64,000 nucleotides of DNA from Ignisphaera cupida (lineage in GTDB: Archaea; Thermoproteota; Thermoprotei_A; Sulfolobales; Ignisphaeraceae): contig NZ_JASNVW010000003.1 in the NCBI RefSeq assembly GCF_030186535.1, forward strand, positions 124,001 through 188,000. Direction: 5' to 3'. The position numbers and the translations under genes were made by a program. The notes beneath the pieces are model-generated. The model had not been told where the DNA came from. It searched no databases and saw nothing but the letters and a program-made list of their open reading frames with translations. Positions 1 through 64,000 of the stretch are shown one piece after another (the first letter of the stretch is position 1; the number at the start of each line of letters is the position of its first letter).

Positions 1-249
1 ACAGAAGTTCTAAATGAGATCTACGTTGTTATATCGACCCACAACCCTCTGTTGCTTTCAAGTTTCTGGGATAAAGTTAGCAACATCAAAACATACTATG
101 TTTACAGGGATAAGCTTGGCTCAACCAAGGTTGCTGAAATAGATGTTAGCGCCCTGGCTAAGAACCTTGTTACAACAGACGAGCTTTTACTGACACCCCC
201 AAGCAAGGTTGTGAAGGATTACACTGTAAGGAGAAGTCAAGAAGGCTAA
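1..249 (+). CDS. AAA/ABC-type ATPase, C-terminal end (partial)
   Basis: The reading frame is open from the first base, so this is the 3' end of a gene that starts outside the window. The 82 visible residues include the ISTHNP motif near residue 13, the histidine switch of SMC/ABC-like AAA ATPases (AAA_15/AAA_21 and OLD-like families). It lies 15 bases upstream of a small gene with which it probably forms a two-gene operon. Such ATPases commonly act with a nuclease-like partner in defence or DNA repair. Walker A, Walker B and the N-terminus are not visible, so the subfamily cannot be fixed. Confidence 0.75.
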   Translation, partial: TEVLNEIYVVISTHNPLLLSSFWDKVSNIKTYYVYRDKLGSTKVAEIDVSALAKNLVTTDELLLTPPSKVVKDYTVRRSQEG

Positions 250-264
250 GGTGAATCAATCAAA

Positions 265-699
265 TTGAGTTATGGAATTATGCTAATGGCGGAGTGCTAT
301 GCCAACAACTGTATTGCTAATATGCTTAAGGATACTTTGGTGAGCAAGTTTAATCTCAGCATTAGAGTTAGCCATAAGAGGAAATATGGTCGTGATAGAA
401 TAGTAAATGAAGTTCATAACATGGTGGAAAAGAGAATTGCTCAAATCATTATAGCTGTAATAGACTATGAGATTGGTATAAGCAGAAAATACATCGATGA
501 AAACTTTAGCTTATCTAGAATCAGAGAAGGTCTATGGATTGGTGCTTCGAAAAGAGCTCGTAATGTGATAACCATAATATTCGATCCCAACATCGAAACA
601 TTTCTCGAGGCACTGGGATATCACATAAGCGATTTGCATGAGCTCAAAGGTGAGAGTGCTTGTGAGAAGCTAGAGAAGGCGGGGATATTGGGGAATTAG
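265..699 (+). CDS. Small TOPRIM/DUF4276-like partner of the upstream ATPase
   Basis: This 144-residue protein starts at TTG 265 behind an AAGGTGA ribosome site. I do not recognise it with certainty. An acidic residue after the first beta strand (MAEC, residues 8-11) and a later hydrophobic strand ending in an acidic residue (IIIAVIDYE, about 61-69) resemble the glutamate and aspartate strands of TOPRIM-like folds seen in DUF4276/OLD-associated proteins. The close coupling to an ATPase gene supports a nuclease-like effector role, as in PARIS- or Gabija-type pairs. This is inference: the canonical DxD is not clear, and a structure comparison could overturn it. Confidence 0.5.
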   Translation: MSYGIMLMAECYANNCIANMLKDTLVSKFNLSIRVSHKRKYGRDRIVNEVHNMVEKRIAQIIIAVIDYEIGISRKYIDENFSLSRIREGLWIGASKRARNVITIIFDPNIETFLEALGYHISDLHELKGESACEKLEKAGILGN

Positions 700-1060
700 C
701 ATATAAAACACATAATGGAAGAACTAGCTAAAAATCTTATTAAACTCCTTAATCAATCCCATTAGCTGACCTTTCCCCAGTTTTTGATACACCATTCTAG
801 ATACCTCAATTACTAAGCGATTTTCAAACCAGTCCCAGCACTGTTAGCTCCCAAAATTAATACATGAAATTGCTCCCCGAGAACCTGTTCACACCATTCA
901 TATGTTATCATTGCTTTTTATACTTGCTCCTCCAGCTACTCCTGCATTGCTACAGAGAGTTAGCCACAGCTTCAAAACCTCATTGATTGTCATCGAGTTA
1001 TTCACAACTAGCGTAGTACAAAGGTTGTAAACCATATACTTTCCACTTCATATAACTTAT
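700..1060. other. Intergenic stretch, no gene seen
   Basis: No reading frame with coding character, RNA gene or repeat is visible between the TOPRIM-like gene and the decayed VapC. A CG-poor, AT-rich spacer between converging genes. Confidence 0.5.
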
Positions 1061-1510
1061 TTATCCACATTTAAGACTGTTTAGAATATCCTTGAGATCT
1101 CCTGGAAGATAATATGCTTCAACACCTGCCCGCCTAGTGTTATTGAATTGCACTCTATCACTACTAACTAAGATTGCGTTAAGGGTTTTAGCAACCCCCT
1201 ATATAGTATGAATCTGCTCCTCTACAGCCCGTTTGCAAAGCTACCTTAATAGACTCCTCATAGAAAACACCATCATCTAGAAGAACTACCTCCATCTCCA
1301 CCCTTTCAACAATATCACTTATCATTCTTGGAGGGATATACCTGATAAGCACTCCAGCAAGCTCTACGAGGAGCAATCTTGGCCCATATAACCTTATTCC
1401 ACCCCCCTCGATTTTATACAGTTGAATAGCTCTTCTACAATCTGCACCCTCTCCTTGTCCCTTCCAGCAAATAGATCGATGTATACCGAGGCATCAATAA
1501 CAACCCTCAA
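1061..1510 (-). pseudogene. VapC-type PIN-domain toxin, two frameshifts
   Basis: Translating across three frames gives one complete PIN ribonuclease. It starts at TTG 1510 with RVVIDASVYIDLFAG, the first catalytic aspartate. It continues in a second frame (about 1400-1190) through LVELAGV and GADSYYIG, and ends in a third frame (about 1190-1061) with AKTLNAILVSSDRV. Both breaks fall in G runs, one at about 1398-1403 and one at about 1193-1197, and they compensate each other (-1, then +1). The start overlaps the upstream antitoxin stop, the normal arrangement for VapBC. As written it cannot make toxin. Decay is more likely than assembly error because nearby toxin genes are also broken, but two homopolymer errors remain possible. 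Confidence 0.75.
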
Positions 1511-1721
1511 CTCTGTAGCCGAAGCAAAACCTCTCCCTTTCACGAGATAAAACCTCTGAGGGCTCTTCATTCGTGTTGATGAGTTTGCGAATACGTCTAG
1601 CATATTCAATGATATCCTCTTTGATCTCTACCAGAACCTCCTCCCCCTCACTAAGGTCTAACGGCTCTAAGGGCTTTAGCACCCCCTTCTCAAATCTCAC
1701 CCTAACTACCCTGGTCAACAA
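1494..1721 (-). CDS. AF2212-like (DUF104) antitoxin
   Basis: A 75-residue protein whose first 30 residues match the AF2212/DUF104 antitoxin pattern: a basic beta strand (VVRVRFEKGVLKPLEPL) followed by an acidic LSEGEEVLVEI. A helical tail would bind and block the PIN toxin. Start is TTG 1721 or TTG 1718. Its last 17 bases overlap the start of the decayed vapC, so the pair would be translationally coupled. With the toxin broken, it is an orphan antitoxin that could still neutralise a related VapC. Confidence 0.7.
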   Translation of the reverse strand: MLTRVVRVRFEKGVLKPLEPLDLSEGEEVLVEIKEDIIEYARRIRKLINTNEEPSEVLSRERERFCFGYRVEGCY

Positions 1722-2441
1722 TACACACCCACAAGTAAATTAATTCAACTAAATTAAATATGTTTTTAGCAACACTATGCAATACACGATTAGAGTCCAT
1801 TCTCTACTCTTACTCTCGATTTTTAGTTATTCTAAATTTGGTTTAGTTTCTAGGGGTTGAACTTTCATTGGGTTTTATGATATTTCATATCAGCCCTTGT
1901 TCTCATACCCCATATCAACCCTACGTGCTGTCCACGGGACTAACTTCCATCGAGAATAGGAGGGTTCCATCAGCTCCCTTCCTCCACATCACATTGCTCA
2001 TAGACTTCATTGTGAGGCATCAAATAAAATCATATGCATAACACCAAATTCTTATCTATACAAAACTCAAACACAGCTGCGAAAAGCTAATTGATATTAT
2101 GCTCTACTACTCTATTCTATCAGCTTAGCAACTAAACTAGGTGCAGTTGTATTTGTAGCGCCAAGTGCATGAAGCATGGGCAAAGCCCTAGCAACTTGTG
2201 AAGAGCCTGTGGCATGTGCATGTAGCTAGCAACCATCTATTACCACATGTTTGAAAAGAGCCACAGCTGTGAGCCACCAATAAACATTTATATGCCAATG
2301 ATTCCAAATGCAATTGTGAATAGCCTTTGTCAAAAGAAAATGTGTTGAAGAATCCATATTGGGATATGCAATAGCTTTTTGCCATATATTGATAGGAAGT
2401 CCACAAACAATTTATTAATTTCAAAAACTATCGCTATTTAG
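1722..2441. other. Long intergenic region
   Basis: Holds a candidate mobile element (1855-2086, listed separately). From 2095 to 2441 no convincing gene is visible. Open frames on either strand have no recognisable composition or motifs. Confidence 0.45.
1855..2086 (+). mobile_element. Possible fourth copy of the GGTT-ended short element
   Basis: The left edge (GGTTGAACTTTCATTGGG) resembles the left ends of the three better copies at 16748, 18796 and 36666, especially the TTTCATTG block. The middle is GC-richer than its surroundings, as in those copies. The right edge carries ACAAAACTCAAACACAG followed by CTGCGAAAAG, like the conserved AAACTCAAAACAG end of the others. The target would read TAGG then CTAATT, matching the GG-then-C preference of the other insertions. 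No disrupted gene is available here to prove the ends. Confidence 0.4.
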
Positions 2442-2805
2442 GTGATTTTGCTGAGCACTGAGATTAGCTGGGTTGATGAGTTTCTAAAAAACAGATGATG
2501 AGGTTATAGGGGTTTACATAGCATTAACATATTTGGGGGAAGAATACTTTGTTGGCTCTATACACGGAAACAGAGGCTCTGAGATTTTGAAGAAGGCTAG
2601 AGATGCTTACTTCAAGCTTATGGAGCTGGGCATAGACCATGCCAAAGCATTTGAAGCTGCAACAAGATTTGTTGATAAGCTTGTGGAGATGTATGGAGAC
2701 AATTTCTTGAAGAATTGTGATTTTAGGAAGAAGCTGCTTGAGAATATACACAAGCTACTTCAAGAGGTTTCTCAGCTCATACACAATGGAAAGTTCTTGA
2801 TATAA
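2442..2805 (+). pseudogene. Small helical protein with one frameshift
   Basis: Two frames join into one plausible protein. GTG 2442 gives an N-terminus containing STEISWVDEFLKN. After a shift at the A run 2486-2491, a second frame reads DDEVIGVYIALTYLGEEYF and continues as a helical protein to 2805. The downstream frame alone could start at TTG 2533. I do not recognise the family. The acidic, helix-rich N-terminus and the basic, amphipathic C-terminal half look like a small crenarchaeal protein of unknown function. The single homopolymer break could be decay or a sequence error. Confidence 0.45.
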
Positions 2806-2863
2806 CCATGGGAAGATGTTGAATGGTTAATGCGTATTCAGGAATATGAAAAATTTTTAAAAG

Positions 2864-2893
2864 GTTACCCAGGTAACTGGTTACCTGGGTAAC
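2864..2893 (+). promoter_or_regulatory. Tandem palindromic operator upstream of the ATPase gene
   Basis: Two 14-base sites, GTTACCCAGGTAAC (2864-2877) and GTTACCTGGGTAAC (2880-2893), are separated by two bases. Each is a GTTACC-NN-GGTAAC dyad, and together they form a larger perfect inverted repeat. An AAATTTTTAAAAG TATA-like box lies just upstream (about 2850-2862), and the ATG follows three bases after the second site. A bound dimer pair would cover the transcription start. The obvious candidate regulator is the downstream protein, which has a winged-helix-like C-terminus. Confidence 0.7.
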
Positions 2894-2896
2894 TAT

Positions 2897-3850
2897 ATGT
2901 TGTTTGATCTTAGGCCTAAGGAGAGAAGGGAGGAGCTCTATGGGCGTGAAAAGGAGCTTGAAGAGCTTCACAGGCTTGTTAGAAGTGAGTGGGTGGTGAT
3001 ACTTGGGAGAAGAATGATGGGAAAGACCTCGCTTCTCAAGGTTTTTCTGAATGAGGTAAACGGTATATATGTTAACCTCTCTGGGGTTAGAAGCATTAGG
3101 GGTTTTGTTGAGGAGCTGTTGAAGCATGTTAGGAGGTTGGATATGGAGTTTAGGATAGGGCCTGTGTCAATTAGCTGGACTAGGCTTGCTGAGGATGTTT
3201 TCTCAAGGTTTGAGGGGAGGGTTGTTGGGCTTGATGAGGTTCAGGAGCTTCCAAGCAACTACATGCTGAAGTTGCTTAAGAAAATCTGGGACACCTATGA
3301 TATTAAACTTGTTTTTACAGGTTCATTGGTGGGGGTTATCACGGGGCTTCTCGAACCAACTCCACAAAGCCCCTTATATGGGAGACAGCCTGCGAGAATA
3401 GAGCTAAAGCCTTTCCCCAGGGATGTGAGCATAGAGTTTCTGGTGAATGGTTTTAGGGAATTTGGTGTCACACCCCCAATAGCTGAGATAGAGGAGGCTG
3501 TTGAAACCCTCAATGGCTATCCCGGGTGGCTTGTTTACTACGGGAACATGAGATGTGTTAGAAACCTTGGGCATAGAGAGGCCTTGGAGCGTGTTTACTC
3601 CGAGGGAAAGCAAATTCTTCTCCAAGAACTCAAAAAATTTCTCACAACAAGAAAATACCCAGAGAGGTACATAAAGCTCCTAAAGCTTCTCCCAGCTCGG
3701 TGGAGCGAGCTCAAAAACTCACTAGCTGTAAACGCTAAGACGCTTGCTGAAATGCTGAACAGCCTAGAAAAAGCCATGATCATAGAGAAAAAAGGCAACA
3801 CCTACACAATACCCGATCCCATAATGAGAAGACTTGTTCTAGACCTCTGA
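2897..3850 (+). CDS. Archaeal ATPase (PF01637/COG1672 family)
   Basis: A 317-residue single-domain ATPase. Near the N-terminus are the family's GREKELEEL lead and a Walker A-type loop LGRRMMGKTSLLK (about residues 32-45). Walker B is VVGLDEVQEL (about 112-121) and a sensor strand is LVFTGS (about 139-144). The C-terminal 80 residues (ARWSELKNSL, then IEKKGNTYTIPDP) look like the winged-helix domain common in this family. These STAND-like ATPases are abundant in archaeal accessory regions; their cellular job is mostly unknown and may involve DNA binding and self-regulation. Length is slightly shorter than typical members (350-450). It starts at ATG three bases after the operator and is probably leaderless. 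Confidence 0.85.
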   Translation: MLFDLRPKERREELYGREKELEELHRLVRSEWVVILGRRMMGKTSLLKVFLNEVNGIYVNLSGVRSIRGFVEELLKHVRRLDMEFRIGPVSISWTRLAEDVFSRFEGRVVGLDEVQELPSNYMLKLLKKIWDTYDIKLVFTGSLVGVITGLLEPTPQSPLYGRQPARIELKPFPRDVSIEFLVNGFREFGVTPPIAEIEEAVETLNGYPGWLVYYGNMRCVRNLGHREALERVYSEGKQILLQELKKFLTTRKYPERYIKLLKLLPARWSELKNSLAVNAKTLAEMLNSLEKAMIIEKKGNTYTIPDPIMRRLVLDL

Positions 3851-3987
3851 ACATGCTAACCCCTAGCAACTGATTCCATACAAAAACACCACATCTCAAC
3901 TGCTTTAAGATTGTCTGCTCAAGGGTTTGGAGACTGCTTTTAAAAATAAAGGTTTTTTAAAGTTTTAAATGTTTTTAGCATTGGTGA

Positions 3988-5166
3988 GTGCTTGCCTTGT
4001 TTGAGGATGTGATAAAGTATTACGATGAGGATTCTTGGAGAAGGTATTTCAGTGTTGATGTGGCAGAGTTTTATAGTTCTGTAGAGGGGTTGCTTAGGCT
4101 TAGGCGTGAACTTGTAGAGGAGCTTACATCGGATTCTGTTGGCAATCTCATAACCAAATCCAATATCTATATGGAGATCCTATTTGGTGGTTTAAGAGTT
4201 AGCGAATCCAAGCCTCTTACAGACAATGCCTTGGCGCTGTTCTACAAAAATGTGTTTGGTGTGGGGCTGAAGGACGAGGATTTACGAAAGGTGGTTACAA
4301 GACTTAGAGAGGGTTTGACACTGGAAAAAGCAGCAGAAGACATGCACTGCACCGTGGAAAACACCTCCATTCTCGAGATATTGCAGGACACATCTTTGAA
4401 GCTAGAAGCAGTTTACAAGAGTTTGAGGGGTGTTGTGGAGAAGCCTAAGCCAAAAGAATACAAGCTAAATACCTCAACAATAGGCTTGGAGGCAATGCAA
4501 GATGTGTTAAATGCTGGGAAGAAGCTGCTGCCACTCTACAACCCCCTATCATTCTTCATAATATCCATATACTCAATACCCAAATTCTATGCCACCGAAG
4601 CATACACCAAGCTATTCGAAAAAGACACACAATCACTACTGAAAAAATATGGTATACACATAACAAAGTTGGTGGAACCAGATTTACCAGATGAGAAAAT
4701 AAGAAGTGAACGTGAAGTAGTAGGATTGGAGGATGATTGTGTAGGATATCTTATCAGAAAGGTGATCCTAAACATATACTTATTATTTCAACGTGAAATA
4801 TTACGGCATTTCTTTACCATTGAAGACGAATTCAATAAGTACATCAACATTTATGCAAATAAATTGAAGGTGAGCATAGTTGTTGAGAAATTTAATGATG
4901 TAATAGGCGCGCTGAAGAACGTTGGTTCTAAAGCAAATGCTTTAAACATAATAAAAGATATGAATTTGATGATATCTAATTATGAATTCTATTATGGCGA
5001 AGGCAGTGTTGTTGGTGGAGAAGTAAAGATAAGAGATTATGGGGTGAATTATACCAAGTTCTTCGCATTTCTAGCACCACAAATGTTTCTGGGCTTAGCT
5101 CGGGTAAGACCATATACTAGTGCTAAGTGGTTTGATTGGTTATGTACATTGGGCTGGGAGAAATGA
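3988..5166 (+). CDS. Uncharacterised protein, first gene of a two-gene operon
   Basis: A 392-residue protein starting at GTG 3988 behind a TATA-like TTTTTAAAGTTTTAAA stretch (3954-3969). I recognise no domain. It is mostly alpha-helical. The first 110 residues are acidic and leucine-rich. A middle region around residues 100-130 (REGLTLEKAAEDMHCTVEN) has the look of a helix-turn-helix. A hydrophobic patch follows (LSFFIISIYSI, about 187-197). No signal peptide or clear membrane span. Its stop overlaps the next gene in an ATGA junction, so the two are translationally coupled and probably act together. It may be the sensor or scaffold subunit of the nuclease-like partner. Confidence 0.6.
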   Translation: MLALFEDVIKYYDEDSWRRYFSVDVAEFYSSVEGLLRLRRELVEELTSDSVGNLITKSNIYMEILFGGLRVSESKPLTDNALALFYKNVFGVGLKDEDLRKVVTRLREGLTLEKAAEDMHCTVENTSILEILQDTSLKLEAVYKSLRGVVEKPKPKEYKLNTSTIGLEAMQDVLNAGKKLLPLYNPLSFFIISIYSIPKFYATEAYTKLFEKDTQSLLKKYGIHITKLVEPDLPDEKIRSEREVVGLEDDCVGYLIRKVILNIYLLFQREILRHFFTIEDEFNKYINIYANKLKVSIVVEKFNDVIGALKNVGSKANALNIIKDMNLMISNYEFYYGEGSVVGGEVKIRDYGVNYTKFFAFLAPQMFLGLARVRPYTSAKWFDWLCTLGWEK

Positions 5167-6908
5167 AAGAAGAAGCAATGCTAGAATTGGAGAGGATTAG
5201 GTATGGGAAGAAGACTGTTATCAAAGATCAGGATCTAGAAGTTGTTATTGTCATACCCATTTCCTCTGAGGAGAAGCCGGGGGAGGAGACACCGACACCT
5301 GTTTCCGCAGAGGAGATTGAGTCTGAAAAGAAAGAGGCTTTAGAAATATTTTTAGTGAAGCCGTTGATAAAACAGTTTGCAGAGATAGAGTCTAGTATCG
5401 ATAAAAGCATTGTTGTATCAACTTCGGTCAACCCTCTTAACTACGTCTCTCCAGTTATGTACAACCCCAAGGACTTTTCCAAAATAGCTTTAAGAGATGT
5501 TGAGAAGAGTGTTCACACCGCATCTGCTGCAAGTAGTATAATAGTTGATGTTTTGAAGAAGGTGCCACTCATAGAATTTGAGAAAGCTGAATTTGTTAAG
5601 ATGCTTAGAATTGAAAAGGTTGTGGATATAGAGGTTGAGCCATCGATAAAAATTCTAGATTATGTGGCGCATCCCAGGCTAGCTTTTCATCAACTACATA
5701 AAATTAATTATGTTAGGGTTGATAAGGAGGTTGGGGCCAAGATTCTGAGAATTCAAAGCCTTGCTGGTGATGTTGAATCAGCATCTGACGAGGTTTTGTT
5801 GGAGCATGAGGATGTTGTGAAACACTTCTTCAACTCATCTTTATCTAGAATGGTTATGGATAGACCCTTCCTGATATTGGCTAGAAAACCAATGGTATTT
5901 AAAGAAAGGTTTGAGTATATAGAGTTTCTTAAGAGGCTTTTAAGAGAGTTGTACAGGGTTTGTGCTGGTGGATTGCCCACCCCCATTGATATACGAACAG
6001 CTTTTGAGGAGATAAAGCTCGATGTTGAAGCTGGTAAACACATTTATGTTATTGATGTGGATGAGGCTTTTCAAAGAGAAGTTAAAGATGATGTAGCAAA
6101 GTATGTTGCGGATAGGTTGAGAGAGCTCTATTCACAAGGTCTAGGATTTCTAATATTCTATGGCTCTCAAGACAAACTAATCAAATTAAAGGAGAGCTTG
6201 CGGAAAGTCCTTTGCAAAACAGTGCAACCCGTGGAAATAGCTGTGCTTGAAAATTGGAGAATTTATGGCTTAGCTAACCTAGTGTGGGGCAAGGTTGGTT
6301 TTGAACTTGCTGAAATTGAGAATATGAGGGAAGATGTTGATCTGGATTCCTATGCTGTAAAACTTGAAGAGGAGTTCTATAGAAAAATTGTTATGCTTGC
6401 TTCAGACTTAGATATAATAATCAGTGTGGAGCCTAGTAAAAGGGATGAGGAGAGGCTTGGTGGAGAATCACTGCTTCACTACAGCGTTAAAGCATTTGTT
6501 GTTAAGTATTTGAAGGAACATGAAAAAATCCCTGATCACAACATCTTCACAGAGTATGCAATAGGAGATATTGTTGTTGATGTATATACTAAGCATTCTA
6601 AATATGGTGATTTAGCAATAGAAGTAGAGACTTTATATGGCACAACAATACCTCTGCTAAAACTTAGAAACACAATAGAAGCAAGGTTATCCAAAGGACT
6701 TAGACTATGGATAGTTATTCCAAATCCACAGCTCATGCTATTCCTAACAGACATATCGAAACTTAGAAGCATATATAGAAAAAGATATGGAGAACAAGTA
6801 GAGTTTTACACGCTGGACATAGAAAAAGGAGTGTTGGTAAAGCTCTCAGAAATTGTAAAGAAAGTCAAGCAACTTATAACCTTACAAAGAGAATCATCAA
6901 ATAATTGA
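5163..6908 (+). CDS. Uncharacterised protein with a PD-(D/E)XK nuclease-like C-terminal domain
   Basis: I chose ATG 5163 because it forms a 4-base ATGA overlap with the preceding stop; upstream in-frame TTG 5136 and ATG 5142 are also possible. The product is 581 residues. Residues about 20-60 are acidic and low complexity (SSEEKPGEETPTP). The C-terminal 130 residues resemble a restriction-endonuclease fold: a helix (LLHYSVKAFVVKYL), a glutamate strand (IFTEYAIGDIVVDV, with the aspartate) and a following strand with paired glutamates (LAIEVET). This is a D...ExE variant of the PD-(D/E)XK core without the usual lysine. The middle has no recognisable domain. Probably a DNA or RNA nuclease, or a degenerate nuclease-fold binding protein; the function is unknown. 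Confidence 0.6.
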   Translation: MKEEAMLELERIRYGKKTVIKDQDLEVVIVIPISSEEKPGEETPTPVSAEEIESEKKEALEIFLVKPLIKQFAEIESSIDKSIVVSTSVNPLNYVSPVMYNPKDFSKIALRDVEKSVHTASAASSIIVDVLKKVPLIEFEKAEFVKMLRIEKVVDIEVEPSIKILDYVAHPRLAFHQLHKINYVRVDKEVGAKILRIQSLAGDVESASDEVLLEHEDVVKHFFNSSLSRMVMDRPFLILARKPMVFKERFEYIEFLKRLLRELYRVCAGGLPTPIDIRTAFEEIKLDVEAGKHIYVIDVDEAFQREVKDDVAKYVADRLRELYSQGLGFLIFYGSQDKLIKLKESLRKVLCKTVQPVEIAVLENWRIYGLANLVWGKVGFELAEIENMREDVDLDSYAVKLEEEFYRKIVMLASDLDIIISVEPSKRDEERLGGESLLHYSVKAFVVKYLKEHEKIPDHNIFTEYAIGDIVVDVYTKHSKYGDLAIEVETLYGTTIPLLKLRNTIEARLSKGLRLWIVIPNPQLMLFLTDISKLRSIYRKRYGEQVEFYTLDIEKGVLVKLSEIVKKVKQLITLQRESSNN

Positions 6909-7650
6909 TAAGCTTAAACACATCACTATTTTCATAAAGTTCAATTTAGATTCTTCACCCAGAAGTTTCCATTGCTGAATTCTAGAGTGCTAGCTCTATA
7001 TTAAAAATTAAGCTAAGCATTTATACTGTTATGTGAGCTACTATTGCTTAAAATTCACCTTAATTTTGTAACCTCCGATAACATTAACTTTGAAGTATAA
7101 TGCTTCAAGTGTTTCTGCGCCGGAACTTGGAATAGCAGGTCTTCCTGAATATATGTGATGGGGCTAATTTGCTAAATAAATCAAGTTGTTGATAGCTAAT
7201 AGCCTTGAGCTTTATGTTCTCAGTTGCCACTTAAACAATTTCTTAGGTTGCAGATGTGTGCTTCTAGCACCCTTCCCAACATTTCTTATCGTAATTGTTA
7301 TTAGGATTATCTTGTTTTGCTATTTTCTCTAATATAGTAATAACTATCCTCTTTCTTAACATATTCCGCTTCTTTAACACTTGTAACAGTTTATTTGCTA
7401 GTCGCCTACATTTATTGTTTTTCAATGGAATGCCTGATGTAGAAGAGAGTTTTAGCTTCATGTTTAGCAACAATATATGCACCAAGAGCTAGCACTAAAC
7501 ACTAAATCATTCTATGCTGCAAAAAAGATTGGCAAGTGAAATTGTTAATTATAAACAATACCACAGTTCTTCCTCTCACAATTCAATGCAAAATATCTTA
7601 GGAAATTATCTAAAGTTGCGTCTGAGGGGAACTGGCATATAATTTAAAAC
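6909..7650. other. Long intergenic region with a leader-like fragment
   Basis: No gene is convincing here. At 6966-6986 the bases TTTCCATTGCTGAATTCTAG match the leader-like repeat at 9669-9689 with about two differences, so an older copy of that leader may lie at 6940-7010. The rest is AT-rich with short open frames on both strands and no coding character. Confidence 0.4.
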
Positions 7651-7964
7651 ATGAGTGTTTATGGTGCGCTAGAGTCCAGAGGGTTTAGGGTTGCTCATGA
7701 GCTTATTCAGCCTGTCAAGTTTCAACGTGGTTTGGGGAGGAGAAGCATCTTTGGCCCGACGGGATTAGAAGTGGCAGGGTTTTGTATCCTTGGAGAATTA
7801 GGCTTGAACCTGTGAAAACTGGTGATTTCAACGAGCTTGCACAGAAGCTAAGCTTTGTGAAGAGAAGGAATAGGCCAAACGCATACCTCGTTGGAACACC
7901 AGCCAATTTGAAAAGGCCCATCCCAGAAGAGGATGCGAAGCTAATTATTGAAAGCCTTAAGTAG
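7651..7964 (+). pseudogene. EVE (PUA-like) domain protein, frameshifted and 5'-truncated
   Basis: From about 7730, one frame reads GEEKHLWPDGIRSGRVLYPWRIRLEP and continues to a stop at 7964. That is the C-terminal half of an EVE-domain protein (the PUA-like fold that reads modified bases), including the family's pattern of a hydrophobic YPWRI strand followed by NELAQKLSFVKRR. From ATG 7651 a different frame gives YGALESRGFRVAHE, which fits the strand preceding that half. The two parts are out of frame and the first 40-60 residues of the domain are missing. Current expression could only make fragments. Confidence 0.6.
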
Positions 7965-8393
7965 AATACAATGCATGGGTCTTGGCAAAAGCTTTAAGTT
8001 TAACCAATTAAAATTTTAGAAAGCTAACAGATCTTCACCCAGACCTCTAGGAAGTGTTCCAGATTTCAAGGTGCTTCAACAATGGTAAAAAACGTATTTA
8101 GGAGCTGACAGAAATTGCTATTTTGTGTGATGAGGTTTCTGGTAACTGAAATGTGATGATACCCTGCCTCCCTGAAACAATTAAACAATTGAACATCAAT
8201 TAAATCACATTTCCTTAACACTTCACAGACCACAGATTATCGAGCAAAGCGCTTGATTAGTGTCAGCAGCTTTCATCATAGACTAAGCCGTTTCACGATT
8301 CTAGGAGTGGCAGGTGCCATGCCACCCCCTCAATATTCAACAAGCTCTATGTCTTTAGAGCAGAAAGACGAGTGAATTTATAAGAATGTGAGA
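7965..8393. other. Intergenic region with one C/D box RNA
   Basis: Contains the guide RNA at 8120-8178. Elsewhere there is only a short hairpin, GTGGCA...TGCCAC near 8307-8325, with no T run to mark it as a terminator. No gene is visible. Confidence 0.45.
8120..8178 (+). ncRNA. C/D box guide sRNA
   Basis: All four boxes are canonical and evenly spaced. C box GTGATGA is at 8127-8133, a 12-base guide GGTTTCTGGTAA at 8134-8145 and D' box CTGA at 8146-8149. After a three-base spacer, C' box GTGATGA is at 8153-8159, a second 12-base guide TACCCTGCCTCC at 8160-8171 and D box CTGA at 8172-8175. This is the textbook architecture of an archaeal sRNA that directs 2'-O-methylation through Nop5, fibrillarin and L7Ae. 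The methylated residue pairs with the fifth guide base upstream of D or D'. I did not identify the targets. Confidence 0.85.
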
Positions 8394-8598
8394 ATGAATG
8401 TAAAAAGAATCACTATATCGATTAATGCTTATGATGCTCTACTGAAGCTTAAAAGACCTGATGAGAGTTTCTCTGAGGTGATGCTGAGACTTGCGAAGAA
8501 GAGAAGTCTACTGGATTTTTGCTGATGTGTGGAGAGATGTTGATGACAAGGAGTTGAATAAGGTAATGAAGGAAATAAGAGAAGCTTGGCTAAAATGA
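8394..8598 (+). pseudogene. VapB (DUF217-type) antitoxin with a T-run frameshift
   Basis: From ATG 8394 the frame reads a DUF217/UPF0330 antitoxin: VKRITISINAYDALLKLKR, then PDESFSEVMLRLAKK. It breaks at the T run 8516-8520. In the next frame it continues with FADVWRDVDDKELNKVMKE to TGA 8596-8598, a normal antitoxin C-terminus. One extra T accounts for the break. The intact form would be about 67 residues, typical for the family. Confidence 0.7.
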
Positions 8599-8764
8599 AG
8601 TTCCATGAGGCTTTAGGCAAAGCCTGTGATGTCAGACCAGGTACCAACCTCACACACGGAATTGAAAGTGCCATGAGTGGGGAAATGCTATTAGAGCAGG
8701 GGGATCAGAACTCGCTGAATTCAATAGTAAATGAGATTGAGGAGCTACTGGAGAAGATAAGAAA

Positions 8765-8945
8765 ATGTTTCTCGATACGGCATTAGTGGAAGGAATATCA
8801 ATCACTATTCATCGTGACCGAAAACTCATCATATTTATAATACAAGAGTTATCCGACTGCAGTCACCAACATAATTGAACTCCAGCACGCTTTGCGAGCT
8901 TCTAGTAGGAGGTGTTTTCAGGTTTTGAGTGGAGTAATCACATTA
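8765..8945 (+). pseudogene. VapC toxin remnant
   Basis: ATG 8765 begins MFLDTALVEG, the first strand and catalytic aspartate of a PIN toxin. After a frame change near 8850 another frame reads TAVTNIIEL, the second conserved strand with its glutamate. The remnant then runs into the 3' end of the opposite-strand VapC. A short frame just before it (8586-8786, ending in IVNEIEELLEKIRK) overlaps this start the way an antitoxin tail would. It may be debris of a second antitoxin. The C-terminal half of the toxin is gone. Confidence 0.55.
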
Positions 8946-9355
8946 ATGTTTAAGACATTGCGTATTTCATTAGCTTTCCTAATTATATCTGTATCGAGTG
9001 TGACGAACTCACTACACATAGCTTTACTACAGGCTACAATATGGAGCAGATCGAGTGTTTTAAGCTTTAGGATGGGGGCATAGGTGAAAGACTCCTTTAG
9101 GACATCGTTGAAATCTATTTCTACGAGCTCGGCCCCCACTCTCCTCGTTGAGTAAATCGCTAGTGGCAGTGGATCCCTTAACCCAGCTCTTGAGTAAACC
9201 GAAGCTAGTTCTACAAGTGTCAGTTTGGATACTACTCTCTTTCCATTAATGTTATCCACCAATGCCACAACCTTCTCGTGATTTGGATCCGCTTCATCAA
9301 CATAGGATATGATGACATTAGTGTCTATGTAGATTGTTCTTGAGCTTCTGTTCAT
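8918..9355 (-). CDS. vapC: VapC-type PIN-domain toxin
   Basis: A 145-residue PIN ribonuclease. Catalytic acidic residues are visible in order: D in IYIDTNVIIS (about residue 11), E in LTLVELASVY (about 49), D in LDLLHIVACSKA (about 102) and D in VTLDTDI (about 119). Such toxins cleave tRNA or mRNA in a Mg-dependent way when released from the antitoxin. The gene starts at ATG 9355, three bases after the antitoxin stop, so the two are one operon. Length is normal and no lesion is visible. Confidence 0.88.
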   Translation of the reverse strand: MNRSSRTIYIDTNVIISYVDEADPNHEKVVALVDNINGKRVVSKLTLVELASVYSRAGLRDPLPLAIYSTRRVGAELVEIDFNDVLKESFTYAPILKLKTLDLLHIVACSKAMCSEFVTLDTDIIRKANEIRNVLNINVITPLKT

Positions 9356-9358
9356 GAA

Positions 9359-9610
9359 CTAGCGACCCCTATCCTCCTCCAACACCCTGCTTAGGCCACC
9401 ATGCCTCAGCCTAAATCCCTGTCTCTCCAACTCCTCAACCCTCCTGAGGACATCTTCCCAGAATTCAACCTCCCTCACAACCTCTTTCAAACCCTTCTCA
9501 ATCATTATGTTGAAAGCGTGAGACCTACTCCTAGCAATACCATACCTCACCATTTTATCAGCAAGCTCCACCAACTCTCTACGCACCTTAATTGATACAG
9601 AAACACTCAT
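9359..9610 (-). CDS. vapB: Ribbon-helix-helix VapB antitoxin
   Basis: An 83-residue antitoxin. The first 45 residues form a CopG/Arc-type ribbon-helix-helix: the basic strand VSVSIKVRRELV, then helices around ELADKMVRYGIARSRSHAFNIMIEKGL. The acidic and arginine-rich C-terminus would wrap the toxin. The start is ATG 9610, preceded by AAAGGTG. That ribosome site partly overlaps the end of the CRISPR-like repeat at 9620-9643, so a relic repeat now sits in the 5' region of this operon. Confidence 0.85.
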   Translation of the reverse strand: MSVSVSIKVRRELVELADKMVRYGIARSRSHAFNIMIEKGLKEVVREVEFWEDVLRRVEELERQGFRLRHGGLSRVLEEDRGR

Positions 9611-9619
9611 AAGCTACAC

Positions 9620-9915
9620 CTTTCAATTCCATTTGATGGATTTCGAATTTTATTCTGTCGGATGAGACTTTCCATTGCTGGATTCTGAAGCATTTGCTAT
9701 AAACTATGTTGAATTGAGTATAAAAGTTTTTAGCTAGTTAACACCATGTAATGGTTATGATCATTAATCATCAATGATCTGAAGAAGTCATCACTACAAT
9801 GCCTCTATTAAAATGAGCTTCATAAACTCTAATTGTAAAGAATTGACTAAATTATATCATAAAGAAAATCTTTATGGCTTATAAAAGCTTTTAAAAGACT
9901 TAAATATCATTGCAA
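9620..9915 (-). repeat. CRISPR-like leader with a single repeat (relic copy 1)
   Basis: Reading the minus strand, a leader-like AT-rich segment (about 9915-9644) ends in a 24-base unit at 9643-9620 that terminates in GGAATTGAAAG, the 3' signature of many crenarchaeal CRISPR repeats. The 24-base unit matches a second copy at 10400-10423 at 23 positions. The adjoining 270 bases are recognisably homologous to that copy but diverged, and homology stops exactly at the end of the unit. That is the behaviour of leader plus first repeat. No spacer array or cas gene is present. It could instead be the end of a mobile element. Confidence 0.55.
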
Positions 9916-10069
9916 TACCATTATTGTCCATATCAAATGTTTATAGAGTTGAATAGCTTAAAACTCTATTGCTTATTGGCTTCTGAAAATCTGAATTCGT
10001 TAAACGACATTGAGAGGAATTTCATGTTAAGCTTAAAACATTCTTCCTGTAGCTTTTCATGGTGAGATT

Positions 10070-10397
10070 TTGTCTAGGTTCCTTCTAGTTGCTCTTATAA
10101 TTGCAATTGTTGTAGCTGAATCAATTGGGTATTCATTGGGCTTAGTGCAAGGGAAGTTGTAACAACTAATATATATTATAACAACTACATAACCAACAAT
10201 TGTTGTTGTCACAGCTTCAGAAAACAACATTCACCACAACAATTGCTCAAAACCAAAGCAACGCTACTAACACCTATGAGACATCAAAAGAAACAGTTAC
10301 TCAATCAGCCAAAGAAACAAAAACAATAGTGAATGGAAATACTGTCCTGATTATAATAGGTGTGATATTTATTGCAGTTGCAATTGCTTTCCTCAAA
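10070..10397 (+). pseudogene. Thr/Ser-rich membrane-anchored protein, frameshifted and 3'-truncated
   Basis: TTG 10070 opens a signal-anchor (SRFLLVALIIAIVVAESIG), which stops at 10162. A second frame from about 10200 carries a Thr/Ser/Asn-rich stalk (TTTIAQNQSNATNTYETSKE) and a C-terminal membrane span (TVLIIIGVIFIAVAIAFL). Together they make a small surface protein with signal, stalk and anchor. The coding character ends where the second leader-repeat begins (10400), so the 3' end was replaced when that segment arrived. Confidence 0.5.
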
Positions 10398-10399
10398 TC

Positions 10400-10690
10400 C
10401 TTTCAATTCCATTTGATGGATTCTGATCCTTGTTCTGCCAGTTGAGATTCTTCATTTATGGGCTCTGAAGTGTTCATTATAAATTGTGTTGAATCAAGTG
10501 CAAAAGCTTTTAAGCTGAATAAAGTGACGTGAGAATAACAACTTTCAAGCATCAATGATTTGAGGAAGTGATAAGTACAGCATGGTTATTGCAGTGAGGC
10601 TCATGAGGGTTTTAAGTTGACTAGGTTACCTAGACAAAGAAATTTTTGTGGCTTGGTAAATGTTTTTAAAGGGTTTATGTATCTTAGCAG
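10400..10690 (-). repeat. CRISPR-like leader with a single repeat (relic copy 2)
   Basis: Second copy of the segment at 9620-9915. The repeat-like unit is at 10423-10400 on the minus strand and the leader-like part runs to about 10690. Conserved blocks shared with copy 1 include TCTGAAG, ATAAA(C/T)T(A/G)TGTTGAAT, the TCAATGAT(T/C)TGA(G/A)GAAGT block and AAGAAA near the far end. The unit carries one more conserved base (final C) than copy 1. Beyond the unit, the sequence is the truncated membrane-protein gene and shares nothing with copy 1. Confidence 0.55.
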
Positions 10691-10830
10691 CTCATGAACT
10701 ATATGTTGTAAATGATAATTAATTTGTGTAGAAATCAAATAGATGTGATTGAAGGTAATGCATTTGTATATAAAAACCTTTTTAATGTATTTGAGAGTTT
10801 GGTGAATGAAGTTAGAAGTGGGGTTGTTGT

Positions 10831-11154
10831 TTGAGGGAGCCGCCAACTTGGCTCATCAATATCTTGAGGAGGTTTGTTGCTGAGGCTGAGAAGCTTCTGG
10901 GTTCTGTTGAGGTGTATTTGTTTGGTAGTTATGCGAGAGGTGATTGGCTTGAGGATAGTGATGTGGATTTGATTGTTGTGTCCCCGGCTTTCAGAGGTTT
11001 GGATGTTGGGAAGAGGTATTCTATTGTTAGAAGATTTCTCCCAAAGGACATGGGCTTTGAAATACTAACCTACACACCTGAAGAGTTTGAAGAGGCGAAG
11101 AGGAGAAGTGTTGTGTTGCAGGATGCTATGAAGTACTGGATAAAAATAGAGTAG
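10831..11154 (+). CDS. MNT-type nucleotidyltransferase (minimal NTase)
   Basis: A 107-residue minimal nucleotidyltransferase. The catalytic motif is VYLFGSYARGDWLEDSDVDL (about residues 27-46), the GS-x10-DxD signature that binds ATP and two metals. The third acidic strand is FEILTY (about 75-80). These proteins pair with HEPN partners; characterised MntA antitoxins AMPylate and silence the HEPN RNase. The partner gene follows seven bases after the stop. TTG 10831 is the start, by the alignment of the N-terminal helix. Confidence 0.85.
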   Translation: MREPPTWLINILRRFVAEAEKLLGSVEVYLFGSYARGDWLEDSDVDLIVVSPAFRGLDVGKRYSIVRRFLPKDMGFEILTYTPEEFEEAKRRSVVLQDAMKYWIKIE

Positions 11155-11160
11155 GGGCTT

Positions 11161-11571
11161 GTGGGGTTGAGTAGAGAAGAGGCTATGGATTGGCTTGAAA
11201 GTGCAGAGGTTGATTTGAGTGAAGCGAGAGAAGCGTATAGGCGTGGAAGCTACCATCTATCGGTATTCCCAGTGCATCAATCAGTTGAAAAAGCTTTAAA
11301 GGCTTACATCATTGACTGTTTGAGAAAAAGGCCTCCAAGAACCCATGACCTGGTTGAGCTAGCTAACCACACAGGGTTGCAGCTGGGGGAAGACATCTAC
11401 GAGGCCTTGTCTGAGCTATCGCCATACTACACAATATCGAGATATCCAAATGCTGGACTTAGAAAACCGTGGAGAGAAATAGGTCGTGGCACTGCAGAAA
11501 GATTTCTTTCCATTGGAGAAAAAATTTTGAGCATAATCAAAGAGAAGCTAGCTCAAAGCAGATGTGTCTAG
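11161..11571 (+). CDS. HEPN-domain protein, partner of the upstream MNT
   Basis: A 136-residue all-helical HEPN protein. The N-terminal helix is AMDWLESAEVDLSEA, then HLSVFPVHQSVEKALKAYII, the conserved A/Q-x-x-x-E-K-x-x-K-A helix. An R-x4-H-like active-site motif (RKRPPRTHDL, about residues 57-66) marks it as a probable ribonuclease. The C-terminus has SRYPNAG, common in this family. Start is GTG 11161 or TTG 11167. It is the toxin side of a HEPN-MNT module. Confidence 0.85.
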   Translation: MGLSREEAMDWLESAEVDLSEAREAYRRGSYHLSVFPVHQSVEKALKAYIIDCLRKRPPRTHDLVELANHTGLQLGEDIYEALSELSPYYTISRYPNAGLRKPWREIGRGTAERFLSIGEKILSIIKEKLAQSRCV

Positions 11572-11726
11572 AACCCAAGTCAAATCACCTTTACTACAAA
11601 TCGATTACAAAATGCCATAGAGAAATTAAAGAAACTTGGAAAAAGCATCAACAAGTTTCTGATTTGCAAAATGCCTTAATAAAGCTAAAACATAGTTCAA
11701 GAACTGGTTAAAACTGTTTCTCTTAC

Positions 11727-11749
11727 GTGATGATGCCTTGCCTCCTTGA
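11727..11749 (+). ncRNA. Possible degenerate C/D box sRNA half
   Basis: C'-type box GTGATGA (11727-11733) is followed by a 12-base guide TGCCTTGCCTCC and TTGA (11746-11749). The guide equals the second guide of the sRNA at 8120-8178 in 10 of 12 bases. No first C box and no first guide can be recognised upstream, and the D box is TTGA, not CTGA. It is probably a decayed duplicate. Confidence 0.4.
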
Positions 11750-11858
11750 AGTCATTCTGCACAGACTTCTCTTATATGATACAAGCATTGTTTGGCTTGG
11801 CTATAGCCAGTAGCAAAAAGTTGGTATGGCAAGGTTTGGAATGTGAAAATGTATTGTT

Positions 11859-12144
11859 TTAGGTTGGTTTGATTTCTATAACTATCTTGGGCTCGAAAAA
11901 GCTTGGCCAATGGATTATGTATAATTTTGTTGGTTTCTCTCCCTCTGGAATTTTGAAAAGTAGGTCGCCCTCTACATAGGTGTTTGGTGCAAGTTTGGAT
12001 CGCAAGTTAATATCATTGTATGCAACAGCTTGTTGCAATGCCTGTTGATAATCACTATCAACAGACCACACAAGCTTGAAATCTATGAGATAGGCTCTTT
12101 CATAGCTTTTGTTAGCTGTGGTGGTGAGTACTGGTGTGGAGGCT
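11859..12144 (-). pseudogene. C-terminal part of a DUF4352-like secreted protein
   Basis: Read from just after an in-frame stop at 12145-12147, the frame gives a Thr-rich start (ASTPVLTTTANKS), then YLIDFKLVWSVDSD and an ending GDLLFKIPEGEKPTKLYI. That ending matches the v-G-x-L-x-F-x-V-P-x-G pattern of DUF4352-type beta-sandwich proteins. No signal peptide is left in frame; an alternative start would be GTG 12071. The gene is probably the decayed 3' end of a lipoprotein or secreted protein. Confidence 0.45.
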
Positions 12145-12173
12145 TACGCAGAGGTTGGTGCTGCTTCATCTCC

Positions 12174-12491
12174 TCAACTCCCTCGACTTTTCACCTCAAT
12201 ATATTTCTTTATGATTTTGTCCATCATCTCCTTATACTTGAGATATTCTTCAATTATTTTAACATCTTTTTCATCTACATCAACATCGCCAAGGTATTTC
12301 ACAGGCACCTCTTCCCTAGTTGGTAATTTCAACGGCTTATACCTCTCATCCCCAGTTCTAAACACGTACCCCCTTTCGTTAAAAGCTATTCCAAGCTCAG
12401 GTAGATAAACCTCTTCAATATATTCGTAAATACCATGACTCCAATCCAAAAACGATTCCACAACGGGAACGAGGTACCTCCTACCCCTCAC
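12174..12491 (-). CDS. Hypothetical protein, 105 residues
   Basis: GTG 12491 starts a frame with coding character and a strongly helical, charged C-terminus (DEKDVKIIEEYLKYKEMMDK). The N-terminal half is rich in aromatic and proline residues (VVESFLDWSHGIYEYIEEVY). I do not recognise the family and see no membrane span. It stops 30 bases before the decayed DUF4352-like gene and could be its operon neighbour. Confidence 0.5.
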   Translation of the reverse strand: MRGRRYLVPVVESFLDWSHGIYEYIEEVYLPELGIAFNERGYVFRTGDERYKPLKLPTREEVPVKYLGDVDVDEKDVKIIEEYLKYKEMMDKIIKKYIEVKSRGS

Positions 12492-13056
12492 AGCTTATCA
12501 CACCCACCAAAATGTTGCAGCTCTTTACAAGCCATTAGATATGAAAACTCTTTGCATCTTTAATAAAAAGCAATGAACATGTGGTGCAAGGGTATAAACT
12601 GTCTCGAGTATGGGAAAAAGACCTTGAAATTCAATAGAATAGAGTCCAATAGAAGATCTCGACAACAAATCTTTACTGTAATACTAGATCCCAGCATAAA
12701 AGCCTTAGTTCAGCAGTTTAATTTCATTTATTTGATTTCCACATAAAGCAATAGAGTTTTAATTATCCAACTTCACAAAACATAAGCATTTTTGCCACAC
12801 ACGGTTAAGAGTTTGCTAAAAGTTTTTTGCCAAGCTATAACCATTTTCTCTACCAATGAGATGTTATGAGATTAAGTTAATTCTTCTCTAAACCCTTTAC
12901 AAAACAATTTGCAATTGCCATTGCATGGACTCAACAAGAATCCAAAATGGAGTTGAAAGTATTTTTACATTCAAAACATTTCAGATTTTCTTGGCAAAAC
13001 ATTAGACAAATTTAAGTTTTTGTCTAGATTAATTGTATTAGTTGTTGGGTTGCGGT
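12492..13056. other. Intergenic region, no gene seen
   Basis: AT-rich, without recognisable coding frames or RNA boxes. Near its 3' end a TTTAAGTTTTT element (13010-13020) is a likely TATA region for the downstream amidohydrolase. Confidence 0.45.
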
Positions 13057-14430
13057 ATGGATGAAGCTGATTTGGTAATTTATGGTAGATATGTTGTGAC
13101 GTTGGATAGTTGTAATAGGGTTATCTCTAGGGGTGCTATAGTTGTTAGGAATGGTGTTATTGTTGATGTTGGTAGGGAGGAGGACGTTCGTGGTAAATAC
13201 AATGCTAAAGAAGTTGTTGAGAGAAGAGATCATATTGTGGTTCCTGGGCTAATAGATTGCCATACACATACACAGCAATATTTGCTTAGATCTGCTATCA
13301 GCGATGAAATGCTTCAGCTGCCCCCGATTTGGACAAAGGTTTTAGTTCCTTTTGAAAGAGCTATGGGCAAGGATTTAGCGAAGTTGTCGAGTAGAGCTAG
13401 CATAGTTAATATGCTGAAGAATGGAATTACATATTTTGTTGAGGCAGGTGCTCCATACCCTGAGATTCTAGCTGAGGAGGTTCTCGCCTCAGGCATCAAG
13501 GGTGTTGTCACATATGCAACTTACGATATTATTGAGGAGAAGATTGCTGAACCTGAGGATGTGTTCAACAGGTTTGAGAAGTTTTATAGGGAGTATAGTG
13601 GTCGTGGACCAAATCTTCATGTATGGGCTAGCTTAAGACAAGTGATGATGGTTTCTGAGAAGTTGATGAGCGAAGTTATTGAGTTTAGCAGGAGGCATGG
13701 CCTTGGAATTACGCTTCATCTTGGTGAGTACCAGGGTGAGGTAGACTATGTTTTAGCTAAACATGGTTTAAGGCCTTTGGAATATCTAATCAAGTGTGGA
13801 ATCAACAAGATAAATCCTGTGATCATAGCTCACGGCGTTTACTTCTCGCCAAGGGAAATAAGCATTTTGAGAAATTATGGACTTGGGCTTTGCTGGTGCC
13901 CATCTGTAGACTCATGGCTTATGGGCATACACTGGATAGGGCTAGCTGATGTAAAAGGTCTTAAGCTGGGGATTGGAAGTGATGGAGGTGCGTGGAACAG
14001 ATTAGATTTGTTGCATGAAATGAAGGTGGCCAAGGCTTTAGCAAAAGCTGTTAGCACCTCCATAACATATTTCAAAGCGCATCTAGACTCAAACACTTTA
14101 ATCAATATGGTAACAGGTGCTGCAGGGTCTTTGGTAAACGAGAAAATTGGTAGAATTGAAAAGGGCTATTCAGCAGACATTGCAATACTAAGCATTAGAG
14201 ATGTTAGAAACATGCCTATACACAACCCGGTAGACACCATAGTTAACTATCTTGAGGGAGATAGCGTTACAGATGTTATAATCAATGGAAAACTTGTTGT
14301 TAAAGATAGAAAGGTTTTGACTATAGATGAAGAAAGGGTTGCAAAGGAGCTATTGAATCGAGAAGAAGAGATAAGGGAAATGGTTGTAGAGCTGATAAAG
14401 AAGTTAAGAACTCGTACAGGTTCATCATAG
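13057..14430 (+). CDS. Metal-dependent amidohydrolase (TrzN/AtzA/SAH deaminase family)
   Basis: An amidohydrolase of 457 residues when started at ATG 13057; an upstream in-frame TTG 13042 is also possible and would be nearly leaderless. Metal ligands are visible in family order: VPGLIDCHTHT (HxH), ITLHLGEYQGEVDY (His), VIIAHGVYFS (His) and GIGSDGGAWNR (Asp). A small beta-sandwich from both ends frames the barrel, as in COG0402 members that deaminate 5'-methylthioadenosine, SAH or guanine-like substrates. The substrate cannot be told from sequence alone. It is monocistronic. Confidence 0.85.
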   Translation: MDEADLVIYGRYVVTLDSCNRVISRGAIVVRNGVIVDVGREEDVRGKYNAKEVVERRDHIVVPGLIDCHTHTQQYLLRSAISDEMLQLPPIWTKVLVPFERAMGKDLAKLSSRASIVNMLKNGITYFVEAGAPYPEILAEEVLASGIKGVVTYATYDIIEEKIAEPEDVFNRFEKFYREYSGRGPNLHVWASLRQVMMVSEKLMSEVIEFSRRHGLGITLHLGEYQGEVDYVLAKHGLRPLEYLIKCGINKINPVIIAHGVYFSPREISILRNYGLGLCWCPSVDSWLMGIHWIGLADVKGLKLGIGSDGGAWNRLDLLHEMKVAKALAKAVSTSITYFKAHLDSNTLINMVTGAAGSLVNEKIGRIEKGYSADIAILSIRDVRNMPIHNPVDTIVNYLEGDSVTDVIINGKLVVKDRKVLTIDEERVAKELLNREEEIREMVVELIKKLRTRTGSS

Positions 14431-14545
14431 CTGATTTCACTTCATTTCCTAGCAACACACCAGGATTTCTCAAAGCATTAGACCACCTTTGCAAATCTAT
14501 TTTGAGTTCTACAAAAACTTGCAAATGGCAAAAACCATTTTCTAA

Positions 14546-15556
14546 TACACAACGATCTTGCTTTGCAATGATGTTGTGGTTGAGGGGGTTGCGTGTTTCA
14601 ATGTATTGAAAAATGTGTATGCCTTGGAAAATTTCTCAGCTGAATTATACATCGACGGAGTGCAAGTAGTTGGTATAAAACACCCAGATGCATCTACAAA
14701 ACCAGCTGAGTGCAGTAGTGAAATGCCTTACACAATTTTTGTTCCAAGCAATAAGGTCTTGGCAATTATTCATGCATATCCTTAAATGAGGCTTTTACCA
14801 ATTGCATTAAAGTCTATTTCTGAAAGCGAATCCCTAGGCATTGTCTCTGTTCAGGAGCTGCAGCAAAGAATTAGAGAATTAGCTAAAGCATCTTCACTTG
14901 CAGAAATGGTGAAACATATTTATAATTTCGTCAAAGAATTGCGCCTGCCCTATGCAACTGAATTCATTCACGCACTTGCATATGAGTTCTTATCACCTGT
15001 TACTGGATTTGATGGAGATCTTACCAATGTTATTGAACCTGTGGTTCTACGTGAAAAAGATTCTGATGCATATCCAATTGGCTATGACAAGATTCTAAGT
15101 GAGCTATTCCCAGAGGTGAAACGCTTAAGGATTTGTCTACCTGGTGAGGAACGCTCTTCACATATACCAACACTTCCAAGTGGTGTGCTAAACGCTTTTC
15201 CAATTGTTATTGGACTAGCAAGAGCTGATAACATGAGTAGAAAAAGTAAAAACACATTACTAATAGTTGAAGAGCCTGAGCTTGGTCTAGACTTTGAAAA
15301 ATGCAGAATTCTATCAAGGCACATGGTTAAAGCTGTTAACGAAAACCCGAAACTCTCAATAGTGATGTCAACACATAGCGAAGAATTTTTGATATCAATG
15401 CTTAGAGAAGTAGCAAAGAATGAGGAGCTTCACAAAGCTACGCATGTATACGAGTTTACTAAGAATGGACAAGTTATTGAACGTGAAGTAGATGAATATG
15501 GCTTTACAGTCATAGAATTCATGAAGAAGGAACTAGAAGAGATATACTTCAGGTAG
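14546..15556 (+). pseudogene. AAA_15-type ATPase, N-terminally truncated with in-frame stop
   Basis: Two open stretches in the same frame are separated only by TAA 14783-14785. Together they cover the C-terminal two thirds of an SMC-like AAA ATPase: IFVPSNKVLAIIHAYP, then MRLLPIALKSISES and the helical arm QELQQRIRELAKASSLAEM. Walker B is LLIVEEPELGLDFEK (about 15269-15313) and the switch histidine is IVMSTHSEEFL. Walker A is missing. Earlier bases (14470-14520) still encode fragments such as LDHLCKSIL in other frames. The 3' partner below is also damaged at its start. Confidence 0.7.
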
Positions 15557-15601
15557 CCAAATTGAATTTCAATTGCGACAAAAAAATCAAAAACATGCAC
15601 G

Positions 15602-16246
15602 GCCATAGTAGATACAAATGTTTTTAAGCATTTTATATCCATATTCGTTCATCTATGGACATATATTCAAAGACATACCCAAATCCAAAAAACAAGTTGT
15701 GCAACAATCTTCAAACAGCTCATACCTAAATGTATTCAATTCATCTTGTTTGAAAAAGAACTTAACATAGCATTCAATGAAGCAAGAAAAGAGTTTGATT
15801 GTAAGGAGAATGAAAATGGAACTGAGTGTAAATGTGTTGAGGAATTAAGAAAACGCTTCTTAATGTATATACTTAAACAATTAGCAGTATCTTGTGGAAA
15901 TATCATCCTTAAGAGAACACCTGAAAAAGAGGAGCTTCTAAAAAATCTCGATGAAGAACTTAGAAGATGTATTAAAGACAAAGAAAGTAGAAAACAAATA
16001 ATTGATGAAATAAACCAAGAACTAAAAGAAGAAGTTGATATAGATATCGTTGTAACATCATTAGATAAGACTAGTAATGTTAGAAATAAGAAGAAGATAT
16101 TAATTATAACTCTTGATAATAGTCTATGCGAAGTTATTTCAGAAATTTTTGAAAGATGTAGAGTGAATGAAGCAAACAACTCTATTGTCAAAAACAATTT
16201 AATTGAAATAGTGAAGTGTATAGGAAGCTGTTGCATGTGTGACTAG
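15602..16246 (+). pseudogene. PIN-like partner of the decayed ATPase, damaged N-terminus
   Basis: In frame from 15602 the sequence reads AIVDTNVFKHF, the DTN strand of a PIN nuclease. No start codon is in frame upstream, and the frame seems to change once between 15640 and 15740. From TTG 15746 an undamaged 166-residue frame continues with charged helices, and IITLDNSLCEVISEIF near the end could supply the last acidic strand. Order and spacing match archaeal pairs of an AAA_15 ATPase and a small nuclease. The short frame may still be translated. Confidence 0.5.
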
Positions 16247-16763
16247 CTTGCCTGTGTATATTGTTTGTAAGCAGTGTAAGAGAAGAGTACCTCTTGCAGC
16301 TAAGGTGAGAACGCAGCTGCCACTTGTGTTTAGTGTTAAATGCCCGTTTTGTGGGTTTGAGGGTGTTTATAGTCCTGGCGACGCATTCGAGGAGGGTGTA
16401 ACTCGTTTTGAGTGCAAATCTTGTGGAACTAGGTTGTTTGCTGTTGTTGAAAGTGGGTGCAGGGTTGTTGAGTGCCCAATTTGCAAATCAGAATACAGGG
16501 TGTGTGCAGGCGGTGCTGTGGAAACTATGAAGCTGGAGAGCTATGTGCCATCGGCTATTGTTGCAAGTGCTTTGCTTGGAGCAATTATTGGTGGTGCAAC
16601 TGCGTTGGGTGAAAAGGATAGGGGGAAAGCCAATGCCTTGGCAAAAATTGTTGCTAGTGGGTTAATGGGGTTTCTAGTTGGAACCATCATAGGTTTAATT
16701 CTCGAATCGGTGATTAGAGTTCCAGAAAGGGAGGTAGTGTACAAGGGGGTTCAGGTTTCATAG
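16239..16763 (+). CDS. Zinc-ribbon membrane protein, C-terminus replaced by an insertion
   Basis: GTG 16239 overlaps the previous stop by eight bases. The 174-residue product has three Cys-pair knuckles (CKQCK, CPFC, CKSC, CPIC in the first 90 residues), enough for two zinc ribbons. Two glycine-rich membrane spans follow (IVASALLGAIIGGATAL and KIVASGLMGFLVGTIIGLIL). The last four codons and stop (VQVS) come from an inserted element. If bases 16748-17058 are removed, the original end reads YKGGVYAWHLLIWR with stop at 17093-17095. The overlap suggests it belonged to the ATPase/PIN operon. Confidence 0.7.
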   Translation: MTSLPVYIVCKQCKRRVPLAAKVRTQLPLVFSVKCPFCGFEGVYSPGDAFEEGVTRFECKSCGTRLFAVVESGCRVVECPICKSEYRVCAGGAVETMKLESYVPSAIVASALLGAIIGGATALGEKDRGKANALAKIVASGLMGFLVGTIIGLILESVIRVPEREVVYKGVQVS

Positions 16764-17058
16764 GGCTTGATATTGTTTGATGTCAAGTCCTCTGCCCTTG
16801 GCTTCACAGCCCTCAGAGCTTCTCTCATCGAAGCTCATGTCATTGGGCTTCACCCATTCGGGGTGACTCCAGCCCATAGCTCCTCCACCATCGAAACCTC
16901 TGGATCATCGCTGTGAGGAAACCCCCACATTCCGGGCTTAGCCCTTAGCCCCCTTGGGTCTTTATCCCCCTACCCGCATCCGGGGATTTAGTATCCAAAT
17001 AAAGAATGCAGTATCAACCCCTATAAACTTTTACGAAACTCAAAACAGTTTCAAGAGG
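16748..17058 (+). mobile_element. Short non-autonomous insertion element, copy A
   Basis: 311 bases that interrupt the zinc-ribbon gene. It begins GGTTCAGGTTTCATAGGGCTT and ends AAACTCAAAACAGTTTCAAGAGG. Near the right end GAAACT...AGTTTC forms a six-base stem with a six-base loop. The middle is GC-rich, in contrast to the host. Removing it joins AAGG to CGGAG with no duplicated target. The copy at 18796-19080 is about three quarters identical across its length. Placement after GG and lack of duplication fit IS607- or IS200/605-type cut and rejoin, mobilised in trans; there is no transposase inside. Confidence 0.75.
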
Positions 17059-17120
17059 CGGAGTTTATGCATGGCATCTACTAATCTGGAGATAGAAGGA
17101 GGTCTAGTACTGGTTGTTTG

Positions 17121-17447
17121 TTAAAACTCAAGTTTCTTAATTGCTTTAACATGTTTGAGATAGAACTTCAGCTTTTCCTTGTCAACAACATGTATTTCGA
17201 ATGGTTCTTTAATTCCCTTTTCCCAAAGCTTTGAAATTACATGTTCTGGTTGATGCGAGGTTACAACAAGAATGTCTATATCGCTTGAGATAAGGCTTTT
17301 ACCCTCAACCACGCTGCCAAAAACATATGTTTCAGCATTTTCATCTAGCTCCTTAACTGTTTGATAGATTATTCTTAAATAACGATTTAGATTCTTGAAA
17401 ACCTCTGCTCTTCTCCTAGCTTCCTCAACAAGCAATTTTTCCAACAA
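17121..17447 (-). CDS. MNT-type nucleotidyltransferase
   Basis: A 108-residue minimal nucleotidyltransferase. The signature is YVFGSVVEGKSLISSDIDIL (about residues 41-60), the GS-x10-DxD core, with the third acidic strand FEIHVV (about 83-88). It overlaps the end of the HEPN gene by 23 bases, so the toxin is translated first and the NTase antitoxin second. This reverses the order of the pair at 10831. Confidence 0.85.
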   Translation of the reverse strand: MLEKLLVEEARRRAEVFKNLNRYLRIIYQTVKELDENAETYVFGSVVEGKSLISSDIDILVVTSHQPEHVISKLWEKGIKEPFEIHVVDKEKLKFYLKHVKAIKKLEF

Positions 17448-17817
17448 CCTCCATCACCTCATCAACAGCTTTCTTAAGCCTCAAAACCTCTTCTCTTCCA
17501 TATTCTCTGGGAATATATCTAGAGGTTATGTAGGCATCTTCTAAAAGCGCAAGCTCGAGCACCAAATCACGTATCAGCTTCTCAACCTCTTTTTCTTTCG
17601 AAATCTCGTAGACAAGTTCTAAAAGCCTTCTAACGCTATGTGTTCTTGGATATTCCAAACCCATTTTCAGAAGAACAGCTTTTAGAAAAAGCTGCAAACT
17701 CTGTTCTAAACTAAATGCTGCTAAATCGTAAAACCCTTTATCAATTTGAATAAGTGCAGTTTCATAAAATCTTCTCGATCTTTTAATCAAATACTCATAC
17801 TCCTCGAAATGACTCAA
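17425..17817 (-). CDS. HEPN-domain protein, partner of the downstream MNT
   Basis: A 130-residue helical HEPN protein starting at TTG 17817. The conserved second helix is DLAAFSLEQSLQLFLKAVLL and the active-site region is GLEYPRTHSVRRLLEL, with R-T-H as the expected histidine context. A third helix and a SRYIPREYGREE loop follow, as in HEPN subfamilies paired with NTases. It would be an RNase toxin controlled by its coupled partner. Confidence 0.82.
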   Translation of the reverse strand: MSHFEEYEYLIKRSRRFYETALIQIDKGFYDLAAFSLEQSLQLFLKAVLLKMGLEYPRTHSVRRLLELVYEISKEKEVEKLIRDLVLELALLEDAYITSRYIPREYGREEVLRLKKAVDEVMEVVGKIAC

Positions 17818-17999
17818 GCACTTTCCCTAAACTTTCTACTCCTTTTGGAATTTCCAAAACTTTTAACTATCTAGGCAACTAATAAGCTTTTTCTATTCCC
17901 TTTAAGTGGCTTCTATTCACATGTGATTAACTAGCTAAAACTTTTTATCTCATTTGATATGAGTTATTATGTAAAGCTTAGAATTTGTAATGAGAGATT

Positions 18000-18530
18000 G
18001 TGAAAGTGAGTATTCAAGGGCTTAATGCTGTGAAGTGCCCATCTAGAGAGCGTTTGGTGGGGTTTCTGAAAGCTGGTATTGTAGATGCTTTTAGAAGTGT
18101 TTTTGGCGAGAATCTCGTGTCCATTGTTCTTTTTGGCTCCTATGCCAGAGGAGATTTTGAATGTGATAGCGATGTTGATGTTTTTGTGGTTGTTGATGAG
18201 ATTGGGGATAGGTTTGAGCTTCACAAGAAAATTGATTTGGTTGAAGAAATTCTTAAACCATTTTTTGATTGTTTAAAGAGACATGGGCTTAACCCTGTTC
18301 TATCCCCGATCGTGGTGGATAAGGCGATGGCTTCTAAAACAAGGCCTCTGTACCTAGACATGGTTTTTGATGCTAGGATACTGTATGACAGAGAGGATTT
18401 TATGAAAAATGTTTTGGAGCGTGTAAGGAGAAAGCTTGAAGAGTATGGTGCTGAGAGAAGAAGAATTGGAAGAAAGTGGGTTACTGTGCTGAAGAAAGAG
18501 TACAGGTTTGGGGAGGTGATAGAGATTTAA
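18000..18530 (+). CDS. MNT-type nucleotidyltransferase, long form
   Basis: At 176 residues it is longer than the other NTases here. The catalytic core SIVLFGSYARGDFECDSDVD is at about residues 41-60, followed by the acidic VDVFVVV strand and the LSPIVVD strand (about 101-107). The C-terminal 50 residues (LERVRRKLEEYGAERRR) add a basic helix and tail. Start GTG 18000 or GTG 18006. Its HEPN partner 10 bases downstream is dead, so this NTase now acts alone. Confidence 0.82.
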   Translation: MKVSIQGLNAVKCPSRERLVGFLKAGIVDAFRSVFGENLVSIVLFGSYARGDFECDSDVDVFVVVDEIGDRFELHKKIDLVEEILKPFFDCLKRHGLNPVLSPIVVDKAMASKTRPLYLDMVFDARILYDREDFMKNVLERVRRKLEEYGAERRRIGRKWVTVLKKEYRFGEVIEI

Positions 18531-18540
18531 CAACATTGAA

Positions 18541-19242
18541 ATGGTTAAGTCATATATTGAGGAAGCTGAGAAGAGGCTGAGAGTAGCTGAAATGATGCTA
18601 AAGGAGAAATCCTATGCATACACCATTAGACAGTGCCAGGAAGCTGTTGAATTGTCACTAAAAGCTGCTTTAAGACTTGTTGGAGTTGAACCACCAAAGT
18701 GGCGTGATGTGGGCCCGGTGCTGGTTGAGTTTTCTGAGAGATTCCCCAGCTGATTCAGAGAGAAAATACCTGAGCTAGCAGCTATATCCAGGTGGGGTTC
18801 GGGTTTCATAGGGCTTTGTATTGTTTGGTGTTAAGCCCTCCACCCTTGGCTTCATCGCCTTCAGAGCTCCTTTCATCGGAGCCCATATCATTGGCTTTCA
18901 CCCGTTTGTGGTGACCCCAGCCCACAGCTCCACCATCATCGAGGCCTCTGGGTCATTGCTGTGGGGAAACCCCCACATCCTAGGTTTTCCCCTCCTTAGG
19001 TCTTAACACCCTTGTTACTGATAAAGAATTTTATGTCAACCCTTATAAGCTTTTACGAAACTCGAAACAGTTTCAAACGACTTAGATGCGAAAGAGAGCC
19101 GTCTATGTATGGTGATGAAGAATTGGGTTTGCCACCATCAAAACTATATACAGAGCCCTATGCAGTTAAAGCTGTTGAGAGTGCTAAACTTGTTGCAGCA
19201 TATGTTAAAAAGCTTTTTGAAGAATATGTTCAAACACATTGA
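18541..19242 (+). pseudogene. HEPN-domain protein killed by a nonsense codon and an insertion
   Basis: ATG 18541 starts a HEPN protein (EEAEKRLRVAEMMLKEKSYA, then CQEAVELSLKAALRLVGVE). In-frame TGA 18751-18753 sits where the family has tryptophan (FPS-stop-FREKIPEL). The frame then continues to AISRW at 18795, where a 285-base element is inserted. After the element the gene resumes at 19081 as LRCEREPSMYGDEELGLPPS and ends normally at 19242. Removing the element restores the frame exactly. The gene has two independent inactivating changes. Confidence 0.88.
18796..19080 (+). mobile_element. Short non-autonomous insertion element, copy B
   Basis: 285 bases with left end GGTTCGGGTTTCATAGGGCT and right end region ACGAAACTCGAAACAGTTTC. 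The ends are fixed by the split HEPN gene: AGGTGG on the left and CTTAGATGC on the right rejoin the coding sequence exactly. No target duplication. The right end carries the same GAAACT...AGTTTC stem as copy A. A weak open frame inside (HPFVVTPAHSS, then SLLWGNPHI) is shared with copy A and could be a TnpB tail remnant. Confidence 0.85.
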
Positions 19243-19398
19243 AACTACTTACCATACAATTTTCTAGTTTCCCATGTTCTATAGATGTGAAATTAACTGT
19301 TTTAGCTTATTTTTCATGGTTTGTGTATATTTTGTTTTGGTTAAGTATATGGAGCTTTTATTAGTTTCCATACATGGTTTTTGTGTATTGGTGGTTTT

Positions 19399-19872
19399 GT
19401 GCCTAAGGTTGCTGTTATTATGGGTAGTAAAAATGATTGGGAGTATATGAAGGAAGCTGTTGAGCTGCTTAAGCAGTTTGGTGTCGAGGTTGAGGCAAGG
19501 GTTGTTTCAGCTCATAGAACACCTGAGCACATGTTCGAGTTTGCGAAGAGCGCTGCTGAAAAGGGTTTCGAGGTTATAATTGCTGGTGCTGGTGGAGCTG
19601 CTCACCTCCCAGGGATGGTTGCTTCCCTAACACACCTACCTGTTATCGGCGTTCCAATTCCATCTAAGCATCTTAATGGTATAGACTCTTTGCTTTCCAT
19701 TGTTCAAACACCTTCTGGGGTACCCGTGGCAACTGTTGGCATTGGCAATGCAAAAAACGCTGCACTACTAGCCCTGAGAATCCTCGGAATCAAGTACCCC
19801 GAGATTGCTGAAAAGCTGAAGAAGTTTGCCGAGGAAATGAAAAACGAGGTTCTCTCCACAAAACTTCCTTAA
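19399..19872 (+). CDS. purE: N5-carboxyaminoimidazole ribonucleotide mutase, PurE
   Basis: A 157-residue PurE, from GTG 19399 behind a GGTGG ribosome site (an upstream TTG 19381 adds six residues without family similarity). The family core is visible: [14 protein letters not shown] at the N-terminus with the GS substrate loop, [11 protein letters not shown] with the catalytic histidine, [17 protein letters not shown] and [19 protein letters not shown]. It converts N5-CAIR, or AIR plus CO2, to CAIR in purine synthesis. No purK neighbour is visible, so AIR carboxylation may be direct. It stands alone between toxin-antitoxin loci. Confidence 0.93.
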
Positions 19873-20363
19873 ATCCCATTTCCCCTTCACCTCCTTTCGA
19901 GAACTCCATTGGCGAGTTCCAAAGCATTCACCACAACATTAGCTTCCTCTTAGACATTGCCCCAGCCATATACAACCACAAAAATGTGCAAGACGCTTTC
20001 CCCTACATCACATTTTGCAACTTTTTAAACAATTTTAGTTTTTTCTTTACCTAGTGTAGCCAAAACATGAGAACAGAAACAATTTTTCAGAACCTTTCAA
20101 TAATCTTTATGTTATTGAATGAATTTGATGTAACTTGATAAAAAGATTGACAAAAGTTCATTACAAGAATAAACAATGATCATGTAATAAAGCTATGCAA
20201 TATCTAATCTTTGATTACCTAAGTCTTTATTACATCTTCATCTGAAAAAAGCTGGAACTTGGACATGAATCGTATTGTACATGTTCATGAAGCTTCATCA
20301 CAGCAAATAATTAGATGCTTGGTGAACGATTCTGCAATAAATATTCTGGGGTTCTTCTCATCA
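19873..20363. other. Intergenic region, no gene seen
   Basis: AT-rich, between the end of purE and the convergent end of vapC. Short frames only, and no repeat or RNA box set was found on either strand. Confidence 0.5.
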
Positions 20364-20813
20364 TTATTTTCCAATGTATATACTTTGTAAGCCTTCTTGC
20401 TCAGCTATCTTAGCCAGTTTCTTATCCCCTGTTAAAAACTTGTTGCTTTCAACTGTTTTAGCAGATACTATTTGTAGTGCATCTGCCACGTATATATGAT
20501 GCTTAAATACTAGCTGTATAGAGTTTCTTATTAATGTTGGGGTTATCCCAATAACTTTTAGCTTCTGAAGTCTGTTTAGAGTCTTTATTTCTCTCAGCAT
20601 GTTTTTCATCAACTCTTTTGCATTAAGCCCTAGGATTTTACTGTATTTATCGAATACTACAGCTGCTTCAGCAATGTTCCAATATGAAAATGAGAGCGTT
20701 GCTAAACCTCTATATGCATTTTTAAAAACCTCATCCACTACTTCGCTACCAGGTTCAACCACATACCTCTTAACCATCGCACTTGTATCAAGATAATATG
20801 TCTCTTCACTCAT
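20364..20813 (-). CDS. vapC: VapC-type PIN-domain toxin
   Basis: A 149-residue PIN ribonuclease. The catalytic acidic residues are D in YYLDTSAMVKRY (about residue 9), E in NIAEAAVVFDKY (about 49), D in YVADALQIVSA (about 113) and D in LTGDKKLAKIA (about 132). It starts at ATG 20813 within a TAATG overlap of the antitoxin stop, so toxin translation depends on antitoxin translation. Length is normal for the family. Confidence 0.88.
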   Translation of the reverse strand: MSEETYYLDTSAMVKRYVVEPGSEVVDEVFKNAYRGLATLSFSYWNIAEAAVVFDKYSKILGLNAKELMKNMLREIKTLNRLQKLKVIGITPTLIRNSIQLVFKHHIYVADALQIVSAKTVESNKFLTGDKKLAKIAEQEGLQSIYIGK

Positions 20814-21091
20814 TAAGAAATCCCTGCTCGCTCATCCCTCAACTCTCTAACCACACTTGCAGCATCTAATCCACGAGGCCTTGAAGAAACAACTTCCTGA
20901 TCAAACACAGTCTCTAAATCACCCAACTCCAGATCCTTCGCTAATTTAGTAACCCAACTCTCCAACGCTAAAAACTCAAGATACTCCTCAACCAAACCAC
21001 TTAATGTCTTTCCCTCGCCCAAAGCAGCTCTCCTAACCTCATCAATAAGATCTCTCCTCACACTTAACGTCAACTTTTTCTTAGACATCAT
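20813..21091 (-). CDS. vapB: VapB antitoxin, ribbon-helix-helix-like N-terminus
   Basis: A 92-residue antitoxin. The first 30 residues (KKKLTLSVRRDLIDEVRRAA) form a basic strand and helix of RHH type. A helical middle (LSGLVEEYLEFLALESWVTK) and an acidic-to-basic tail (AASVVRELRDERAG) should contact VapC. A perfect palindrome and a TATA box sit directly upstream, which suggests autoregulation. Confidence 0.82.
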   Translation of the reverse strand: MMSKKKLTLSVRRDLIDEVRRAALGEGKTLSGLVEEYLEFLALESWVTKLAKDLELGDLETVFDQEVVSSRPRGLDAASVVRELRDERAGIS

Positions 21092-21100
21092 CTCACCCTA

Positions 21101-21127
21101 TACGTATATACGTACGGAGGTATATAA
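21101..21127 (-). promoter_or_regulatory. VapB operator and TATA box
   Basis: TACGTATATACGTA (21101-21114) is a perfect 14-base palindrome, extended by a further partial match on either side. On the minus strand, CTTTATATACC (about 21129-21119) lies just upstream as a TATA box. The palindrome starts 10 bases before the antitoxin ATG, so a bound RHH dimer would cover the transcription start. Confidence 0.65.
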
Positions 21128-21243
21128 AGGTTCTATTCTTAAAGGTGAAATTAACAAACAATTCAAGTTTCCTAATAATCATAGGAGAGTTGAAAACTTG
21201 TTAACAAATAATGTAAAAATTGTGTTAAAATAGACTTTGGGGA

Positions 21244-22038
21244 CTAGATACCGAATTTAGTTTCTTGAGGAAGAGGCAGCGAAATTAAACCTAGTTCAAT
21301 TTTGTCTAAAGTTCTGCTTAAAGCAATTGTTTGCATAATTAAAGCTATGATGATTAAGAGATACGTGTATTCTACTCCCATTGATGAATATTGTTTGATT
21401 TTAGCAAATACAAGAATATTATTTATTGAGTCTAGTGCGAACATCAATACCACAATTATGAAGAGTATTCCTGCTACAAGGTATAAAGACTCTTTATCTA
21501 GACTATTGAGCTTAAGGAAAAGAGTTGCTAAACCAATGAATCCTATAATCATAAAGAAGTCTCTTATTGATGCAGATAACAGTATATAGCTCACAGTTTC
21601 AGGTGATGCTACCACAAGATTGAATACTTCTAGTATTATTAAAACAGTCATGCCATAGAATAAGCCTATTCTAATAAGCTTTTCACTCATTGAAAATTCT
21701 GGTTTAAAGCGTGTTAACCTCTTGATACCTGGAAGGAAGAGGTTTCGAATACCCACCAATATAATTATGGATGATATTATTGTAATTACAAAGCATATTA
21801 ATAACCCTGATACAATACCTCTAAGCTCTTCGATACTAGATATGAGAATATCTTGTGGCAACTTTGATGTTTTTTCATAAACTTCTTTTAAATACGATAA
21901 AATCTCGTAAATCCTTCCAGTCATTACAATTAGTGCTGCACTAACTATCCCAAGAAAAATCCATCCTATCAAGACAACAATTGAGCCATTTCTCATCCTC
22001 TCAAAAGCTCTAATCAGAACATCTCTTGGTGTACTCAT
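21244..22038 (-). CDS. DUF973-like membrane protein
   Basis: I chose ATG 22038 (MSTPRDVLIRAFERM) because a GTGAGG ribosome site lies about ten bases before it; a longer frame goes to TTG 22104. The 264-residue protein has about six membrane segments: VVLIGWIFLGIVSAALIV, LLICFVITIISSIIILVG, YGMTVLIILEVFNLV, DFFMIIGFIGLATLFL, YLVAGILFIIVVLMFAL and YLLIIIALIMQTIAL. Layout and the charged N-terminal helix match DUF973, common in Crenarchaeota, function unknown. It stands alone between the vapBC and the chelatase operon. Confidence 0.6.
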   Translation of the reverse strand: MSTPRDVLIRAFERMRNGSIVVLIGWIFLGIVSAALIVMTGRIYEILSYLKEVYEKTSKLPQDILISSIEELRGIVSGLLICFVITIISSIIILVGIRNLFLPGIKRLTRFKPEFSMSEKLIRIGLFYGMTVLIILEVFNLVVASPETVSYILLSASIRDFFMIIGFIGLATLFLKLNSLDKESLYLVAGILFIIVVLMFALDSINNILVFAKIKQYSSMGVEYTYLLIIIALIMQTIALSRTLDKIELGLISLPLPQETKFGI

Positions 22039-22246
22039 GTTTAGCATCCTCACGAATTTAATATAGTGAAACATATACATAAATCTTTTGTTAAATGAAC
22101 CCAAAAACCAAAAATGTCAATATATAGACAAATACCAAGCCGAAAAACCCACATATATGATTGTGTTAGCCATAAACATGAACCTTTCTTAGCTAGTTCA
22201 AAATTCTTTAGCAAACAGAATAATGTATGTAAAGATAATTTGCTGT

Positions 22247-23239
22247 TTAAAGTAGTGTTGTGTTTATGATGAGAATTATGATTGTTGATGATATTACTGT
22301 GTAAAGGAGTAGTGTTGCTGTGAGTTTTGCTGCTAGTCGTATTGGGTATATGGATGCGTAGAATGGGAATGAGTGTCTTGGGTATTCAGATACAATTCCA
22401 AATAGGATTTTGCCAAGAAACAACGCTGTTAAAACTTCTTTGGCTGTTGCAGCACCTTTTCCGAGTGTGTTTCCAGCTAGTGCAAAGCCTGCTGATGGGG
22501 ATATTGCATATGTTATTGCTATTGCGACTGCTTCTGGGTTTTGTAGTATGGGAAGTGGCAATAGCTTTAAAGCACTTTTGATGTAGTTGAATATACCTAG
22601 TTGTGTAAGAATGTATAGAATGGTCAAAACTATTAGGAATCTTATGCCAACATATTTTGCAATTCTCAATGCTTTTCCCAGACCACGTTTAGCAATTTCC
22701 ACAGAGCTTCTATATTGCATAACGCCAATAGCAACATTTTTTAGCTGTGCATAGCTAGAGGGTTCACTGTTTTTGATAAGTACATGGGATAGTGCAACCC
22801 CCAGAGCAAAACCTATGAGTGTTGTTGCCAACGAAAATGCGATGTATATAAGCCCAAGAAATGTTCCTAGAAATGAGAAAACCACTGGAGCCACGTATTG
22901 TAATATGGACTTTGGACTTGTTATAGGCTTTGAAACAAGGTTGTAGACCACAACCTCGCCATTGGAAGCTAAGCCTTCTTTAACCATTGATGATATTGTT
23001 GAGTGTTCAGCTCTTGAGTCTAGAATTCCAAGAAGCATTGGTGTAGCGAATTTTTGAGGAAGCTTAGCAACTTTTAAAATATGTGTCAAGGGCTTTAGCA
23101 TTCTCAATGCGAATTTTGATGAGAACAAGAATTCACTAGCTGTTATCGCAATAATTGATATTGCTATAAACTGAAGAATTGGCTTAGAAACATAGAGTGC
23201 ATAATCCAAAGCAGCATCAGCTAAGCTATTTAAGTACAT
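22247..23239 (-). CDS. Nucleoside-recognition (Gate) domain membrane protein
   Basis: A 330-residue membrane protein with about eight spans. It contains two Gate-like halves: one ends in KFATPMLLGILDSRAEHS, the other in NPEAVAIAITYAISPSAGFALAGNT. Gate-domain proteins (FeoB, SpmA/B, concentrative nucleoside transporters) form transport pores. It is the last gene of the chelatase operon, 22 bases after the BchI-BchD fusion. A role in moving metal or a tetrapyrrole intermediate across the membrane is plausible but only inferred from position. Confidence 0.65.
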   Translation of the reverse strand: MYLNSLADAALDYALYVSKPILQFIAISIIAITASEFLFSSKFALRMLKPLTHILKVAKLPQKFATPMLLGILDSRAEHSTISSMVKEGLASNGEVVVYNLVSKPITSPKSILQYVAPVVFSFLGTFLGLIYIAFSLATTLIGFALGVALSHVLIKNSEPSSYAQLKNVAIGVMQYRSSVEIAKRGLGKALRIAKYVGIRFLIVLTILYILTQLGIFNYIKSALKLLPLPILQNPEAVAIAITYAISPSAGFALAGNTLGKGAATAKEVLTALFLGKILFGIVSEYPRHSFPFYASIYPIRLAAKLTATLLLYTVISSTIIILIINTTLL

Positions 23240-23261
23240 TTCTTAGCATCCTCTGAAAAAC

Positions 23262-25193
23262 TTAGATATTTAGATAAGTGCCGTTGACTGCATCAACAAA
23301 TATTTTGAGGTAGTCAGGTAGAATCCTCAAGTAATTGGATTGTGTGTTATACGCAATAACCTTTGCATTTAGTTTTCTATATTCCTCAGCTAAATCCAGA
23401 ATCTCGTTTATGGGATTTCTCGATAAAAATATGTTTGCACCACCATCAGATAGTATATGAGCTACAAGCTTAGCATTGGAGAATCTCGTTTTAAATGCTT
23501 TGAGGTGTTTCAAAGCCTCTGCCAAAGCTGATGTGAATGGTGTTGAACCACCAACTGGAACCTCATCAAGTAGTTTATACACCAACTCAACATTTCTTGT
23601 AGGCCACGAAATTGTTGATGCGCTTAAGCCTCTGAATATAACCAGGGATACATAGGTTCTTGCAACATATGAGTCTTCAATAAGCTTCTTCAGAATGTGC
23701 TTTGCTAAGGAAATTCTCTTTCCTATTGTCATACTACTGCTAGTGTCTAGAATTATTGTGTTGAGAACTGGTATTCTCTCTTTTCTAACCCTAACCCTAA
23801 TATTTTGCAGGTCTACAGCTATTGGTACAGAAGGTTTGTAGGCAACAGAAGCTCTTATCGTTGCAGGTATATCCACATCAACAATAACATGCTTGACAGG
23901 AGGTATAGCATCTATTGCAACACCCTTTAGAGTTGCAATACCAACTGATTTAAAGTTTCTAGAACCTCTACCAAAACCGGTGGTGGAATCTTCAATTCTA
24001 GGCAATGAAACATCTATAGGCAGGCTAGCGGATTTTTCATCAAAATTTCCAAGTCTTGCCTCAATTCTGTTGTTTGCACCACTACCCATAGCACCTGGGT
24101 TTCCACCACTTTTTGCATTGCCGCCTCCACTCCTAGCCTCGCTTTCACCACGCTCTGGTTTCTCACCAGCTAACTCCCTAAATACTTCATCAAGTTTCTT
24201 TTGCTGTTCTTCAAAAGGCTTTGATTTTAGTCTATGCCTAAGAGCAAGCTCCATAGCCTTAACAACATCATTAATATTAACCTTTAGTCTATTGTCTAAT
24301 GCTGCTATGGCTTTAGCTGTTCTAGTAACAACTATCTCAGCTCTATGAGTCTTGATACCAAGTTTTATAATTGTTGTTGCCACCAATTTGAGAAGATCTC
24401 TATCCATAGCAACATCTTTTACTATCTCCTTCGCCCTTGCTATCCTCTCTTCAAGCTGCTTTTCATAAGATTCCCACTTTCGATAAAACGATATAGGATC
24501 TTTTGCAAACTCCTCAACTCTTTCAACAATCTCAATTCTCTCATTAGGATCTGCAGAAGCTTCTACTGGCACATAAAGACCAAATCTGTCAAGAAGTTGT
24601 GGACGCAGCATACCCTCCTCAGGATTCATAGACCCTACAAGAACAAATCTTGCTGGGTGTTTAAATGATATCCCCTCTCTCTCAACAATATTCCAACCAC
24701 TAGCAGCTGCATCTAGAATTAGATCCGCTATATAGTCTTCGAGAAGATTAACCTCATCAATATACAGAACATTTCTATTTGCCTCAGCCAAAAGCCCTGG
24801 CTTGAAAACAACAACTCCACTTTTTATTGTTTGCTCAACATCTATAGAGCCCACAACTCTATCAGGAGTGGCGTTGAGCGGCAAGTCCACAACACGTATT
24901 TTTCTAAGCTCATAATCTATTCTCTCTCCTCTGGACCACAACATTGCATGGTAATCACACATCTCCAGAGGATTAAATGGGTTGCAATTGAATTGACAAC
25001 CCTTTGCAACTGGCTGCTTGGGCAATACCTGTGCAAATGCTCTTACAAGTGTTGATTTCCCCGTTCCCTTATCTCCTGCTAGTACAACACCTCCTATCAG
25101 CGGATTAACAGCATTTACCAGTAGAGCAAGCTTTGCATTATCCATGCCAACTATGGCTGTAAATGGAAAATATACTCTATTACTTTGATCCAC
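23262..25193 (-). CDS. BchI-BchD fusion, chelatase AAA+/VWA subunit
   Basis: A 643-residue fusion protein; GTG 25193 is the likely start because AAGGTGGGGGG lies directly upstream. Residues 1-310 are a BchI/ChlI AAA+ ATPase with Walker A AGDKGTGKST, Walker B VLYIDEVNLL and arginine-finger region LLDRFG. A Cys cluster (CQFNCNPFNP, then EMCDYH) could bind metal. A Gly/Ser-rich acidic linker follows. The C-terminal 190 residues are a VWA domain with MIDAS motif ILDTSSSM. It powers metal insertion by the CobN/BchH-type subunit encoded just upstream. Confidence 0.88.
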   Translation of the reverse strand: MDQSNRVYFPFTAIVGMDNAKLALLVNAVNPLIGGVVLAGDKGTGKSTLVRAFAQVLPKQPVAKGCQFNCNPFNPLEMCDYHAMLWSRGERIDYELRKIRVVDLPLNATPDRVVGSIDVEQTIKSGVVVFKPGLLAEANRNVLYIDEVNLLEDYIADLILDAAASGWNIVEREGISFKHPARFVLVGSMNPEEGMLRPQLLDRFGLYVPVEASADPNERIEIVERVEEFAKDPISFYRKWESYEKQLEERIARAKEIVKDVAMDRDLLKLVATTIIKLGIKTHRAEIVVTRTAKAIAALDNRLKVNINDVVKAMELALRHRLKSKPFEEQQKKLDEVFRELAGEKPERGESEARSGGGNAKSGGNPGAMGSGANNRIEARLGNFDEKSASLPIDVSLPRIEDSTTGFGRGSRNFKSVGIATLKGVAIDAIPPVKHVIVDVDIPATIRASVAYKPSVPIAVDLQNIRVRVRKERIPVLNTIILDTSSSMTIGKRISLAKHILKKLIEDSYVARTYVSLVIFRGLSASTISWPTRNVELVYKLLDEVPVGGSTPFTSALAEALKHLKAFKTRFSNAKLVAHILSDGGANIFLSRNPINEILDLAEEYRKLNAKVIAYNTQSNYLRILPDYLKIFVDAVNGTYLNI

Positions 25194-26778
25194 TCCCCCC
25201 ACCTTTATCACTCTTAGCTAAAGCCATAGCCTTTTCAACATCCTTTACATTCTCAGACCAAGACTTAACATCTTCTGATGTGTAAATCCATATCTCACCC
25301 ATTTGAGCTTCTCCAGATACTTCACCTTCGAGAAGAGCTTGAATCTCCATATACACATTCTCAACTTGTTTAATGAGCTCTTCAGGTGCTTTCCACAACC
25401 CCCTTCTATACATTTCTAGAAACCTTCTAGCCACTTCCTCTAAAGCAAACTTGTTGTTCTCCACGAACCAGTTCTTCAATTCAATAACATATTTCTTAGC
25501 CAATTGATTCCAAACCTCATCAGGTACAAACCTTGTTGTTGCATGCCATCCATACAAGTTTTGAAGCTTCTTCATAAACTCGTAGGCTCCTCTATAACCA
25601 TGTCTCTTCATCTCCTCAATCCATGCAGGGTTCAAAAGCTTTGAATATGATATTCTAAGCAACTCCTCTTTAACACTTCTAATCTCTGCTTTGTAAACAT
25701 TTCTTGTATCAATCCATAAATTCAAAGGCTCCTTGCCACTAACACTTTTCACAGCTGTGTGAAATCCTCCTTGGTAGGCAAAATAGCAACAGCAATTGGT
25801 TAAATCATGTTCATCGCTTATATGATGCCTCGAAACAGCTTCAACATGTCTTAGCTGAAGAACCATTGCATCTGGTGCTCTTTTACCATAAAACCTCTTT
25901 GTGTATGCATAGGAACTCCAGTGTATCCATGTCTTCGCCAAGTCCTCATCATTTTTCCAAGCAGATGCAAAAACAGCTAGATTTACACCAGCCCCGTATG
26001 CCCCTGGGGGCTCTGCCCACACTCTGGCTTTGGCTAGCTCCCTAGCTTCTTCAAATCCCATGCCAAGTTTGGCAAGCTTCTCTATGTTGTCTAGGTAATG
26101 CTTCTTGACATAGTTCATATCCACAGGCTCATCAGCTATAACAGCTTTTTCAACAGCTTCATCTATGAGATGTATGTAATTTGGTAGAGTATCTCTCACA
26201 ATACCACTAATTCTAACAACAACATCTATTCTAGGTCTTCCAAGTTCTTCAAGAGGTATAAGCTCAACACCAACAACTCTACCCGAAGAATCCCAAACAG
26301 GTTTTGCACCTATGAGGTACAGTATCTCAGCCAGTTGCTCACCATCAGCTTTGTATGCATCAATACTCCACAGAATTTGCCCAATGCTCTCAGGGTATTT
26401 GCCATGCTCCTTCAAAATCTTTTCAAGCATCATCTTAGTGGTTTTAACACCTATTTCCCAAGCAGCTTTAGTTGGTATAGATGTTGGGTCAACAGCATAG
26501 AAGTTTCTTCCAGTAGGCAAAACATCTATCTTCCCCCTGGTTAAAGCACCACTAGCACCAGGCTCTACATAGCCACCCTCAAACCCTATTTCGAAAAGTG
26601 CTTCAGCTTCTTTAACGCTCGACAACTTGTAGAGTTCTGCAATTTTCAAAGCTGTTCTAAAGCTTTCCAGCACCTCCTCCGAAACCTTTCTGGCTAAGGC
26701 TACTGCTTTAGGTTTTTCAACATATTTAGGATTTGTGGATGTAGGATCCAACCAACACCACCTCACGAACAACCTCAT
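25180..26778 (-). CDS. cobN: CobN-like chelatase large subunit, C-terminal part
   Basis: A 532-residue frame covering the last 40% of CobN/BchH. Family motifs in order: GGYVEPGASGALTRGKIDVL, LPTGRNFYAVDP and IPTKAAWEIG, then AEPPGAYGAGVNLAVF and HHISDEHDLTNCCCYFAYQGG. The first residues (WCWLDPTSTNPKYVEKPKA) continue the helical stretch cut off in the preceding frame, so both frames together make one full-length subunit. It starts at ATG 26778, 53 bases before the previous stop, in the +1 frame. It may be translated on its own or by frameshift. Confidence 0.85.
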   Translation of the reverse strand: MRLFVRWCWLDPTSTNPKYVEKPKAVALARKVSEEVLESFRTALKIAELYKLSSVKEAEALFEIGFEGGYVEPGASGALTRGKIDVLPTGRNFYAVDPTSIPTKAAWEIGVKTTKMMLEKILKEHGKYPESIGQILWSIDAYKADGEQLAEILYLIGAKPVWDSSGRVVGVELIPLEELGRPRIDVVVRISGIVRDTLPNYIHLIDEAVEKAVIADEPVDMNYVKKHYLDNIEKLAKLGMGFEEARELAKARVWAEPPGAYGAGVNLAVFASAWKNDEDLAKTWIHWSSYAYTKRFYGKRAPDAMVLQLRHVEAVSRHHISDEHDLTNCCCYFAYQGGFHTAVKSVSGKEPLNLWIDTRNVYKAEIRSVKEELLRISYSKLLNPAWIEEMKRHGYRGAYEFMKKLQNLYGWHATTRFVPDEVWNQLAKKYVIELKNWFVENNKFALEEVARRFLEMYRRGLWKAPEELIKQVENVYMEIQALLEGEVSGEAQMGEIWIYTSEDVKSWSENVKDVEKAMALAKSDKGGGSGSK

Positions 26779-29152
26779 TTAGAACATTCTCAAGAAAGTC
26801 TGGAGTGAGAGAAGAGCTTGTTACACCCATTTCAAGTAGCTTCTTAACAACTCTTTGAGCAATATCCATAAGAATCTCCTTGGCCTTTCTATTGCTTACA
26901 CCAAGAACACTGCAATAGCCTGAGGGATTAGACAATATCTCATCATAGTCAAGTCCTAGATACATAGCAACAGCCCTTACTATGGATTTCCACGATGGTG
27001 TGTCAAACTCCATGACAGTTACAACTGACTTAGCTATTTTCTCAACATCTTGATTCATATAGCCAAAAATGTGAAGACCATTCTCAACCTGACTCGATCT
27101 AACCATATCTAAAAATCTGTGAACACTGCTCACAATCTCTTCCTCACTCAAATTTAGATTTATTGGTAGCCCAAGCTCCTTAACCTTTGACACAATCTGA
27201 CTGTACACCACCTTAGCCCTGTGCTCCTCACCAAGTCTACGAACATTTTCAAACTCCTCAACAAGCTTATCAAGTTCCTCAAGACCATTTCTAGCATCCA
27301 TCATAGGTGGATACACATGATCAACTATAGCTGCATAGCCTCTTCTCTTAGCAATCACGCCCTCCATGGGATTTGACACAATGTATATGTATAGAAATGG
27401 AACATCATCTAATGTTGTCTCAGGCCAGCAATAAGATGATAGCCCAACACCTTTACCAGGTCTAAACTCCAAAGTTCCATGTGTACCAACATGAAGTATT
27501 AAATGAGCTTTGAAAACTCTTGTTATCCATCTGTAAACAGCTAGCCATTGGTGTGGTGGTGGTACTGTCGGATTGTGAAGTATTTTACATATTCTTCCAT
27601 CACATCCAGCTCCAGCACATCCAAACTTTGGCTGTGGTATAACAACAACATTTCCAAATCTAAGACCTGGAACAACGAACTTTCCATTGTATATGCCACC
27701 AGCAAATATCTTCTCAATTTTTCCACTTGCTAAATTCCTTGGATCACCCCACTCACTAACCATAACCTTTCTAACCTCTTCAGGCAGCTCATTAAACCAC
27801 TGCATATAGAGATCAATTGGCACCATATCCACATACCCACCTCTTTTAACTATATCATCAACACTAGTCCATCTAAACTCGCTTGTAGCTCTCTTCTCTA
27901 GAAACATTTTCATCAGCTCCTTACCATCTCTTGGCAAAGCAGACAAGTCTCCAACATTATAACCAAGTTCTGCAAGCCTATGCAGAATCCTTGCAACAGT
28001 TTCAGGAACATCTAGACCCATGCCAACACCTATAGATGCTTCAACACCTCTGCATGGCGGGTTGTTCAAAACTATGGCTATTCTTCTTTCCCAAGGCTTT
28101 GCATTTCTAAGCTCAATCCATTTCCTAACTCTCCTAGCTACATAACTAGCATGCATCATGAATGGCTCATAGGTTTTTGCCCCATTTTCATCTATTTTAG
28201 CACCAGCTATGAATATTGGTTCTATAGCCCCATCAACCTCAGGCATTATCACATGATATACCTGAGTAAGTGGTGAAACACCAGCTGGATTTGCAAGCCA
28301 TTCTCCAACACTTTGGTAATGGTCTATAACAAGCTTTATAACAGGTATGTTCAATGCTTTAAGTAGCTCAACACCATCAACAGTTTTGAATCTGTCCTTG
28401 TAGAAGCTTCTATGCCATTTGCCATGATCCAATATGAAAAACGATGTTAGAACCAGTACTGCATCAACAATAGGTTTTCCATTAACAATCAAAAACTCTT
28501 TTATAGAATCCTCAATGGTTGGCGTGTTTAGGAAAGAGTCTTTGAAGCCATGGGTAAAAACTGGTAGTGTTCCAAGACCTTCAGCCTCCAATGCCTTAAC
28601 CAAAGCCTCTACAGGTTTTGTGTTGCTTGTTAACCAGTAGCTGCGATAGAAAATAATTGCTACAAGAGGCTTGTTTGAATGTGGATAGATTTTTAAATAC
28701 TCTTGCGTAGAGTTGAACAAGCCAAGTTCTGGATGCCAAATCCCATGCCATGGAATTTCCTGTGGTGGAGAAGGCTTGGCATCAACTCCTAAATAGTTAA
28801 GCACAAGCTCTATAAGAGATTTGAGATTCTCCTTTCCACCAATCTTAAAATATTTCCATGCATCAAATAGTATTGCCACACCTCGTGAAAACTCCTGAAA
28901 GTTTTCACTAAAACTTAGAACAACTTTTGCAACACTATTTCTAATAGCTTCAACCAATTCCTGAGGCAATGTATGTGTGTAGAGTAGAATTGCGTCAGAG
29001 CTTTTGATAAACTCAACAACATCTTTTGTTGGTTTTGAAGCATCTGTGACAATGAGATACTGAACCCTGTATTTAACAGAGATAGACTCTAGAACCTCCT
29101 TAAATGGCTTTGCATATGACCCTCCATAGCCTAGTATTAAAGAGATTCTCAT
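26726..29152 (-). CDS. cobN: CobN-like chelatase large subunit, N-terminal part
   Basis: An 808-residue frame covering the N-terminal 60% of a CobN/BchH metal-tetrapyrrole chelatase. Visible: an N-terminal Rossmann-like region (about 1-120), PLVAIIFYRSYWLTSNTKPV near residue 165, the IPVIKLV region, KPWERRIAIVLNNPPCR and ATPases' partner surface LHVGTHGTLEFRPGKGVGLS with the conserved histidine. ATG 29152 lies two bases after the transporter ATPase stop. The substrate may be a corrinoid or another tetrapyrrole; no other cobalamin genes are in the window. Confidence 0.85.
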   Translation of the reverse strand: MRISLILGYGGSYAKPFKEVLESISVKYRVQYLIVTDASKPTKDVVEFIKSSDAILLYTHTLPQELVEAIRNSVAKVVLSFSENFQEFSRGVAILFDAWKYFKIGGKENLKSLIELVLNYLGVDAKPSPPQEIPWHGIWHPELGLFNSTQEYLKIYPHSNKPLVAIIFYRSYWLTSNTKPVEALVKALEAEGLGTLPVFTHGFKDSFLNTPTIEDSIKEFLIVNGKPIVDAVLVLTSFFILDHGKWHRSFYKDRFKTVDGVELLKALNIPVIKLVIDHYQSVGEWLANPAGVSPLTQVYHVIMPEVDGAIEPIFIAGAKIDENGAKTYEPFMMHASYVARRVRKWIELRNAKPWERRIAIVLNNPPCRGVEASIGVGMGLDVPETVARILHRLAELGYNVGDLSALPRDGKELMKMFLEKRATSEFRWTSVDDIVKRGGYVDMVPIDLYMQWFNELPEEVRKVMVSEWGDPRNLASGKIEKIFAGGIYNGKFVVPGLRFGNVVVIPQPKFGCAGAGCDGRICKILHNPTVPPPHQWLAVYRWITRVFKAHLILHVGTHGTLEFRPGKGVGLSSYCWPETTLDDVPFLYIYIVSNPMEGVIAKRRGYAAIVDHVYPPMMDARNGLEELDKLVEEFENVRRLGEEHRAKVVYSQIVSKVKELGLPINLNLSEEEIVSSVHRFLDMVRSSQVENGLHIFGYMNQDVEKIAKSVVTVMEFDTPSWKSIVRAVAMYLGLDYDEILSNPSGYCSVLGVSNRKAKEILMDIAQRVVKKLLEMGVTSSSLTPDFLENVLNEVVREVVLVGSYIHKS

Positions 29153-29154
29153 TT

Positions 29155-29940
29155 CTACTCACCCAAAGCCAAACCCTTAATCACTATGTATGGTTCTGGA
29201 TTTTTCGCAATCTCCACCTCCACCCCAAATACACTTCTTATTGCTTGAGGTGTTAAAACCTCATCAGGTTTCCCAACACAGTATATAAGACCTTTCCTCA
29301 TCAGAATAACTTTGTCTGAATACCTCATGGCCAAGTTGAGATCATGTAAAGACATTATTGTGATCAAGTTTCTTTCCTTCGTCAGCTTCTTAACAAGCTC
29401 AAGAAACTCTATTTGATACCTCAAATCAAGATGTGTTACAGGCTCATCTAAAAGCAGAACCCTGGGCTCCTGAGCCAACACCCTTGCGCACATAACCCTC
29501 TGCCTCTCACCACCACTCAACTCATCCACATTCCTATAAGCAAACTGATCCACCTCCAGAAGCTTCATTGCATTCCAAATTACCTCCAAATCTCTTTTCC
29601 CAAGAGACCATGTCACATATGGTCTTCTCCCAAGAGCAACAACATCAAAAACTTTCATAGATGCTGAAAAAACTTGTTGCTGTGGTAAATAGCCAACAAT
29701 TTTGGCGTATTCCCTGTCATCTATTTCATAAATACTTTTAGAATCGAGATATATTGTGCCACATCTTGGTTTCAACACCTTGGCTATGGTTCTCAACAAT
29801 GTTGTTTTACCTGATCCATTGGGTCCCAAAATTGATGTTACCTCTCCTGGTTTAACCTCAAACTCTATATTGCTTAAAGCCTTGTAGCTTTTATAGTAAA
29901 CATCAACTCCCACAACCTTGAGCTTAACATAGCTATTCAA
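29155..29940 (-). CDS. BtuD/FepC-type ABC transporter ATPase
   Basis: A 261-residue ABC ATPase of the iron-siderophore, heme and B12 uptake class. Walker A is LGPNGSGKTTLLR (about 37-49), the Q-loop YLPQQQ (about 89-94), signature LSGGERQRV (about 142-150), Walker B VLLLDEPVTHLD (about 160-171) and switch histidine SLHDLN (about 195-200). TTG 29940 overlaps the permease stop by four bases (TTGA). Confidence 0.92.
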   Translation of the reverse strand: MNSYVKLKVVGVDVYYKSYKALSNIEFEVKPGEVTSILGPNGSGKTTLLRTIAKVLKPRCGTIYLDSKSIYEIDDREYAKIVGYLPQQQVFSASMKVFDVVALGRRPYVTWSLGKRDLEVIWNAMKLLEVDQFAYRNVDELSGGERQRVMCARVLAQEPRVLLLDEPVTHLDLRYQIEFLELVKKLTKERNLITIMSLHDLNLAMRYSDKVILMRKGLIYCVGKPDEVLTPQAIRSVFGVEVEIAKNPEPYIVIKGLALGE

Positions 29941-31004
29941 AAGCTCATCACCACACGTCTTCTATGTGCAAGGTATAGAGAAACGAAGAAGAGTGCTCCA
30001 AGAAGACTTGTTACAGCTCCTACAGGAAGCTCAACAGGTTTCATAGCAATTCTAGCCACAGTATCTGATAGTGTTAGAAGTGCAGATCCCATGGCCATTG
30101 ACAATGGCAAGAGATATCTGTTATCCGATCCTATAAAAAGTCTTGCCATGTGAGGTGCCATGAGACATACAAAGGCTATGGGCCCTGTAATGCTTACAAC
30201 TATTGCTGTTGCTATTGATGATAATAATGAGGCTAGAAGCCTTACCCTTTTCGGGTTAACACCAAGGTTTTTAGCAACATCATCTCCTAGGGAAAGAGCA
30301 TTGAGATCCCAAGCAAGGTAAACAATAGATGAGACTGTGACTACAAATACAAGTACTAGTATTGGGATTTTGCTCCAATCAACCCTCATCAAATCCCCTA
30401 TGACCCAGTGCACATATTCTCTAAGCTGTGTTTCACCAGCAAAGTACTGTAGAAATGTTATGCCAGCTGAGTATATGTATGTGGTTGCAATACCCATCAA
30501 CACTATCGATTCAGGTGAAAGACCTTTGAGATAGGCAAGAGTCAAGACAATAGCTGTTTGAATAAAGCTAAACAAAAGTGCAGCTGCAGCTATAACTGCA
30601 AATCCTTGAGTTGTTGAGAAAATTGTTTGTGATAGCCCAAGAACCTTAACCCCAGCTATGATAGTTATTGCAGCACCAAAGCTAGCTGCAGTAGAGATTC
30701 CTAGAGTAAATGGTGATGCTAGAGGGTTTCTGGTAACTCCCTGAATAACAGCACCAGAAAAAGCAAATGTGGCTCCTGTAAGCATAGCTGCTAGTGTTCT
30801 GGGAACTCTATATTGCCACATAATTGTATATGCTATTGATGTTTCTCCCTGGCTATTCCATGGGCTAAGCAAACACCTAAAAACTTCCTTTAATGGCATG
30901 TTATATGCTCCAAGAGCTATGGAGATCATGGCTATAGGTAACAAAGCTATGTACATTAAAAAAGTTAGGAAAAGTTTTTTATATGGAAAGTTGATTAAAT
31001 TCAT
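29937..31004 (-). CDS. BtuC/FecCD-type ABC transporter permease
   Basis: ATG 31004 is preferred because GGTTAGAG lies before it and it follows the previous stop; an upstream in-frame start at 31049 would overlap that gene. The 355-residue protein has about ten membrane segments and the FecCD/BtuC hallmarks: MLTGATFAFSGAVIQGVTRN, NPLASPFTLGISTAA, ALSLGDDVAKNLGVN (the loop contacting the ATPase) and CLMAPHMARLFIGSDNR. It forms the uptake channel with the adjacent ATPase and binding protein. Confidence 0.92.
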   Translation of the reverse strand: MNLINFPYKKLFLTFLMYIALLPIAMISIALGAYNMPLKEVFRCLLSPWNSQGETSIAYTIMWQYRVPRTLAAMLTGATFAFSGAVIQGVTRNPLASPFTLGISTAASFGAAITIIAGVKVLGLSQTIFSTTQGFAVIAAAALLFSFIQTAIVLTLAYLKGLSPESIVLMGIATTYIYSAGITFLQYFAGETQLREYVHWVIGDLMRVDWSKIPILVLVFVVTVSSIVYLAWDLNALSLGDDVAKNLGVNPKRVRLLASLLSSIATAIVVSITGPIAFVCLMAPHMARLFIGSDNRYLLPLSMAMGSALLTLSDTVARIAMKPVELPVGAVTSLLGALFFVSLYLAHRRRVVMSF

Positions 31005-31014
31005 TTCTCTAACC

Positions 31015-32358
31015 CTATGGAATTTCGGGATAAACCCAAGGCATTCCACAAACTTTTTCAGGATTGTTTAACCCCATGTCAGCTAGCCATTCATAGATCC
31101 ACTTCTGAACATCAATATCTCTAAATGTTTGTGGATAGAGAAGCTTTGCTGTAATAGCCACTTGAATGACATAGCCAGGGCCATCCAAATAAGCTGTTGA
31201 ATATATGTAAACCCTCTTATTTGCAACAGCTGATATTTTGTCCCATCCAGGTCTTGAAACAATAGTATTATAAATGTTTTCAAGAGTCTTTGTTGTATTT
31301 GCTCTGCAGGGATCGAATGTTGTTGAGGAAACAACCTTTATAATTACATCGGGATTTCTCTCAATAACAGCCTCGGGACTCACCTTCGGATAGGGTTGCT
31401 GGACATCGCCAAACACATTGATTCCACCAGCAAAAGTAAGTACTTGGTACCATCCACTACCAGGTCCAGCTGTTGCAAGCTCTGTATATGTTTCGAAGAA
31501 AACCCTTACTCTATCGCTAGGCCTTATTTCCGCAGCTTTTGCTGCAATAGATGTTAGTCTAGATGACCACTTAGATATTATTTCAAGAGCTTTATCAACT
31601 CTGTTAAATATTAGCCCAAGCTTGTATATCTCATCAAACATTGTACTAGGCTTGTATAAATCGAAGTAAACAACCTTCACATTTTGTGGAAGCTTTGATG
31701 CCACAGCATCGTATGTGCTTCTATAGAAGCTTGCATAGAATATCACCAAATCTGAGTTAGCCAACATTATAGCCTCAGCACTTGGAGAACTCCACTTACC
31801 AATCTCTACAATGTTTTTATTTGGAAGCAGGGACATGAGCAAAGGATTTTTAGTTACAGTATCAGTGGCACCAACAATTTTATCGCCAACGCCAAGAGCT
31901 AGTAAAACCATGGCATGAGTTGAAGACACTACCACAACTCTTTTAGGCACATCCTCAAATGTTACAGTTCTTCCAGCACTATCAACAATTGTTATTGGGT
32001 ATTTAACCTCAAATTTACCAACAGTTGCTGTTACACCTATAGTCGTTGTTACTGTTATTGGCGTTATTATTGTTGTTGCTAATGTTTCTACCAATGTAAC
32101 GGTTTTTTGTGGTACAGCATATGTTGACATTGTGGGCTGATAAAAGGTCATTGTTATAGGCTGAGCAACGGTTGTTGTTACAACCCTGGTTTCAGTTACA
32201 GTACCATATGTAGTCATGGTTATGGTGTTGACCACTGTTTCCGTAGCTGTTTTCAGAGGTGTTGCATATGTGAAGTAAGCATATGTTGCAGCAGATGATA
32301 AAATAACAGCTACAGCCAAAGCTGCTAAAAACTTGAGTATATGTACACTAAACACCAT
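31015..32358 (-). CDS. BtuF/FepB-type solute-binding protein, membrane-anchored
   Basis: ATG 32358 is chosen because a TATA box lies about 35-45 bases upstream; the frame extends to TTG 32445. The 447-residue protein starts with a membrane anchor (FLAALAVAVILSSAATYAYF) and a Thr-rich stalk (TTYGTVTETRVVTTTVAQPI, about 50-110). A periplasmic-binding-protein class III domain follows (VDSAGRTVTFEDVPKRVVVV, then GVGDKIVGATDT, ANSDLVIF, NPDVIIKV). It would capture a metal chelate outside the cell. First gene of the operon. Confidence 0.88.
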   Translation of the reverse strand: MVFSVHILKFLAALAVAVILSSAATYAYFTYATPLKTATETVVNTITMTTYGTVTETRVVTTTVAQPITMTFYQPTMSTYAVPQKTVTLVETLATTIITPITVTTTIGVTATVGKFEVKYPITIVDSAGRTVTFEDVPKRVVVVSSTHAMVLLALGVGDKIVGATDTVTKNPLLMSLLPNKNIVEIGKWSSPSAEAIMLANSDLVIFYASFYRSTYDAVASKLPQNVKVVYFDLYKPSTMFDEIYKLGLIFNRVDKALEIISKWSSRLTSIAAKAAEIRPSDRVRVFFETYTELATAGPGSGWYQVLTFAGGINVFGDVQQPYPKVSPEAVIERNPDVIIKVVSSTTFDPCRANTTKTLENIYNTIVSRPGWDKISAVANKRVYIYSTAYLDGPGYVIQVAITAKLLYPQTFRDIDVQKWIYEWLADMGLNNPEKVCGMPWVYPEIP

Positions 32359-32384
32359 ATTAAGTGCACCAATATTTATTCCAA

Positions 32385-32404
32385 GGCTAGAATTTAAAAG
32401 CTTT
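32385..32404 (-). promoter_or_regulatory. TATA-box promoter of the chelatase/transport operon
   Basis: On the minus strand AAGCTTTTAAATTC (about 32403-32390) is a good archaeal TATA box with a purine-rich BRE side. Expected start of transcription is about 25 bases downstream, close to ATG 32358, so the first gene would be near-leaderless. No clear palindromic operator is visible around it. Confidence 0.5.
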
Positions 32405-32550
32405 TGCACTAATGATTTGTATTTACGAAAATAACCTATGTTCAATGCAGAAAAGCTGTAAAAACACTATTCTATTTTTTCATTCAATCTAATAGTTTCA
32501 ATTAAAAAGCATTTGACTTGTTATAGCAGAACTGTTTTAAATTCCATAAG

Positions 32551-32877
32551 CTAATCTGGTTTGATTTCTATCCAATACTTTGAAATCTCTTTGTAGAAAG
32601 CTGTTTCCATTTTCTTTTTTAGTTCATCTGGTGTTAGAGGGATTATATCGAAGCTTATTTCTCTTGGTAGCTTCAGTCTAACTAGCTCAACTCTTTTTGG
32701 AAAATCCATGCCCTTGAAAATATCTGAAACAACAACTATGTCAACATCGCTATCAATCATGTGATCACCTCTGGCATAGCTTCCAAAAAGATATATTGTT
32801 GCGTTAAGCTCTTTTGCAACCTTCTTAAGAGCCTCAATAACTTGATTACGGATCTCTAATAGCTTTTGAGACCTCAT
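32551..32877 (-). CDS. MNT-type nucleotidyltransferase
   Basis: ATG 32877 lies six bases after GAGGTGA; the frame goes on to TTG 32883. The 108-residue minimal NTase has TIYLFGSYARGDHMIDSDVD (about residues 27-46) and an ISFDII strand (about 74-79). It is encoded within the overlapping end of the HEPN gene, 32 bases shared. Close to the NTase at 10831 in sequence (both carry the DF or GLD-V-xR-x-L linker). Confidence 0.87.
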   Translation of the reverse strand: MRSQKLLEIRNQVIEALKKVAKELNATIYLFGSYARGDHMIDSDVDIVVVSDIFKGMDFPKRVELVRLKLPREISFDIIPLTPDELKKKMETAFYKEISKYWIEIKPD

Positions 32878-33250
32878 TAACAATCACCTCAGCTATTTGC
32901 AAAGCCTCCTTGGCTTGACCCTCATCAATTTCCTCATGAGGTCTCTCAATTCCTGCGTTTGGATATCTAGCTAGTGTGTAATATGCTGAAAGTTTTGCTA
33001 GCAAACCCTCATCAATTTTTTGATTAATAAACTGCTTCAATCTTCTATACAACTTAACGATATCATGACCCCTCACATACTCTCCAAGTACATGTATTGC
33101 TAGAGCCTTCAAAGCTTTTTCAGCTGCTTGTTGGGAGGCGAAGCAAGACCAGTTGTAATCTCCTACACCAATACTGTTTCTAGCATGTCTCAAATCAGCT
33201 TTTGCTTCCTCAAGCCAGTTAACAACCTCATCTCTTATAGGCATATCCAA
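32846..33250 (-). CDS. HEPN-domain protein, partner of the downstream MNT
   Basis: A 134-residue HEPN protein with WLEEAKADLRHARNSIGVGD, the core helix WSCFASQQAAEKALKALAIH and active-site region GEYVRGHDIVKLYRRL (R-G-H). The C-terminus has the usual ARYPNAGIERPHEE. ATG 33250 or ATG 33244. Translated before the NTase, so antitoxin production is coupled to toxin production. Confidence 0.87.
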   Translation of the reverse strand: MDMPIRDEVVNWLEEAKADLRHARNSIGVGDYNWSCFASQQAAEKALKALAIHVLGEYVRGHDIVKLYRRLKQFINQKIDEGLLAKLSAYYTLARYPNAGIERPHEEIDEGQAKEALQIAEVIVNEVSKAIRDP

Positions 33251-33263
33251 ACAACCTCAGCAA

Positions 33264-33343
33264 ATCTAACCTCCTCCCAAACGTGAAGAGCAAGGATTTC
33301 TTTAGAGCTATTCATCGAATCCCAGCATCTATTTATTTTTACA
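33264..33343 (+). repeat. Relic end of an IS200/IS605-type element
   Basis: TAACCTCCTCCCAAACGTGA starts at about 33263 and CGAATCCCAGCATCTATTTA lies at about 33315. Both blocks recur at 62381-62415 (TGACCTCCTCCCCGC, then TTCCCAGCATCTATTCG). The first resembles the CCTCCTCCCCG hairpin-side motif often seen at TnpB-type insertion sequence ends. Only a diverged fragment without a gene remains. Confidence 0.35.
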
Positions 33344-33490
33344 ATAGCTTTAAATGCTTTGCATCCACTATAAGATTTGTTGAAAGCATGTTATAAATGT
33401 TTATTCAAAGCTTTTGCAAGATCCGTTGGTTAATTGCATTAGATTCTAGTAAATGTTGTTTTTGCTTATAAACCATTTTGTGCAGCTTTT

Positions 33491-34462
33491 ATGCTGCTTG
33501 GTGAAAGCGTTTTGAGGTTGAATCTATGTGCTGAGGGTTTTATCAGAAGTGGAGATGTTGATTTGAGACTAATTCTCTCCACATATAACCTCTGCTTTTG
33601 GCTTATAGAAAACGGTGCCTATGTCTATCTACCTGTGGATTATTTTGCTGTTGCTTTTGTGAAAATCAGTGGTGAATACAATATCTATTCGCAGAACTGT
33701 GATGATGTTGATAGGCTTGTTTCAATTCTTGAGAATGTTCTTGGGCTTCGAGAAAACACCTTGGATTTCTATGTCATAGCTCATGAAGATTCTTTGCTAG
33801 GCCCATTTGCAAAAAGCTACTATGGTTGGAGACTAAGATCAACAAGCTTGTGGTGGGCGCTTGTAACAGGTGTTTGTCAGCAGAATGCAAGTTTTAAGCA
33901 GGGTTGGAGAATGCTTCACAACATTGTTAAGGTGTATGGGAAGAGAGTTGGTGTTGGTGATAAGGAGATTCTTAGACCACCAACACCAAGAGAAGTTCTT
34001 GAGAATAGTGAAAAGCTTTTAGAGGCTGGAGTTGGCTATAGAGCCAAGACAATTACAAATATTGCTCGCTTTATTTTGGAAAACAAAGTTTCTGAAGATG
34101 ACTTGGCCAGTGCAAGCCCAGAAGAAGCTGAGTCAATTCTTATGGAGATAAATGGTGTTGGATTATACACAGCAAGACTTGCACTAGCATTTTCACTAAG
34201 ACGCTACGAGCTTCCACCAATAGACAAGTGGCTTAGAAAAATTGCAAGCATGGCTTACTCAATTGATGAGAAAAGCGTTGAAAAATATTGGATTAGCAAA
34301 TGGGGCAAATGGTCAGCACTAGCAGCAATAGCAGTTACCATAGCACTAGATGCAGAGCCCTTAACAAAGGCATTGACCAGAGTGAAAAACAAACAGCTTC
34401 TACCAATGAAAAACCTTACACCAACACCAATAAACATGATCGGTTTTTGCAATTCTACGTAA
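33491..34462 (+). CDS. HhH-GPD superfamily DNA glycosylase
   Basis: A 323-residue DNA base-excision glycosylase of the AlkA/OGG type. An N-terminal domain of about 105 residues precedes the helical domain, as in AlkA and OGG1. The latter shows SLWWALVTGVCQQNASFKQG, the hairpin ILMEINGVGLYTARLALAF (about 215-233) and the catalytic aspartate in ELPPIDKWL (about 244-252). The hairpin has no lysine at the OGG1 position, so a monofunctional enzyme for alkylated or deaminated purines is likelier than an AP lyase. Single gene with ATG 33491. Confidence 0.85.
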   Translation: MLLGESVLRLNLCAEGFIRSGDVDLRLILSTYNLCFWLIENGAYVYLPVDYFAVAFVKISGEYNIYSQNCDDVDRLVSILENVLGLRENTLDFYVIAHEDSLLGPFAKSYYGWRLRSTSLWWALVTGVCQQNASFKQGWRMLHNIVKVYGKRVGVGDKEILRPPTPREVLENSEKLLEAGVGYRAKTITNIARFILENKVSEDDLASASPEEAESILMEINGVGLYTARLALAFSLRRYELPPIDKWLRKIASMAYSIDEKSVEKYWISKWGKWSALAAIAVTIALDAEPLTKALTRVKNKQLLPMKNLTPTPINMIGFCNST

Positions 34463-34624
34463 GACCCACATACTAGTTAAAATTATTCACAAATGAAATC
34501 GAATTACGTATTTCGCTTTTGTAAACAATAAATATATTGAAAACTGACAAAATTTTAATGCTAACTTCTCTAGCTTTGAGATGCACATATATTATCTTTC
34601 TGTTTAGTGAAAAATTGTGACTAG

Positions 34625-35023
34625 GTGCAAGTGTTGCGTAGAGAAGCTTTTATGTGGTTAAAGCAAGCAGAAAGTGATTTGAAAAAAGCTTTAAATGATT
34701 TAGTGACTGGTGATTGGGACTCGGCTGCTTTTTGGTCTCAGCAAGCAGCTGAAAAGGCTTTGAAAGCATTGTTGTTGGAGCATGGCCTGGTCTATAGAGG
34801 TCATGAATTGCTTGAAATAGCTAATCTTATTGAGAAGGAGTTGAATATTAATGTGGATGAGGTGAGGAATTTACTTAGAGATCTAACAATACATTATGTC
34901 ATATCTAGATATCCAAATGCTGCAAATGGTATACCAGCAGAGCTGTATACCAAGGATATTGCTGAATCTCTTGTGGAGAAGGCTAGAAGGGTGGTGGAAT
35001 GGGTAAAGCAATATCTGCATTAA
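34625..35023 (+). CDS. HEPN-domain protein, partner of the downstream MNT
   Basis: GTG 34625 starts a 132-residue HEPN protein: AFMWLKQAESDLKKALND, the core helix SAAFWSQQAAEKALKALLLE, active-site HGLVYRGHELLEIANL and a SRYPNAANG loop. The 3' end overlaps the NTase gene by 25 bases. Intact, same order as at 33250 and 17817. Confidence 0.87.
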   Translation: MQVLRREAFMWLKQAESDLKKALNDLVTGDWDSAAFWSQQAAEKALKALLLEHGLVYRGHELLEIANLIEKELNINVDEVRNLLRDLTIHYVISRYPNAANGIPAELYTKDIAESLVEKARRVVEWVKQYLH

Positions 35024-35346
35024 AGTCTCAGGAAATGGCATTGGAGAAGGCTAGAAAGGTTGTGGAGAAGGCTAAGATAATTTGCTTGAATCGTGGATGG
35101 AGATTGATAGCATCATACCTAGTTGGGAGCAGGGCCCGAGGAGACTACACTGTTGAAAGTGATGTGGACATAGTGCTTGTAGTCGATGGGTTAGAGAAGA
35201 TGAATAGACTAGAGAGGCTTGAAGCATTTAAATATGCTCTAGAACCTGGAGTAGATCTATTCATATACACACCTAGCGAGTGGTTTGGTGAGGAATCAGT
35301 ATGGATCAAAGAATTAAAAAAAGAAGCAGTAGAAATAAAACAATAA
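34999..35346 (+). CDS. MNT-type nucleotidyltransferase
   Basis: ATG 34999. The 115-residue NTase has IASYLVGSRARGDYTVESDV (about residues 37-56) with the DVDIVLVV strand, and a third acidic strand VDLFIY (about 84-89). The F in the common FGS motif is replaced by VGS. Coupled to the upstream HEPN toxin. Confidence 0.86.
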   Translation: MGKAISALKSQEMALEKARKVVEKAKIICLNRGWRLIASYLVGSRARGDYTVESDVDIVLVVDGLEKMNRLERLEAFKYALEPGVDLFIYTPSEWFGEESVWIKELKKEAVEIKQ

Positions 35347-35700
35347 ATAATTTAGCAGCAAAAACAAAACACACTCAAGAGAAAATCTTCTAGAACAATC
35401 TCTTTGTAGGATACAGCCTCTATGCTATTAACTAATATTTTGAAAATAATTCATCAAAATCATTTCTGATTTGCAATAGCAAAGTAAAACATTGCAATGC
35501 TCTTATAAAAAGTATGGATAATACCATTGTTAATAAATTCAAGAAGACTGAGGAAAAATCTGAGAAAGAAGCACTTAGTTCATTAAGCATCTAAAATTCT
35601 TTGCATTAAAGATCTCTTATTTAACATAATTATTGATACTTTGATTAATTCTAAAATGAGAATATTAACTAACATAATCACATAGTTATATGGTAATATA
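35347..35700. other. Intergenic region, no gene seen
   Basis: Very AT-rich, with short open frames of low complexity only. It ends where remnants of a VapBC operon begin. Confidence 0.45.
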
Positions 35701-35917
35701 ATGCAAGTGTATTTGTTTTAAAGGAATTCAAAGAATCATTAGCTAAGGAAAAAGGTGATAAGAATTGAAGCAATTTTCGCTAGATCTTTATAAAGAAGCT
35801 AAGTGTAATAGGGCTAAAGAATCCTTTAATGAATTCAGAAAATTGTTGTCTGAAGAGAAGCTGGAAAACATAGTTAAATCGAGTGAGAAATTCAGAAAAG
35901 GGTTTAAGATCCGATGA
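35701..35917 (+). pseudogene. VapB-like antitoxin, frameshifted
   Basis: Two frames join into an antitoxin. FVLKEFKESLAKEKGDKN (35712-35765) resembles the DNA-binding and helical start of a VapB. From TTG 35765 a second frame reads LYKEAKCNRAKESFNEFRKL, then EEKLENIVKSSEKFRKGFKI, the typical C-terminus with its R-F-x-x-G-F tail. Its stop overlaps the ATG of a VapC fragment (ATGA). A stretch between the two halves is missing or scrambled. Confidence 0.55.
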
Positions 35918-36000
35918 AGCTAATTGGTACAGGTGTATTGATTATTGATGATTTATTTCATTATGATGTTTTAGATGTTGGAGCCATAGCTTTATTTTAA
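35914..36000 (+). pseudogene. VapC N-terminal fragment
   Basis: ATG 35914 opens MKLIGTGVLIIDDLFHYD and stops at 36000. The pattern resembles a PIN toxin start (M-K-x-I-D-T-x-V-L-I), but the catalytic aspartate is a glycine here (IGTG). The rest of the toxin is absent; an MNT gene begins 66 bases downstream. Confidence 0.45.
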
Positions 36001-36065
36001 CTTTATTGTGTTGTATACTTTATAGTTGCTGTCTCAAGATTTTTGTAGTAGGTGTGTAGCTGATT

Positions 36066-36500
36066 ATGGTTTCGGGGTCTGAGGGTCGGAAGTGGCTGGT
36101 TGTGGTTGATACTCTTAGGAGTGTTGATTGGATAGGGTTAGGTGTTGAGTTGTTGATTCTTCATGGGTCTGTTTTGAGAAGTGAGACTCCTAGGGATATA
36201 GATCTTGTGGCTATAGTGAGTGATAATGTTGATGAGGATGATGTTGCTTTGAGAATTATGGAGTTTGTTGAAAGCAGATTTGGTTTGGAGGCTGATGTTT
36301 ATATTGTTAAGGATCCTGGTGATGCTAATTGCTTTTTGCTTTGGGAAGCTCTTCGCAATGGTGTAATAGTTTATCAGAAGTCTGTTGGTAGAGAGAAGCT
36401 TGTGAAGGCCATAAACATATGTTACGACTTTATGTTGTCGCGTGAGAAGCTTGGCTATACCGAGACATTGGTTAAACGGGTTATGAGGGATGCTACATAA
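36066..36500 (+). CDS. MNT-type nucleotidyltransferase
   Basis: A 144-residue NTase of the MntA type paired with HepT. The signature is LILHGSVLRSETPRDIDLVA (about residues 30-49), followed by the acidic strand LEADVYIV (about 76-83) and a longer C-terminal helical part (REKLVKAINICYDFMLSREK). In characterised MntA-HepT pairs the NTase AMPylates the HepT tyrosine. The coding frame overlaps the next gene by 11 bases. Its HepT-like partner is split by an insertion. Confidence 0.82.
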   Translation: MVSGSEGRKWLVVVDTLRSVDWIGLGVELLILHGSVLRSETPRDIDLVAIVSDNVDEDDVALRIMEFVESRFGLEADVYIVKDPGDANCFLLWEALRNGVIVYQKSVGREKLVKAINICYDFMLSREKLGYTETLVKRVMRDAT

Positions 36501-37184
36501 GAGACTTTTAGAGATAATAGCAGTGCACACAGATCTCTTAGAGAAGATAAGGGAGAGGAAAGTTGATTGGGATAATATCCTAGAGCTCTACTCGGTTCTG
36601 CACACGCTTCAGATACATGCTCAAGCAATTATAGATTATCTTCTACATACATGTGCAATCATAGGGGTTCTGGTTTCATTGCGGTTTGTGCTTGTTGATA
36701 TCTCCGCTTGCCTCATCACCCCCTATCCAGCCTCCTCACCCGCTCTTCGGGAGCCTGTCTCCCTCGAGCGAGTGGGGGGCTTCATAGAGGCCCTTCCTCC
36801 CCCTCGCAACTGCTCATAGAGTTCACAGTGGACTTCTCAAAATATTTACTATGGATAGAAAAGTTTATAAGAATTTCTGTATAGGATTTATATAAACAGC
36901 TATGAATAGACGTAAAACCCAAAACAGCAGCGAGAGGCATATCCTCTGAAACATCAATTAAATGTGTAGAAGAATTGAAAGGAAGAGGGGTAATCAGATC
37001 TGAGGATGCTGAATTCATAAAAAGAGTTGTGAGATTCAGAAACAACATACTAGTGCATGGATATGCCTCCATCGACATAGAACGTGTGAAAAGAGTTATA
37101 GAAACGAGGGGATATGCCAAGGCATTTCAAATCATAGAAGAGCTACATAAAAGGTTAGAGGAAAGTAAATTAGTAGATCCTTAG
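36490..37184 (+). pseudogene. HepT-like DUF86 HEPN toxin split by an insertion
   Basis: The first piece (36490-36665) reads a DUF86 N-terminus: EIIAVHTDLLEKIRERKVDW, then LHTLQIHAQAIIDYLLHTCA and II. After a 272-base insertion the gene resumes in frame at 36938 with GISSETSIKCVEELKGRGVI, and reaches the HepT active site RFRNNILVHGY (R-x5-H-x-Y) and stop 37184. Excision rejoins the codon GG|C with nothing lost. As it stands, the first piece reads into the element and stops at 36819. Confidence 0.85.
36666..36937 (+). mobile_element. Short non-autonomous insertion element, copy C
   Basis: 272 bases; the ends are fixed by the split DUF86 gene. Left end GGTTCTGGTTTCATTGCGG matches copies A and B, and the right end AAACCCAAAACAGCAGCGAG resembles theirs. 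The middle is GC-rich (a CCGCTC...GAGCG-type region) but has diverged from A and B, so this is a more distant member sharing mainly the ends. Insertion again lies after GG and before C, without duplication. Confidence 0.8.
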
Positions 37185-37301
37185 CAATGATTAAAAGTTT
37201 AAGATTTCATAGAGCTTGTGTTAATGGAAACACCCTCCACCTGTTTTATCAATAAACTTTATATACATCTGACTTAGTTAATTTGATGTGGTGAAATTGT
37301 T

Positions 37302-38162
37302 TTGAGCAAAGGTATTTGTGATGTTCATATTCATTCATGGGGAAAGGAAACTGCTGAGGATGTGGAGAAGGCATTTGATAAGGCAAATGTGGAAAAAGGT
37401 GCTATATTTTCTTATCACCCACATCTTCTAAGGGATGTGTGGACTCCTATTAGTGTTGAAGAATTTAGAAATTCCATAGTGCACATATCTGGTATTCAGA
37501 AGATGTTGAGTGGTAGAGTTTATGGATTTGCTTTTGTTGATCCACGCATGGTTAAAGATGTTAACGAGTTGGTTAAGTTGGTTGAGTGGGCTATTGCTGA
37601 TAGGGAGTTGAGAGGTGTTAAGATGATTCCAGCTGGTTGGTATCCCTATGAGGAATGGCTTTACCCCTTGTATGAAAAAATTGAGGAACTTAACGTTCCA
37701 ATACTTTTCCACTGTGGAATCTCCTGGGGATTTCCAGATTCCTCAAGATTTTGCAGACCAACACACTACGAAGCTCTTATGAAATTCAAAAAATTGAGAT
37801 TTGCATTAGCACATATATGCTGGCCATGGGTTGACGAAGCTCTTGCAGTTGGTGGCAGGTTTCTATATCCAACAAAATATGGCTGGATATCATCTCCGTA
37901 TGGAAGATCCCAGCTAATCATCGATATCTCGTCAGGTGCTCCAATGCAGTGGAAAATAGATGCACTGTTTAAAGCTATAACATATTTAGGTGCCGATATG
38001 CTTATATTTGGCTCTGATTGTGGTGTTGATGCAAATTGTATAAATGCAGCTGTTAATAGAGATTTAATGATTTTAAAAACAATTCTTGCTAGAAGCGATG
38101 AAGAAATAGAGAAGATATTTAGAAAAAATTTTGAGTGGTTTATTTCAGGCAAGCTGAGCTAG
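37302..38162 (+). CDS. Amidohydrolase-2 family metal hydrolase
   Basis: A 286-residue TIM-barrel hydrolase (PF04909). Metal ligands are visible: HxH in CDVHIHSWG (about 6-14), His in VPILFHCGISW (about 132-142), His in LRFALAHICWPW (about 167-178) and Asp in IFGSDCGVDAN (about 230-240). Members are decarboxylases or lactone/amide hydrolases; the substrate is unknown. TTG 37302 follows a GGTG ribosome site. It stands alone and marks the start of mostly intact chromosome. Confidence 0.82.
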   Translation: MSKGICDVHIHSWGKETAEDVEKAFDKANVEKGAIFSYHPHLLRDVWTPISVEEFRNSIVHISGIQKMLSGRVYGFAFVDPRMVKDVNELVKLVEWAIADRELRGVKMIPAGWYPYEEWLYPLYEKIEELNVPILFHCGISWGFPDSSRFCRPTHYEALMKFKKLRFALAHICWPWVDEALAVGGRFLYPTKYGWISSPYGRSQLIIDISSGAPMQWKIDALFKAITYLGADMLIFGSDCGVDANCINAAVNRDLMILKTILARSDEEIEKIFRKNFEWFISGKLS

Positions 38163-38198
38163 TTCATCTCTGAATTGCAAAAAGCAATGAACTGAAAT

Positions 38199-40040
38199 CT
38201 ATATAACTGTAACTGTTTTTGCTAGGTTTCTTGGCTTATCCGGGTCTAAGCCCTTTAGAGTTGCTGTGTAGTATGCTATTAGCTGTAGTGGTATGGCATA
38301 TGTTATTAGTCTTGTTTCCAATGGTGCTCTAGGCATTTCAATTACAACGTTGCTATACTTTTCTATGCTTCCACGAACCATGTTTTCAGGAGCTATTGTA
38401 GCTATCCATGCTTCTCTAGCCTTCATCTCCTCTATGTTTCCCTCAATAAGCTCATCTAGAAATCCTATGTAGATAAATATCACTGGATAGTCCTTGTCAA
38501 CAAGTGCTATTGGACCGTGCTTAGATTCTCCAGCTGGATAAGCCTCTGCATGTATATATGCAATCTCCTTGAGCTTTAGAGCGCCCTCCATAGCTATTGG
38601 AACACCAAAAACCCTGCCAAGATAGTATGCAGAGTGTTTTTGGAAAAGCTTGTTGGCAACTGCCATAGCTTTTCCCTGTGAAACACTAAGAGCTTTTTCA
38701 GCAATCTCATAACTCATTTTAATTCCATGAATCATAGCCTTTGAATCAACATTTATTGCAGAGCTTTTCTCAGCTAACTTAGCAATGATGTAGAGAAGTG
38801 TGAGAACTTGTGATGTGAATGTTTTTGTTGCTGCAACAGCTATTTCAGGACCTGCCCTCATAGATACTACATAGTCTGACTCTCTTGCAATTGTTGAAAA
38901 AGGATTGTTTACAATAGCAACTGTTTTAGCTCCTCTCTCCCTAGCTTCTCTCAAGGCAAGCAAAGTATCTATTGTTTCCCCAGATTGGCTAACACCAATA
39001 ACAACATCACCCCATTTAACAACTCTTGAAACAACTCTAAACTCTGATGATATCAAAGCCTCTGCATCTACACCAAGAAATCTTCTAAATGCTATAGCCC
39101 CTAAAAGAGATGCGTGATAAGATGTTCCAGCAGCTACTACATATATTCTCCTAGCATTTTCAAGAATCTTCAGAACCTCTGAAAGATCTTGTGTTTGAAG
39201 AGATGAAAATGTTTGTGCAAGTGCATATGGCTGCTCCATAATTTCTTTCAGCATGTAATGTGGATATCCACCCTTTTCAACATCTTGCATAAAGGAATCA
39301 ACAATCTTTAACCTGTTGTAGACATCAACCACAACCCCACTCAATGTTTCTATATGCACAGTGTTTGGAGATATGAAGCCAAGCTCACCATCATTTAGCA
39401 CTATAACCCTATTTGCAAACCTAATGAATGCTGCTATATCACTTGAGACAAAGTCTGCCTCTTCCCCAACACCAATAATAAGTGGGGAAACATTTCGAGC
39501 AAAAAATATTTTGTTTGGTTCATCAGCATCTATAGCAACAATTGCGTAAGAACCTCTAAGCATTGAAACAGCTTTTTTAAATGCATTAAAAGTTTTCATC
39601 CCACTTTTCTTGAAATGCTCAATTAGATGTGCAATAACCTCGCTATCAGTTTCACTAGAAAATGTGTGTCCATTGGCCAAGAGAAAGTTTTTTAAATCGA
39701 TATAGTTCTCTATGATCCCATTATGAGCAATGGCAATTCTTTTGCTGCAATCCATGTGTGGATGAGCATTGTTTTTAGATGGTTTTCCATGTGTTGCCCA
39801 TCTCGTATGGCCAATACCAACACTTGCTTCTATTGACAGCAATTCAGATGAGTTGAACAATTTATCAACAACACCAACATCTTTAATAACAACAATACTG
39901 TTTTGAGAAATAACTGCAATACCAGCTGAGTCATACCCTCTATACTCAAGCTTCTTCAAACCCTGTCTAAGAATTTCAACACAATTGATAGAGATGGAGG
40001 AGCCAGAAGCTTTTTTCACAACTCCTATAATGCCACACAA
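38199..40040 (-). CDS. glmS: Glutamine-fructose-6-phosphate aminotransferase (GlmS)
   Basis: A 613-residue GlmS. I take TTG 40040 as the start because the catalytic N-terminal cysteine must follow the initiator (CGIIGVV). The glutaminase domain (1-240) has LEYRGYDSAGIAV, TRWATHGKPS and HNGIIENY. Two SIS domains follow, with AAGTSYHASLLGA, SQSGETIDTLLAL and VFGVPIAMEGALKLKEIAYI. The C-terminus DPDKPRNLAKTVTV is the conserved GlmS tail. It makes glucosamine-6-phosphate for glycans. Confidence 0.95.
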   Translation of the reverse strand: MCGIIGVVKKASGSSISINCVEILRQGLKKLEYRGYDSAGIAVISQNSIVVIKDVGVVDKLFNSSELLSIEASVGIGHTRWATHGKPSKNNAHPHMDCSKRIAIAHNGIIENYIDLKNFLLANGHTFSSETDSEVIAHLIEHFKKSGMKTFNAFKKAVSMLRGSYAIVAIDADEPNKIFFARNVSPLIIGVGEEADFVSSDIAAFIRFANRVIVLNDGELGFISPNTVHIETLSGVVVDVYNRLKIVDSFMQDVEKGGYPHYMLKEIMEQPYALAQTFSSLQTQDLSEVLKILENARRIYVVAAGTSYHASLLGAIAFRRFLGVDAEALISSEFRVVSRVVKWGDVVIGVSQSGETIDTLLALREARERGAKTVAIVNNPFSTIARESDYVVSMRAGPEIAVAATKTFTSQVLTLLYIIAKLAEKSSAINVDSKAMIHGIKMSYEIAEKALSVSQGKAMAVANKLFQKHSAYYLGRVFGVPIAMEGALKLKEIAYIHAEAYPAGESKHGPIALVDKDYPVIFIYIGFLDELIEGNIEEMKAREAWIATIAPENMVRGSIEKYSNVVIEMPRAPLETRLITYAIPLQLIAYYTATLKGLDPDKPRNLAKTVTVI

Positions 40041-40133
40041 AGCTTTCCCCACTCTAACCCCAAGTATCTATAGCTAAACGCTTTTCAGTATCAAATGTGT
40101 TGAGAAGCCTTCTTATATTTATTTTGTTATTGT

Positions 40134-41759
40134 TTAGCATCTTGCTTTCCTCAGCACAATTACCAAACCTGTTGCAACAAGACTTGTTATTACAATTAAT
40201 AATAAGATGTTTTCTCTAACGCTATTCACATTCTCATGAAACATTGTTATTATTGTCGCTGTTTGTGTAACTGTCTTTTGTGTTGCAACTGTAACTGTGG
40301 TTGTTAGTAAAGGCGTTTTTGTTAAAGTTTTTTCAATTGTGCGATAAACTGTTGTTTCCACATTTCTTGTCACAGTACTTGTAATTGTTACGAATGCAGA
40401 TGCAGACACTGTTTGTGTAATTGTTGTGGTTTCAGTAAAGTTTTGTGGTAGTGTCACTATATTTATTTTTTCTATTGTTTGAGTTTGAACAATTGTCTGC
40501 TCAACTGTTTTTGTTATTGTTGTTGGCAATACCACTGTTGATGTTACTGTAGCAGTTTTTTCAACAGTTCTCGTTACTATGAATATTCTCATCTCAGTTA
40601 CTGTTCTATATCTTAATTGTATTGCAAGTTTTATTGAGTAGATACCCCATCCACTATTACCAGCTGGGCAAATACCTGTTGCAAAATAGAGGTTGTTCTC
40701 ATCGAAAGCCACATTGCCTAGTAGAAGATATTGACTGCAATACGTCGACTCATTCACTGTGTATGTGTATACCTCATTCAAATTAGAATCCAAAGCTGTT
40801 ACAACAACTTTTTGACCTGTTTGAATTACGTAGAGAACTCCCCATGCCCAAACAACTCTATCTCCATAGTATTTGCTTGAAGTAGCAACAAGATTATTGT
40901 TTTTATCAAGCTTTACAAAACCTGTAAATCTGTCTCCCATCAGACCATAGGTCAAAACATATTTATTTCCATTTCCATCAAAATCAATTGATATTGCATA
41001 TCCAGTTATGCTCTTGCTCAAAACTCTTACAGGCTCTTTATAGGTGAGATCCCTGTCAACATAAGCAATTAGAGCATACATCTCGCTTTCAACACCAACA
41101 ATCCATATCGCATCGCTTATCCTATCATACTTTATCTGGTAAATATAGTCACCAACTGGAGAAGGATTATAGAAAACTAATTTAACTAGCTCTAGCCTTT
41201 GATTGAATTTCGCTATGAACATTCCTCTATCAACACCCTTCACATAGAAACCACCAACATATATGTAAAGCCCATCTGTTGTAATTGATGATGCAAAACC
41301 TGTGATATTTGTTTTAAAATATTTCAACATGTTTAAATCCGGATCTAAAGAAATAATTACCACAGTTCCAAAATCAACAGCACTTGGAAATATGAGAACA
41401 CCTTCAACACCAACAACATATATTGTACTATTTAAAACAAGACAATCAAACAAAACATCTTCTCTAACAGTTGGGTTATACTGCCAAACCTTAACCAACT
41501 CACCATTATCTCTAAGCCTTTTCTCAATTCTATAACCAGAATTTATTTTTGTTGCATCATAGCCAACAACATATATGTAGTTTCCAAGCAGGCAAACAGA
41601 AAATGGTTTTTCATCTAGTGGAGATGGATTGCTATAAACAAACCAATTCAAATATAAAGAGCCTTGGGAAAAGACGTTGCTAGTTGCAAAAATGATTAGA
41701 ATTAGGATAGATACAGCAATAAGCAACAAACTTTTGTTGCTTATTATATGCATAGACAA
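40134..41759 (-). CDS. Thr-rich secreted beta-propeller-like surface protein
   Basis: A 541-residue protein. Residues 8-30 are a signal peptide (LLLIAVSILILIIFATSNVF). Residues 35-380 hold repeated beta-strand units (YIYVVGYDAT, IYVVGVEGV, YIYVGGFYVKG, IWIVGVESE) typical of a beta-propeller. Residues 395-510 are a Thr-rich stalk (TITKTVEQTIVQTQTIEK), probably glycosylated. A C-terminal span (ILLLIVITSLVATGLVIVL) and basic tail anchor it. It is likely exposed beside the S-layer. It diverges from the RHH gene over a shared TATA region. Confidence 0.75.
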   Translation of the reverse strand: MSMHIISNKSLLLIAVSILILIIFATSNVFSQGSLYLNWFVYSNPSPLDEKPFSVCLLGNYIYVVGYDATKINSGYRIEKRLRDNGELVKVWQYNPTVREDVLFDCLVLNSTIYVVGVEGVLIFPSAVDFGTVVIISLDPDLNMLKYFKTNITGFASSITTDGLYIYVGGFYVKGVDRGMFIAKFNQRLELVKLVFYNPSPVGDYIYQIKYDRISDAIWIVGVESEMYALIAYVDRDLTYKEPVRVLSKSITGYAISIDFDGNGNKYVLTYGLMGDRFTGFVKLDKNNNLVATSSKYYGDRVVWAWGVLYVIQTGQKVVVTALDSNLNEVYTYTVNESTYCSQYLLLGNVAFDENNLYFATGICPAGNSGWGIYSIKLAIQLRYRTVTEMRIFIVTRTVEKTATVTSTVVLPTTITKTVEQTIVQTQTIEKINIVTLPQNFTETTTITQTVSASAFVTITSTVTRNVETTVYRTIEKTLTKTPLLTTTVTVATQKTVTQTATIITMFHENVNSVRENILLLIVITSLVATGLVIVLRKARC

Positions 41760-41788
41760 AACTCCTTAGAGTAGAACTACTTCCAAAG

Positions 41789-41850
41789 ATATATAAAGCT
41801 TTATAAAGCCACATACACAAAATAACTCTGTAAAATTAGTTACATGTAAC
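41789..41850 (+). promoter_or_regulatory. Bidirectional TATA region and GTTACATGTAAC palindrome
   Basis: ATATATAAAGCTTTATAAAG (41789-41808) is symmetrical and can serve as a TATA box for both the surface-protein gene and the RHH gene. GTTACATGTAAC (41839-41850) is a perfect 12-base palindrome, followed at 41855 by a half site GTTACAT that runs into ATG 41862. Position after the expected transcription start suggests repression by the RHH protein itself. Confidence 0.55.
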
Positions 41851-41861
41851 TGGTGTTACAT

Positions 41862-42569
41862 ATGAGTGAGGAATTTAGAAAAGAGTTTGAGAGAATACTG
41901 AAGGAATTTGAGGAGGAGTTGAGGAATCTTCTAAATAGTGTTGAGAATCTTCTGAATAAGGGGGATGTGAGAGAGGCATATAGGCTTTGGAGAGAAAGGT
42001 CAAGAGAGATTATGAAGAGACTTAGAAAATCTCTTGAAGATCTTGAGGAGCTTGGTAGAGGTATTGATGAGAAAAGTCTTGGCGATGTTTTAGAGGATTT
42101 TAGAGAATCTGTTAAAAGCATTTTTGATGAGTTTTCAACACGACTTAACGAAATGTTTAAGAGGTTTAGAGGCTTTGGAACAGGTATTTTCATTTCCATT
42201 CCAGGTTTTGGTGAAAAGCCAAGAATTTTCGTAAAGTCTTTTGAGGATTTTGTTAAGTCTCTTGATAATGTTTTTAGGGAAATTGATGAAGCTATTGAGG
42301 AGGGTTTGAAGAGTGTTTCTAAGAAGATTACAGAAGTTGTTTCTGCTAGAATTGGGAGAAGCGAGCTTGAGATTATAGATAAGCTTATTGATATTGGTGT
42401 TTTTAGAAGTAGAAGTGAGGCTGTTGCATATTTTGTTAAGCGAGGTATTGAAGCAAATAAGGAGCTTATTGAGAAGGCGTTGGAAAGTGCGAAGAAGATT
42501 AAGGAGCTTCAAGAGTCTATAAAGAAAGAGTTTCAGGGTCTTGGGAAAGAGGAGGATAAAAAGGATTAA
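41862..42569 (+). CDS. Coiled-coil protein with C-terminal ribbon-helix-helix domain
   Basis: ATG 41862 is chosen over GTG 41853. The 235-residue protein starts with about 100 residues of charged coiled coil (EFRKEFERILKEFEEELRNL). A short Gly/Ile-rich stretch follows (GFGTGIFISIPGFG) and then a second helical segment. Residues about 165-205 look like an RHH unit (VSARIGRSELEIIDKLIDIG, then FRSRSEAVAYFVKRGIEAN). RHH at the C-terminus after a long coiled coil is unusual. Probably a DNA-binding regulator or nucoid-associated protein; targets unknown. Confidence 0.65.
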   Translation: MSEEFRKEFERILKEFEEELRNLLNSVENLLNKGDVREAYRLWRERSREIMKRLRKSLEDLEELGRGIDEKSLGDVLEDFRESVKSIFDEFSTRLNEMFKRFRGFGTGIFISIPGFGEKPRIFVKSFEDFVKSLDNVFREIDEAIEEGLKSVSKKITEVVSARIGRSELEIIDKLIDIGVFRSRSEAVAYFVKRGIEANKELIEKALESAKKIKELQESIKKEFQGLGKEEDKKD

Positions 42570-42572
42570 ACA

Positions 42573-43094
42573 TCATTTCCTTAACTGATTATATAAACCA
42601 GTTGCAGCCACAATAATCACAACTATAAATGACATTATGTGTGGCAAGCCCAATGCAACAAGGCTTTTATATATTAATGCAGAACCTGCTGCAACAAATA
42701 ACAGCGCCAAGACATAGTTGCTTAGAATATATATCAGTATTGAAAATATTATTGCAAGCAAAACTACAAGCACGAACTCTCTATTCCCAACAACACTTCT
42801 CACAACTATAGACGCCAGGGTGTATCCAAACACTATTGATAGTGCTGCTTTGAAAAATACAAAGCCTAGTGCAAATCCAATGGCTATGGCCAGCAACATG
42901 ATTATTATTGATAAAGCTATGCTGCCAAAAGCTCTATAAACATAAACATATGTTAGATAGCCTAGGACAGCTGCAAATGCTATTGAGGCTATGAACCTCG
43001 ATATTTGAAGACCCCAAAAACAAAGCACGATACCAATAACAGTAGCAATTATGTATGCAGGCACATCAACTACTAAAGACTGTGGATGAGGCAT
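42573..43094 (-). CDS. Multi-span membrane protein (DUF4203-like)
   Basis: A 173-residue protein with about six membrane segments: PAYIIATVIGIVLCFWGLQI, IASIAFAAVLGYLTYVYVY, IALSIIIMLLAIAIGFALGF, ALSIVFGYTLASIVV, VLVVLLAIIFSILIYILS and HIMSFIVVIIVAATGL. The pattern of Gly/Ala-rich repeated spans matches DUF4203/TM7-type proteins of unknown function. It converges on the RHH gene, the two stops four bases apart. Confidence 0.55.
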   Translation of the reverse strand: MPHPQSLVVDVPAYIIATVIGIVLCFWGLQISRFIASIAFAAVLGYLTYVYVYRAFGSIALSIIIMLLAIAIGFALGFVFFKAALSIVFGYTLASIVVRSVVGNREFVLVVLLAIIFSILIYILSNYVLALLFVAAGSALIYKSLVALGLPHIMSFIVVIIVAATGLYNQLRK

Positions 43095-43164
43095 TTAAAC
43101 CCCTTATATTGTTGCCCTAAGTAGTTGGTTTTAAGCTTATAAGCACGCAAAACACCAACAATAT

Positions 43165-44100
43165 TTGGCGGTGTCTGTAATTGATTTGAAAAGCCCTAAA
43201 ATATCTTTTCTATCCAATGTCGTAGTGCTTATTCTAAAAATATTGGCATCTATATTAACAGGCTCGGCAGCTGTTTTGGTAGAGTTTTTGAGAAGTGTTA
43301 GCGACCTTGTTAACAGTGGCTTGGCATATATGGGAAATAGGATTGCATTAGAGAGAGAAGAGTTTTTTGACCCATTCGGAAAAACAATGTATTTATATGT
43401 TTTCGGATTTGCTGTGGCTCTTCTCGCACTTGCTTCAATAGCTGTTATAGGATTTTTGGAGAGTTTCCGTGCTTTGATGAATCAACCAAGAATTGAAAAC
43501 ACATCAACTGGAGTTTTCATAATGCTTACATCACTATGTATAGACACCATAGTTGCTTTTCTAGCTGCAAAAGATAGCTTTGCATTTGCTTCTGAAAAGG
43601 GCTATAAAAATCCTCTCATAAGTTACATAATAGCTGAGAACATTTATGACATTGCTGGTGAGGGCATAGCAATAGCATCTTTAGTTCTTACAAACACGTT
43701 TCCACTTGCCGATGGCATAGCATCTCTTATTCTCAACATTGTTCTCGTTTCCTATCTAATCAAAATGATTATTGAGAATCTAAATGTTTTGGTTTATAGA
43801 TCAGCCCCTTCTGAGATAATTGCAAGAGCAGTTAAAATAGCATTGTCAAATCCTGCTGTTAGAGATGTTAACTCTGTTAAGACATTTGCTCTAGAACCTA
43901 ACAAATACGCTATATTCATGGATGTTGAGCTTGACCCTGGTTTGAGTATGGAGGATGTTGACCAAGTTATAGATGATATAAAGAATAGTATAGCAAGGCA
44001 TGTAACCAGCTTTACATATGTTCATGTTGAGCCCAGAAAACCAGATAGTGATGTTGGTACACATAAGAGGATTTTAAGGCTTTTGGCCAAGAGAAGATAG
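43165..44100 (+). CDS. CDF-family cation transporter with altered metal site
   Basis: A 311-residue CDF-like protein: six membrane segments and a cytoplasmic C-terminal ferredoxin-like domain (VRDVNSVKTFALEPNKYAIF, then HVTSFTYVHVEP). At the first metal site, the canonical A-D-x-x-H-S-x-x-D is E40-x-x-R43-S-x-x-D47. At the second, A-E-N-I-Y-D-I-A-G replaces D-x-x-H-x-x-x-D. So three of the four usual ligands differ. Either it carries another substrate or has lost transport. Start TTG 43165; GTG 43171 is an alternative. Confidence 0.75.
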   Translation: MAVSVIDLKSPKISFLSNVVVLILKILASILTGSAAVLVEFLRSVSDLVNSGLAYMGNRIALEREEFFDPFGKTMYLYVFGFAVALLALASIAVIGFLESFRALMNQPRIENTSTGVFIMLTSLCIDTIVAFLAAKDSFAFASEKGYKNPLISYIIAENIYDIAGEGIAIASLVLTNTFPLADGIASLILNIVLVSYLIKMIIENLNVLVYRSAPSEIIARAVKIALSNPAVRDVNSVKTFALEPNKYAIFMDVELDPGLSMEDVDQVIDDIKNSIARHVTSFTYVHVEPRKPDSDVGTHKRILRLLAKRR

Positions 44101-44370
44101 CTCTTCACATTTTTTCACTCCACCATATTTTTTGGCAAAAGCTTTTTCAACATCAATACCAAGAAGATTAGCTACGCTAATAGTCCATGCAATAACATCT
44201 GCAATCTCCTCCTCAACACTGCTCTTATCACCATTCAAAAGAGCTTCAGCTAATTCACCAACTTCTTCAACAAGCCATGCAAAGGTTGCATAAAGACCTC
44301 TTCTACTATCCTTCTCAAAATACTCCTCTCTAATATATTCCTGAATACACTTAAGCTGCACTATAAACAC
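44074..44370 (-). CDS. mazG: MazG-like NTP pyrophosphohydrolase
   Basis: A 98-residue single-domain MazG. The metal-binding motif WLVEEVGELAEALLNGD (EExxE, about residues 32-48) and the second motif EEEIADVIAWTISVANLLGI (ExxD, about 52-71) are complete. It hydrolyses NTPs or dNTPs to monophosphates, cleaning the pool or modulating stress. GTG 44370. The 3' end overlaps the convergent CDF gene by 27 bases. Confidence 0.88.
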   Translation of the reverse strand: MFIVQLKCIQEYIREEYFEKDSRRGLYATFAWLVEEVGELAEALLNGDKSSVEEEIADVIAWTISVANLLGIDVEKAFAKKYGGVKKCEELSSLGQKP

Positions 44371-44450
44371 CTTTTTAAAGTGTTAATATCGAAACTTAAT
44401 AAGCTAGCTATCCAAATACTGATAACAGAAAATGCGAAGGTGAGTAAGTC

Positions 44451-45605
44451 ATGGCTCTTAGAGGCAAGGTACTGTATGTAATTAGTGTTGTAGCTGTTAT
44501 GCTACTTGTTATGTCAATTATTGGCATTATAATATCGTTTCTATATCCTAGAGCAGCACTACTTTACGGGCTTCCACCATTCTATTGGGGGTGGCTTTTA
44601 GTTGATTTGCTAGCATACATTGTTGCAATATCAACACTGATATTGGCTGGAGTATCATTTGAGAGACTTATAAGAAGTAGGGTTCCTGCTGGCATGGACC
44701 ATTTGAAAAGCTCTATGATTGCTACAGGTACTGGCGTTATAGCTGCAACAGTTCTTGTTGTAACTGCTATAGCTTATCTAATTGGTTATGAAGCCACAGT
44801 TTCCATAGCATCATTTGCACTAGCTTTTGCTATCTTCCCATCGCTTATATCATGGCTCATCTCACCACTTCTAATAAACTTATCCTATGGCTGTAAACAC
44901 GATCCAGAGCTGCAAAGAATTGTTGATAGAGTTGCTAGCAGAGCTGGTATAGAGCCTCCAAAAGCCATGATTGCTGATATTGCTGTTCCAAACGCATTTG
45001 CATATTCATCACCATTGATGGGCAGGTATGTAGCTGTTACAAGAGGTCTTCTAAACACTGTTAAAAGTGAGCAGGAGTTGGAGGCTGTTATAGGTCATGA
45101 GCTTGGGCATCACAAACACAGAGACAATGCTGTTATGCTTGTATTTGGAATGTTCCCATCATTCATATACTACCTTGGCAGATTCCTCATGTTTGCTGGC
45201 ATGGTCTCTGGAGCATACAGAGATGGTGGTAGTAATGAAAGAAGAAATGCTGGTGGTGCAGCATTGCTGATAATCATTGGCATAGTTCTTGTTGTTGTAA
45301 GCATAATTATACAGCTTATTGTTCTTGCCCTGTCTAGACTAAGAGAATACTATGCCGATGCCCATGGAGCCAAGGTAACATCTCCACAAGCAATGATATC
45401 AGCTCTACAATCCCTAGATAGATTCTACAACACACATAGAGGAGCTTTAACAAGACTTGAAGGAAACAAAATAAAAGCTTTGTTCATATACGCATTTGCC
45501 GAACCGTTTATGGGACTTGAAGAAGTGCTTGCAACACATCCACCAATACACAAAAGAATAGCATTTCTAAAAACACTTACCTTCACAGATCTTGCAGAAG
45601 CCTAA
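44451..45605 (+). CDS. htpX: HtpX-like M48 membrane metalloprotease
   Basis: A 384-residue zinc protease. Zinc motif VIGHELGHHKHRDN (HExxH variant, HELGH, about residues 212-225) and the downstream glutamate in LREYYADAHGAK (about 295-306) are in place. Four or five membrane spans flank it (VISVVAVMLLVMSIIGIIIS at the N-terminus, ALLIIIGIVLVVVSIIIQLI before the glutamate). It degrades damaged membrane proteins. ATG 44451; monocistronic. Confidence 0.9.
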   Translation: MALRGKVLYVISVVAVMLLVMSIIGIIISFLYPRAALLYGLPPFYWGWLLVDLLAYIVAISTLILAGVSFERLIRSRVPAGMDHLKSSMIATGTGVIAATVLVVTAIAYLIGYEATVSIASFALAFAIFPSLISWLISPLLINLSYGCKHDPELQRIVDRVASRAGIEPPKAMIADIAVPNAFAYSSPLMGRYVAVTRGLLNTVKSEQELEAVIGHELGHHKHRDNAVMLVFGMFPSFIYYLGRFLMFAGMVSGAYRDGGSNERRNAGGAALLIIIGIVLVVVSIIIQLIVLALSRLREYYADAHGAKVTSPQAMISALQSLDRFYNTHRGALTRLEGNKIKALFIYAFAEPFMGLEEVLATHPPIHKRIAFLKTLTFTDLAEA

Positions 45606-45634
45606 ACCATGTAGCATCACCAATTTTTATGATC

Positions 45635-45700
45635 TTTTTTGTGATGATGAAAAGGGTGAGCTGGTGGGATAAGTGACCTTAGGATGGCTTACTGATAATA
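45635..45700 (+). ncRNA. C/D box guide sRNA candidate
   Basis: C box GTGATGA at 45641-45647, a 13-base guide TGAAAAGGGTGAG, D'-like CTGG at 45661-45664, a degenerate C' (about 45673-45679) and D box CTGA at 45692-45695. The guide before D (TAGGATGGCTTA) is complementary over eight bases to UAAGCCAU, which occurs near the 5' end of archaeal 16S rRNA as I remember it. Size and spacing fit an sRNA of about 60 bases. Confidence 0.55.
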
Positions 45701-45814
45701 ATTTAACAAAGTTATTCCACAGATATGCAAAACAAAGGCAATTTAATGAATTGAGGCAAATGAATATATATATTAATCCTTTTAAAATATGTAAAGATTT
45801 CATGTTTTTAATAT

Positions 45815-45875
45815 TTTTGATGTGATGAGTTCAAGACGGGATGAGCGGTGATTTAAACTCTCCGAGCTGATCTAT
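45815..45875 (+). ncRNA. C/D box guide sRNA targeting 23S rRNA (probable)
   Basis: C box GTGATGA at 45822-45828, a 12-base guide GTTCAAGACGGG, D'-like ATGA at 45841-45844, C' GGTGATT at 45847-45853, guide TAAACTCTCCGAG and D box CTGA at 45867-45870. The first guide is complementary over 11 bases to CCCGUCUUGAA, the conserved 23S/28S rRNA sequence in the CCCGUCUUGAAACACGG segment. By the fifth-base rule the U of CCCGU would be methylated. The stretch 45606-46034 otherwise holds no gene. Confidence 0.75.
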
Positions 45876-46034
45876 TTTCATTTTAGTTTATTTAGAATGA
45901 ATATCAACTTTTGGTTAAGCATACAAAAGCAATGTGAGTTATTTAAAATAGTCAAGAATTAAAGGGTTTTAAGCATTAAGAACTTGTTGAGAGCAGATGT
46001 GGAATAATAGGGGCTTGGTTTTGGTGTTGAAAAT

Positions 46035-47039
46035 ATGAAGGCAATGGTGCTTTACAAGCCAATGTCCGTGGATGAAAATCCTCTTGTTTATACTGATGTT
46101 GATGTTCCTAAACCAGAGGGTAAAGAGGTTTTGATAAAAATTTCGAAGTGTGGTGTTTGCAGAACTGATTTGCATATTGTTGAGGGGGAGTTACCTCCTA
46201 GAAAACTACCTGTGATTCCTGGACATCAAATTATTGGGTATGTTGTTGATGTTGGTGAAAATGTTGAAGGTGTTTCGAAGGGTGATAGAGTTGGTTTGCC
46301 ATGGCTTTACAAATCATGTGGTGTTTGCAAGTATTGTAGAAGAGGCTTAGAGAATCTTTGTGAAAATGCTTTGTTTACTGGGTATAGTGTTGATGGTGGT
46401 TATGCAGAATATGTTGTTGCATCTGCTGATTTTGTTCACAAAATACCTAGTGGCATAGCTGATGAGTTTGCAGCACCGCTTATGTGTGCTGGTGCAATAG
46501 GCTATAGATCGCTTAAGCTAACAGGTCTTGTTGAGCGTGGCGAAGGTGTTTTGGGGCTTTTTGGCTATGGAGCAGCAGCTCATCTTGTTTTGCAAATAGC
46601 TAAAAAACTGGGTTTAACTGTTTATGTTTTTACGAGCTCTGCATGGAAAATAGGAAAAGCTTTGGAGAATGGTGCTGACTGGGCTGGGAAAACAGATGAT
46701 TCACCTCCTAAACCACTTGATGCTGCAATTGTCTATGCCCCTGTTTCATCAGTATTTATAGAGGCTTTGAAGAAGGTTGATAGGGGTGGTAGGGTTGTTC
46801 TCGCAGAAATATATATGAGTGATGTCGAGAAGCTTCCATATAGTTTGCTTTGGCATGAGAGAGAGGTGAAGAGTGTTGCAAATGTTACTAGAAGAGATGT
46901 TGCTGAAGTGCTTCAAATAGCCTCAAAACATAGGATAAGACCAGAGGTTAGGCTTTACCCACTTAAAAATGCTAATGAGGCTTTGAAAGAGCTTAAGCAT
47001 AGAAATCCTCTTGGGCAAATAGTATTGGATGTGCCATAG
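46035..47039 (+). CDS. Zinc-dependent alcohol dehydrogenase (MDR family)
   Basis: A 334-residue medium-chain dehydrogenase. Catalytic zinc ligands: CGVCRTDLH (Cys, about 38-46) and VIPGHQIIGYV (His). Structural zinc: CGVCKYCRRGLENLC (about 95-109). The cofactor domain has GEGVLGLFGYGAAAHLVLQI (about 165-184), a G-x-G-x-x-A variant of the usual G-x-G-x-x-G. Substrate unknown; closest in pattern to AdhA-type NAD(P)-dependent alcohol dehydrogenases. ATG 46035. Confidence 0.9.
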   Translation: MKAMVLYKPMSVDENPLVYTDVDVPKPEGKEVLIKISKCGVCRTDLHIVEGELPPRKLPVIPGHQIIGYVVDVGENVEGVSKGDRVGLPWLYKSCGVCKYCRRGLENLCENALFTGYSVDGGYAEYVVASADFVHKIPSGIADEFAAPLMCAGAIGYRSLKLTGLVERGEGVLGLFGYGAAAHLVLQIAKKLGLTVYVFTSSAWKIGKALENGADWAGKTDDSPPKPLDAAIVYAPVSSVFIEALKKVDRGGRVVLAEIYMSDVEKLPYSLLWHEREVKSVANVTRRDVAEVLQIASKHRIRPEVRLYPLKNANEALKELKHRNPLGQIVLDVP

Positions 47040-47073
47040 ACTTGGCAAAAACTGTTAAATGTTTTTGGTGAAA

Positions 47074-48006
47074 ATGTTGAGCTATTTAATAACGCATACC
47101 GATATTGATGGCGTTGCAGCAGCTGCACTATACACCTACCTAACTAGAAGCAGCTATAATATTATATTTGCTGAACCACATGATTTACACAAGGTTTTGT
47201 ATAAAGTCTATAGGAAGAGACCAAAGCTTGTTGCTATTTTTGATCTTGGTCTAAACGCTAATCACGTTGACTTTGTGGCTGGTGTTGTAGAGCTTTTGAG
47301 TAGCAAAAATAGCAATGTTATTTGGTTTGATCATCATGTGTGGAATGATGAGTGGATCAATAGAATTGTTGAAAGTGGTGCAAAGCTGTTTGTTGATAGA
47401 TCAACATGTGCTACAGGTGTTGTTGCGAAGTATGTTAGTGGTGAGGAAAGTGTAGATAAAGAGTTTATTGATGAGCTTGTTGCTGGTGTTTGTGGTGCTG
47501 ATTTATGGAGATTTGACCACAGTCTTTCACCATTTTTTATGAGGCTTGTGAGAAGAGGTGATTCTAATGATTGGAGACTCTATGTTTATAATGTTATTTC
47601 CAAAGGTGTTTTGTGGTGTGATGATTTTGAGAAGAAAGTTGTTGAGCGTATTGAGGAGGAAATTAAAGAGTTAAGCAAGGATATGAGGATAAGAGTTTTT
47701 GAAACTAATGGCGTTAGAGTAGGTATTGCTTTGAAGAATCAAAGAGTTGAGAACAGCATCTTAGCTTCAAGAGTAATGAGCATTTCAAATGCTGATATTG
47801 TTGCAATAGTTGATAGAAGTGGCAAAATAAGTTTGAGAAGTAGAGGTTTTGATGTTAGAAGTATTGCTGTTGCACTTGGTGGTGGTGGTCATAGAGCTGC
47901 TGCAGGTGCTAAAATAGATATTCCTTTGCATGTAAAGCTGTTGAGTATTTTTAATGAGAATGCTATTTTAGAGTATGTAGAGAACATTATTAAAAGCCAC
48001 ATTTAA
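47074..48006 (+). CDS. DHH-family phosphoesterase
   Basis: ATG 47074 is preferred because GGTGAAA precedes it; ATG 47059 adds five residues. The 310-residue protein has the DHH domain: LITHTDIDGVAAAAL (D-x-D), IFDLGLNANHV (Asp), IWFDHHVWNDEW (DHH) and CGADLWRFDHS. The C-terminal DHHA1 part has VALGGGGHRAAAGAKI. Archaeal members include GdpP/NrnA-like oligonucleotide and cyclic-nucleotide phosphodiesterases and the RecJ-like GAN nuclease. This one lacks extra domains and is probably an NrnA-like enzyme. Confidence 0.85.
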   Translation: MLSYLITHTDIDGVAAAALYTYLTRSSYNIIFAEPHDLHKVLYKVYRKRPKLVAIFDLGLNANHVDFVAGVVELLSSKNSNVIWFDHHVWNDEWINRIVESGAKLFVDRSTCATGVVAKYVSGEESVDKEFIDELVAGVCGADLWRFDHSLSPFFMRLVRRGDSNDWRLYVYNVISKGVLWCDDFEKKVVERIEEEIKELSKDMRIRVFETNGVRVGIALKNQRVENSILASRVMSISNADIVAIVDRSGKISLRSRGFDVRSIAVALGGGGHRAAAGAKIDIPLHVKLLSIFNENAILEYVENIIKSHI

Positions 48007-48089
48007 AGCATATTTTTGTACATAAGTATTCTAAGCATAAAACATATAATTTGATCAAAAACCACACACTTTTTACTTGGGTACTGAAA

Positions 48090-49199
48090 ATGGGTATAAA
48101 ATTCAATTCATCTGAGCTTCTAAAAGGATATGACATAAACAAGTTGAGCATAGCAACAATAGCTAGCCACTCTGCTCTCGATGTTTTTGATGGTGCTAAG
48201 GATGAGGGTTTTGAAACAATAGCTATTTGCCAAAGGGGTAGGGAGAAACCCTATCTAAGATTTCGAAGAGTTGTTGACACACCAGTTATTTTGGAGAGGT
48301 TTGCAGATGTTGTTAAGCCTGAGAACATAGATTTTCTTAGAAAACACAACGCAGTGTTTATTCCCAATAGAAGCTTTTCTGTTTATGTTGGTTACGATAA
48401 TATTGAGAAGTTTTTCAATGTTCCAATATTTGGAAACAGATATCTTCTTAGATATGAGGAGAGGGTGGGAGAGAAAACATATTATAGAATACTTGATGAA
48501 GCTGGTATTAGAAGACCAAAAACATTTTCAAGTCCTGATGAAATTGATAGACCAGTTATGGTTAAAATGCCTCATGCTAGAAAAAGAGTTGAGAGAGGGT
48601 TTTTCGTAGCTGTTGATAGAGATGATTTTTGGAGAAAATTTAGAAAACTTGTTGGAGATGGTGTTGTAAGAGAAGATGATTTGCCAAAGGCGTCAATAGA
48701 AGAGCTTGTTATTGGTGCGCACTTCAATGTTAACTACTTTGCAAGTGTTTTTAGAAGAGATGTTGAGATAATATCTATTGATAGAAGGATTCAGACAAAT
48801 CTCGATGGCTTTTTGAGAATACCTGCAAATATTCAACTGGATCTTGCTGAATATGTAGATGTTGAGATGATTGAAATTGGTCATGAAATGGCAACGATAA
48901 GAGAAAGTATGCTTGAAAAGCTGTTTGATGTTGGGGATAGGTTTGTTGAAGCTACTAGGAAGATAGAGCCTCCCGGTGTTATAGGCCCATTTACTCTTCA
49001 ACTCTTTGTCACATCTGATATGGATGTTGTTGTATTTGATGTTGCTTTTAGGATTGGTGGTGGAACAAATGTTCACATGGGTATTGGGGGGCAGTATAGC
49101 AAGCTCTATTTCGGAAAGCCGATCAGCATGGGGAGGAGAATAGCTATGGAGATTAGAAATTGTGTAGAGAACAAGTGTTTAGAGGATATTGTTACGTAG
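48090..49199 (+). CDS. purP: FAICAR synthetase PurP
   Basis: ATG 48090 gives a 369-residue PurP with the family N-terminus (SIATIASHSALDVFDGAKDE) and ATP-grasp regions: VFIPNRSFSVYVGY, FGNRYLLRYEER, PVMVKMPHARKRVERGFF, EELVIGAHFNVNYFAS and VFDVAFRIGGGTNVHMGIGG. It makes FAICAR from AICAR, formate and ATP, replacing the PurH transformylase in archaea. The first in-frame start (TTG 48051) has no family similarity. It overlaps into the purB locus and is probably co-transcribed. Confidence 0.95.
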   Translation: MGIKFNSSELLKGYDINKLSIATIASHSALDVFDGAKDEGFETIAICQRGREKPYLRFRRVVDTPVILERFADVVKPENIDFLRKHNAVFIPNRSFSVYVGYDNIEKFFNVPIFGNRYLLRYEERVGEKTYYRILDEAGIRRPKTFSSPDEIDRPVMVKMPHARKRVERGFFVAVDRDDFWRKFRKLVGDGVVREDDLPKASIEELVIGAHFNVNYFASVFRRDVEIISIDRRIQTNLDGFLRIPANIQLDLAEYVDVEMIEIGHEMATIRESMLEKLFDVGDRFVEATRKIEPPGVIGPFTLQLFVTSDMDVVVFDVAFRIGGGTNVHMGIGGQYSKLYFGKPISMGRRIAMEIRNCVENKCLEDIVT

Positions 49200-49209
49200 G
49201 AGATTAGAC

Positions 49210-50556
49210 ATGGTCATTACATGTGTTTTTGACTGGAGATATGGATCCAACGAAATGAGAAATCTTTTTGGGTTAGAATCTATTGTGAAAAGATACATAG
49301 ATGTTGAAGTTGCTATTATGAAGGGTTTGGAGGAAGCTGGTCTAGCACCAAAAGGCTGTGCAGAAAAGATTAGGGTTTGTGCCGAGACTATAAAACCTGA
49401 GGAGATATATGAGAGGGAAACTGTTCTTGGTCACGACATAGCATCTCTGGCTTACATTCTTGGTGAGAAATGTGGTGAGTGTGGAAGGTTTGTGCACCTT
49501 GGTGCAACAAGTTATGATATTGTTGATACTGCATGGGCTTTGATAATAAGAGATGCACTGGCAATTATAAAAACAAGGCTTTGGAGAGTTGTTGAAAAGC
49601 TCGTAGAGTTTAGCAAAAAATATGAGGATGCTGTAATGGCTGGGAGAACACATGGGCAGCACGCAGTTCCTATAACACTTGGATTTAAATTTGCTAACTA
49701 TGTCTATGAATTTTCAAGAAGCCTTGAGAGGATTTGTGAATGTGAGAAGAGGGTTGTTAGAAGCAAGATTTCTGGTGCTGTTGGCACCATGGCTGCGTGG
49801 ATGGGGAAAGGGCTTATTGTTGAATCCACAGCTTCTAAAGAGCTTGGCCTAGAACCACACACAATATCAACACAAGTTGCTCCAAGAGATGGTTTTGCAG
49901 AACTTGTTTCAAATCTTGCTATTCTTGCAAGCCAGCTTGATAGATTTGCTCTTGAAGTTAGAGAGCTTTCCAGAACAGAAATTGGAGAAGTTTATGAGGC
50001 TGTTAAAAGAGTTGGTAGTAGCACAATGCCTCAGAAGAGAAATCCTGTAACAGCTGAGAGGATATCTGGATTAGCAAAAATTGCTAGGTCATTAACAATA
50101 GCAGCGCTAGAGAATATTCCTCTTATGCATGAAAGAGACTTAACTAATAGTAGTAGTGAAAGAGTTTTGATACCACACATATTCATGGTTTTAGACCAGA
50201 TGCTAGTTGATATGGAGAAGCTTCTAAACACTATACACATAGATGAAGAAGCTATGAGGAAAAATCTTTTGTTAACAAAAGGCGCTATAATGGCAGAAGC
50301 CTTAATGGTTAAACTTGTTGAAAAGGGTATGGCTAGGCATGAGGCACACAAACTCTTATCTGAGTTAGCATCTAGAGTTGGTGAGGAGGATTTCTACACC
50401 ATTTTGGTGAAGGATGGTAGAGTACTAAGTTATTTAACAACTGAGGAGATTAGAGAGTTAATGAAGTATGAAAATTACTTGGGAAACTACAGGGAGTTGA
50501 TCTATCGATCAATTAGTTATGCACAAAAAGCCAAATTGCTTTGCAAAAACATTTGA
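49210..50556 (+). CDS. purB: Adenylosuccinate lyase PurB
   Basis: ATG 49210, ten bases after the PurP stop, with GGAGATT upstream. The 448-residue enzyme has the fumarase/aspartase signature GSSTMPQKRNPV (about 279-290), the catalytic-loop histidine region AGRTHGQHAVP and HLGATSYDIVDTA. It cleaves SAICAR and adenylosuccinate. With PurP upstream, the pair performs two consecutive late steps of IMP formation. Confidence 0.95.
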   Translation: MVITCVFDWRYGSNEMRNLFGLESIVKRYIDVEVAIMKGLEEAGLAPKGCAEKIRVCAETIKPEEIYERETVLGHDIASLAYILGEKCGECGRFVHLGATSYDIVDTAWALIIRDALAIIKTRLWRVVEKLVEFSKKYEDAVMAGRTHGQHAVPITLGFKFANYVYEFSRSLERICECEKRVVRSKISGAVGTMAAWMGKGLIVESTASKELGLEPHTISTQVAPRDGFAELVSNLAILASQLDRFALEVRELSRTEIGEVYEAVKRVGSSTMPQKRNPVTAERISGLAKIARSLTIAALENIPLMHERDLTNSSSERVLIPHIFMVLDQMLVDMEKLLNTIHIDEEAMRKNLLLTKGAIMAEALMVKLVEKGMARHEAHKLLSELASRVGEEDFYTILVKDGRVLSYLTTEEIRELMKYENYLGNYRELIYRSISYAQKAKLLCKNI

Positions 50557-50575
50557 ATGATCCAGATTTGAAGCA

Positions 50576-51343
50576 CTAAATGTGGTAGTCACACACATGT
50601 ATGTGATCTACAAACTCTATTACTGCATCCCCGTAGAATTTCCTGAGAACATCACCTCTTAAAACATTTTCTGGTTTTTCCATAACGTATTTGCCTTTTC
50701 CAAGAAGCATAACAAAACTTGTGTACTTCAGCAACATTTCTGGATCATGACATGTTGCAAAAACTATTTTTGTTTTACTTAGAGAGCCAATAACATTTGC
50801 TATTTCCACCCTTCCCTCTGGGTCTATAGATGATAGTGGCTCATCCAATAAAACAATTGGCATATCACATGCTATTGCTCTCGCTATGAATACTCTCTGT
50901 CTCTGCCCTCCGGACAATTTCCACAGGCTCTTCCCCCACAGCTCACCACCTATGCCAACAGAACTCAAAGCACTTTTAACAATGTTTCTCAGCTCATCTT
51001 TGCTTACAACAACACCTTTTTTCTTATGGCAAAGCTCAGTACCAAATTCAACAAATTCCCATACACTTATTGGAAACACCTCACTTTGTTTAAACAAGAC
51101 CATTTGAGGTGATAAAGTCACAAACCTACCAGCTTTTTCAGCATCTCCAGTAACATCAACACCATTGATGTAAACACTGCCTTTAATAGGCTTTAAAAGA
51201 CCTGCCAAGGTTTTCAAAAAAGTTGTTTTTCCAGCTCCATTGGGCCCCATAACCTGTATCAGCATAGGCTTGTTAACAACAATGTTAATATCTTCAATTA
51301 AGGGCTTGTCAAAACCTATTGACAGATTCACTACCTGTAGCAT
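50576..51343 (-). CDS. ZnuC-like ABC transporter ATPase
   Basis: ATG 51343 is chosen (MLQVVNLSIGF); the longer frame to 51427 would cross the promoter. The 255-residue ATPase has Walker A MGPNGAGKTTFLKT (about 33-46), signature LSGGQRQRV (about 146-154) and Walker B IVLLDEPLSSIDPEG (about 165-179). It drives the ZnuAB-type metal transporter that is transcribed divergently from the same region. Confidence 0.9.
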   Translation of the reverse strand: MLQVVNLSIGFDKPLIEDINIVVNKPMLIQVMGPNGAGKTTFLKTLAGLLKPIKGSVYINGVDVTGDAEKAGRFVTLSPQMVLFKQSEVFPISVWEFVEFGTELCHKKKGVVVSKDELRNIVKSALSSVGIGGELWGKSLWKLSGGQRQRVFIARAIACDMPIVLLDEPLSSIDPEGRVEIANVIGSLSKTKIVFATCHDPEMLLKYTSFVMLLGKGKYVMEKPENVLRGDVLRKFYGDAVIEFVDHIHVCDYHI

Positions 51344-51354
51344 TTCTATCCCTA

Positions 51355-51394
51355 TGTGCACAGAATTAAAAAAGCTTATATATGTTTGTGCACA
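51355..51394. promoter_or_regulatory. Divergent promoter with two TGTGCACA operators
   Basis: The palindrome TGTGCACA occurs at 51355-51362 and 51387-51394, with centres 32 bases apart. Between them lies a single TATATA core (CTTATATATG, 51375-51384) that can serve as the TATA box for both the ATPase gene (minus) and the binding-protein gene (plus). Each operator falls where the corresponding transcript should start. The flanks CTAT and ATAG are mirrored too. A bound metalloregulator would shut off both directions. Confidence 0.75.
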
Positions 51395-51415
51395 ATAGAA
51401 ATTGTGTGAAAGACT

Positions 51416-52402
51416 ATGAAAAATCAAAGTCTGGTTTCAGTAACTTTGCTAATTATTGTTACAGCAATAGCTATTGCTCCTCATACCGTAGCTGAGAATA
51501 GCAATGGACTTACTATAGTGGTTACATTTCCATTTCTCTACAACGATATTAAAATGCTTGTTTGCCAAGGAGATACTGTGATATCTCTTGTAAAACCCGG
51601 TATAGATCCTCACGAATATCAGCTTACACCATCAGATGTTGATGTGCTTAGAAAAGCTGATTTGATTGTATCAACAGCTCATACAGCATTTGAAATGCAG
51701 ATTGAGAATCTTGTTAAAAGTGGTGAGGTGAAGGCAAAACTTGTTGAAATACCTAGGATACCAAACATAACATTTTTGATTCATCCACAAACAGGTAAGG
51801 TAAATTACCATGGTTTGTTGCTCTATCCTAAAAACTATGTATCGTTTATCATCTATTTAGAGAGTGTTTTAAAGAATATGAGAAGGAGTTGTGCTGATGT
51901 TTATAGAAGGAACATGGACTCTGTATTAACGGAGCTTAGAAAATTAGATAACTCAACAAGGAAATTAACTGGGTTTTTAGCTATAATAGATGTTCCAAAG
52001 ATTCAATATGTTGTTAAGTGGCTAGAGCTAAACATTTCATACATTTTGCTAAAAGATGAGGAAACGCCCATAACACCTCAGGACTACCAAAATATTGAAA
52101 TTATTTTGAAAACAAATAGAGATGTTGTGGTGATTGGTACTCAAGGTTCTTCAGCATGTGATAAGCTACGTGAATTGGCTAATGCCTATGGAAAACCATT
52201 TTTAGCTTTTCCCAATCCGCTGATATATAATGGCTCTTTAGACTATTTGAAGAGTGTTTCGCAAATTGTGAACAGCTATAACATAACTTTTTCACATACC
52301 AAAAGTGAAGGTGACAAAAACTTTGTTGTGATAACCACAACTGCTTTAGCAGTGGCTATTCTAGTGATAATTCTTGTGTTTATTGCTAGAAGAAGTAGGT
52401 GA
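51416..52402 (+). CDS. ZnuA-like metal-binding protein, membrane-anchored
   Basis: A 328-residue protein. Signal peptide: SLVSVTLLIIVTAIAIAP. A ZnuA/TroA-type fold follows, with KPGIDPHEYQLTPSDVDVL (the first metal histidine), STAHTAFEMQIENL and KVNYHGLL (second histidine), then IDVPKIQYV. A C-terminal span (VVITTTALAVAILVIILVFI) anchors it. Usually these bind Zn or Mn. The histidine-rich loop of ZnuA is missing. It diverges from the ATPase gene. Confidence 0.85.
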   Translation: MKNQSLVSVTLLIIVTAIAIAPHTVAENSNGLTIVVTFPFLYNDIKMLVCQGDTVISLVKPGIDPHEYQLTPSDVDVLRKADLIVSTAHTAFEMQIENLVKSGEVKAKLVEIPRIPNITFLIHPQTGKVNYHGLLLYPKNYVSFIIYLESVLKNMRRSCADVYRRNMDSVLTELRKLDNSTRKLTGFLAIIDVPKIQYVVKWLELNISYILLKDEETPITPQDYQNIEIILKTNRDVVVIGTQGSSACDKLRELANAYGKPFLAFPNPLIYNGSLDYLKSVSQIVNSYNITFSHTKSEGDKNFVVITTTALAVAILVIILVFIARRSR

Positions 52403-52406
52403 GTAT

Positions 52407-53276
52407 ATGAAAACAATGGGGGTTATTTTAACGGTTTTAGCAATTGCTTTAGCAATTTACACAGCTATTTACATGCCCTTGACATGGTTTCTCGTATTCA
52501 CATTCTCATCTCTTCTCTACGGCTTTGTAAGTCCTGTTATAGCATCTAGAAAACTGTTTTTCCTTGCTACAGAAGCTCCACATGCATCGCTATTCTCTGT
52601 TGTTATGGGGATATTGATCTATAAGTTGACTAATGTTTTGAATGAGTTTCTATGGGCTTTGATAATATCCATTATCCTAATAAACTTTGTTGGTTATTTT
52701 ATTAGAGCTGGTACTGATCCCGATGTTGCAACATCAATTGTGATTTCTTTAACAGCTTCTGGAAGTGTTGTTGCAACATACTATGTTCTCACAATGTATA
52801 GTGTTCAATATAATCTATGGTCTTACATTCTTGGCGATCCACTGCTCGTAACATCTAGAGAGGCTTATCAACTAGTGGTTATAACCATAGTTGTTGTCAT
52901 TGCAACAATTTATCTCTACATGATTAGCATATATATGGGTATAGACATTGATTATGCAAAGCTCTCAACAAAGAATATCTGGCTGTATGACACAGCATTT
53001 TACATTATACTTGGGGTGTCGTCAGTTGCACTTCTAAAAATTGTTGGATTTGTGCTTGAGCACATATTGCTAACGCTTCCAGCAATAATTGCTGCAAACA
53101 TTGCTTCGAGTGCTAGGGAAGCAATGCATATTAGTGTTTTATCATCTGTTACATCATCACTTCTTGGTTTGCTTCTATCAATAAGAGTTAACATTGCTCC
53201 AGCTGGTGCCATAGGATTTATAATCCTACTCATCTATATAATAGCAAAGATTGTTTCGGTGCGGAGAAGTGCCTAA
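52407..53276 (+). CDS. ZnuB-like ABC transporter permease
   Basis: ATG 52407 behind GGTGAG; the frame upstream overlaps the binding-protein gene. The 289-residue protein has seven or more membrane spans and the ABC-3 family pattern: FVSPVIASRKLFFLATEAPH (the A-x-H-A-S region) and FVLEHILLTLPAIIAANIAS, in which a conserved P-A-x-x-A follows the last cytoplasmic loop. Part of the metal transporter with the ATPase at 51343 and the binding protein. Confidence 0.88.
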   Translation: MKTMGVILTVLAIALAIYTAIYMPLTWFLVFTFSSLLYGFVSPVIASRKLFFLATEAPHASLFSVVMGILIYKLTNVLNEFLWALIISIILINFVGYFIRAGTDPDVATSIVISLTASGSVVATYYVLTMYSVQYNLWSYILGDPLLVTSREAYQLVVITIVVVIATIYLYMISIYMGIDIDYAKLSTKNIWLYDTAFYIILGVSSVALLKIVGFVLEHILLTLPAIIAANIASSAREAMHISVLSSVTSSLLGLLLSIRVNIAPAGAIGFIILLIYIIAKIVSVRRSA

Positions 53277-53649
53277 AAAGAGGTTTGGTGTATCTGTAGA
53301 AGCGTCGCTTTATTTGAAACTAGATGAAATAGCGAAAAAACTTAATGTTAACAGATCAGATGTTGTTGAAGAAGCTGTTAAAAACTATGTGAGAGACTTG
53401 GGGCATTTTGTAGAGAAACACTATTGCTGTGGCATGATAATAGTTGAGGATCCTGACAACACTGAGATAGAGAAGATACTAACAGCAAATAAGAGGATTG
53501 TACTAAACTATAGCCATTATCACATAAACAATAAATGTGTTTACACAATAATTGTGCAGGGAGATTCAATGGATTTAGCAATGCTTTATAGCAGCATCTC
53601 TAGAGTGAAAAGTGCTAACAGAAGATACATCCCACTACACACCAAGTAG
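53269..53649 (+). CDS. NikR-like metal-responsive regulator
   Basis: GTG 53269 overlaps the permease stop by eight bases and follows CGGAG. The 126-residue protein has an RHH domain (RFGVSVEASLYLKLDEIAKK, then NRSDVVEEAVKNYV) and a NikR-like ACT-fold C-terminus (CGMIIVEDPDNTEIEKIL, then VLNYSHYHINNKCVYTIIVQ). The HYH...C arrangement resembles the H-x-H-x5-C nickel site of NikR with one residue fewer. Position in the operon implies that it controls the TGTGCACA promoter. Confidence 0.85.
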   Translation: MPKKRFGVSVEASLYLKLDEIAKKLNVNRSDVVEEAVKNYVRDLGHFVEKHYCCGMIIVEDPDNTEIEKILTANKRIVLNYSHYHINNKCVYTIIVQGDSMDLAMLYSSISRVKSANRRYIPLHTK

Positions 53650-53800
53650 TAGATTCCTATTGCAAAATGCTTTTGAATTGAGGTATGCAAATCTCTATTT
53701 CAATGCCATAAACACTTCATTTAACATGAATCAATTCAGTTAGTAATTCAGCAAAACTTATTTACTTCTCATTAACTTACTAAGATTTGGATTGGATAAA

Positions 53801-56509
53801 ATGGGGTCGGAGTTGAAGGCAGTAAATCTTAGAACAGAGTTTGTTGTTAATCCTATTGGTGTTGATGATCCAAGACCCAGGCTCTCATGGGTTTGCATTC
53901 ATGGTGAGAGAAACCAGATCCAAAAGGCTTATAGAATTATTGTTGCTAGTTCTATGGAAAAGGCTTTGAATTGTGTTGGAGATGTTTGGGATAGTGGTGT
54001 TGTTGAGTCTGATTCTAACATAGTTGAATATGGTGGACCACCTCTAAAGAGTTTCACAAGATATTATTGGAGGGTTAAGTGGTGGGATGGAAATGGTAGA
54101 GAAAGTGCTTGGAGTGATGTGGCATTGTTTGAAACAGGTGTTATGGACTCTAAGGAGTGGAGGGGCTTTTGGATTGGTGGTGGCCAGCTTCTGAGAAAGG
54201 AGTTTGTTGTTGATGGTGATGTTGAAGAGGCTAGAGCATATGTATCTGGTCTTGGATACTATGAGCTTAGGGTAAATGGTGAGAAGGTAGGTGATAGGGT
54301 TTTAGACCCTCCGTGGAGTGACTATGACAAAACTGTTTACTATACCGTCTACGATGTTACCAAGCTTGTGAAGAAAGGATTGAATACTGTTGCTGTAATG
54401 CTTGGAAGGGGTAGATATAGCCAGAAGTTTGCAGGGGTTAAGTACTATGATGAGCCAAAGCTTCTTCTAATGCTTAGAATAAAGCTTGTTGATGGAAGAA
54501 TTATAGAGGTTGTTTCTGATGAAACATGGAAATGCATTGACAAAAGCCCAATAATAGATGATGACATTTATAGAGGATTTAAATACGATAGAAGGTTGGA
54601 GCCTGTTGGATGGGATAAGTCAGGTTTTGACGATTCAAATTGGAAGAATTGTATAAAGGTTTCACCACCTAATGGTGTTTTAAAATCTTCATCCACAATC
54701 CCAGGAACAAAAGCAGTTGCTGTTTTAAAGCCTAGGGAAATGTATAATCCAAAGCCAAATGTCTATGTTTATGACTTTGGTCAAAACATAACTGGCTGGG
54801 TTAGAGTTCGTGTAAGAGGTTGTAGTGGTGTTGAGGTTAGGATAAGGTATGCAGAGAATTTGAATTCTGATGGAACATTGAATACTAAGAATCTTGGAGG
54901 TGCTGAGGCAACAGATGTTTTCATTCTTCGTGGAGATCCTATAGAGGTTTTGGAGCCCAAATTCACATATCATGGATTTAGATATGCTGAAATCTCAGGG
55001 TCTATACCACCGCCATCACTAGATGATGTAGAAGCTATTGTTGTTCACGCAGATTTAGAGCCCATAGGCTCTTTCTCATGCTCCAACAAGCTCATTAATG
55101 ATATTCACAGAATTGTTATTTGGAGTTTGAAAGGGAATTTAACAAATGGTGTTCAAACTGATTGTCCTCAAAGAGCTGAGAGAATGGGTTGGCTTGGGGA
55201 TGCGTGGCTTTCCTCAGATTCGGCAATTCTAAACTTTAACATGATTAAATACTATGAGAAGATAGTTAATGATATTATAGATGCTCAGAAAGATGATGGT
55301 TCCATACCGGATGTTGTACCACCATACTGGGTTCTTTACCCTGCTGATCCAGCGTGGGGTACAGCATTCATATACATACCATGGGCGCTTTACCTATACT
55401 ATGGGGATAGAAGAATTATTGAAAGAGTTTATGAGCATGCAAAAAAGTGGTGGAATTATCTGTACTCCAATACTAAAGACTCTATTCTATACTTTGGAAA
55501 ATATGGTGATTGGGTTCCTCCTGGAAGAGTATTCAACATTCAGGACTGTCCGATGGAGATCATAGCCACATGGATACTCTATAGAGATGCTAAAATATTG
55601 AGCAACATGGCCAAGGTTCTTGGGAAATATGATGAGGCAAAGTATTTTGAGAACAAAGCTCTTGAAATAAGCAATGCATTTAACAAGACGTTTTTACATG
55701 AAACAGATATGTTTGGTCGCAAAATAGTGGGCTACTACTCAGTATACACTTCACCAGCAGGAACAAAGCTTTACCTTGGTTCGCCAAGATTTGGAGGTTC
55801 TCAGACATGTCTGGCTTTGCCTTTGGCAGAGGATTTGGTGCCAAGAGAGAGGGTAGATGACATTTTGAAGGCTCTTGTTCATAGTATAGAAGTTGATTGG
55901 GATAAGCATCTAAATGTTGGGATACTGGGAGCAAAATATGTTCTAGAGGTTTTGGCTAGATACAACAATTTGCAGTTAGCATATGATGTGGTAACGCAAG
56001 AAACTTACCCAAGCTATGGATACATGATCAAGGAGGGGGCAACAACGCTTTGGGAAAGATGGGAAAAGCTAACAGGATCTGGTATGAACTCTCATAATCA
56101 TCACATGTTTGGAAGCATAGATGCTTGGTTCTACAAATGGTTAGCAGGAATACAGATTAGTGAACCAGGGTTTAGAAGCTTCACAATAAAACCACCAATA
56201 ATCAAAGGCTTGGACCATGCCTCAGCATACATCTACACAGTAAAGGGGTTAGTGCATGTATCATGGAGTAGAAGTGGCAATGAACTTGAGGTAAACTTCT
56301 CTGTACCTGTGGGATCTACAGCTAAACTGTTTATACCAAAGCATGTTAATGGTGGCAAAATAAGCGATGTATTTGAAGGAGAAAGGCCTTTGTGGAGACA
56401 AGGCGAGGTATATAAGGTGGATGGTGTTCGAAACATAGTGAATGAAAAGGAGTATCTAGTAGTGGAAGTTGGTTCTGGAAGCTATAAATTCAAAGCATAC
56501 TATAGATAA
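53801..56509 (+). CDS. Alpha-L-rhamnosidase (GH78)
   Basis: ATG 53801 (upstream TTG 53792 possible). A 902-residue GH78 enzyme. Residues about 1-120: Fn3-like N-terminal domain (RPRLSWV, then WWDGNGRESAWSD). About 140-310: Bac_rhamnosid_N beta-domain (YVSGLGYYELRVNGEKVGDR). About 430-780: catalytic (alpha/alpha)6 barrel with TDCPQRAERMGWLGDAWLSS, which holds the acid/base region, and DGSIPDVVPPYWV. The last 110 residues are the C-terminal beta-domain. No signal peptide, so it acts on imported rhamnosides. Confidence 0.93.
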   Translation: MGSELKAVNLRTEFVVNPIGVDDPRPRLSWVCIHGERNQIQKAYRIIVASSMEKALNCVGDVWDSGVVESDSNIVEYGGPPLKSFTRYYWRVKWWDGNGRESAWSDVALFETGVMDSKEWRGFWIGGGQLLRKEFVVDGDVEEARAYVSGLGYYELRVNGEKVGDRVLDPPWSDYDKTVYYTVYDVTKLVKKGLNTVAVMLGRGRYSQKFAGVKYYDEPKLLLMLRIKLVDGRIIEVVSDETWKCIDKSPIIDDDIYRGFKYDRRLEPVGWDKSGFDDSNWKNCIKVSPPNGVLKSSSTIPGTKAVAVLKPREMYNPKPNVYVYDFGQNITGWVRVRVRGCSGVEVRIRYAENLNSDGTLNTKNLGGAEATDVFILRGDPIEVLEPKFTYHGFRYAEISGSIPPPSLDDVEAIVVHADLEPIGSFSCSNKLINDIHRIVIWSLKGNLTNGVQTDCPQRAERMGWLGDAWLSSDSAILNFNMIKYYEKIVNDIIDAQKDDGSIPDVVPPYWVLYPADPAWGTAFIYIPWALYLYYGDRRIIERVYEHAKKWWNYLYSNTKDSILYFGKYGDWVPPGRVFNIQDCPMEIIATWILYRDAKILSNMAKVLGKYDEAKYFENKALEISNAFNKTFLHETDMFGRKIVGYYSVYTSPAGTKLYLGSPRFGGSQTCLALPLAEDLVPRERVDDILKALVHSIEVDWDKHLNVGILGAKYVLEVLARYNNLQLAYDVVTQETYPSYGYMIKEGATTLWERWEKLTGSGMNSHNHHMFGSIDAWFYKWLAGIQISEPGFRSFTIKPPIIKGLDHASAYIYTVKGLVHVSWSRSGNELEVNFSVPVGSTAKLFIPKHVNGGKISDVFEGERPLWRQGEVYKVDGVRNIVNEKEYLVVEVGSGSYKFKAYYR

Positions 56510-56587
56510 ACATAGAATTCGCTACAATATTAACTAAAAACTAAAACATTTTTAAATTATTTCTAGATAAAACAATGTGTGAGTTGC

Positions 56588-57619
56588 ATGAAAGGTATTA
56601 GATACTCACCTATTGCTAGTGAAGGTTTGGAAAACATTTTCTATTGCTGGACCAGGGTTGTTAGTAGTGTTAAGGGCTTTGAAGAGGAGTTTAGAGTTTG
56701 TAGACCAAGTGATTTTTGGCTTTATAGCGATAGGGAGAAAAGATACACAGAATTTGTTTCGAAATATGTTAAGCCTTCTGGTCACATAACTGTTTCTCTT
56801 AGATCTAAGGAGTTGTTTAGCTGGGGTGTTTTCGAGGTTTTTGCCAAGCTTCCAAGATTTGAAAAAGGACCTATGTTTTGGTTTGGTTTTGAACTTGATG
56901 ATCTTTTTGGTGGTGGTGTAGTTCATTTTATGTGGCATAGTGGAGAAGGTGTTTTAAAGGCTTTTGCTGGTGGTTTTAGCTCTAGAGTTGAAATGGATTT
57001 AACAAAGTATCTTCCTGTAGATGCAAGTGATAGGAAGCATCTCTATAGAATTGTTTATAGAAGAGGTCTTGCAATGTGGTTTATAGACAATAGGCTAAGG
57101 GCTATGGCAATTATTGGTGTTGGTGATGTTAGAGACTCTGGTATACTATACAATGGGGATCCATATGTAATAGGATTTACAAGAGATGCTCCATCATCTG
57201 CACTACCAGTTCTACTCGATATTGATGGTGGAGATGTTGAAAAGTCTTTTGAGTGGCAAGATCTTCATCCATGGGATCTCAGAATATCTAATGGTGATTC
57301 AGAAACACCAATTGTGATAGATCTTTACAAACATGGTGAAGATAAAAAGCTGGTTGATGCTTTAATTGACAAGGAGGTTGTTTCTGCACCAATACCAGGA
57401 ACACTAAGACACAAGGAAATAACATTTGTTGCTGATAACGAGTGTAGATTGGCAATAGAAGCTTTTGTCAATGGCAATTGGTTTGGCGTTGTGGAGGCAG
57501 ATATAGATCCAAAAAAGATTCACAACATAGTTATAGAGAATATGGGCATTCTTTACAGGTTAGTGATAAAACCAAGAAAAGTGCTGAGAGTTATAGAGGC
57601 AAAGGCGTTTCTACAATAG
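56588..57619 (+). CDS. Concanavalin/GH16-like beta-sandwich protein, function unknown
   Basis: ATG 56588 with GTGAG just upstream; GTG 56579 is also open. A 343-residue protein, mostly beta. Residues about 60-175 resemble a GH16/LamG fold (FSWGVFEVFAKLPRFEKGPM, then FWFGFELDD), but the ExDxxE catalytic motif of GH16 is not present. The last 120 residues form a second beta-domain. No signal peptide. It follows the rhamnosidase by 80 bases and probably belongs to the same carbohydrate pathway. Confidence 0.6.
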   Translation: MKGIRYSPIASEGLENIFYCWTRVVSSVKGFEEEFRVCRPSDFWLYSDREKRYTEFVSKYVKPSGHITVSLRSKELFSWGVFEVFAKLPRFEKGPMFWFGFELDDLFGGGVVHFMWHSGEGVLKAFAGGFSSRVEMDLTKYLPVDASDRKHLYRIVYRRGLAMWFIDNRLRAMAIIGVGDVRDSGILYNGDPYVIGFTRDAPSSALPVLLDIDGGDVEKSFEWQDLHPWDLRISNGDSETPIVIDLYKHGEDKKLVDALIDKEVVSAPIPGTLRHKEITFVADNECRLAIEAFVNGNWFGVVEADIDPKKIHNIVIENMGILYRLVIKPRKVLRVIEAKAFLQ

Positions 57620-57728
57620 AGAAGAGTTATGCATATAAAAATTCCTAGTTTTTGTACAATGTTTAAAAGCATGGCATTTTGAGTTTGTTTTAATTTCATG
57701 CAATGTTCTAGGGTAGTTGAGATGCTGT

Positions 57729-59135
57729 TTATTTAGGATGCTTCGCTTCTGTGAAGATGGTTATGATTGGTGGTAATGTGATTGAGGTTAGTATTGTTGG
57801 TATGAAGGAGTAGTACGTCCAAGGAAACTTGAATTGGCCATAGGCACTAACACCTATAGCCAATGCAAAGCTCACTATCATTGTAACTATTATTGCTATT
57901 GGCGATACTCTTTTTGAGTATAACCCATATATAATGGGCCCTATTAGAACCCCTGCTAATATGGATGTTGTAACACCGAATAGCACAATTATCATCTCTG
58001 GTGGTTTAGTGGCTAATGCTATGGACGAGACAGCTACAGCTATTGTTGCTATTCTATAAAGAGCAATTTCCTTTCCATGATCCAATGACACAAAGTTTTT
58101 AATGAAATCTCTTATGTTTTGAGTCATCACACCTAGTATAGCACTTATCGTGGACATGGATGCTGATAGAACTGCTACAACAAATAGTGCATCAAATCCT
58201 TTTGGCATAATGTTTTGAACAAGATAAACAAATGAATAGTCAGGTGCAACATTATTACCAACAATAATTCTTGATGTTGCAGATGCAAGATCTAGAGATA
58301 GTGTGAAAACAGCTGAAATAGCTGTTGCAATAACTGTAGCTGTTCCTAGCGAAATTCTATTTCTTACACTTACAAACCTAAGTAGCAATGCTGGATTGCC
58401 CCATCCTAAAAATCCTAGACTTAGATAAAGTGTAAACAGTGGTAGAGCGTCTTTGTAAGGCCAGCCAGCAAGAGAAGGATCAATTGCTCTTAGCTGTGTT
58501 GATAATGTGTCTAAGCCTCCAACCCTTAATAGAGAAACAACACATATAGCTATAGCCATGAAAATCATGAAAATTGCTTGCACAACTTGAGTCCACATCT
58601 GAGCTATGTAACCACCAACAGCCGTGTATATTGCTGTAACAATACCTGTTAAAAGCAATGCATAAAGATAATCTATAGATGCCACAACCTCTACCGCTCT
58701 AGCTGTGCCAATAAGAGCAGAGACATTGTATATAAGCAAACCAACAAACATCACAACTGAGGTTACTAAACCTGCTAACCTAGATCCATACCTCTTCTCT
58801 ACAAATTCTGAAATAGTTATGAAGCCAAGTCTTCTTGACAGACACGCAATTCTTGGGCCAAGCAATATAAAGGCTAGTGCTGTACCAATAAGAACAACAA
58901 AAACATCTTTCCACACAACTGGCAACCCATACTTCCACCCAAGAGCTGTGGCACCAATGAATACAACAGAGCTGAAATACGTTGTAAAAAAGGATAGCGC
59001 AACGAAAACGCCACCAACATTCATACCACCAACATGAAGATCAGCAACACTTTTCACTCTATTCATAGCAAAAAATCCTATTAAAATCATTGCCAACATG
59101 TAGAGAACTAAAACAACAACAAAGTAAATAATCAT
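57729..59135 (-). CDS. Sodium:solute symporter (SSS family)
   Basis: A 468-residue transporter with 12-13 membrane spans. SSS hallmarks: ALSFFTTYFSSVVFIGATAL, GLPVVWKDVFVVLIG, FITISEFVEKRYGSRLAGLV, AVGGYIAQMWTQVVQAIFMI and the Na2-site region FVVAVLSASMSTISAILGV. It probably imports a sugar or uronate for the neighbouring enzymes. ATG 59135 overlaps the stop of a tiny upstream gene (ATGA). Confidence 0.9.
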   Translation of the reverse strand: MIIYFVVVLVLYMLAMILIGFFAMNRVKSVADLHVGGMNVGGVFVALSFFTTYFSSVVFIGATALGWKYGLPVVWKDVFVVLIGTALAFILLGPRIACLSRRLGFITISEFVEKRYGSRLAGLVTSVVMFVGLLIYNVSALIGTARAVEVVASIDYLYALLLTGIVTAIYTAVGGYIAQMWTQVVQAIFMIFMAIAICVVSLLRVGGLDTLSTQLRAIDPSLAGWPYKDALPLFTLYLSLGFLGWGNPALLLRFVSVRNRISLGTATVIATAISAVFTLSLDLASATSRIIVGNNVAPDYSFVYLVQNIMPKGFDALFVVAVLSASMSTISAILGVMTQNIRDFIKNFVSLDHGKEIALYRIATIAVAVSSIALATKPPEMIIVLFGVTTSILAGVLIGPIIYGLYSKRVSPIAIIVTMIVSFALAIGVSAYGQFKFPWTYYSFIPTILTSITLPPIITIFTEAKHPK

Positions 59136-59266
59136 CGACTCTCACCACACACATTATCTTCGCTATATCCATTTTTAGACTTAATGGCATAAACTATTGC
59201 CAAAACTACGGCAATTAAATACATTGATATGCCTAAAACTATATCCCACGATACAATAGACAACAC
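59132..59266 (-). CDS. One-span small partner of the symporter
   Basis: A 44-residue frame, GTG 59266 or TTG 59263. It encodes one membrane helix (WDIVLGISMYLIAVVLAIVY) followed by a basic and acidic tail (AIKSKNGYSEDNV). The stop overlaps the symporter start as ATGA. Many SSS transporters have such a small partner immediately upstream. Size, topology and coupling support it, although family assignment is not possible. Confidence 0.6.
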   Translation of the reverse strand: MLSIVSWDIVLGISMYLIAVVLAIVYAIKSKNGYSEDNVCGESR

Positions 59267-59388
59267 CAGAACATAGTTATGCGAAGAGGTTTAGTTAAAA
59301 AGCTTTGTTGTACATAAGCCAAAAATTCTTGATTTAATATTAGCAGTATTAAAAACTCTTAAAATGAAATTATTGTGTTAAGCTAAGG

Positions 59389-61476
59389 TCATATTTCTAC
59401 TACATGCTTTTCACTAACATACATTTCTTTGAACTGTCCATTTACATAGTACAGAAGCGTGCCAGAAGCTTTTGATTTGATAATTAGCTTGTTGTTCAGC
59501 TTATGAATTTCAATTGGATATGGAGGCAGTAAATATTCCTTCAATCCTATAACCGATTTCTCATTCTCTATAGGAGCAAAGACTATGATCTCTGCCTCAA
59601 GCTCTTTCAGCTTAACACTAATTTTTTCATTGCTTTCCACAACACCCATTTTGTTACTAAGCACCATGTAATATGCGTATTTCTTGCCTTGTATACTGTA
59701 TGGCATAATGTCGAGTCCAATACTCTCCTCTATTTCAACACCTTCTCTATTAACATTAACTAAGGCAATAACATATGAGTTTCCAACTTTAGATGCTATC
59801 TTTAACAATGTTTTCTCGTTGTATGGATCTTTAAATAGAATGTCTTTCGTTGGTAAACCAGGTTCATCAACTTTTACAGTTTCTCCATTTGGTAACACAA
59901 TTCTCTTTAACAATTCAACATTTGTTTTCTCTGGATGCCTATCTGTTATATATATTGGTCCTCCACTAAACACTCTCGCAATTGCATGTACCAATGCATA
60001 TGGGTCGTAGCTCATCCACATGTCATAATCCGGATAGGCTATGTGGCTAAACAAAAGCGAGTTATAGACACTAAACATTGTATGAAGTTTTGCATCTGCT
60101 TTCCAAAATGGTATGTAATCCATTGAAACCCTCATAGCGTTGCTCAAAAAGTAATTGCTATAGTCTTCTGGTGCCATGGACATGCAATTAAGTATTTCTA
60201 AACCATTTACCTTAGCAGCAACTTGCAAAGCTATTTGAATATTTTTAGCCACTTCACCAACTGTTTCCTCACCCCAGTACAGAGCATGGATAACCCACTG
60301 GTTATCTACTTTAACCATGTCAAAGCCGTTGCCTTTAACCCAGTTCAGAAACTTTGTATAGAAGTTCACAGCTTTTTCTAGTTGTGGTGGAGGAACATAG
60401 GCATTGGTAATGGTGAATCTGTGTCCCTCAACACCAATCTCATCAACAACACTTTTTTCAAACCCACCCCAGTGAACATTTATTGTGTGCCAAAGACCAA
60501 CAAACTCTATGCCAAGTTTCTTAAGCTCTTCAACTGTTTGTGATAAACCCCTTGGAAACTTATTTGCATCAGCACCCAATGTCTTTAATATTCTAGCAAA
60601 CCACAAATCACCTCTTCTAACCTCATTCTGCCAACCATCATCAATAATAACCCATTTAATTGGCACACCTCTCTCAAGAAGCCCCTTAACAATTTTAACA
60701 ACATTATCATGAGATAGATCATCAGTTAAAAGAGCATTCCACGAGCACCAACCAAGCTTATCAACAAAGAATGGCTTTTTCTTCTCAACTCTAAGCTTTA
60801 AAACAGCTTTTTTCGATGCATTTAAAATACATTGCTTAACAGCATCATAGGGATTGTTAGAAACAGCTATGGAGACAGCCCATGATTTTCTAACACTATA
60901 TCTCTCTTTACCAAGAAATAGAGAGACTCTTAGCCCAGGCCCTAAATAAGCTGTTACATCGCCATTGCTAAGAGTCAAAAGCGCTGCAAAAGCATTGCCT
61001 GTTCTTCCCAAGGCAAAAACACTGTAGCTAGGTACATTATCCACATCTGTAACTACTGGATATGTCCAACATGGAAATCTTCTAGCATAATCAATATGGC
61101 TCATGATAGAGAATTGTGGAGGGTACTGAGGAGAGTCACTAGGCTTAGGAACCCTAGGCTCTCTATCCACAGCCAATGGATTGTAATACCCAAATGCTTG
61201 AGAGTAGATAGAGCCAGCATCTGGATGAAGTGTAAGCACAAAAACCTTGCCCTCAACACCAATCTCAAGACTAATCTCACCAAATATGAAGCTATTCAAC
61301 GGCTTTAACGAAGTAACCTCAACACCAATTAAACCATTCTCAAAAGATACTTCAACAACAGCATTATCACACTTAAAAACAGTTTTCTGAGCCTGGGACT
61401 CAGCAGTTTTGCAAACTTCTTTTGATCCATCGGCATAGAATAGATTTAAACCAGCAATTTTCAGGGTAAAACCCAT
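59389..61476 (-). CDS. GH36-type alpha-galactosidase (GalS/raffinose-synthase-like)
   Basis: A 695-residue glycosidase. About 1-230: beta-supersandwich. About 240-560: TIM barrel with LGWCSWNALLTDDLSHD, KWVIIDDGWQNE, KLGIEFVGLWHTINVHWGG, the nucleophile strand DMVKVDNQWV and the acid/base region RVSMDYIPFWKAD. The C-terminus is a beta-domain. Pattern matches the archaeal GalS alpha-galactosidase and plant raffinose synthase family. No signal peptide, so a cytoplasmic enzyme for raffinose-like or galactosyl oligosaccharides. Confidence 0.9.
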   Translation of the reverse strand: MGFTLKIAGLNLFYADGSKEVCKTAESQAQKTVFKCDNAVVEVSFENGLIGVEVTSLKPLNSFIFGEISLEIGVEGKVFVLTLHPDAGSIYSQAFGYYNPLAVDREPRVPKPSDSPQYPPQFSIMSHIDYARRFPCWTYPVVTDVDNVPSYSVFALGRTGNAFAALLTLSNGDVTAYLGPGLRVSLFLGKERYSVRKSWAVSIAVSNNPYDAVKQCILNASKKAVLKLRVEKKKPFFVDKLGWCSWNALLTDDLSHDNVVKIVKGLLERGVPIKWVIIDDGWQNEVRRGDLWFARILKTLGADANKFPRGLSQTVEELKKLGIEFVGLWHTINVHWGGFEKSVVDEIGVEGHRFTITNAYVPPPQLEKAVNFYTKFLNWVKGNGFDMVKVDNQWVIHALYWGEETVGEVAKNIQIALQVAAKVNGLEILNCMSMAPEDYSNYFLSNAMRVSMDYIPFWKADAKLHTMFSVYNSLLFSHIAYPDYDMWMSYDPYALVHAIARVFSGGPIYITDRHPEKTNVELLKRIVLPNGETVKVDEPGLPTKDILFKDPYNEKTLLKIASKVGNSYVIALVNVNREGVEIEESIGLDIMPYSIQGKKYAYYMVLSNKMGVVESNEKISVKLKELEAEIIVFAPIENEKSVIGLKEYLLPPYPIEIHKLNNKLIIKSKASGTLLYYVNGQFKEMYVSEKHVVEI

Positions 61477-61559
61477 TCACATCGCCAAGAAGCTAGAAGC
61501 TCATGAGGCAAAAATAAAAACTTATATGAAAGTATGCATTGCGTTAAAGTTGAGGATTT

Positions 61560-62339
61560 CTAATTTGTCAACAAAGCAATCAATTTATTTACAACAGCCT
61601 CTTTCTCCTTAACATCGAAAGCTTTCTTGTATTGCCTAGCCAGGTGAGTGATGGTGCTTTCGTCAACATCTATGTTTAGAATTTGCCTATTTCTAATAAT
61701 AAATGATGCAATTCTTGGAATATTTGATGGATTTGGATGCTGTCTTGCAGATTCAAAATCTATGAAAAATGGTTTATTCACATTGTTGCACATGTAAACT
61801 ACTTGCCTAGTTGGATTGGATATTTCTAAAATGTCTACACCAGTTCTATCCATTTCAAAAGATGCTTTCACCAAACTTGCAATAGCTTTTCTAATGTTGT
61901 TTACATCAAAATTCTTGATAATGCCTTCTAGTGTTGATCCATCAATATATTCTCTCACAATAAAGTTTCTGCTATATGCTACTAGCTTAGGTGAGTAGCC
62001 AATTCCATATACTTTTTCAAGTATTTTTGCTTCGCCTTCCAAAGAATCTCTTTTAGAATCTACTCTTCTAATCTTCAAGGCAACAAAATCGCTATTCACA
62101 TGCTTAGCAAGAACAACAACAGCTGCATGACCCTTGCCAACAACTCTAAGATTTTTTCCAAAAACCACATTACCAAAGCTATAAACATTTCTTACTCCAA
62201 GTACAGCAAGCTCTTGCAATCTATTACTACAGCACATGCTATCATCAATGGGATAACATAAAATCATGCACAAATCCTTCTCACTATTTATCGCCCTAAC
62301 ACTATACTCTCTGCAGAGCATCTCATCAACCCTCAGCAA
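61560..62339 (-). CDS. Ser/Thr protein kinase-like protein (COG2112 type)
   Basis: A 259-residue kinase-like protein; TTG 62339, or ATG 62321 as an alternative. The glycine loop is VVGKGHAAVVVLAK (about 67-80), the lysine is in VALKIRRVD (about 86-94), the C-helix glutamate in LEGEAKILEKV and hinge FIVREYIDGSTLEG. The Mg-binding DFG is DFESA (FFIDFESARQ). The HRD histidine-aspartate pair is not clear. Matches small archaeal RIO/Bud32-like kinases; the substrate is unknown. Divergent from the relic insertion at 62382. Confidence 0.75.
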   Translation of the reverse strand: MLRVDEMLCREYSVRAINSEKDLCMILCYPIDDSMCCSNRLQELAVLGVRNVYSFGNVVFGKNLRVVGKGHAAVVVLAKHVNSDFVALKIRRVDSKRDSLEGEAKILEKVYGIGYSPKLVAYSRNFIVREYIDGSTLEGIIKNFDVNNIRKAIASLVKASFEMDRTGVDILEISNPTRQVVYMCNNVNKPFFIDFESARQHPNPSNIPRIASFIIRNRQILNIDVDESTITHLARQYKKAFDVKEKEAVVNKLIALLTN

Positions 62340-62381
62340 TATTCAAGCCAATTAACACTTTGTTTAACTGACTGACCTCCT

Positions 62382-62540
62382 CCCCGCTATTAGCTCATCG
62401 GTTCCCAGCATCTATTCGTTTTCACATCTGTCATCTGCTGAGCAGTTGGGAGGGCCAGAGCTTCCCCCATCTGAATACTCTGTATTGCTAATCCCGCATC
62501 GAATCCTTGGGGGCAACCCATCACCAAAACACTGAATACA
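62382..62540 (+). repeat. Relic insertion-sequence end
   Basis: TGACCTCCTCCCCGCTATTA (about 62380-62399) and TTCCCAGCATCTATTCG (about 62402-62418) recur at 33263-33343. The region to 62540 is GC-rich, unlike its surroundings, and contains GGGAGGGCC and CCTTGGGGGC blocks with no coding frame. It resembles the GC-rich ends of TnpB-type elements. The 345 bases between 62340 and 62684 hold this relic and the promoter below. Confidence 0.4.
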
Positions 62541-62615
62541 ACTAGTATTCATCATCACAAGAAAATATGGAACATAAAGCTTATAAATTTTTCATTCCCG
62601 CCTTGAAATAGTGAG

Positions 62616-62652
62616 GCTTTCAGTTGGAAACAACTGAGATAAGTTTTTATAG
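62616..62652 (+). promoter_or_regulatory. Promoter with a hairpin or operator before the uronate-isomerase-like gene
   Basis: CAGTTGGAAACAACTG (about 62616-62631) is a perfect six-base dyad with a GAAA loop. A TATA box, GTTTTTATAGAG, follows at about 62642-62653, and ATG 62685 lies 32 bases beyond it. The dyad sits just upstream of the TATA box, so an activator or regulator site is plausible. Confidence 0.45.
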
Positions 62653-62684
62653 AGTAGCCTCCAATCATTATTTCGTGAATTAAG

Positions 62685-63956
62685 ATGAAATTTGATGATG
62701 TATTCAATGAGATATACAACGAGGTAAAAAACATACTTGTAGTGGATATTCATGAGCATTTAAATCCTGAGAAGCTTTCTCATGCTAGTTTCGAGGACAT
62801 ACTATTCTATCATTACATCGTTACAGAGCTTTCCTCTTCTGGCATGGACAGAAGCGAATTTGAGAAGAGAAGAGGTGTTGATAAGTTACTATATGCCCTT
62901 CCATACTTCAAATATGTGAGGAACACAGCAACTTTTTGGTCTCTTAGACAAATGCTAAAGGATTTGTATGGCCTTGATATAAAAACTATTGATGAGAATA
63001 ATTGGAGAGATGTGGTAAGTGCTATTGAGAGCAGAGCTAATGATGAGAAAAGAGCTTTTGAAATATTAACAAAAACATGTGGAGTTAAAAAGTCGTTTCT
63101 TACTCTAAACCCATTTGCAAATGTTAAAGAGTTTAGAAAAGATGTTTTTACAGGTGTTCTGAGAATAGATAATCTGGTCACATATTTAAGTAAAGACTCT
63201 TTGACCAGTTTAGAGAATGTAACAGGAGTTGAAATTAGATCAGCTGAGGATTTGGATAAAGCTGTTGAGACTTTGTTTAAAAAGTTTGAAAATGACATTG
63301 TTGCAGTTGCTCTAAGTCCTCTTCCAAGCGAGTTATATAGTTTTGTTGAGCCATCTGAAATACAGCTATATCTCAGGGAGCTTAAATCAAGAGGTTATTT
63401 AGAGCCTTACGCAAAAAGCTTGTTATCATCATATGTACTACAAAAATTCCTAGATCTGTGCAATGAACACAAAAAGGTTTTCCAGCTTATGATAGGTGTT
63501 GAAAGACCTGTTCCAGGTGCTGCACCACCAGATTATGCAATAACCCATGTTAACTACGATCAGTTAATCAACTTGACAAAACTTTTTGCTGTTTATCCAA
63601 ATGTTAAATTTGATGTTATTTCAGCTGATATGAGATTGGTACATCCATTAACAGTTATTGCGAAAAACTATAGAAATGTTTATGTAAGTGGATATTGGTG
63701 GTACTCAATGTATCAAGCAATTATAAGAGAGTATCTAAGGCTAAGAATACAAATGCTTCCCTACAACAAAACATGTGGTTTCTTTAGCGATGCATATGTT
63801 GCTGACTGGGTATATGGAAAAGTTGTTTTAGCTAAAAAGCAAATAGCTTATGTACTTTCCGAAATGATTTACGAAGGCTACATTGATAGGGATTTAGCTA
63901 TTGAAATAGCAAATGCTTTACTGCATGAAAATGCTGAAAAGCTTTACAATCTATAG
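62685..63956 (+). CDS. Uronate isomerase-like amidohydrolase
   Basis: A 423-residue TIM-barrel enzyme of the glucuronate/uronate isomerase type (PF02614). Metal motif VVDIHEHLNPEK is near residue 20. Later motifs are KKSFLTLNPF, VFQLMIGVERPVPG, VYVSGYWWYSMY and CGFFSDAYVADWVYGK, in which the aspartate ligand is expected. It would isomerise a uronic acid released by the neighbouring glycosidases. Shorter than bacterial UxaC (about 470). An uncertain alternative is another amidohydrolase of the same superfamily. Confidence 0.78.
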   Translation: MKFDDVFNEIYNEVKNILVVDIHEHLNPEKLSHASFEDILFYHYIVTELSSSGMDRSEFEKRRGVDKLLYALPYFKYVRNTATFWSLRQMLKDLYGLDIKTIDENNWRDVVSAIESRANDEKRAFEILTKTCGVKKSFLTLNPFANVKEFRKDVFTGVLRIDNLVTYLSKDSLTSLENVTGVEIRSAEDLDKAVETLFKKFENDIVAVALSPLPSELYSFVEPSEIQLYLRELKSRGYLEPYAKSLLSSYVLQKFLDLCNEHKKVFQLMIGVERPVPGAAPPDYAITHVNYDQLINLTKLFAVYPNVKFDVISADMRLVHPLTVIAKNYRNVYVSGYWWYSMYQAIIREYLRLRIQMLPYNKTCGFFSDAYVADWVYGKVVLAKKQIAYVLSEMIYEGYIDRDLAIEIANALLHENAEKLYNL

Positions 63957-64000
63957 CGTTTTTCAATGGTTTTTCCATTGAATAGAAAAAGATACTTCTA

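Follow-up and report, generated by a model that had tools for sequence, protein, structure and literature searches.

Two segments of the window (the whole stretch of 64,000 nucleotides that was analysed, which is C3:124001-188000 of a 1.74 Mb genome in 14 contigs, here called G000) end in a CRISPR-like repeat unit, and one of them stands immediately ahead of a toxin-antitoxin operon. This raises the question of what these segments are, from where they came, and how they may have reached their present places.

Each window segment consists of a CRISPR leader and a single repeat

An earlier note on this DNA had described two homologous segments in the same orientation, 780 bases apart, both ending in a 24-base unit with 23 identical bases, and this description held. 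The units at 9620-9643 and 10400-10423 (minus strand) indeed differ at one position of 24, and the segments align with 221/301 identities. The alignment score is 97, against an average of 3 and no value above 19 in 300 mononucleotide shuffles, and a search of G000 with the 23-mer at up to three mismatches gave 61 matches against 0 for the reversed control; chance similarity of the two segments was thus ruled out. Only the lengths needed correction: instead of the 270-290 bases first proposed, the leader measures about 330 nt in copy 1 and about 290 nt in copy 2, the whole segments running from 9620 to about 9975 and from 10400 to 10714 (Table 1). Homology does end at the unit end, as the note had it, the next 100 bases of the two flanks being 31/100 identical, which is about the level of chance. 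Several repeats with unique spacers were not found at the window copies; each has one repeat, and what follows over 100 bases is unrelated gene DNA, which argues for a relic rather than an array. A third repeat relic, of greater age, may lie in the window as well; what could be left of its leader (12810-12926) is doubtful, the leader models giving just 8-10 bits there.

Table 1. Features of the two window copies and of their surroundings (positions in the window).
Feature	Position	Strand	Basis
vapC toxin (PIN domain)	8918..9355	-	Pfam PIN, 58.7 bits
vapB-like antitoxin ORF, ATG 9 nt beyond the copy 1 repeat	9359..9610	-	ORF
Copy 1, single CRISPR repeat AAATCCATCAAATGGAATTGAAAG	9620..9643	-	23-mer equal to a repeat of array C7:154-176
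Copy 1, complete CRISPR leader, conserved distal end included (AGCAATAGAGTTTTAAGC at 9956-9973)	9644..9975	-	Leader model, 244.5 bits
Copy 1, repeat-like motif within the leader, about 42 nt ahead of the repeat	9666..9686	-	Alignment
Copy 1, BRE/TATA-like block, intact (AAAAACTTTTATACTC)	9716..9731	-	Present in all active leaders
3' part of a putative degraded gene, with C-terminal membrane helix; its frame enters the copy 2 repeat from the opposite side	10200..10445	+	ORF
Copy 2, single CRISPR repeat GAATCCATCAAATGGAATTGAAAG	10400..10423	-	
Copy 2, CRISPR leader with a diverged distal end	10424..10714	-	Leader model, 244.4 bits; alignment
Copy 2, TATA-like block, degenerate (AAAAGCTTTTGCACTT)	10496..10511	-	Alignment
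Possible third, older repeat relic AAGAATCCAAAATGGAGTTGAAAG	12936..12959	+	Repeat core with one mismatch

The same genome carries arrays with this repeat and related leaders

Most of the 61 repeat matches belong to arrays on contigs C5, C7 and C10 (consensus GAATCCANNAAATGGAATTGAAAG). Copy 1 is 73-78% identical to four array leaders (about 300 nt aligned, E 5e-60 to 2e-43), the value for the leader of array C10:3708 being 78%. Common to these four leaders and copy 1 are a BRE/TATA-like block AAAAGCTTTTATAC, which in copy 1 is a putative promoter, a repeat-like motif 42 nt ahead of the repeat, and the distal end AGCAATAGA(G/T)TTTTAAGC. The segments had been read earlier as relics of CRISPR leaders with a repeat, and a search of the host genome for an array with the same repeat and a related leader had been proposed; both were found, which supports that reading. 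The genome also contains cas6 (C5), a Cmr operon with Csx1 (C10), a gene for a CARF-type protein (C7) and cas1 (C8:2304-3086, 217.6 bits), so that an adaptation gene is present.

In Sulfolobales, type I-A CRISPR loci have repeats of 24-25 bp and leaders of 200-400 bp (PMC4390879). The window copies resemble these loci in repeat length, in the GAATTGAAAG-type repeat end, in leader length and in the AT-rich leader, and differ from them in being single-repeat and spacerless. The relevant passages of that review mention a locus without leader and internal deletions, but no dispersed arrayless leaders.

Two arrays of G000, C5:13494-14462 (L053) and C7:2125-2652 (L057), have no recognisable leader of the copy 1/copy 2 family, and the former begins at a distance of 44 nt from where the divergent cas6 gene starts. 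This genome contains both leaderless arrays and arrayless leaders. In another family of the same order, the arrays on contig C35 of G026 (L069) have a practically identical repeat, GAATCCATTAAATGGAATTGAAAG, and only a weak leader match. No Cas1 match whatever was obtained in G004, G005 and G006, yet leaders or arrays are present there.

Arrayless leaders of G000 branch from its own active leaders

Two profile models, of leader plus repeat (R1) and of the leader alone (R2), gave results that agree. G000 has four leaders with arrays and at least 14 with a single repeat or its remnant (R2, about 30 bits or more, both window copies counted); with weaker candidates added, its arrayless leaders number about 20. 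One or two clear single-repeat leaders are present in each of the congeners G001, G002 and G004 (in G002 at the end of a contig). In G005 one leader has a single repeat and another has two, and G006 and G009 have arrays, while at the same score the R1/R2 search gave no leaders in G003, G007, G008 and G010. In the closest relatives, G005 and G006, dispersed orphans are absent.

In a maximum-likelihood tree of the leaders, from which the repeat was excluded, the orphans of G000 cluster with the active leaders of the same genome, apart from those of G005, G006 and G009. The branch separating the G000 leaders has 100/100 support, and the branching order inside G000 is weak. As the orphans branch from the genome's own active leaders, they arose within the G000 lineage, and the tree, together with the empty sites in congeners, shows a lineage-specific family derived from those leaders. 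Terminal branches of the orphans measure 0.12-0.74 changes per site (0.16 for copy 1, 0.36 for copy 2), against 0-0.07 for active G000 leaders. This divergence also bears on the idea that the assembler collapsed real arrays, which might be suspected in a draft genome with several contigs terminating within arrays. Orphan leaders are far more diverged than array leaders, their flanks are native gene borders, and single-repeat leaders are found in several other genomes as well, so we consider such an artefact very improbable.

In two orphans (C7:16001-16153 and C10:3003-3107) the leader's repeat-like motif is joined directly to the 3' half of the repeat, as if the 42 nt between motif and repeat had been lost by recombination.

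Collapse of an array to a single repeat is seen in a congener

One leader in G006 heads an array of 17 repeats. The counterpart in G005 has a leader that is 296/330 identical (repeat counted in), then one repeat, and then a trailer that is 1473/1500 identical (98%) to the sequence after the last repeat of G006; the array has collapsed to one repeat. This supports the relic status of the window copies. Neither copy 1 nor copy 2 has a spacer remnant beside it, which speaks against their being dead loci, and for them we infer the former array and its collapse from the congener.

Array collapse is already known. In Legionella pneumophila, recombination between the first and the last repeat leaves a leader with one repeat (PMC7056967; reviewed in PMC8047081), in likeness to what is seen between G006 and G005. 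The Legionella case concerns one locus beside its own cas genes, which can be refilled in the laboratory, whereas G000 has at least 14 dispersed and diverged copies, most of them without adjoining cas genes, at sites that are empty in congeners. The new part is the size of the family, its origin in a single lineage, and the exact borders at the repeat.

The repeats of the orphans have decayed much less than the leaders. The comparison covered positions that do not vary in a set of nine leaders, seven from arrays and two that collapsed recently. At these, the nine best-preserved orphans were changed at about 18% of leader positions, while the last 13 nt of their repeats were mismatched at 1/117 positions, where about 21 mismatches would be expected (Poisson p = 2e-8). 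Simple decay after collapse does not predict this, which weighs against the dead-locus reading in its plainest form. Retained function would explain the conserved repeat end, and so would late collapse of arrays that were still transcribed after the death of the leader; since the latter could give the same pattern, we make no claim of selection on orphan repeats. In copy 1 the junction of leader and repeat is altered, over a stretch corresponding to the Cas1-binding region known in Sulfolobus (PMC9456107), and spacer acquisition at this copy thus seems doubtful.

Orthologous loci lack the leader, and one orphan pair is a clean insert

Orthologs of the genes adjoining eleven orphans were located in congeners, and a leader match was present at none of the 40 orthologous loci inspected. 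Three orphan sites are flanked by synteny to the left and to the right, and at these the orphan corresponds to an insertion of about 222-227, 440 and 161-167 nt. The 439-bp insert at C5:74957-75395 consists of two leaders head to head, with the repeats facing outward, and it splits an amino-acid-kinase gene in the third codon before its end. When its flanks are joined, the C-terminus reads YTLIMH*, of the same length as in the orthologs (YTTVMC*, YTIVMP*, YTLLLP*, YTLIIP*). Both borders, read at base level at this one site, are the last G of a repeat, and neither target-site duplication nor base loss was found there. A version with a 3-bp target duplication was dropped, as the duplication-free version alone restores the C-terminal length of the orthologs. 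Integration by Cas1-Cas2 would be expected to leave a repeat-sized duplication, and so this clean insert is hard to fit to it.

For the copy at C2:244559 the comparison with the empty site gave no clear border. For the window copies no orthologous array site was found. Nor could an empty site be read for them, and this latter point also counts against regarding them as dead loci. Upstream of the orphan at C1:17030 (L120), the gene is inverted relative to congeners (L138, L139, L167).

Might the orphans be copies of a small non-autonomous mobile element, formed by a leader and one repeat or by head-to-head pairs, with the 3' end of the repeat as its end? Most of them would then have been spacerless from the start, with arrays growing from some seeds. 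The insert at C5:74957-75395 has the defined ends of a transposable element, with nothing duplicated or lost, and some classes of such elements produce no target-site duplication. A further head-to-head pair with outward repeats lies at C2:293081-293566, and repeat ends are intact on decayed leaders. The distance from repeat end to gene border, gathered by hand, has a median of about 10 nt in 16 orphans against 111 nt in nine array ends (Mann-Whitney p = 1e-4), as if no trailer had been carried along. Yet no transposase was seen beside the orphan copies inspected, nor was a known mechanism identified for them; moreover, the distal ends of the leaders vary, and the collapse between G006 and G005 accounts for single repeats without any mobility. 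We therefore regard a mobile element as unlikely. A related proposal is that the CRISPR loci of the G000 lineage were founded by inserted leader-repeat units, single or head-to-head, with the repeat 3' end as outer border and no target duplication, with a few of these seeds growing into arrays and others being taken over as promoters or as the ends of genes; we put it forward tentatively, as possible though rather doubtful.

The distal part of the leader is itself a weak inverted repeat (C2:293257-293391; C10:512-654) centred about 243 nt from the end of the repeat, which coincides with the centre in the head-to-head pair; leaders may derive from a bidirectional pair.

Orphan repeats abut gene borders, vapBC among them

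As the earlier note had observed, the copy 1 unit abuts the ribosome site of vapB: the last base of the repeat completes a ribosome-site-like GGTG ahead of this gene. The orthologs of vapB in G003 and G004 precede vapC and have no leader upstream, which, together with the intact TATA-like block, suggests that the copy 1 leader may serve as promoter and 5' untranslated region of vapBC. The ORF that runs into the copy 2 repeat from the other side would be a truncated gene. Adjoining copy 2, an ORF resembling a nucleotidyltransferase and, after it, a HEPN-like one (10831-11571) probably form another toxin-antitoxin pair, judging from the sequence.

Elsewhere, genes start 0 nt after the orphan repeat at C5:88012, 0-15 nt after it at C8:21186, and inside it at C2:244559; genes beginning at orphan repeats include DUF72 (directly after), a MarR-like gene and a DUF84 NTPase with its start codon in the repeat. 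One may ask whether single-repeat leaders are kept as regulatory elements, the leader acting as promoter and the Cas6-cut repeat as part of the 5' untranslated region of the next gene. These gene starts agree with it, as do the intact block of copy 1, the cas6 gene of the genome and the unusual preservation of the repeat end, which is the putative cut site; a Cas6-cut vapB message would be predicted to have 5' ends starting AUUGAAAG. Against this, eight orphans point at a gene start and about ten at a gene end, so that orientation is not biased to promoter use, and the repeat end is just as intact where no gene is served. We consider this explanation quite unlikely, and promoter capture as the driver of the spread was not supported.

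The vicinity of toxin-antitoxin genes recalls the CreTA modules of haloarchaea, in which a CRISPR repeat outside an array lies next to a toxin-antitoxin pair (PMC9458426). There, ectopic single repeats are typical, and the repeat RNA guides the CRISPR effector to the promoter of the nearby toxin. The window copies differ in having intact, not degenerate, repeats and a whole leader, and a spacer-like match to a local promoter is absent: in the 40 nt past each repeat, the longest match elsewhere in the window is 10 and 13 nt, none near vapBC. A CreTA-like module was hence rejected as extremely improbable.

Probable dead CRISPR loci in a family of collapsed leaders

We consider it probable that both window segments are dead CRISPR loci and belong to a lineage-specific family of repeatedly placed, collapsed and drifted leader-repeat units. 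Units ending exactly at the repeat would have been set repeatedly into new chromosomal sites, from active leaders of the genome; all spacers of each locus would then have been lost through recombination between repeats, leaving a leader and one repeat, and the leaders would have drifted, as their long branches show. In the case of copy 1, which occupies the promoter position of vapBC, a transcript from the TATA-like box of the leader would pass the repeat into vapB, and the Cas6 encoded in the genome could cleave the vapB message within that repeat. In favour of this reading are the presence, in a genome with cas1, cas6 and Cmr, of arrays that share the repeat and have homologous leaders, the collapse in a congener, the orphans that branch from G000 leaders at loci where congeners have none, and inserts of the expected size at syntenic sites, the clean one among them.

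What is unusual here is how many copies there are and how cleanly units ending exactly at the repeat were inserted; in the open-access literature we found no paper on orphan leaders or neo-CRISPR loci. The case bears on how new CRISPR loci are born at a distance from existing ones. In G000, leaders that have arrays, leaders with one repeat and remnants that can barely be recognised form a graded series, and relatives show the empty sites. Such a series makes it possible to order the birth and death of CRISPR loci in time and to read their borders. The leaders land where host genes, vapBC included, could be driven or truncated by them.

Follow-up and report, generated by a model that had tools for sequence, protein, structure and literature searches.

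How did DNA that encodes no transposase come to lie between the same pair of ends at three places in one archaeal genome? We addressed this question in a window of 64,000 nucleotides (G000:C3:124001-188000) of the 1.74 Mb genome of Ignisphaera cupida, for which a preliminary description had reported a family of three short elements, each splitting a gene; genome-wide work was done by targeted searches.

Three elements with shared ends

A motif search of the window found the left end, GGGGTTC-N-GGTTTCAT, at positions 16746, 18794, and 36664 and the right end, AAACYCNAAACAG, at 17036, 19058, and 36915, with zero mismatches at all six places. For the left-end motif GGGGTTCNGGTTTCAT, the window thus has three occurrences, compared to 0.05 expected by chance. 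These ends delimit elements A, B, and C, listed here together with a TATA-like box at the right ends of A and B; the strand of each element is the direction of its omegaRNA or of the tnp genes.

16746..17058, minus strand: element A, GG cores included, a type-1 miniature IS607 derivative (end motifs; three-piece match to the full-length element F) at the 3' end of its host gene
17020..17034, minus strand: TATA-like box and putative promoter at the right end of A (reading AAAAGTTTATAGG on that strand), in the same position as upstream of tnpA in F
18794..19080, minus strand: element B, a miniature that arose when an F-like element underwent one internal deletion, with GA as its right core (two ends 92% and 90% identical to those of F; empty site in genome G002)
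19041..19055, minus strand: TATA-like box and putative promoter at the right end of B (reading AAAAGCTTATAAGG on that strand)
36664..36937, minus strand: element C, a miniature with the same ends (end motifs) and an interior of another subfamily judging by its sequence (interior match in genome G007; no match to the omegaRNA model R1)

Examination of the open reading frames of the window revealed no transposase inside A, B, or C. The elements are therefore real as first described, with shared left and right ends and no inner transposase. Four points of that description needed correction: the splitting of a gene by A, the right core of B, the state of the gene at B, and the interior of C, which is unlike those of A and B. 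No Rfam family reached its gathering score in a scan of the window, and a search of plasmid records with A gave no match.

A full-length relative bounded by the same ends

Genome-wide, there are five occurrences of the left motif. A DNA search of the genome with A recovered four clear copies, namely A, B, D (C4:55433-55738), and F (C2:180491), as well as a decayed copy, E (C1:67248). Element F is approximately 2.0 kb long and is bounded by the same two ends as A, B, and C. Its minus strand encodes a 200-amino-acid serine recombinase (TnpA) with an N-terminal helix-turn-helix (HTH) and a 437-amino-acid TnpB, the stop codon of which lies approximately 20 bp inside the left end. This TnpA scores 223.6 bits against NCBIfam NF033518 (transpos_IS607; cutoff 110) and also matches Pfam Resolvase and HTH_17/MerR. 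The search suggested earlier, for a relative with tnpA and tnpB between the same ends, thus succeeded, and F's ends and TnpA, together with copies that sit at GG|C without duplication, support the serine-recombinase chemistry that the preliminary description had offered as one of two options. Genome bins of Ignisphaera, Thermosphaera, and Desulfurococcaceae contain relatives whose TnpA is 76 to 79% identical, and Metallosphaera has more distant relatives. One intact TnpA of the F type is present in this genome and one in genome G006. Given that F encodes a TnpA between the same ends and that A and D have both internal junctions in common with miniatures of two other genomes, the sequences support mobilization in trans, as had been proposed.

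Element F itself disrupts a gene for a major facilitator superfamily (MFS) transporter, from which approximately 547 bp are absent compared to genomes G008 and G007. Both breakpoints of this deletion are at GG, and the ends of F are intact. The deletion looks like a recombinase-mediated adjacent deletion or the product of recombination between two copies inserted in one gene.

Host genes at the insertion points

The genes at the three insertion points are as follows.

16239..16763, plus strand: zinc-ribbon membrane protein gene, touched at its 3' end by A (in other genera, its homologues stop at the point of insertion)
18541..19242, plus strand: HEPN gene interrupted by B, in parts 18541-18795 and 19081-19242, with an in-frame TGA (matches Pfam HEPN when joined; homologue L030)
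36490..37184, plus strand: HepT-like gene interrupted by C, in parts 36490-36665 and 36938-37184 (matches Pfam HepT-like when joined)

The claim that three genes are split holds for the HEPN gene at B and the HepT-like gene at C. Joining the two parts of the HEPN gene raises its Pfam HEPN score from 47.0 bits for the first half to 63.6 bits (profile positions 2-116 of 117), and the joined HepT-like gene scores 58.2 bits (profile positions 9-108 of 120) compared to 32.7 bits for its C-terminal half alone. Each of the two lies downstream of a nucleotidyltransferase-like gene. The in-frame TGA in the HEPN gene is upstream of the insert, so this gene is decayed regardless of B. A search within the genus gave no homologues of the zinc-ribbon gene at A; those in other genera stop at EREVIYE or EREVIYEHVEPT, 0 to 5 residues from the insertion point. 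Element A therefore sits at the extreme 3' end of the gene, and judging by these homologues the protein is essentially whole and the gene not meaningfully split.

Target site

The flanks of A, B, and C join at GG|C with no target duplication. The junctions first described were borne out at the flanks and at empty sites, with one exception: the right core of B reads GA|C instead of GG|C. At the B site, the joined HEPN gene aligns without gaps over the junction to its uninterrupted homologue in G002 (L030), at both the protein and DNA levels. In genome G006, copy L017 splits a subtilase gene; its removal restores ...YGYGIVNA-SAAVQKAL..., again at GG|C and without duplication. More generally, further copies, both here and in related genomes, sit at GG|C without a duplicated target.

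A cytosine follows the GG core in 17 of 18 right ends (the exception is L018; the partial relic L020 was left out of the count), compared to 19% of GG dinucleotides in the window overall. The uninterrupted HEPN homologue and the MFS homologue in G008 themselves carry a cytosine after GG, which indicates that this base belongs to the native target. In Metallosphaera the mirror image is seen, with 17 of 18 copies starting with GCC (14 of 14 in M. javensis and 3 of 4 in M. yellowstonensis). IS607 targets GG without duplication, its TnpA alone suffices, and its published targets are (G)GG with no further preference (PMC6188088). The TnpB motif of ISXfa1 is GGG, and a fixed flanking base there belongs to the RNA scaffold (PMC10711439); motifs of IS607 TnpBs include AGGAG and GAGGG (PMC11061315). 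Because published IS607 TnpB motifs include the insertion core, we read GCC (GGC on the plus strand) as the likely target-adjacent motif of the TnpB of this lineage. The same picture would result from a preference of the recombinase: a TnpA that favors GGC targets, unrelated to TnpB, is expected to leave the same cytosine in 17 of 18 right ends and the same mirror image in 17 of 18 Metallosphaera copies. We give this explanation a little less than an even chance, given that published IS607 targets are only (G)GG (PMC6188088) and that IS607 TnpB motifs are known to reach beyond the insertion core (PMC10711439, PMC11061315).

Derivation of the miniatures

We aligned A, B, D, and the miniatures of genomes G005 and G006 to F and to the full-length copy in G006. 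By these alignments, A, B, and D are internal-deletion derivatives of F-like elements that keep both ends, the TATA-like box, and a covarying omegaRNA of approximately 190 nt reading into the left flank. Element B consists of F 1-203 and F 1904-1985 (92% and 90% identity), and its two matches to F overlap by 8 nt in B, which amounts to one internal deletion, probably at a short repeat. Elements A and D consist of F 1 to approximately 193, F approximately 297-332, which is the zinc-finger-encoding part of tnpB, and the right approximately 50 bp. The same three-piece structure is present in five copies in G006 and one in G005, and this common double junction suggests that one ancestral miniature spread through several genomes with a transposase not its own. 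Three G006 copies at different sites (L017, L021, and L023) have the same closing bases, CTACGAAGGG; the 8 to 9 bases between AAACAG and GG are therefore the element's own.

Element C resembles A and B at its ends only. Over 217 bp, its interior shows 76% identity to a place in G007 that has neither the right end nor a transposase, and by sequence it is assigned to another subfamily. We found no autonomous parent of C in the genome's second IS607 element or in related loci, where only short matches at chance level were seen.

A conserved RNA at the left ends

The following RNA features lie at the left ends in the window.

16746..16936, minus strand: omegaRNA of A, reading into the left flank (model R1, 206.3 bits, with A in the training set; covariation)
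18794..18984, minus strand: omegaRNA of B (model R1, 208.3 bits, with B in the training set)
36664..36808, minus strand: stable RNA-like fold at the left end of C, possibly an omegaRNA of another subfamily (fold z-score -3.37)

We aligned 16 left ends in the direction of TnpB. The consensus has 43 base pairs, and 94.7% of its cells are paired. Its covariation score is 0.197, compared to a shuffled mean of 0.143; none of 500 shuffles, which ignore relatedness, scored as high. The score drops sharply once partners are slid by one column. Because the shuffles ignore relatedness, we rely mainly on helix 5 (columns 101-107 and 116-122), where changes on both sides occur in five of seven pairs. The helix-5 pattern is also found among the seven type-1 miniatures alone, which are unable to encode TnpB. 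Elements A and B thus retain an omegaRNA, its base pairing kept through compensatory changes; these changes in the miniatures could stem partly from exchange with full-length copies.

Model R1 was built from this alignment. In this genome, it matches A, B, D, F, and the relic E and gives one weak partial match, and in G006 it finds eight strong copies. Among sequences outside the set that was used to build R1, to which A and B belonged, the model matches the 3' ends of TnpB genes in M. javensis (50.5 bits) and a Nitrososphaerales bin (47.4 bits). The A2 alignment, the pair counts, and these out-of-sample matches all reveal a conserved RNA structure at the TnpB-side end that runs to the element boundary, except in C, which has no match to R1. 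In F, the omegaRNA overlaps the 3' coding end of TnpB.

An altered active site in TnpB

In all 17 aligned TnpB proteins of the clade, glutamine replaces the third catalytic aspartate (DRD to DRQ; NRQ in F), whereas solved TnpB-type proteins have aspartate at the aligned position. The clade keeps the aspartate (DSN motif) and the glutamate of the other two motifs, and so lacks the RuvC triad Asp-Glu-Asp of a canonical active TnpB nuclease. An AlphaFold2 model of F TnpB has a mean pLDDT of 55, too poor for judging the active site. Because the substitution is conserved in multi-copy elements, it hints at alteration of the protein and not at its decay. Cutting by a TnpB bearing this glutamine may fail to occur.

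Proposed mechanism and alternatives

Overall, we consider it very probable that A, B, and C are non-autonomous miniatures of an IS607-family lineage, moved in trans by TnpA, with omegaRNA guides in A and B that would match their own sites. Counting against this explanation are the glutamine of TnpB and, for C, the lack of a match to R1 and of an autonomous parent among the loci searched. From the observed ends, deletions, targets, and RNA structure, we infer a role for TnpA, a promoter, and an RNA readout. The TnpA of F, or of a past relative, would bind the retained ends of the miniatures in trans and recombine their GG dinucleotides, such that the miniatures would be excised and integrated as double-stranded circles. 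The TATA-like box at the right end, which in F lies upstream of tnpA, would drive transcription of the omegaRNA leftwards into the flank, and the guide of each miniature would consequently match its own insertion site. Supplied in trans, a TnpB could next recognize the empty site beside GCC and either bind it or cut it, favoring retention of the miniature.

The main competing explanation is that the miniatures are decaying IS607 relics, in which the omegaRNA is kept merely because it overlaps an end needed by TnpA and is unused by TnpB. The missing third catalytic aspartate in F TnpB, the decayed copy E, and the mutated right core of B all fit this explanation. However, approximately 190 nt are kept with compensatory pairs in the miniatures alone, far more than a TnpA end would need, and one type of miniature is found at different sites in three genomes, implying movement after the loss of its genes. 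Decay is possible but, in our judgment, doubtful. We regard as somewhat more doubtful still the opposite proposal, that the miniatures are selected guide-RNA cassettes, each with ends, a promoter, and an omegaRNA, parasitizing both enzymes of F, the recombinase for movement and the Asp-Glu-Gln TnpB for recognition of the empty site. If it is true, the altered TnpB either cuts with a changed active site or only binds, as a guided blocker or repressor.

Two further explanations have very little probability. Single-strand movement by a Y1 HUH transposase, as in IS200/605 elements, was the other option in the preliminary description, and such elements likewise combine TnpB-type RNA with the lack of target duplication. 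This option is dismissed: an IS607 serine recombinase, of the resolvase type, was the only transposase found between these ends, and a GG core is present at both ends. Introns, or other elements acting at the RNA level that leave the host genes functional, would account for the exact restoration of the reading frame upon removal of B and C. We rejected them as scarcely credible given the uninterrupted homologues, the many copies at unrelated and sometimes intergenic sites, the kinship to a full IS607 element, and the additional stop codon in the HEPN gene that hosts B.

Comparison with known systems

TnpB-type guided nucleases are the forerunners of CRISPR-Cas12, and their part in transposon retention is actively debated. 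In the small archaeal genome described here, a single full-length element is accompanied by several miniatures, of which at least three keep the guide RNA and neither gene. Such a genome provides a natural test of whether non-autonomous copies are spread or protected by guide RNAs acting in trans, and the GGC target with its putative GCC motif and the clade-wide change from aspartate to glutamine in TnpB provide specific testable predictions. The family and the kind of derivative are already known. A limited literature search, in which the Greek letter was an unreliable term and subscription papers lay outside the scope, returned no description of IS607 miniatures that keep an omegaRNA, of the GGC target, or of the glutamine-bearing TnpB clade.

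Members of the IS607 family (IS607, IS1535, and ISXfa1) resemble the elements described here in their serine recombinase TnpA with an N-terminal MerR-like HTH, their TnpB, their GG core, their lack of target duplication, and an omegaRNA that leaves the TnpB-side end. They differ in that the copies in the window have neither gene, the target is GGC rather than (G)GG, and the third catalytic position of TnpB is glutamine. Stand-alone omegaRNA loci have been reported for IscB. They are likewise guide RNAs dispersed without a nuclease gene and possibly used in trans; however, the nuclease is another one, and here the RNA lies within a complete pair of transposon ends.

Among thermophilic archaea, the Sulfolobales MITE-like elements SMN1 and SM3A require ISC1733 and ISC1058, and the same source describes MITEs as having terminal inverted repeats and flanking direct repeats (PMC3718332). 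Like SMN1 and SM3A, the miniatures are short, lack open reading frames, and need a transposase in trans, but they appear to rely on an IS607 serine recombinase, cause no duplication, and keep an omegaRNA. The RAGATH-18-derived RNA that acts with an IS607 TnpB (PMC11061315) is similarly encoded at an element end and has a G-rich target-adjacent motif, whereas the RNA described here also occurs without TnpB and, in F, overlaps the TnpB 3' end.

Insertion targets and miniature copies

The window carries five nucleotidyltransferase/HEPN-type gene pairs within approximately 20 kb:

17121-17817, gene pair
18000-19242, gene pair
32551-33250, gene pair
34625-35346, gene pair
36066-37184, gene pair

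Two of the three window inserts struck a HEPN/HepT partner gene. The HEPN gene broken by copy B also contains an in-frame TGA at window 18751-18753, where homologues encode Trp. Outside the window, the left flank of the miniature copy D (G000:C4:55433-55738, L002) matches the final bases of its right end (GCAATAGG); because the other copies lack such a match, it is probably due to chance.

In genome G007, a C-type left end and RNA-like segment precede a TATA box and a short ORF, which on inspection by eye resembles AbrB (G007:C4:80000-83500; L112, L145). Neither a right end nor a transposase is present at this locus.

Element F and a second IS607-type element

Two longer IS607-type elements are located in the genome of I. 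cupida:

G000:C2:180491-182484 (L010 1492-3485), element F, within an MFS transporter gene
L010 1514-2827, minus strand, TnpB of F
G000:C1:503596-505527 (L143 1597-3528), second, distant element

In the distant element the TnpA frame is shortened, whereas TnpB is long. A solitary stretch at about L143 3776-3900 resembles the 3' end of its TnpB and is perhaps another miniature.

Relative to G007 and G008, the MFS gene holding F lacks approximately 547 bp, with GG at each of the two breakpoints, which suggests a recombinase-mediated adjacent deletion. In the TnpB clade formed by F and its relatives (L044, L084-L108), the third RuvC Asp is replaced by Gln, and the first RuvC motif reads DSN. Both features are retained in the TnpB copies of F's own genus as well as in those of Desulfurococcaceae, Metallosphaera, and a Nitrososphaerales bin.
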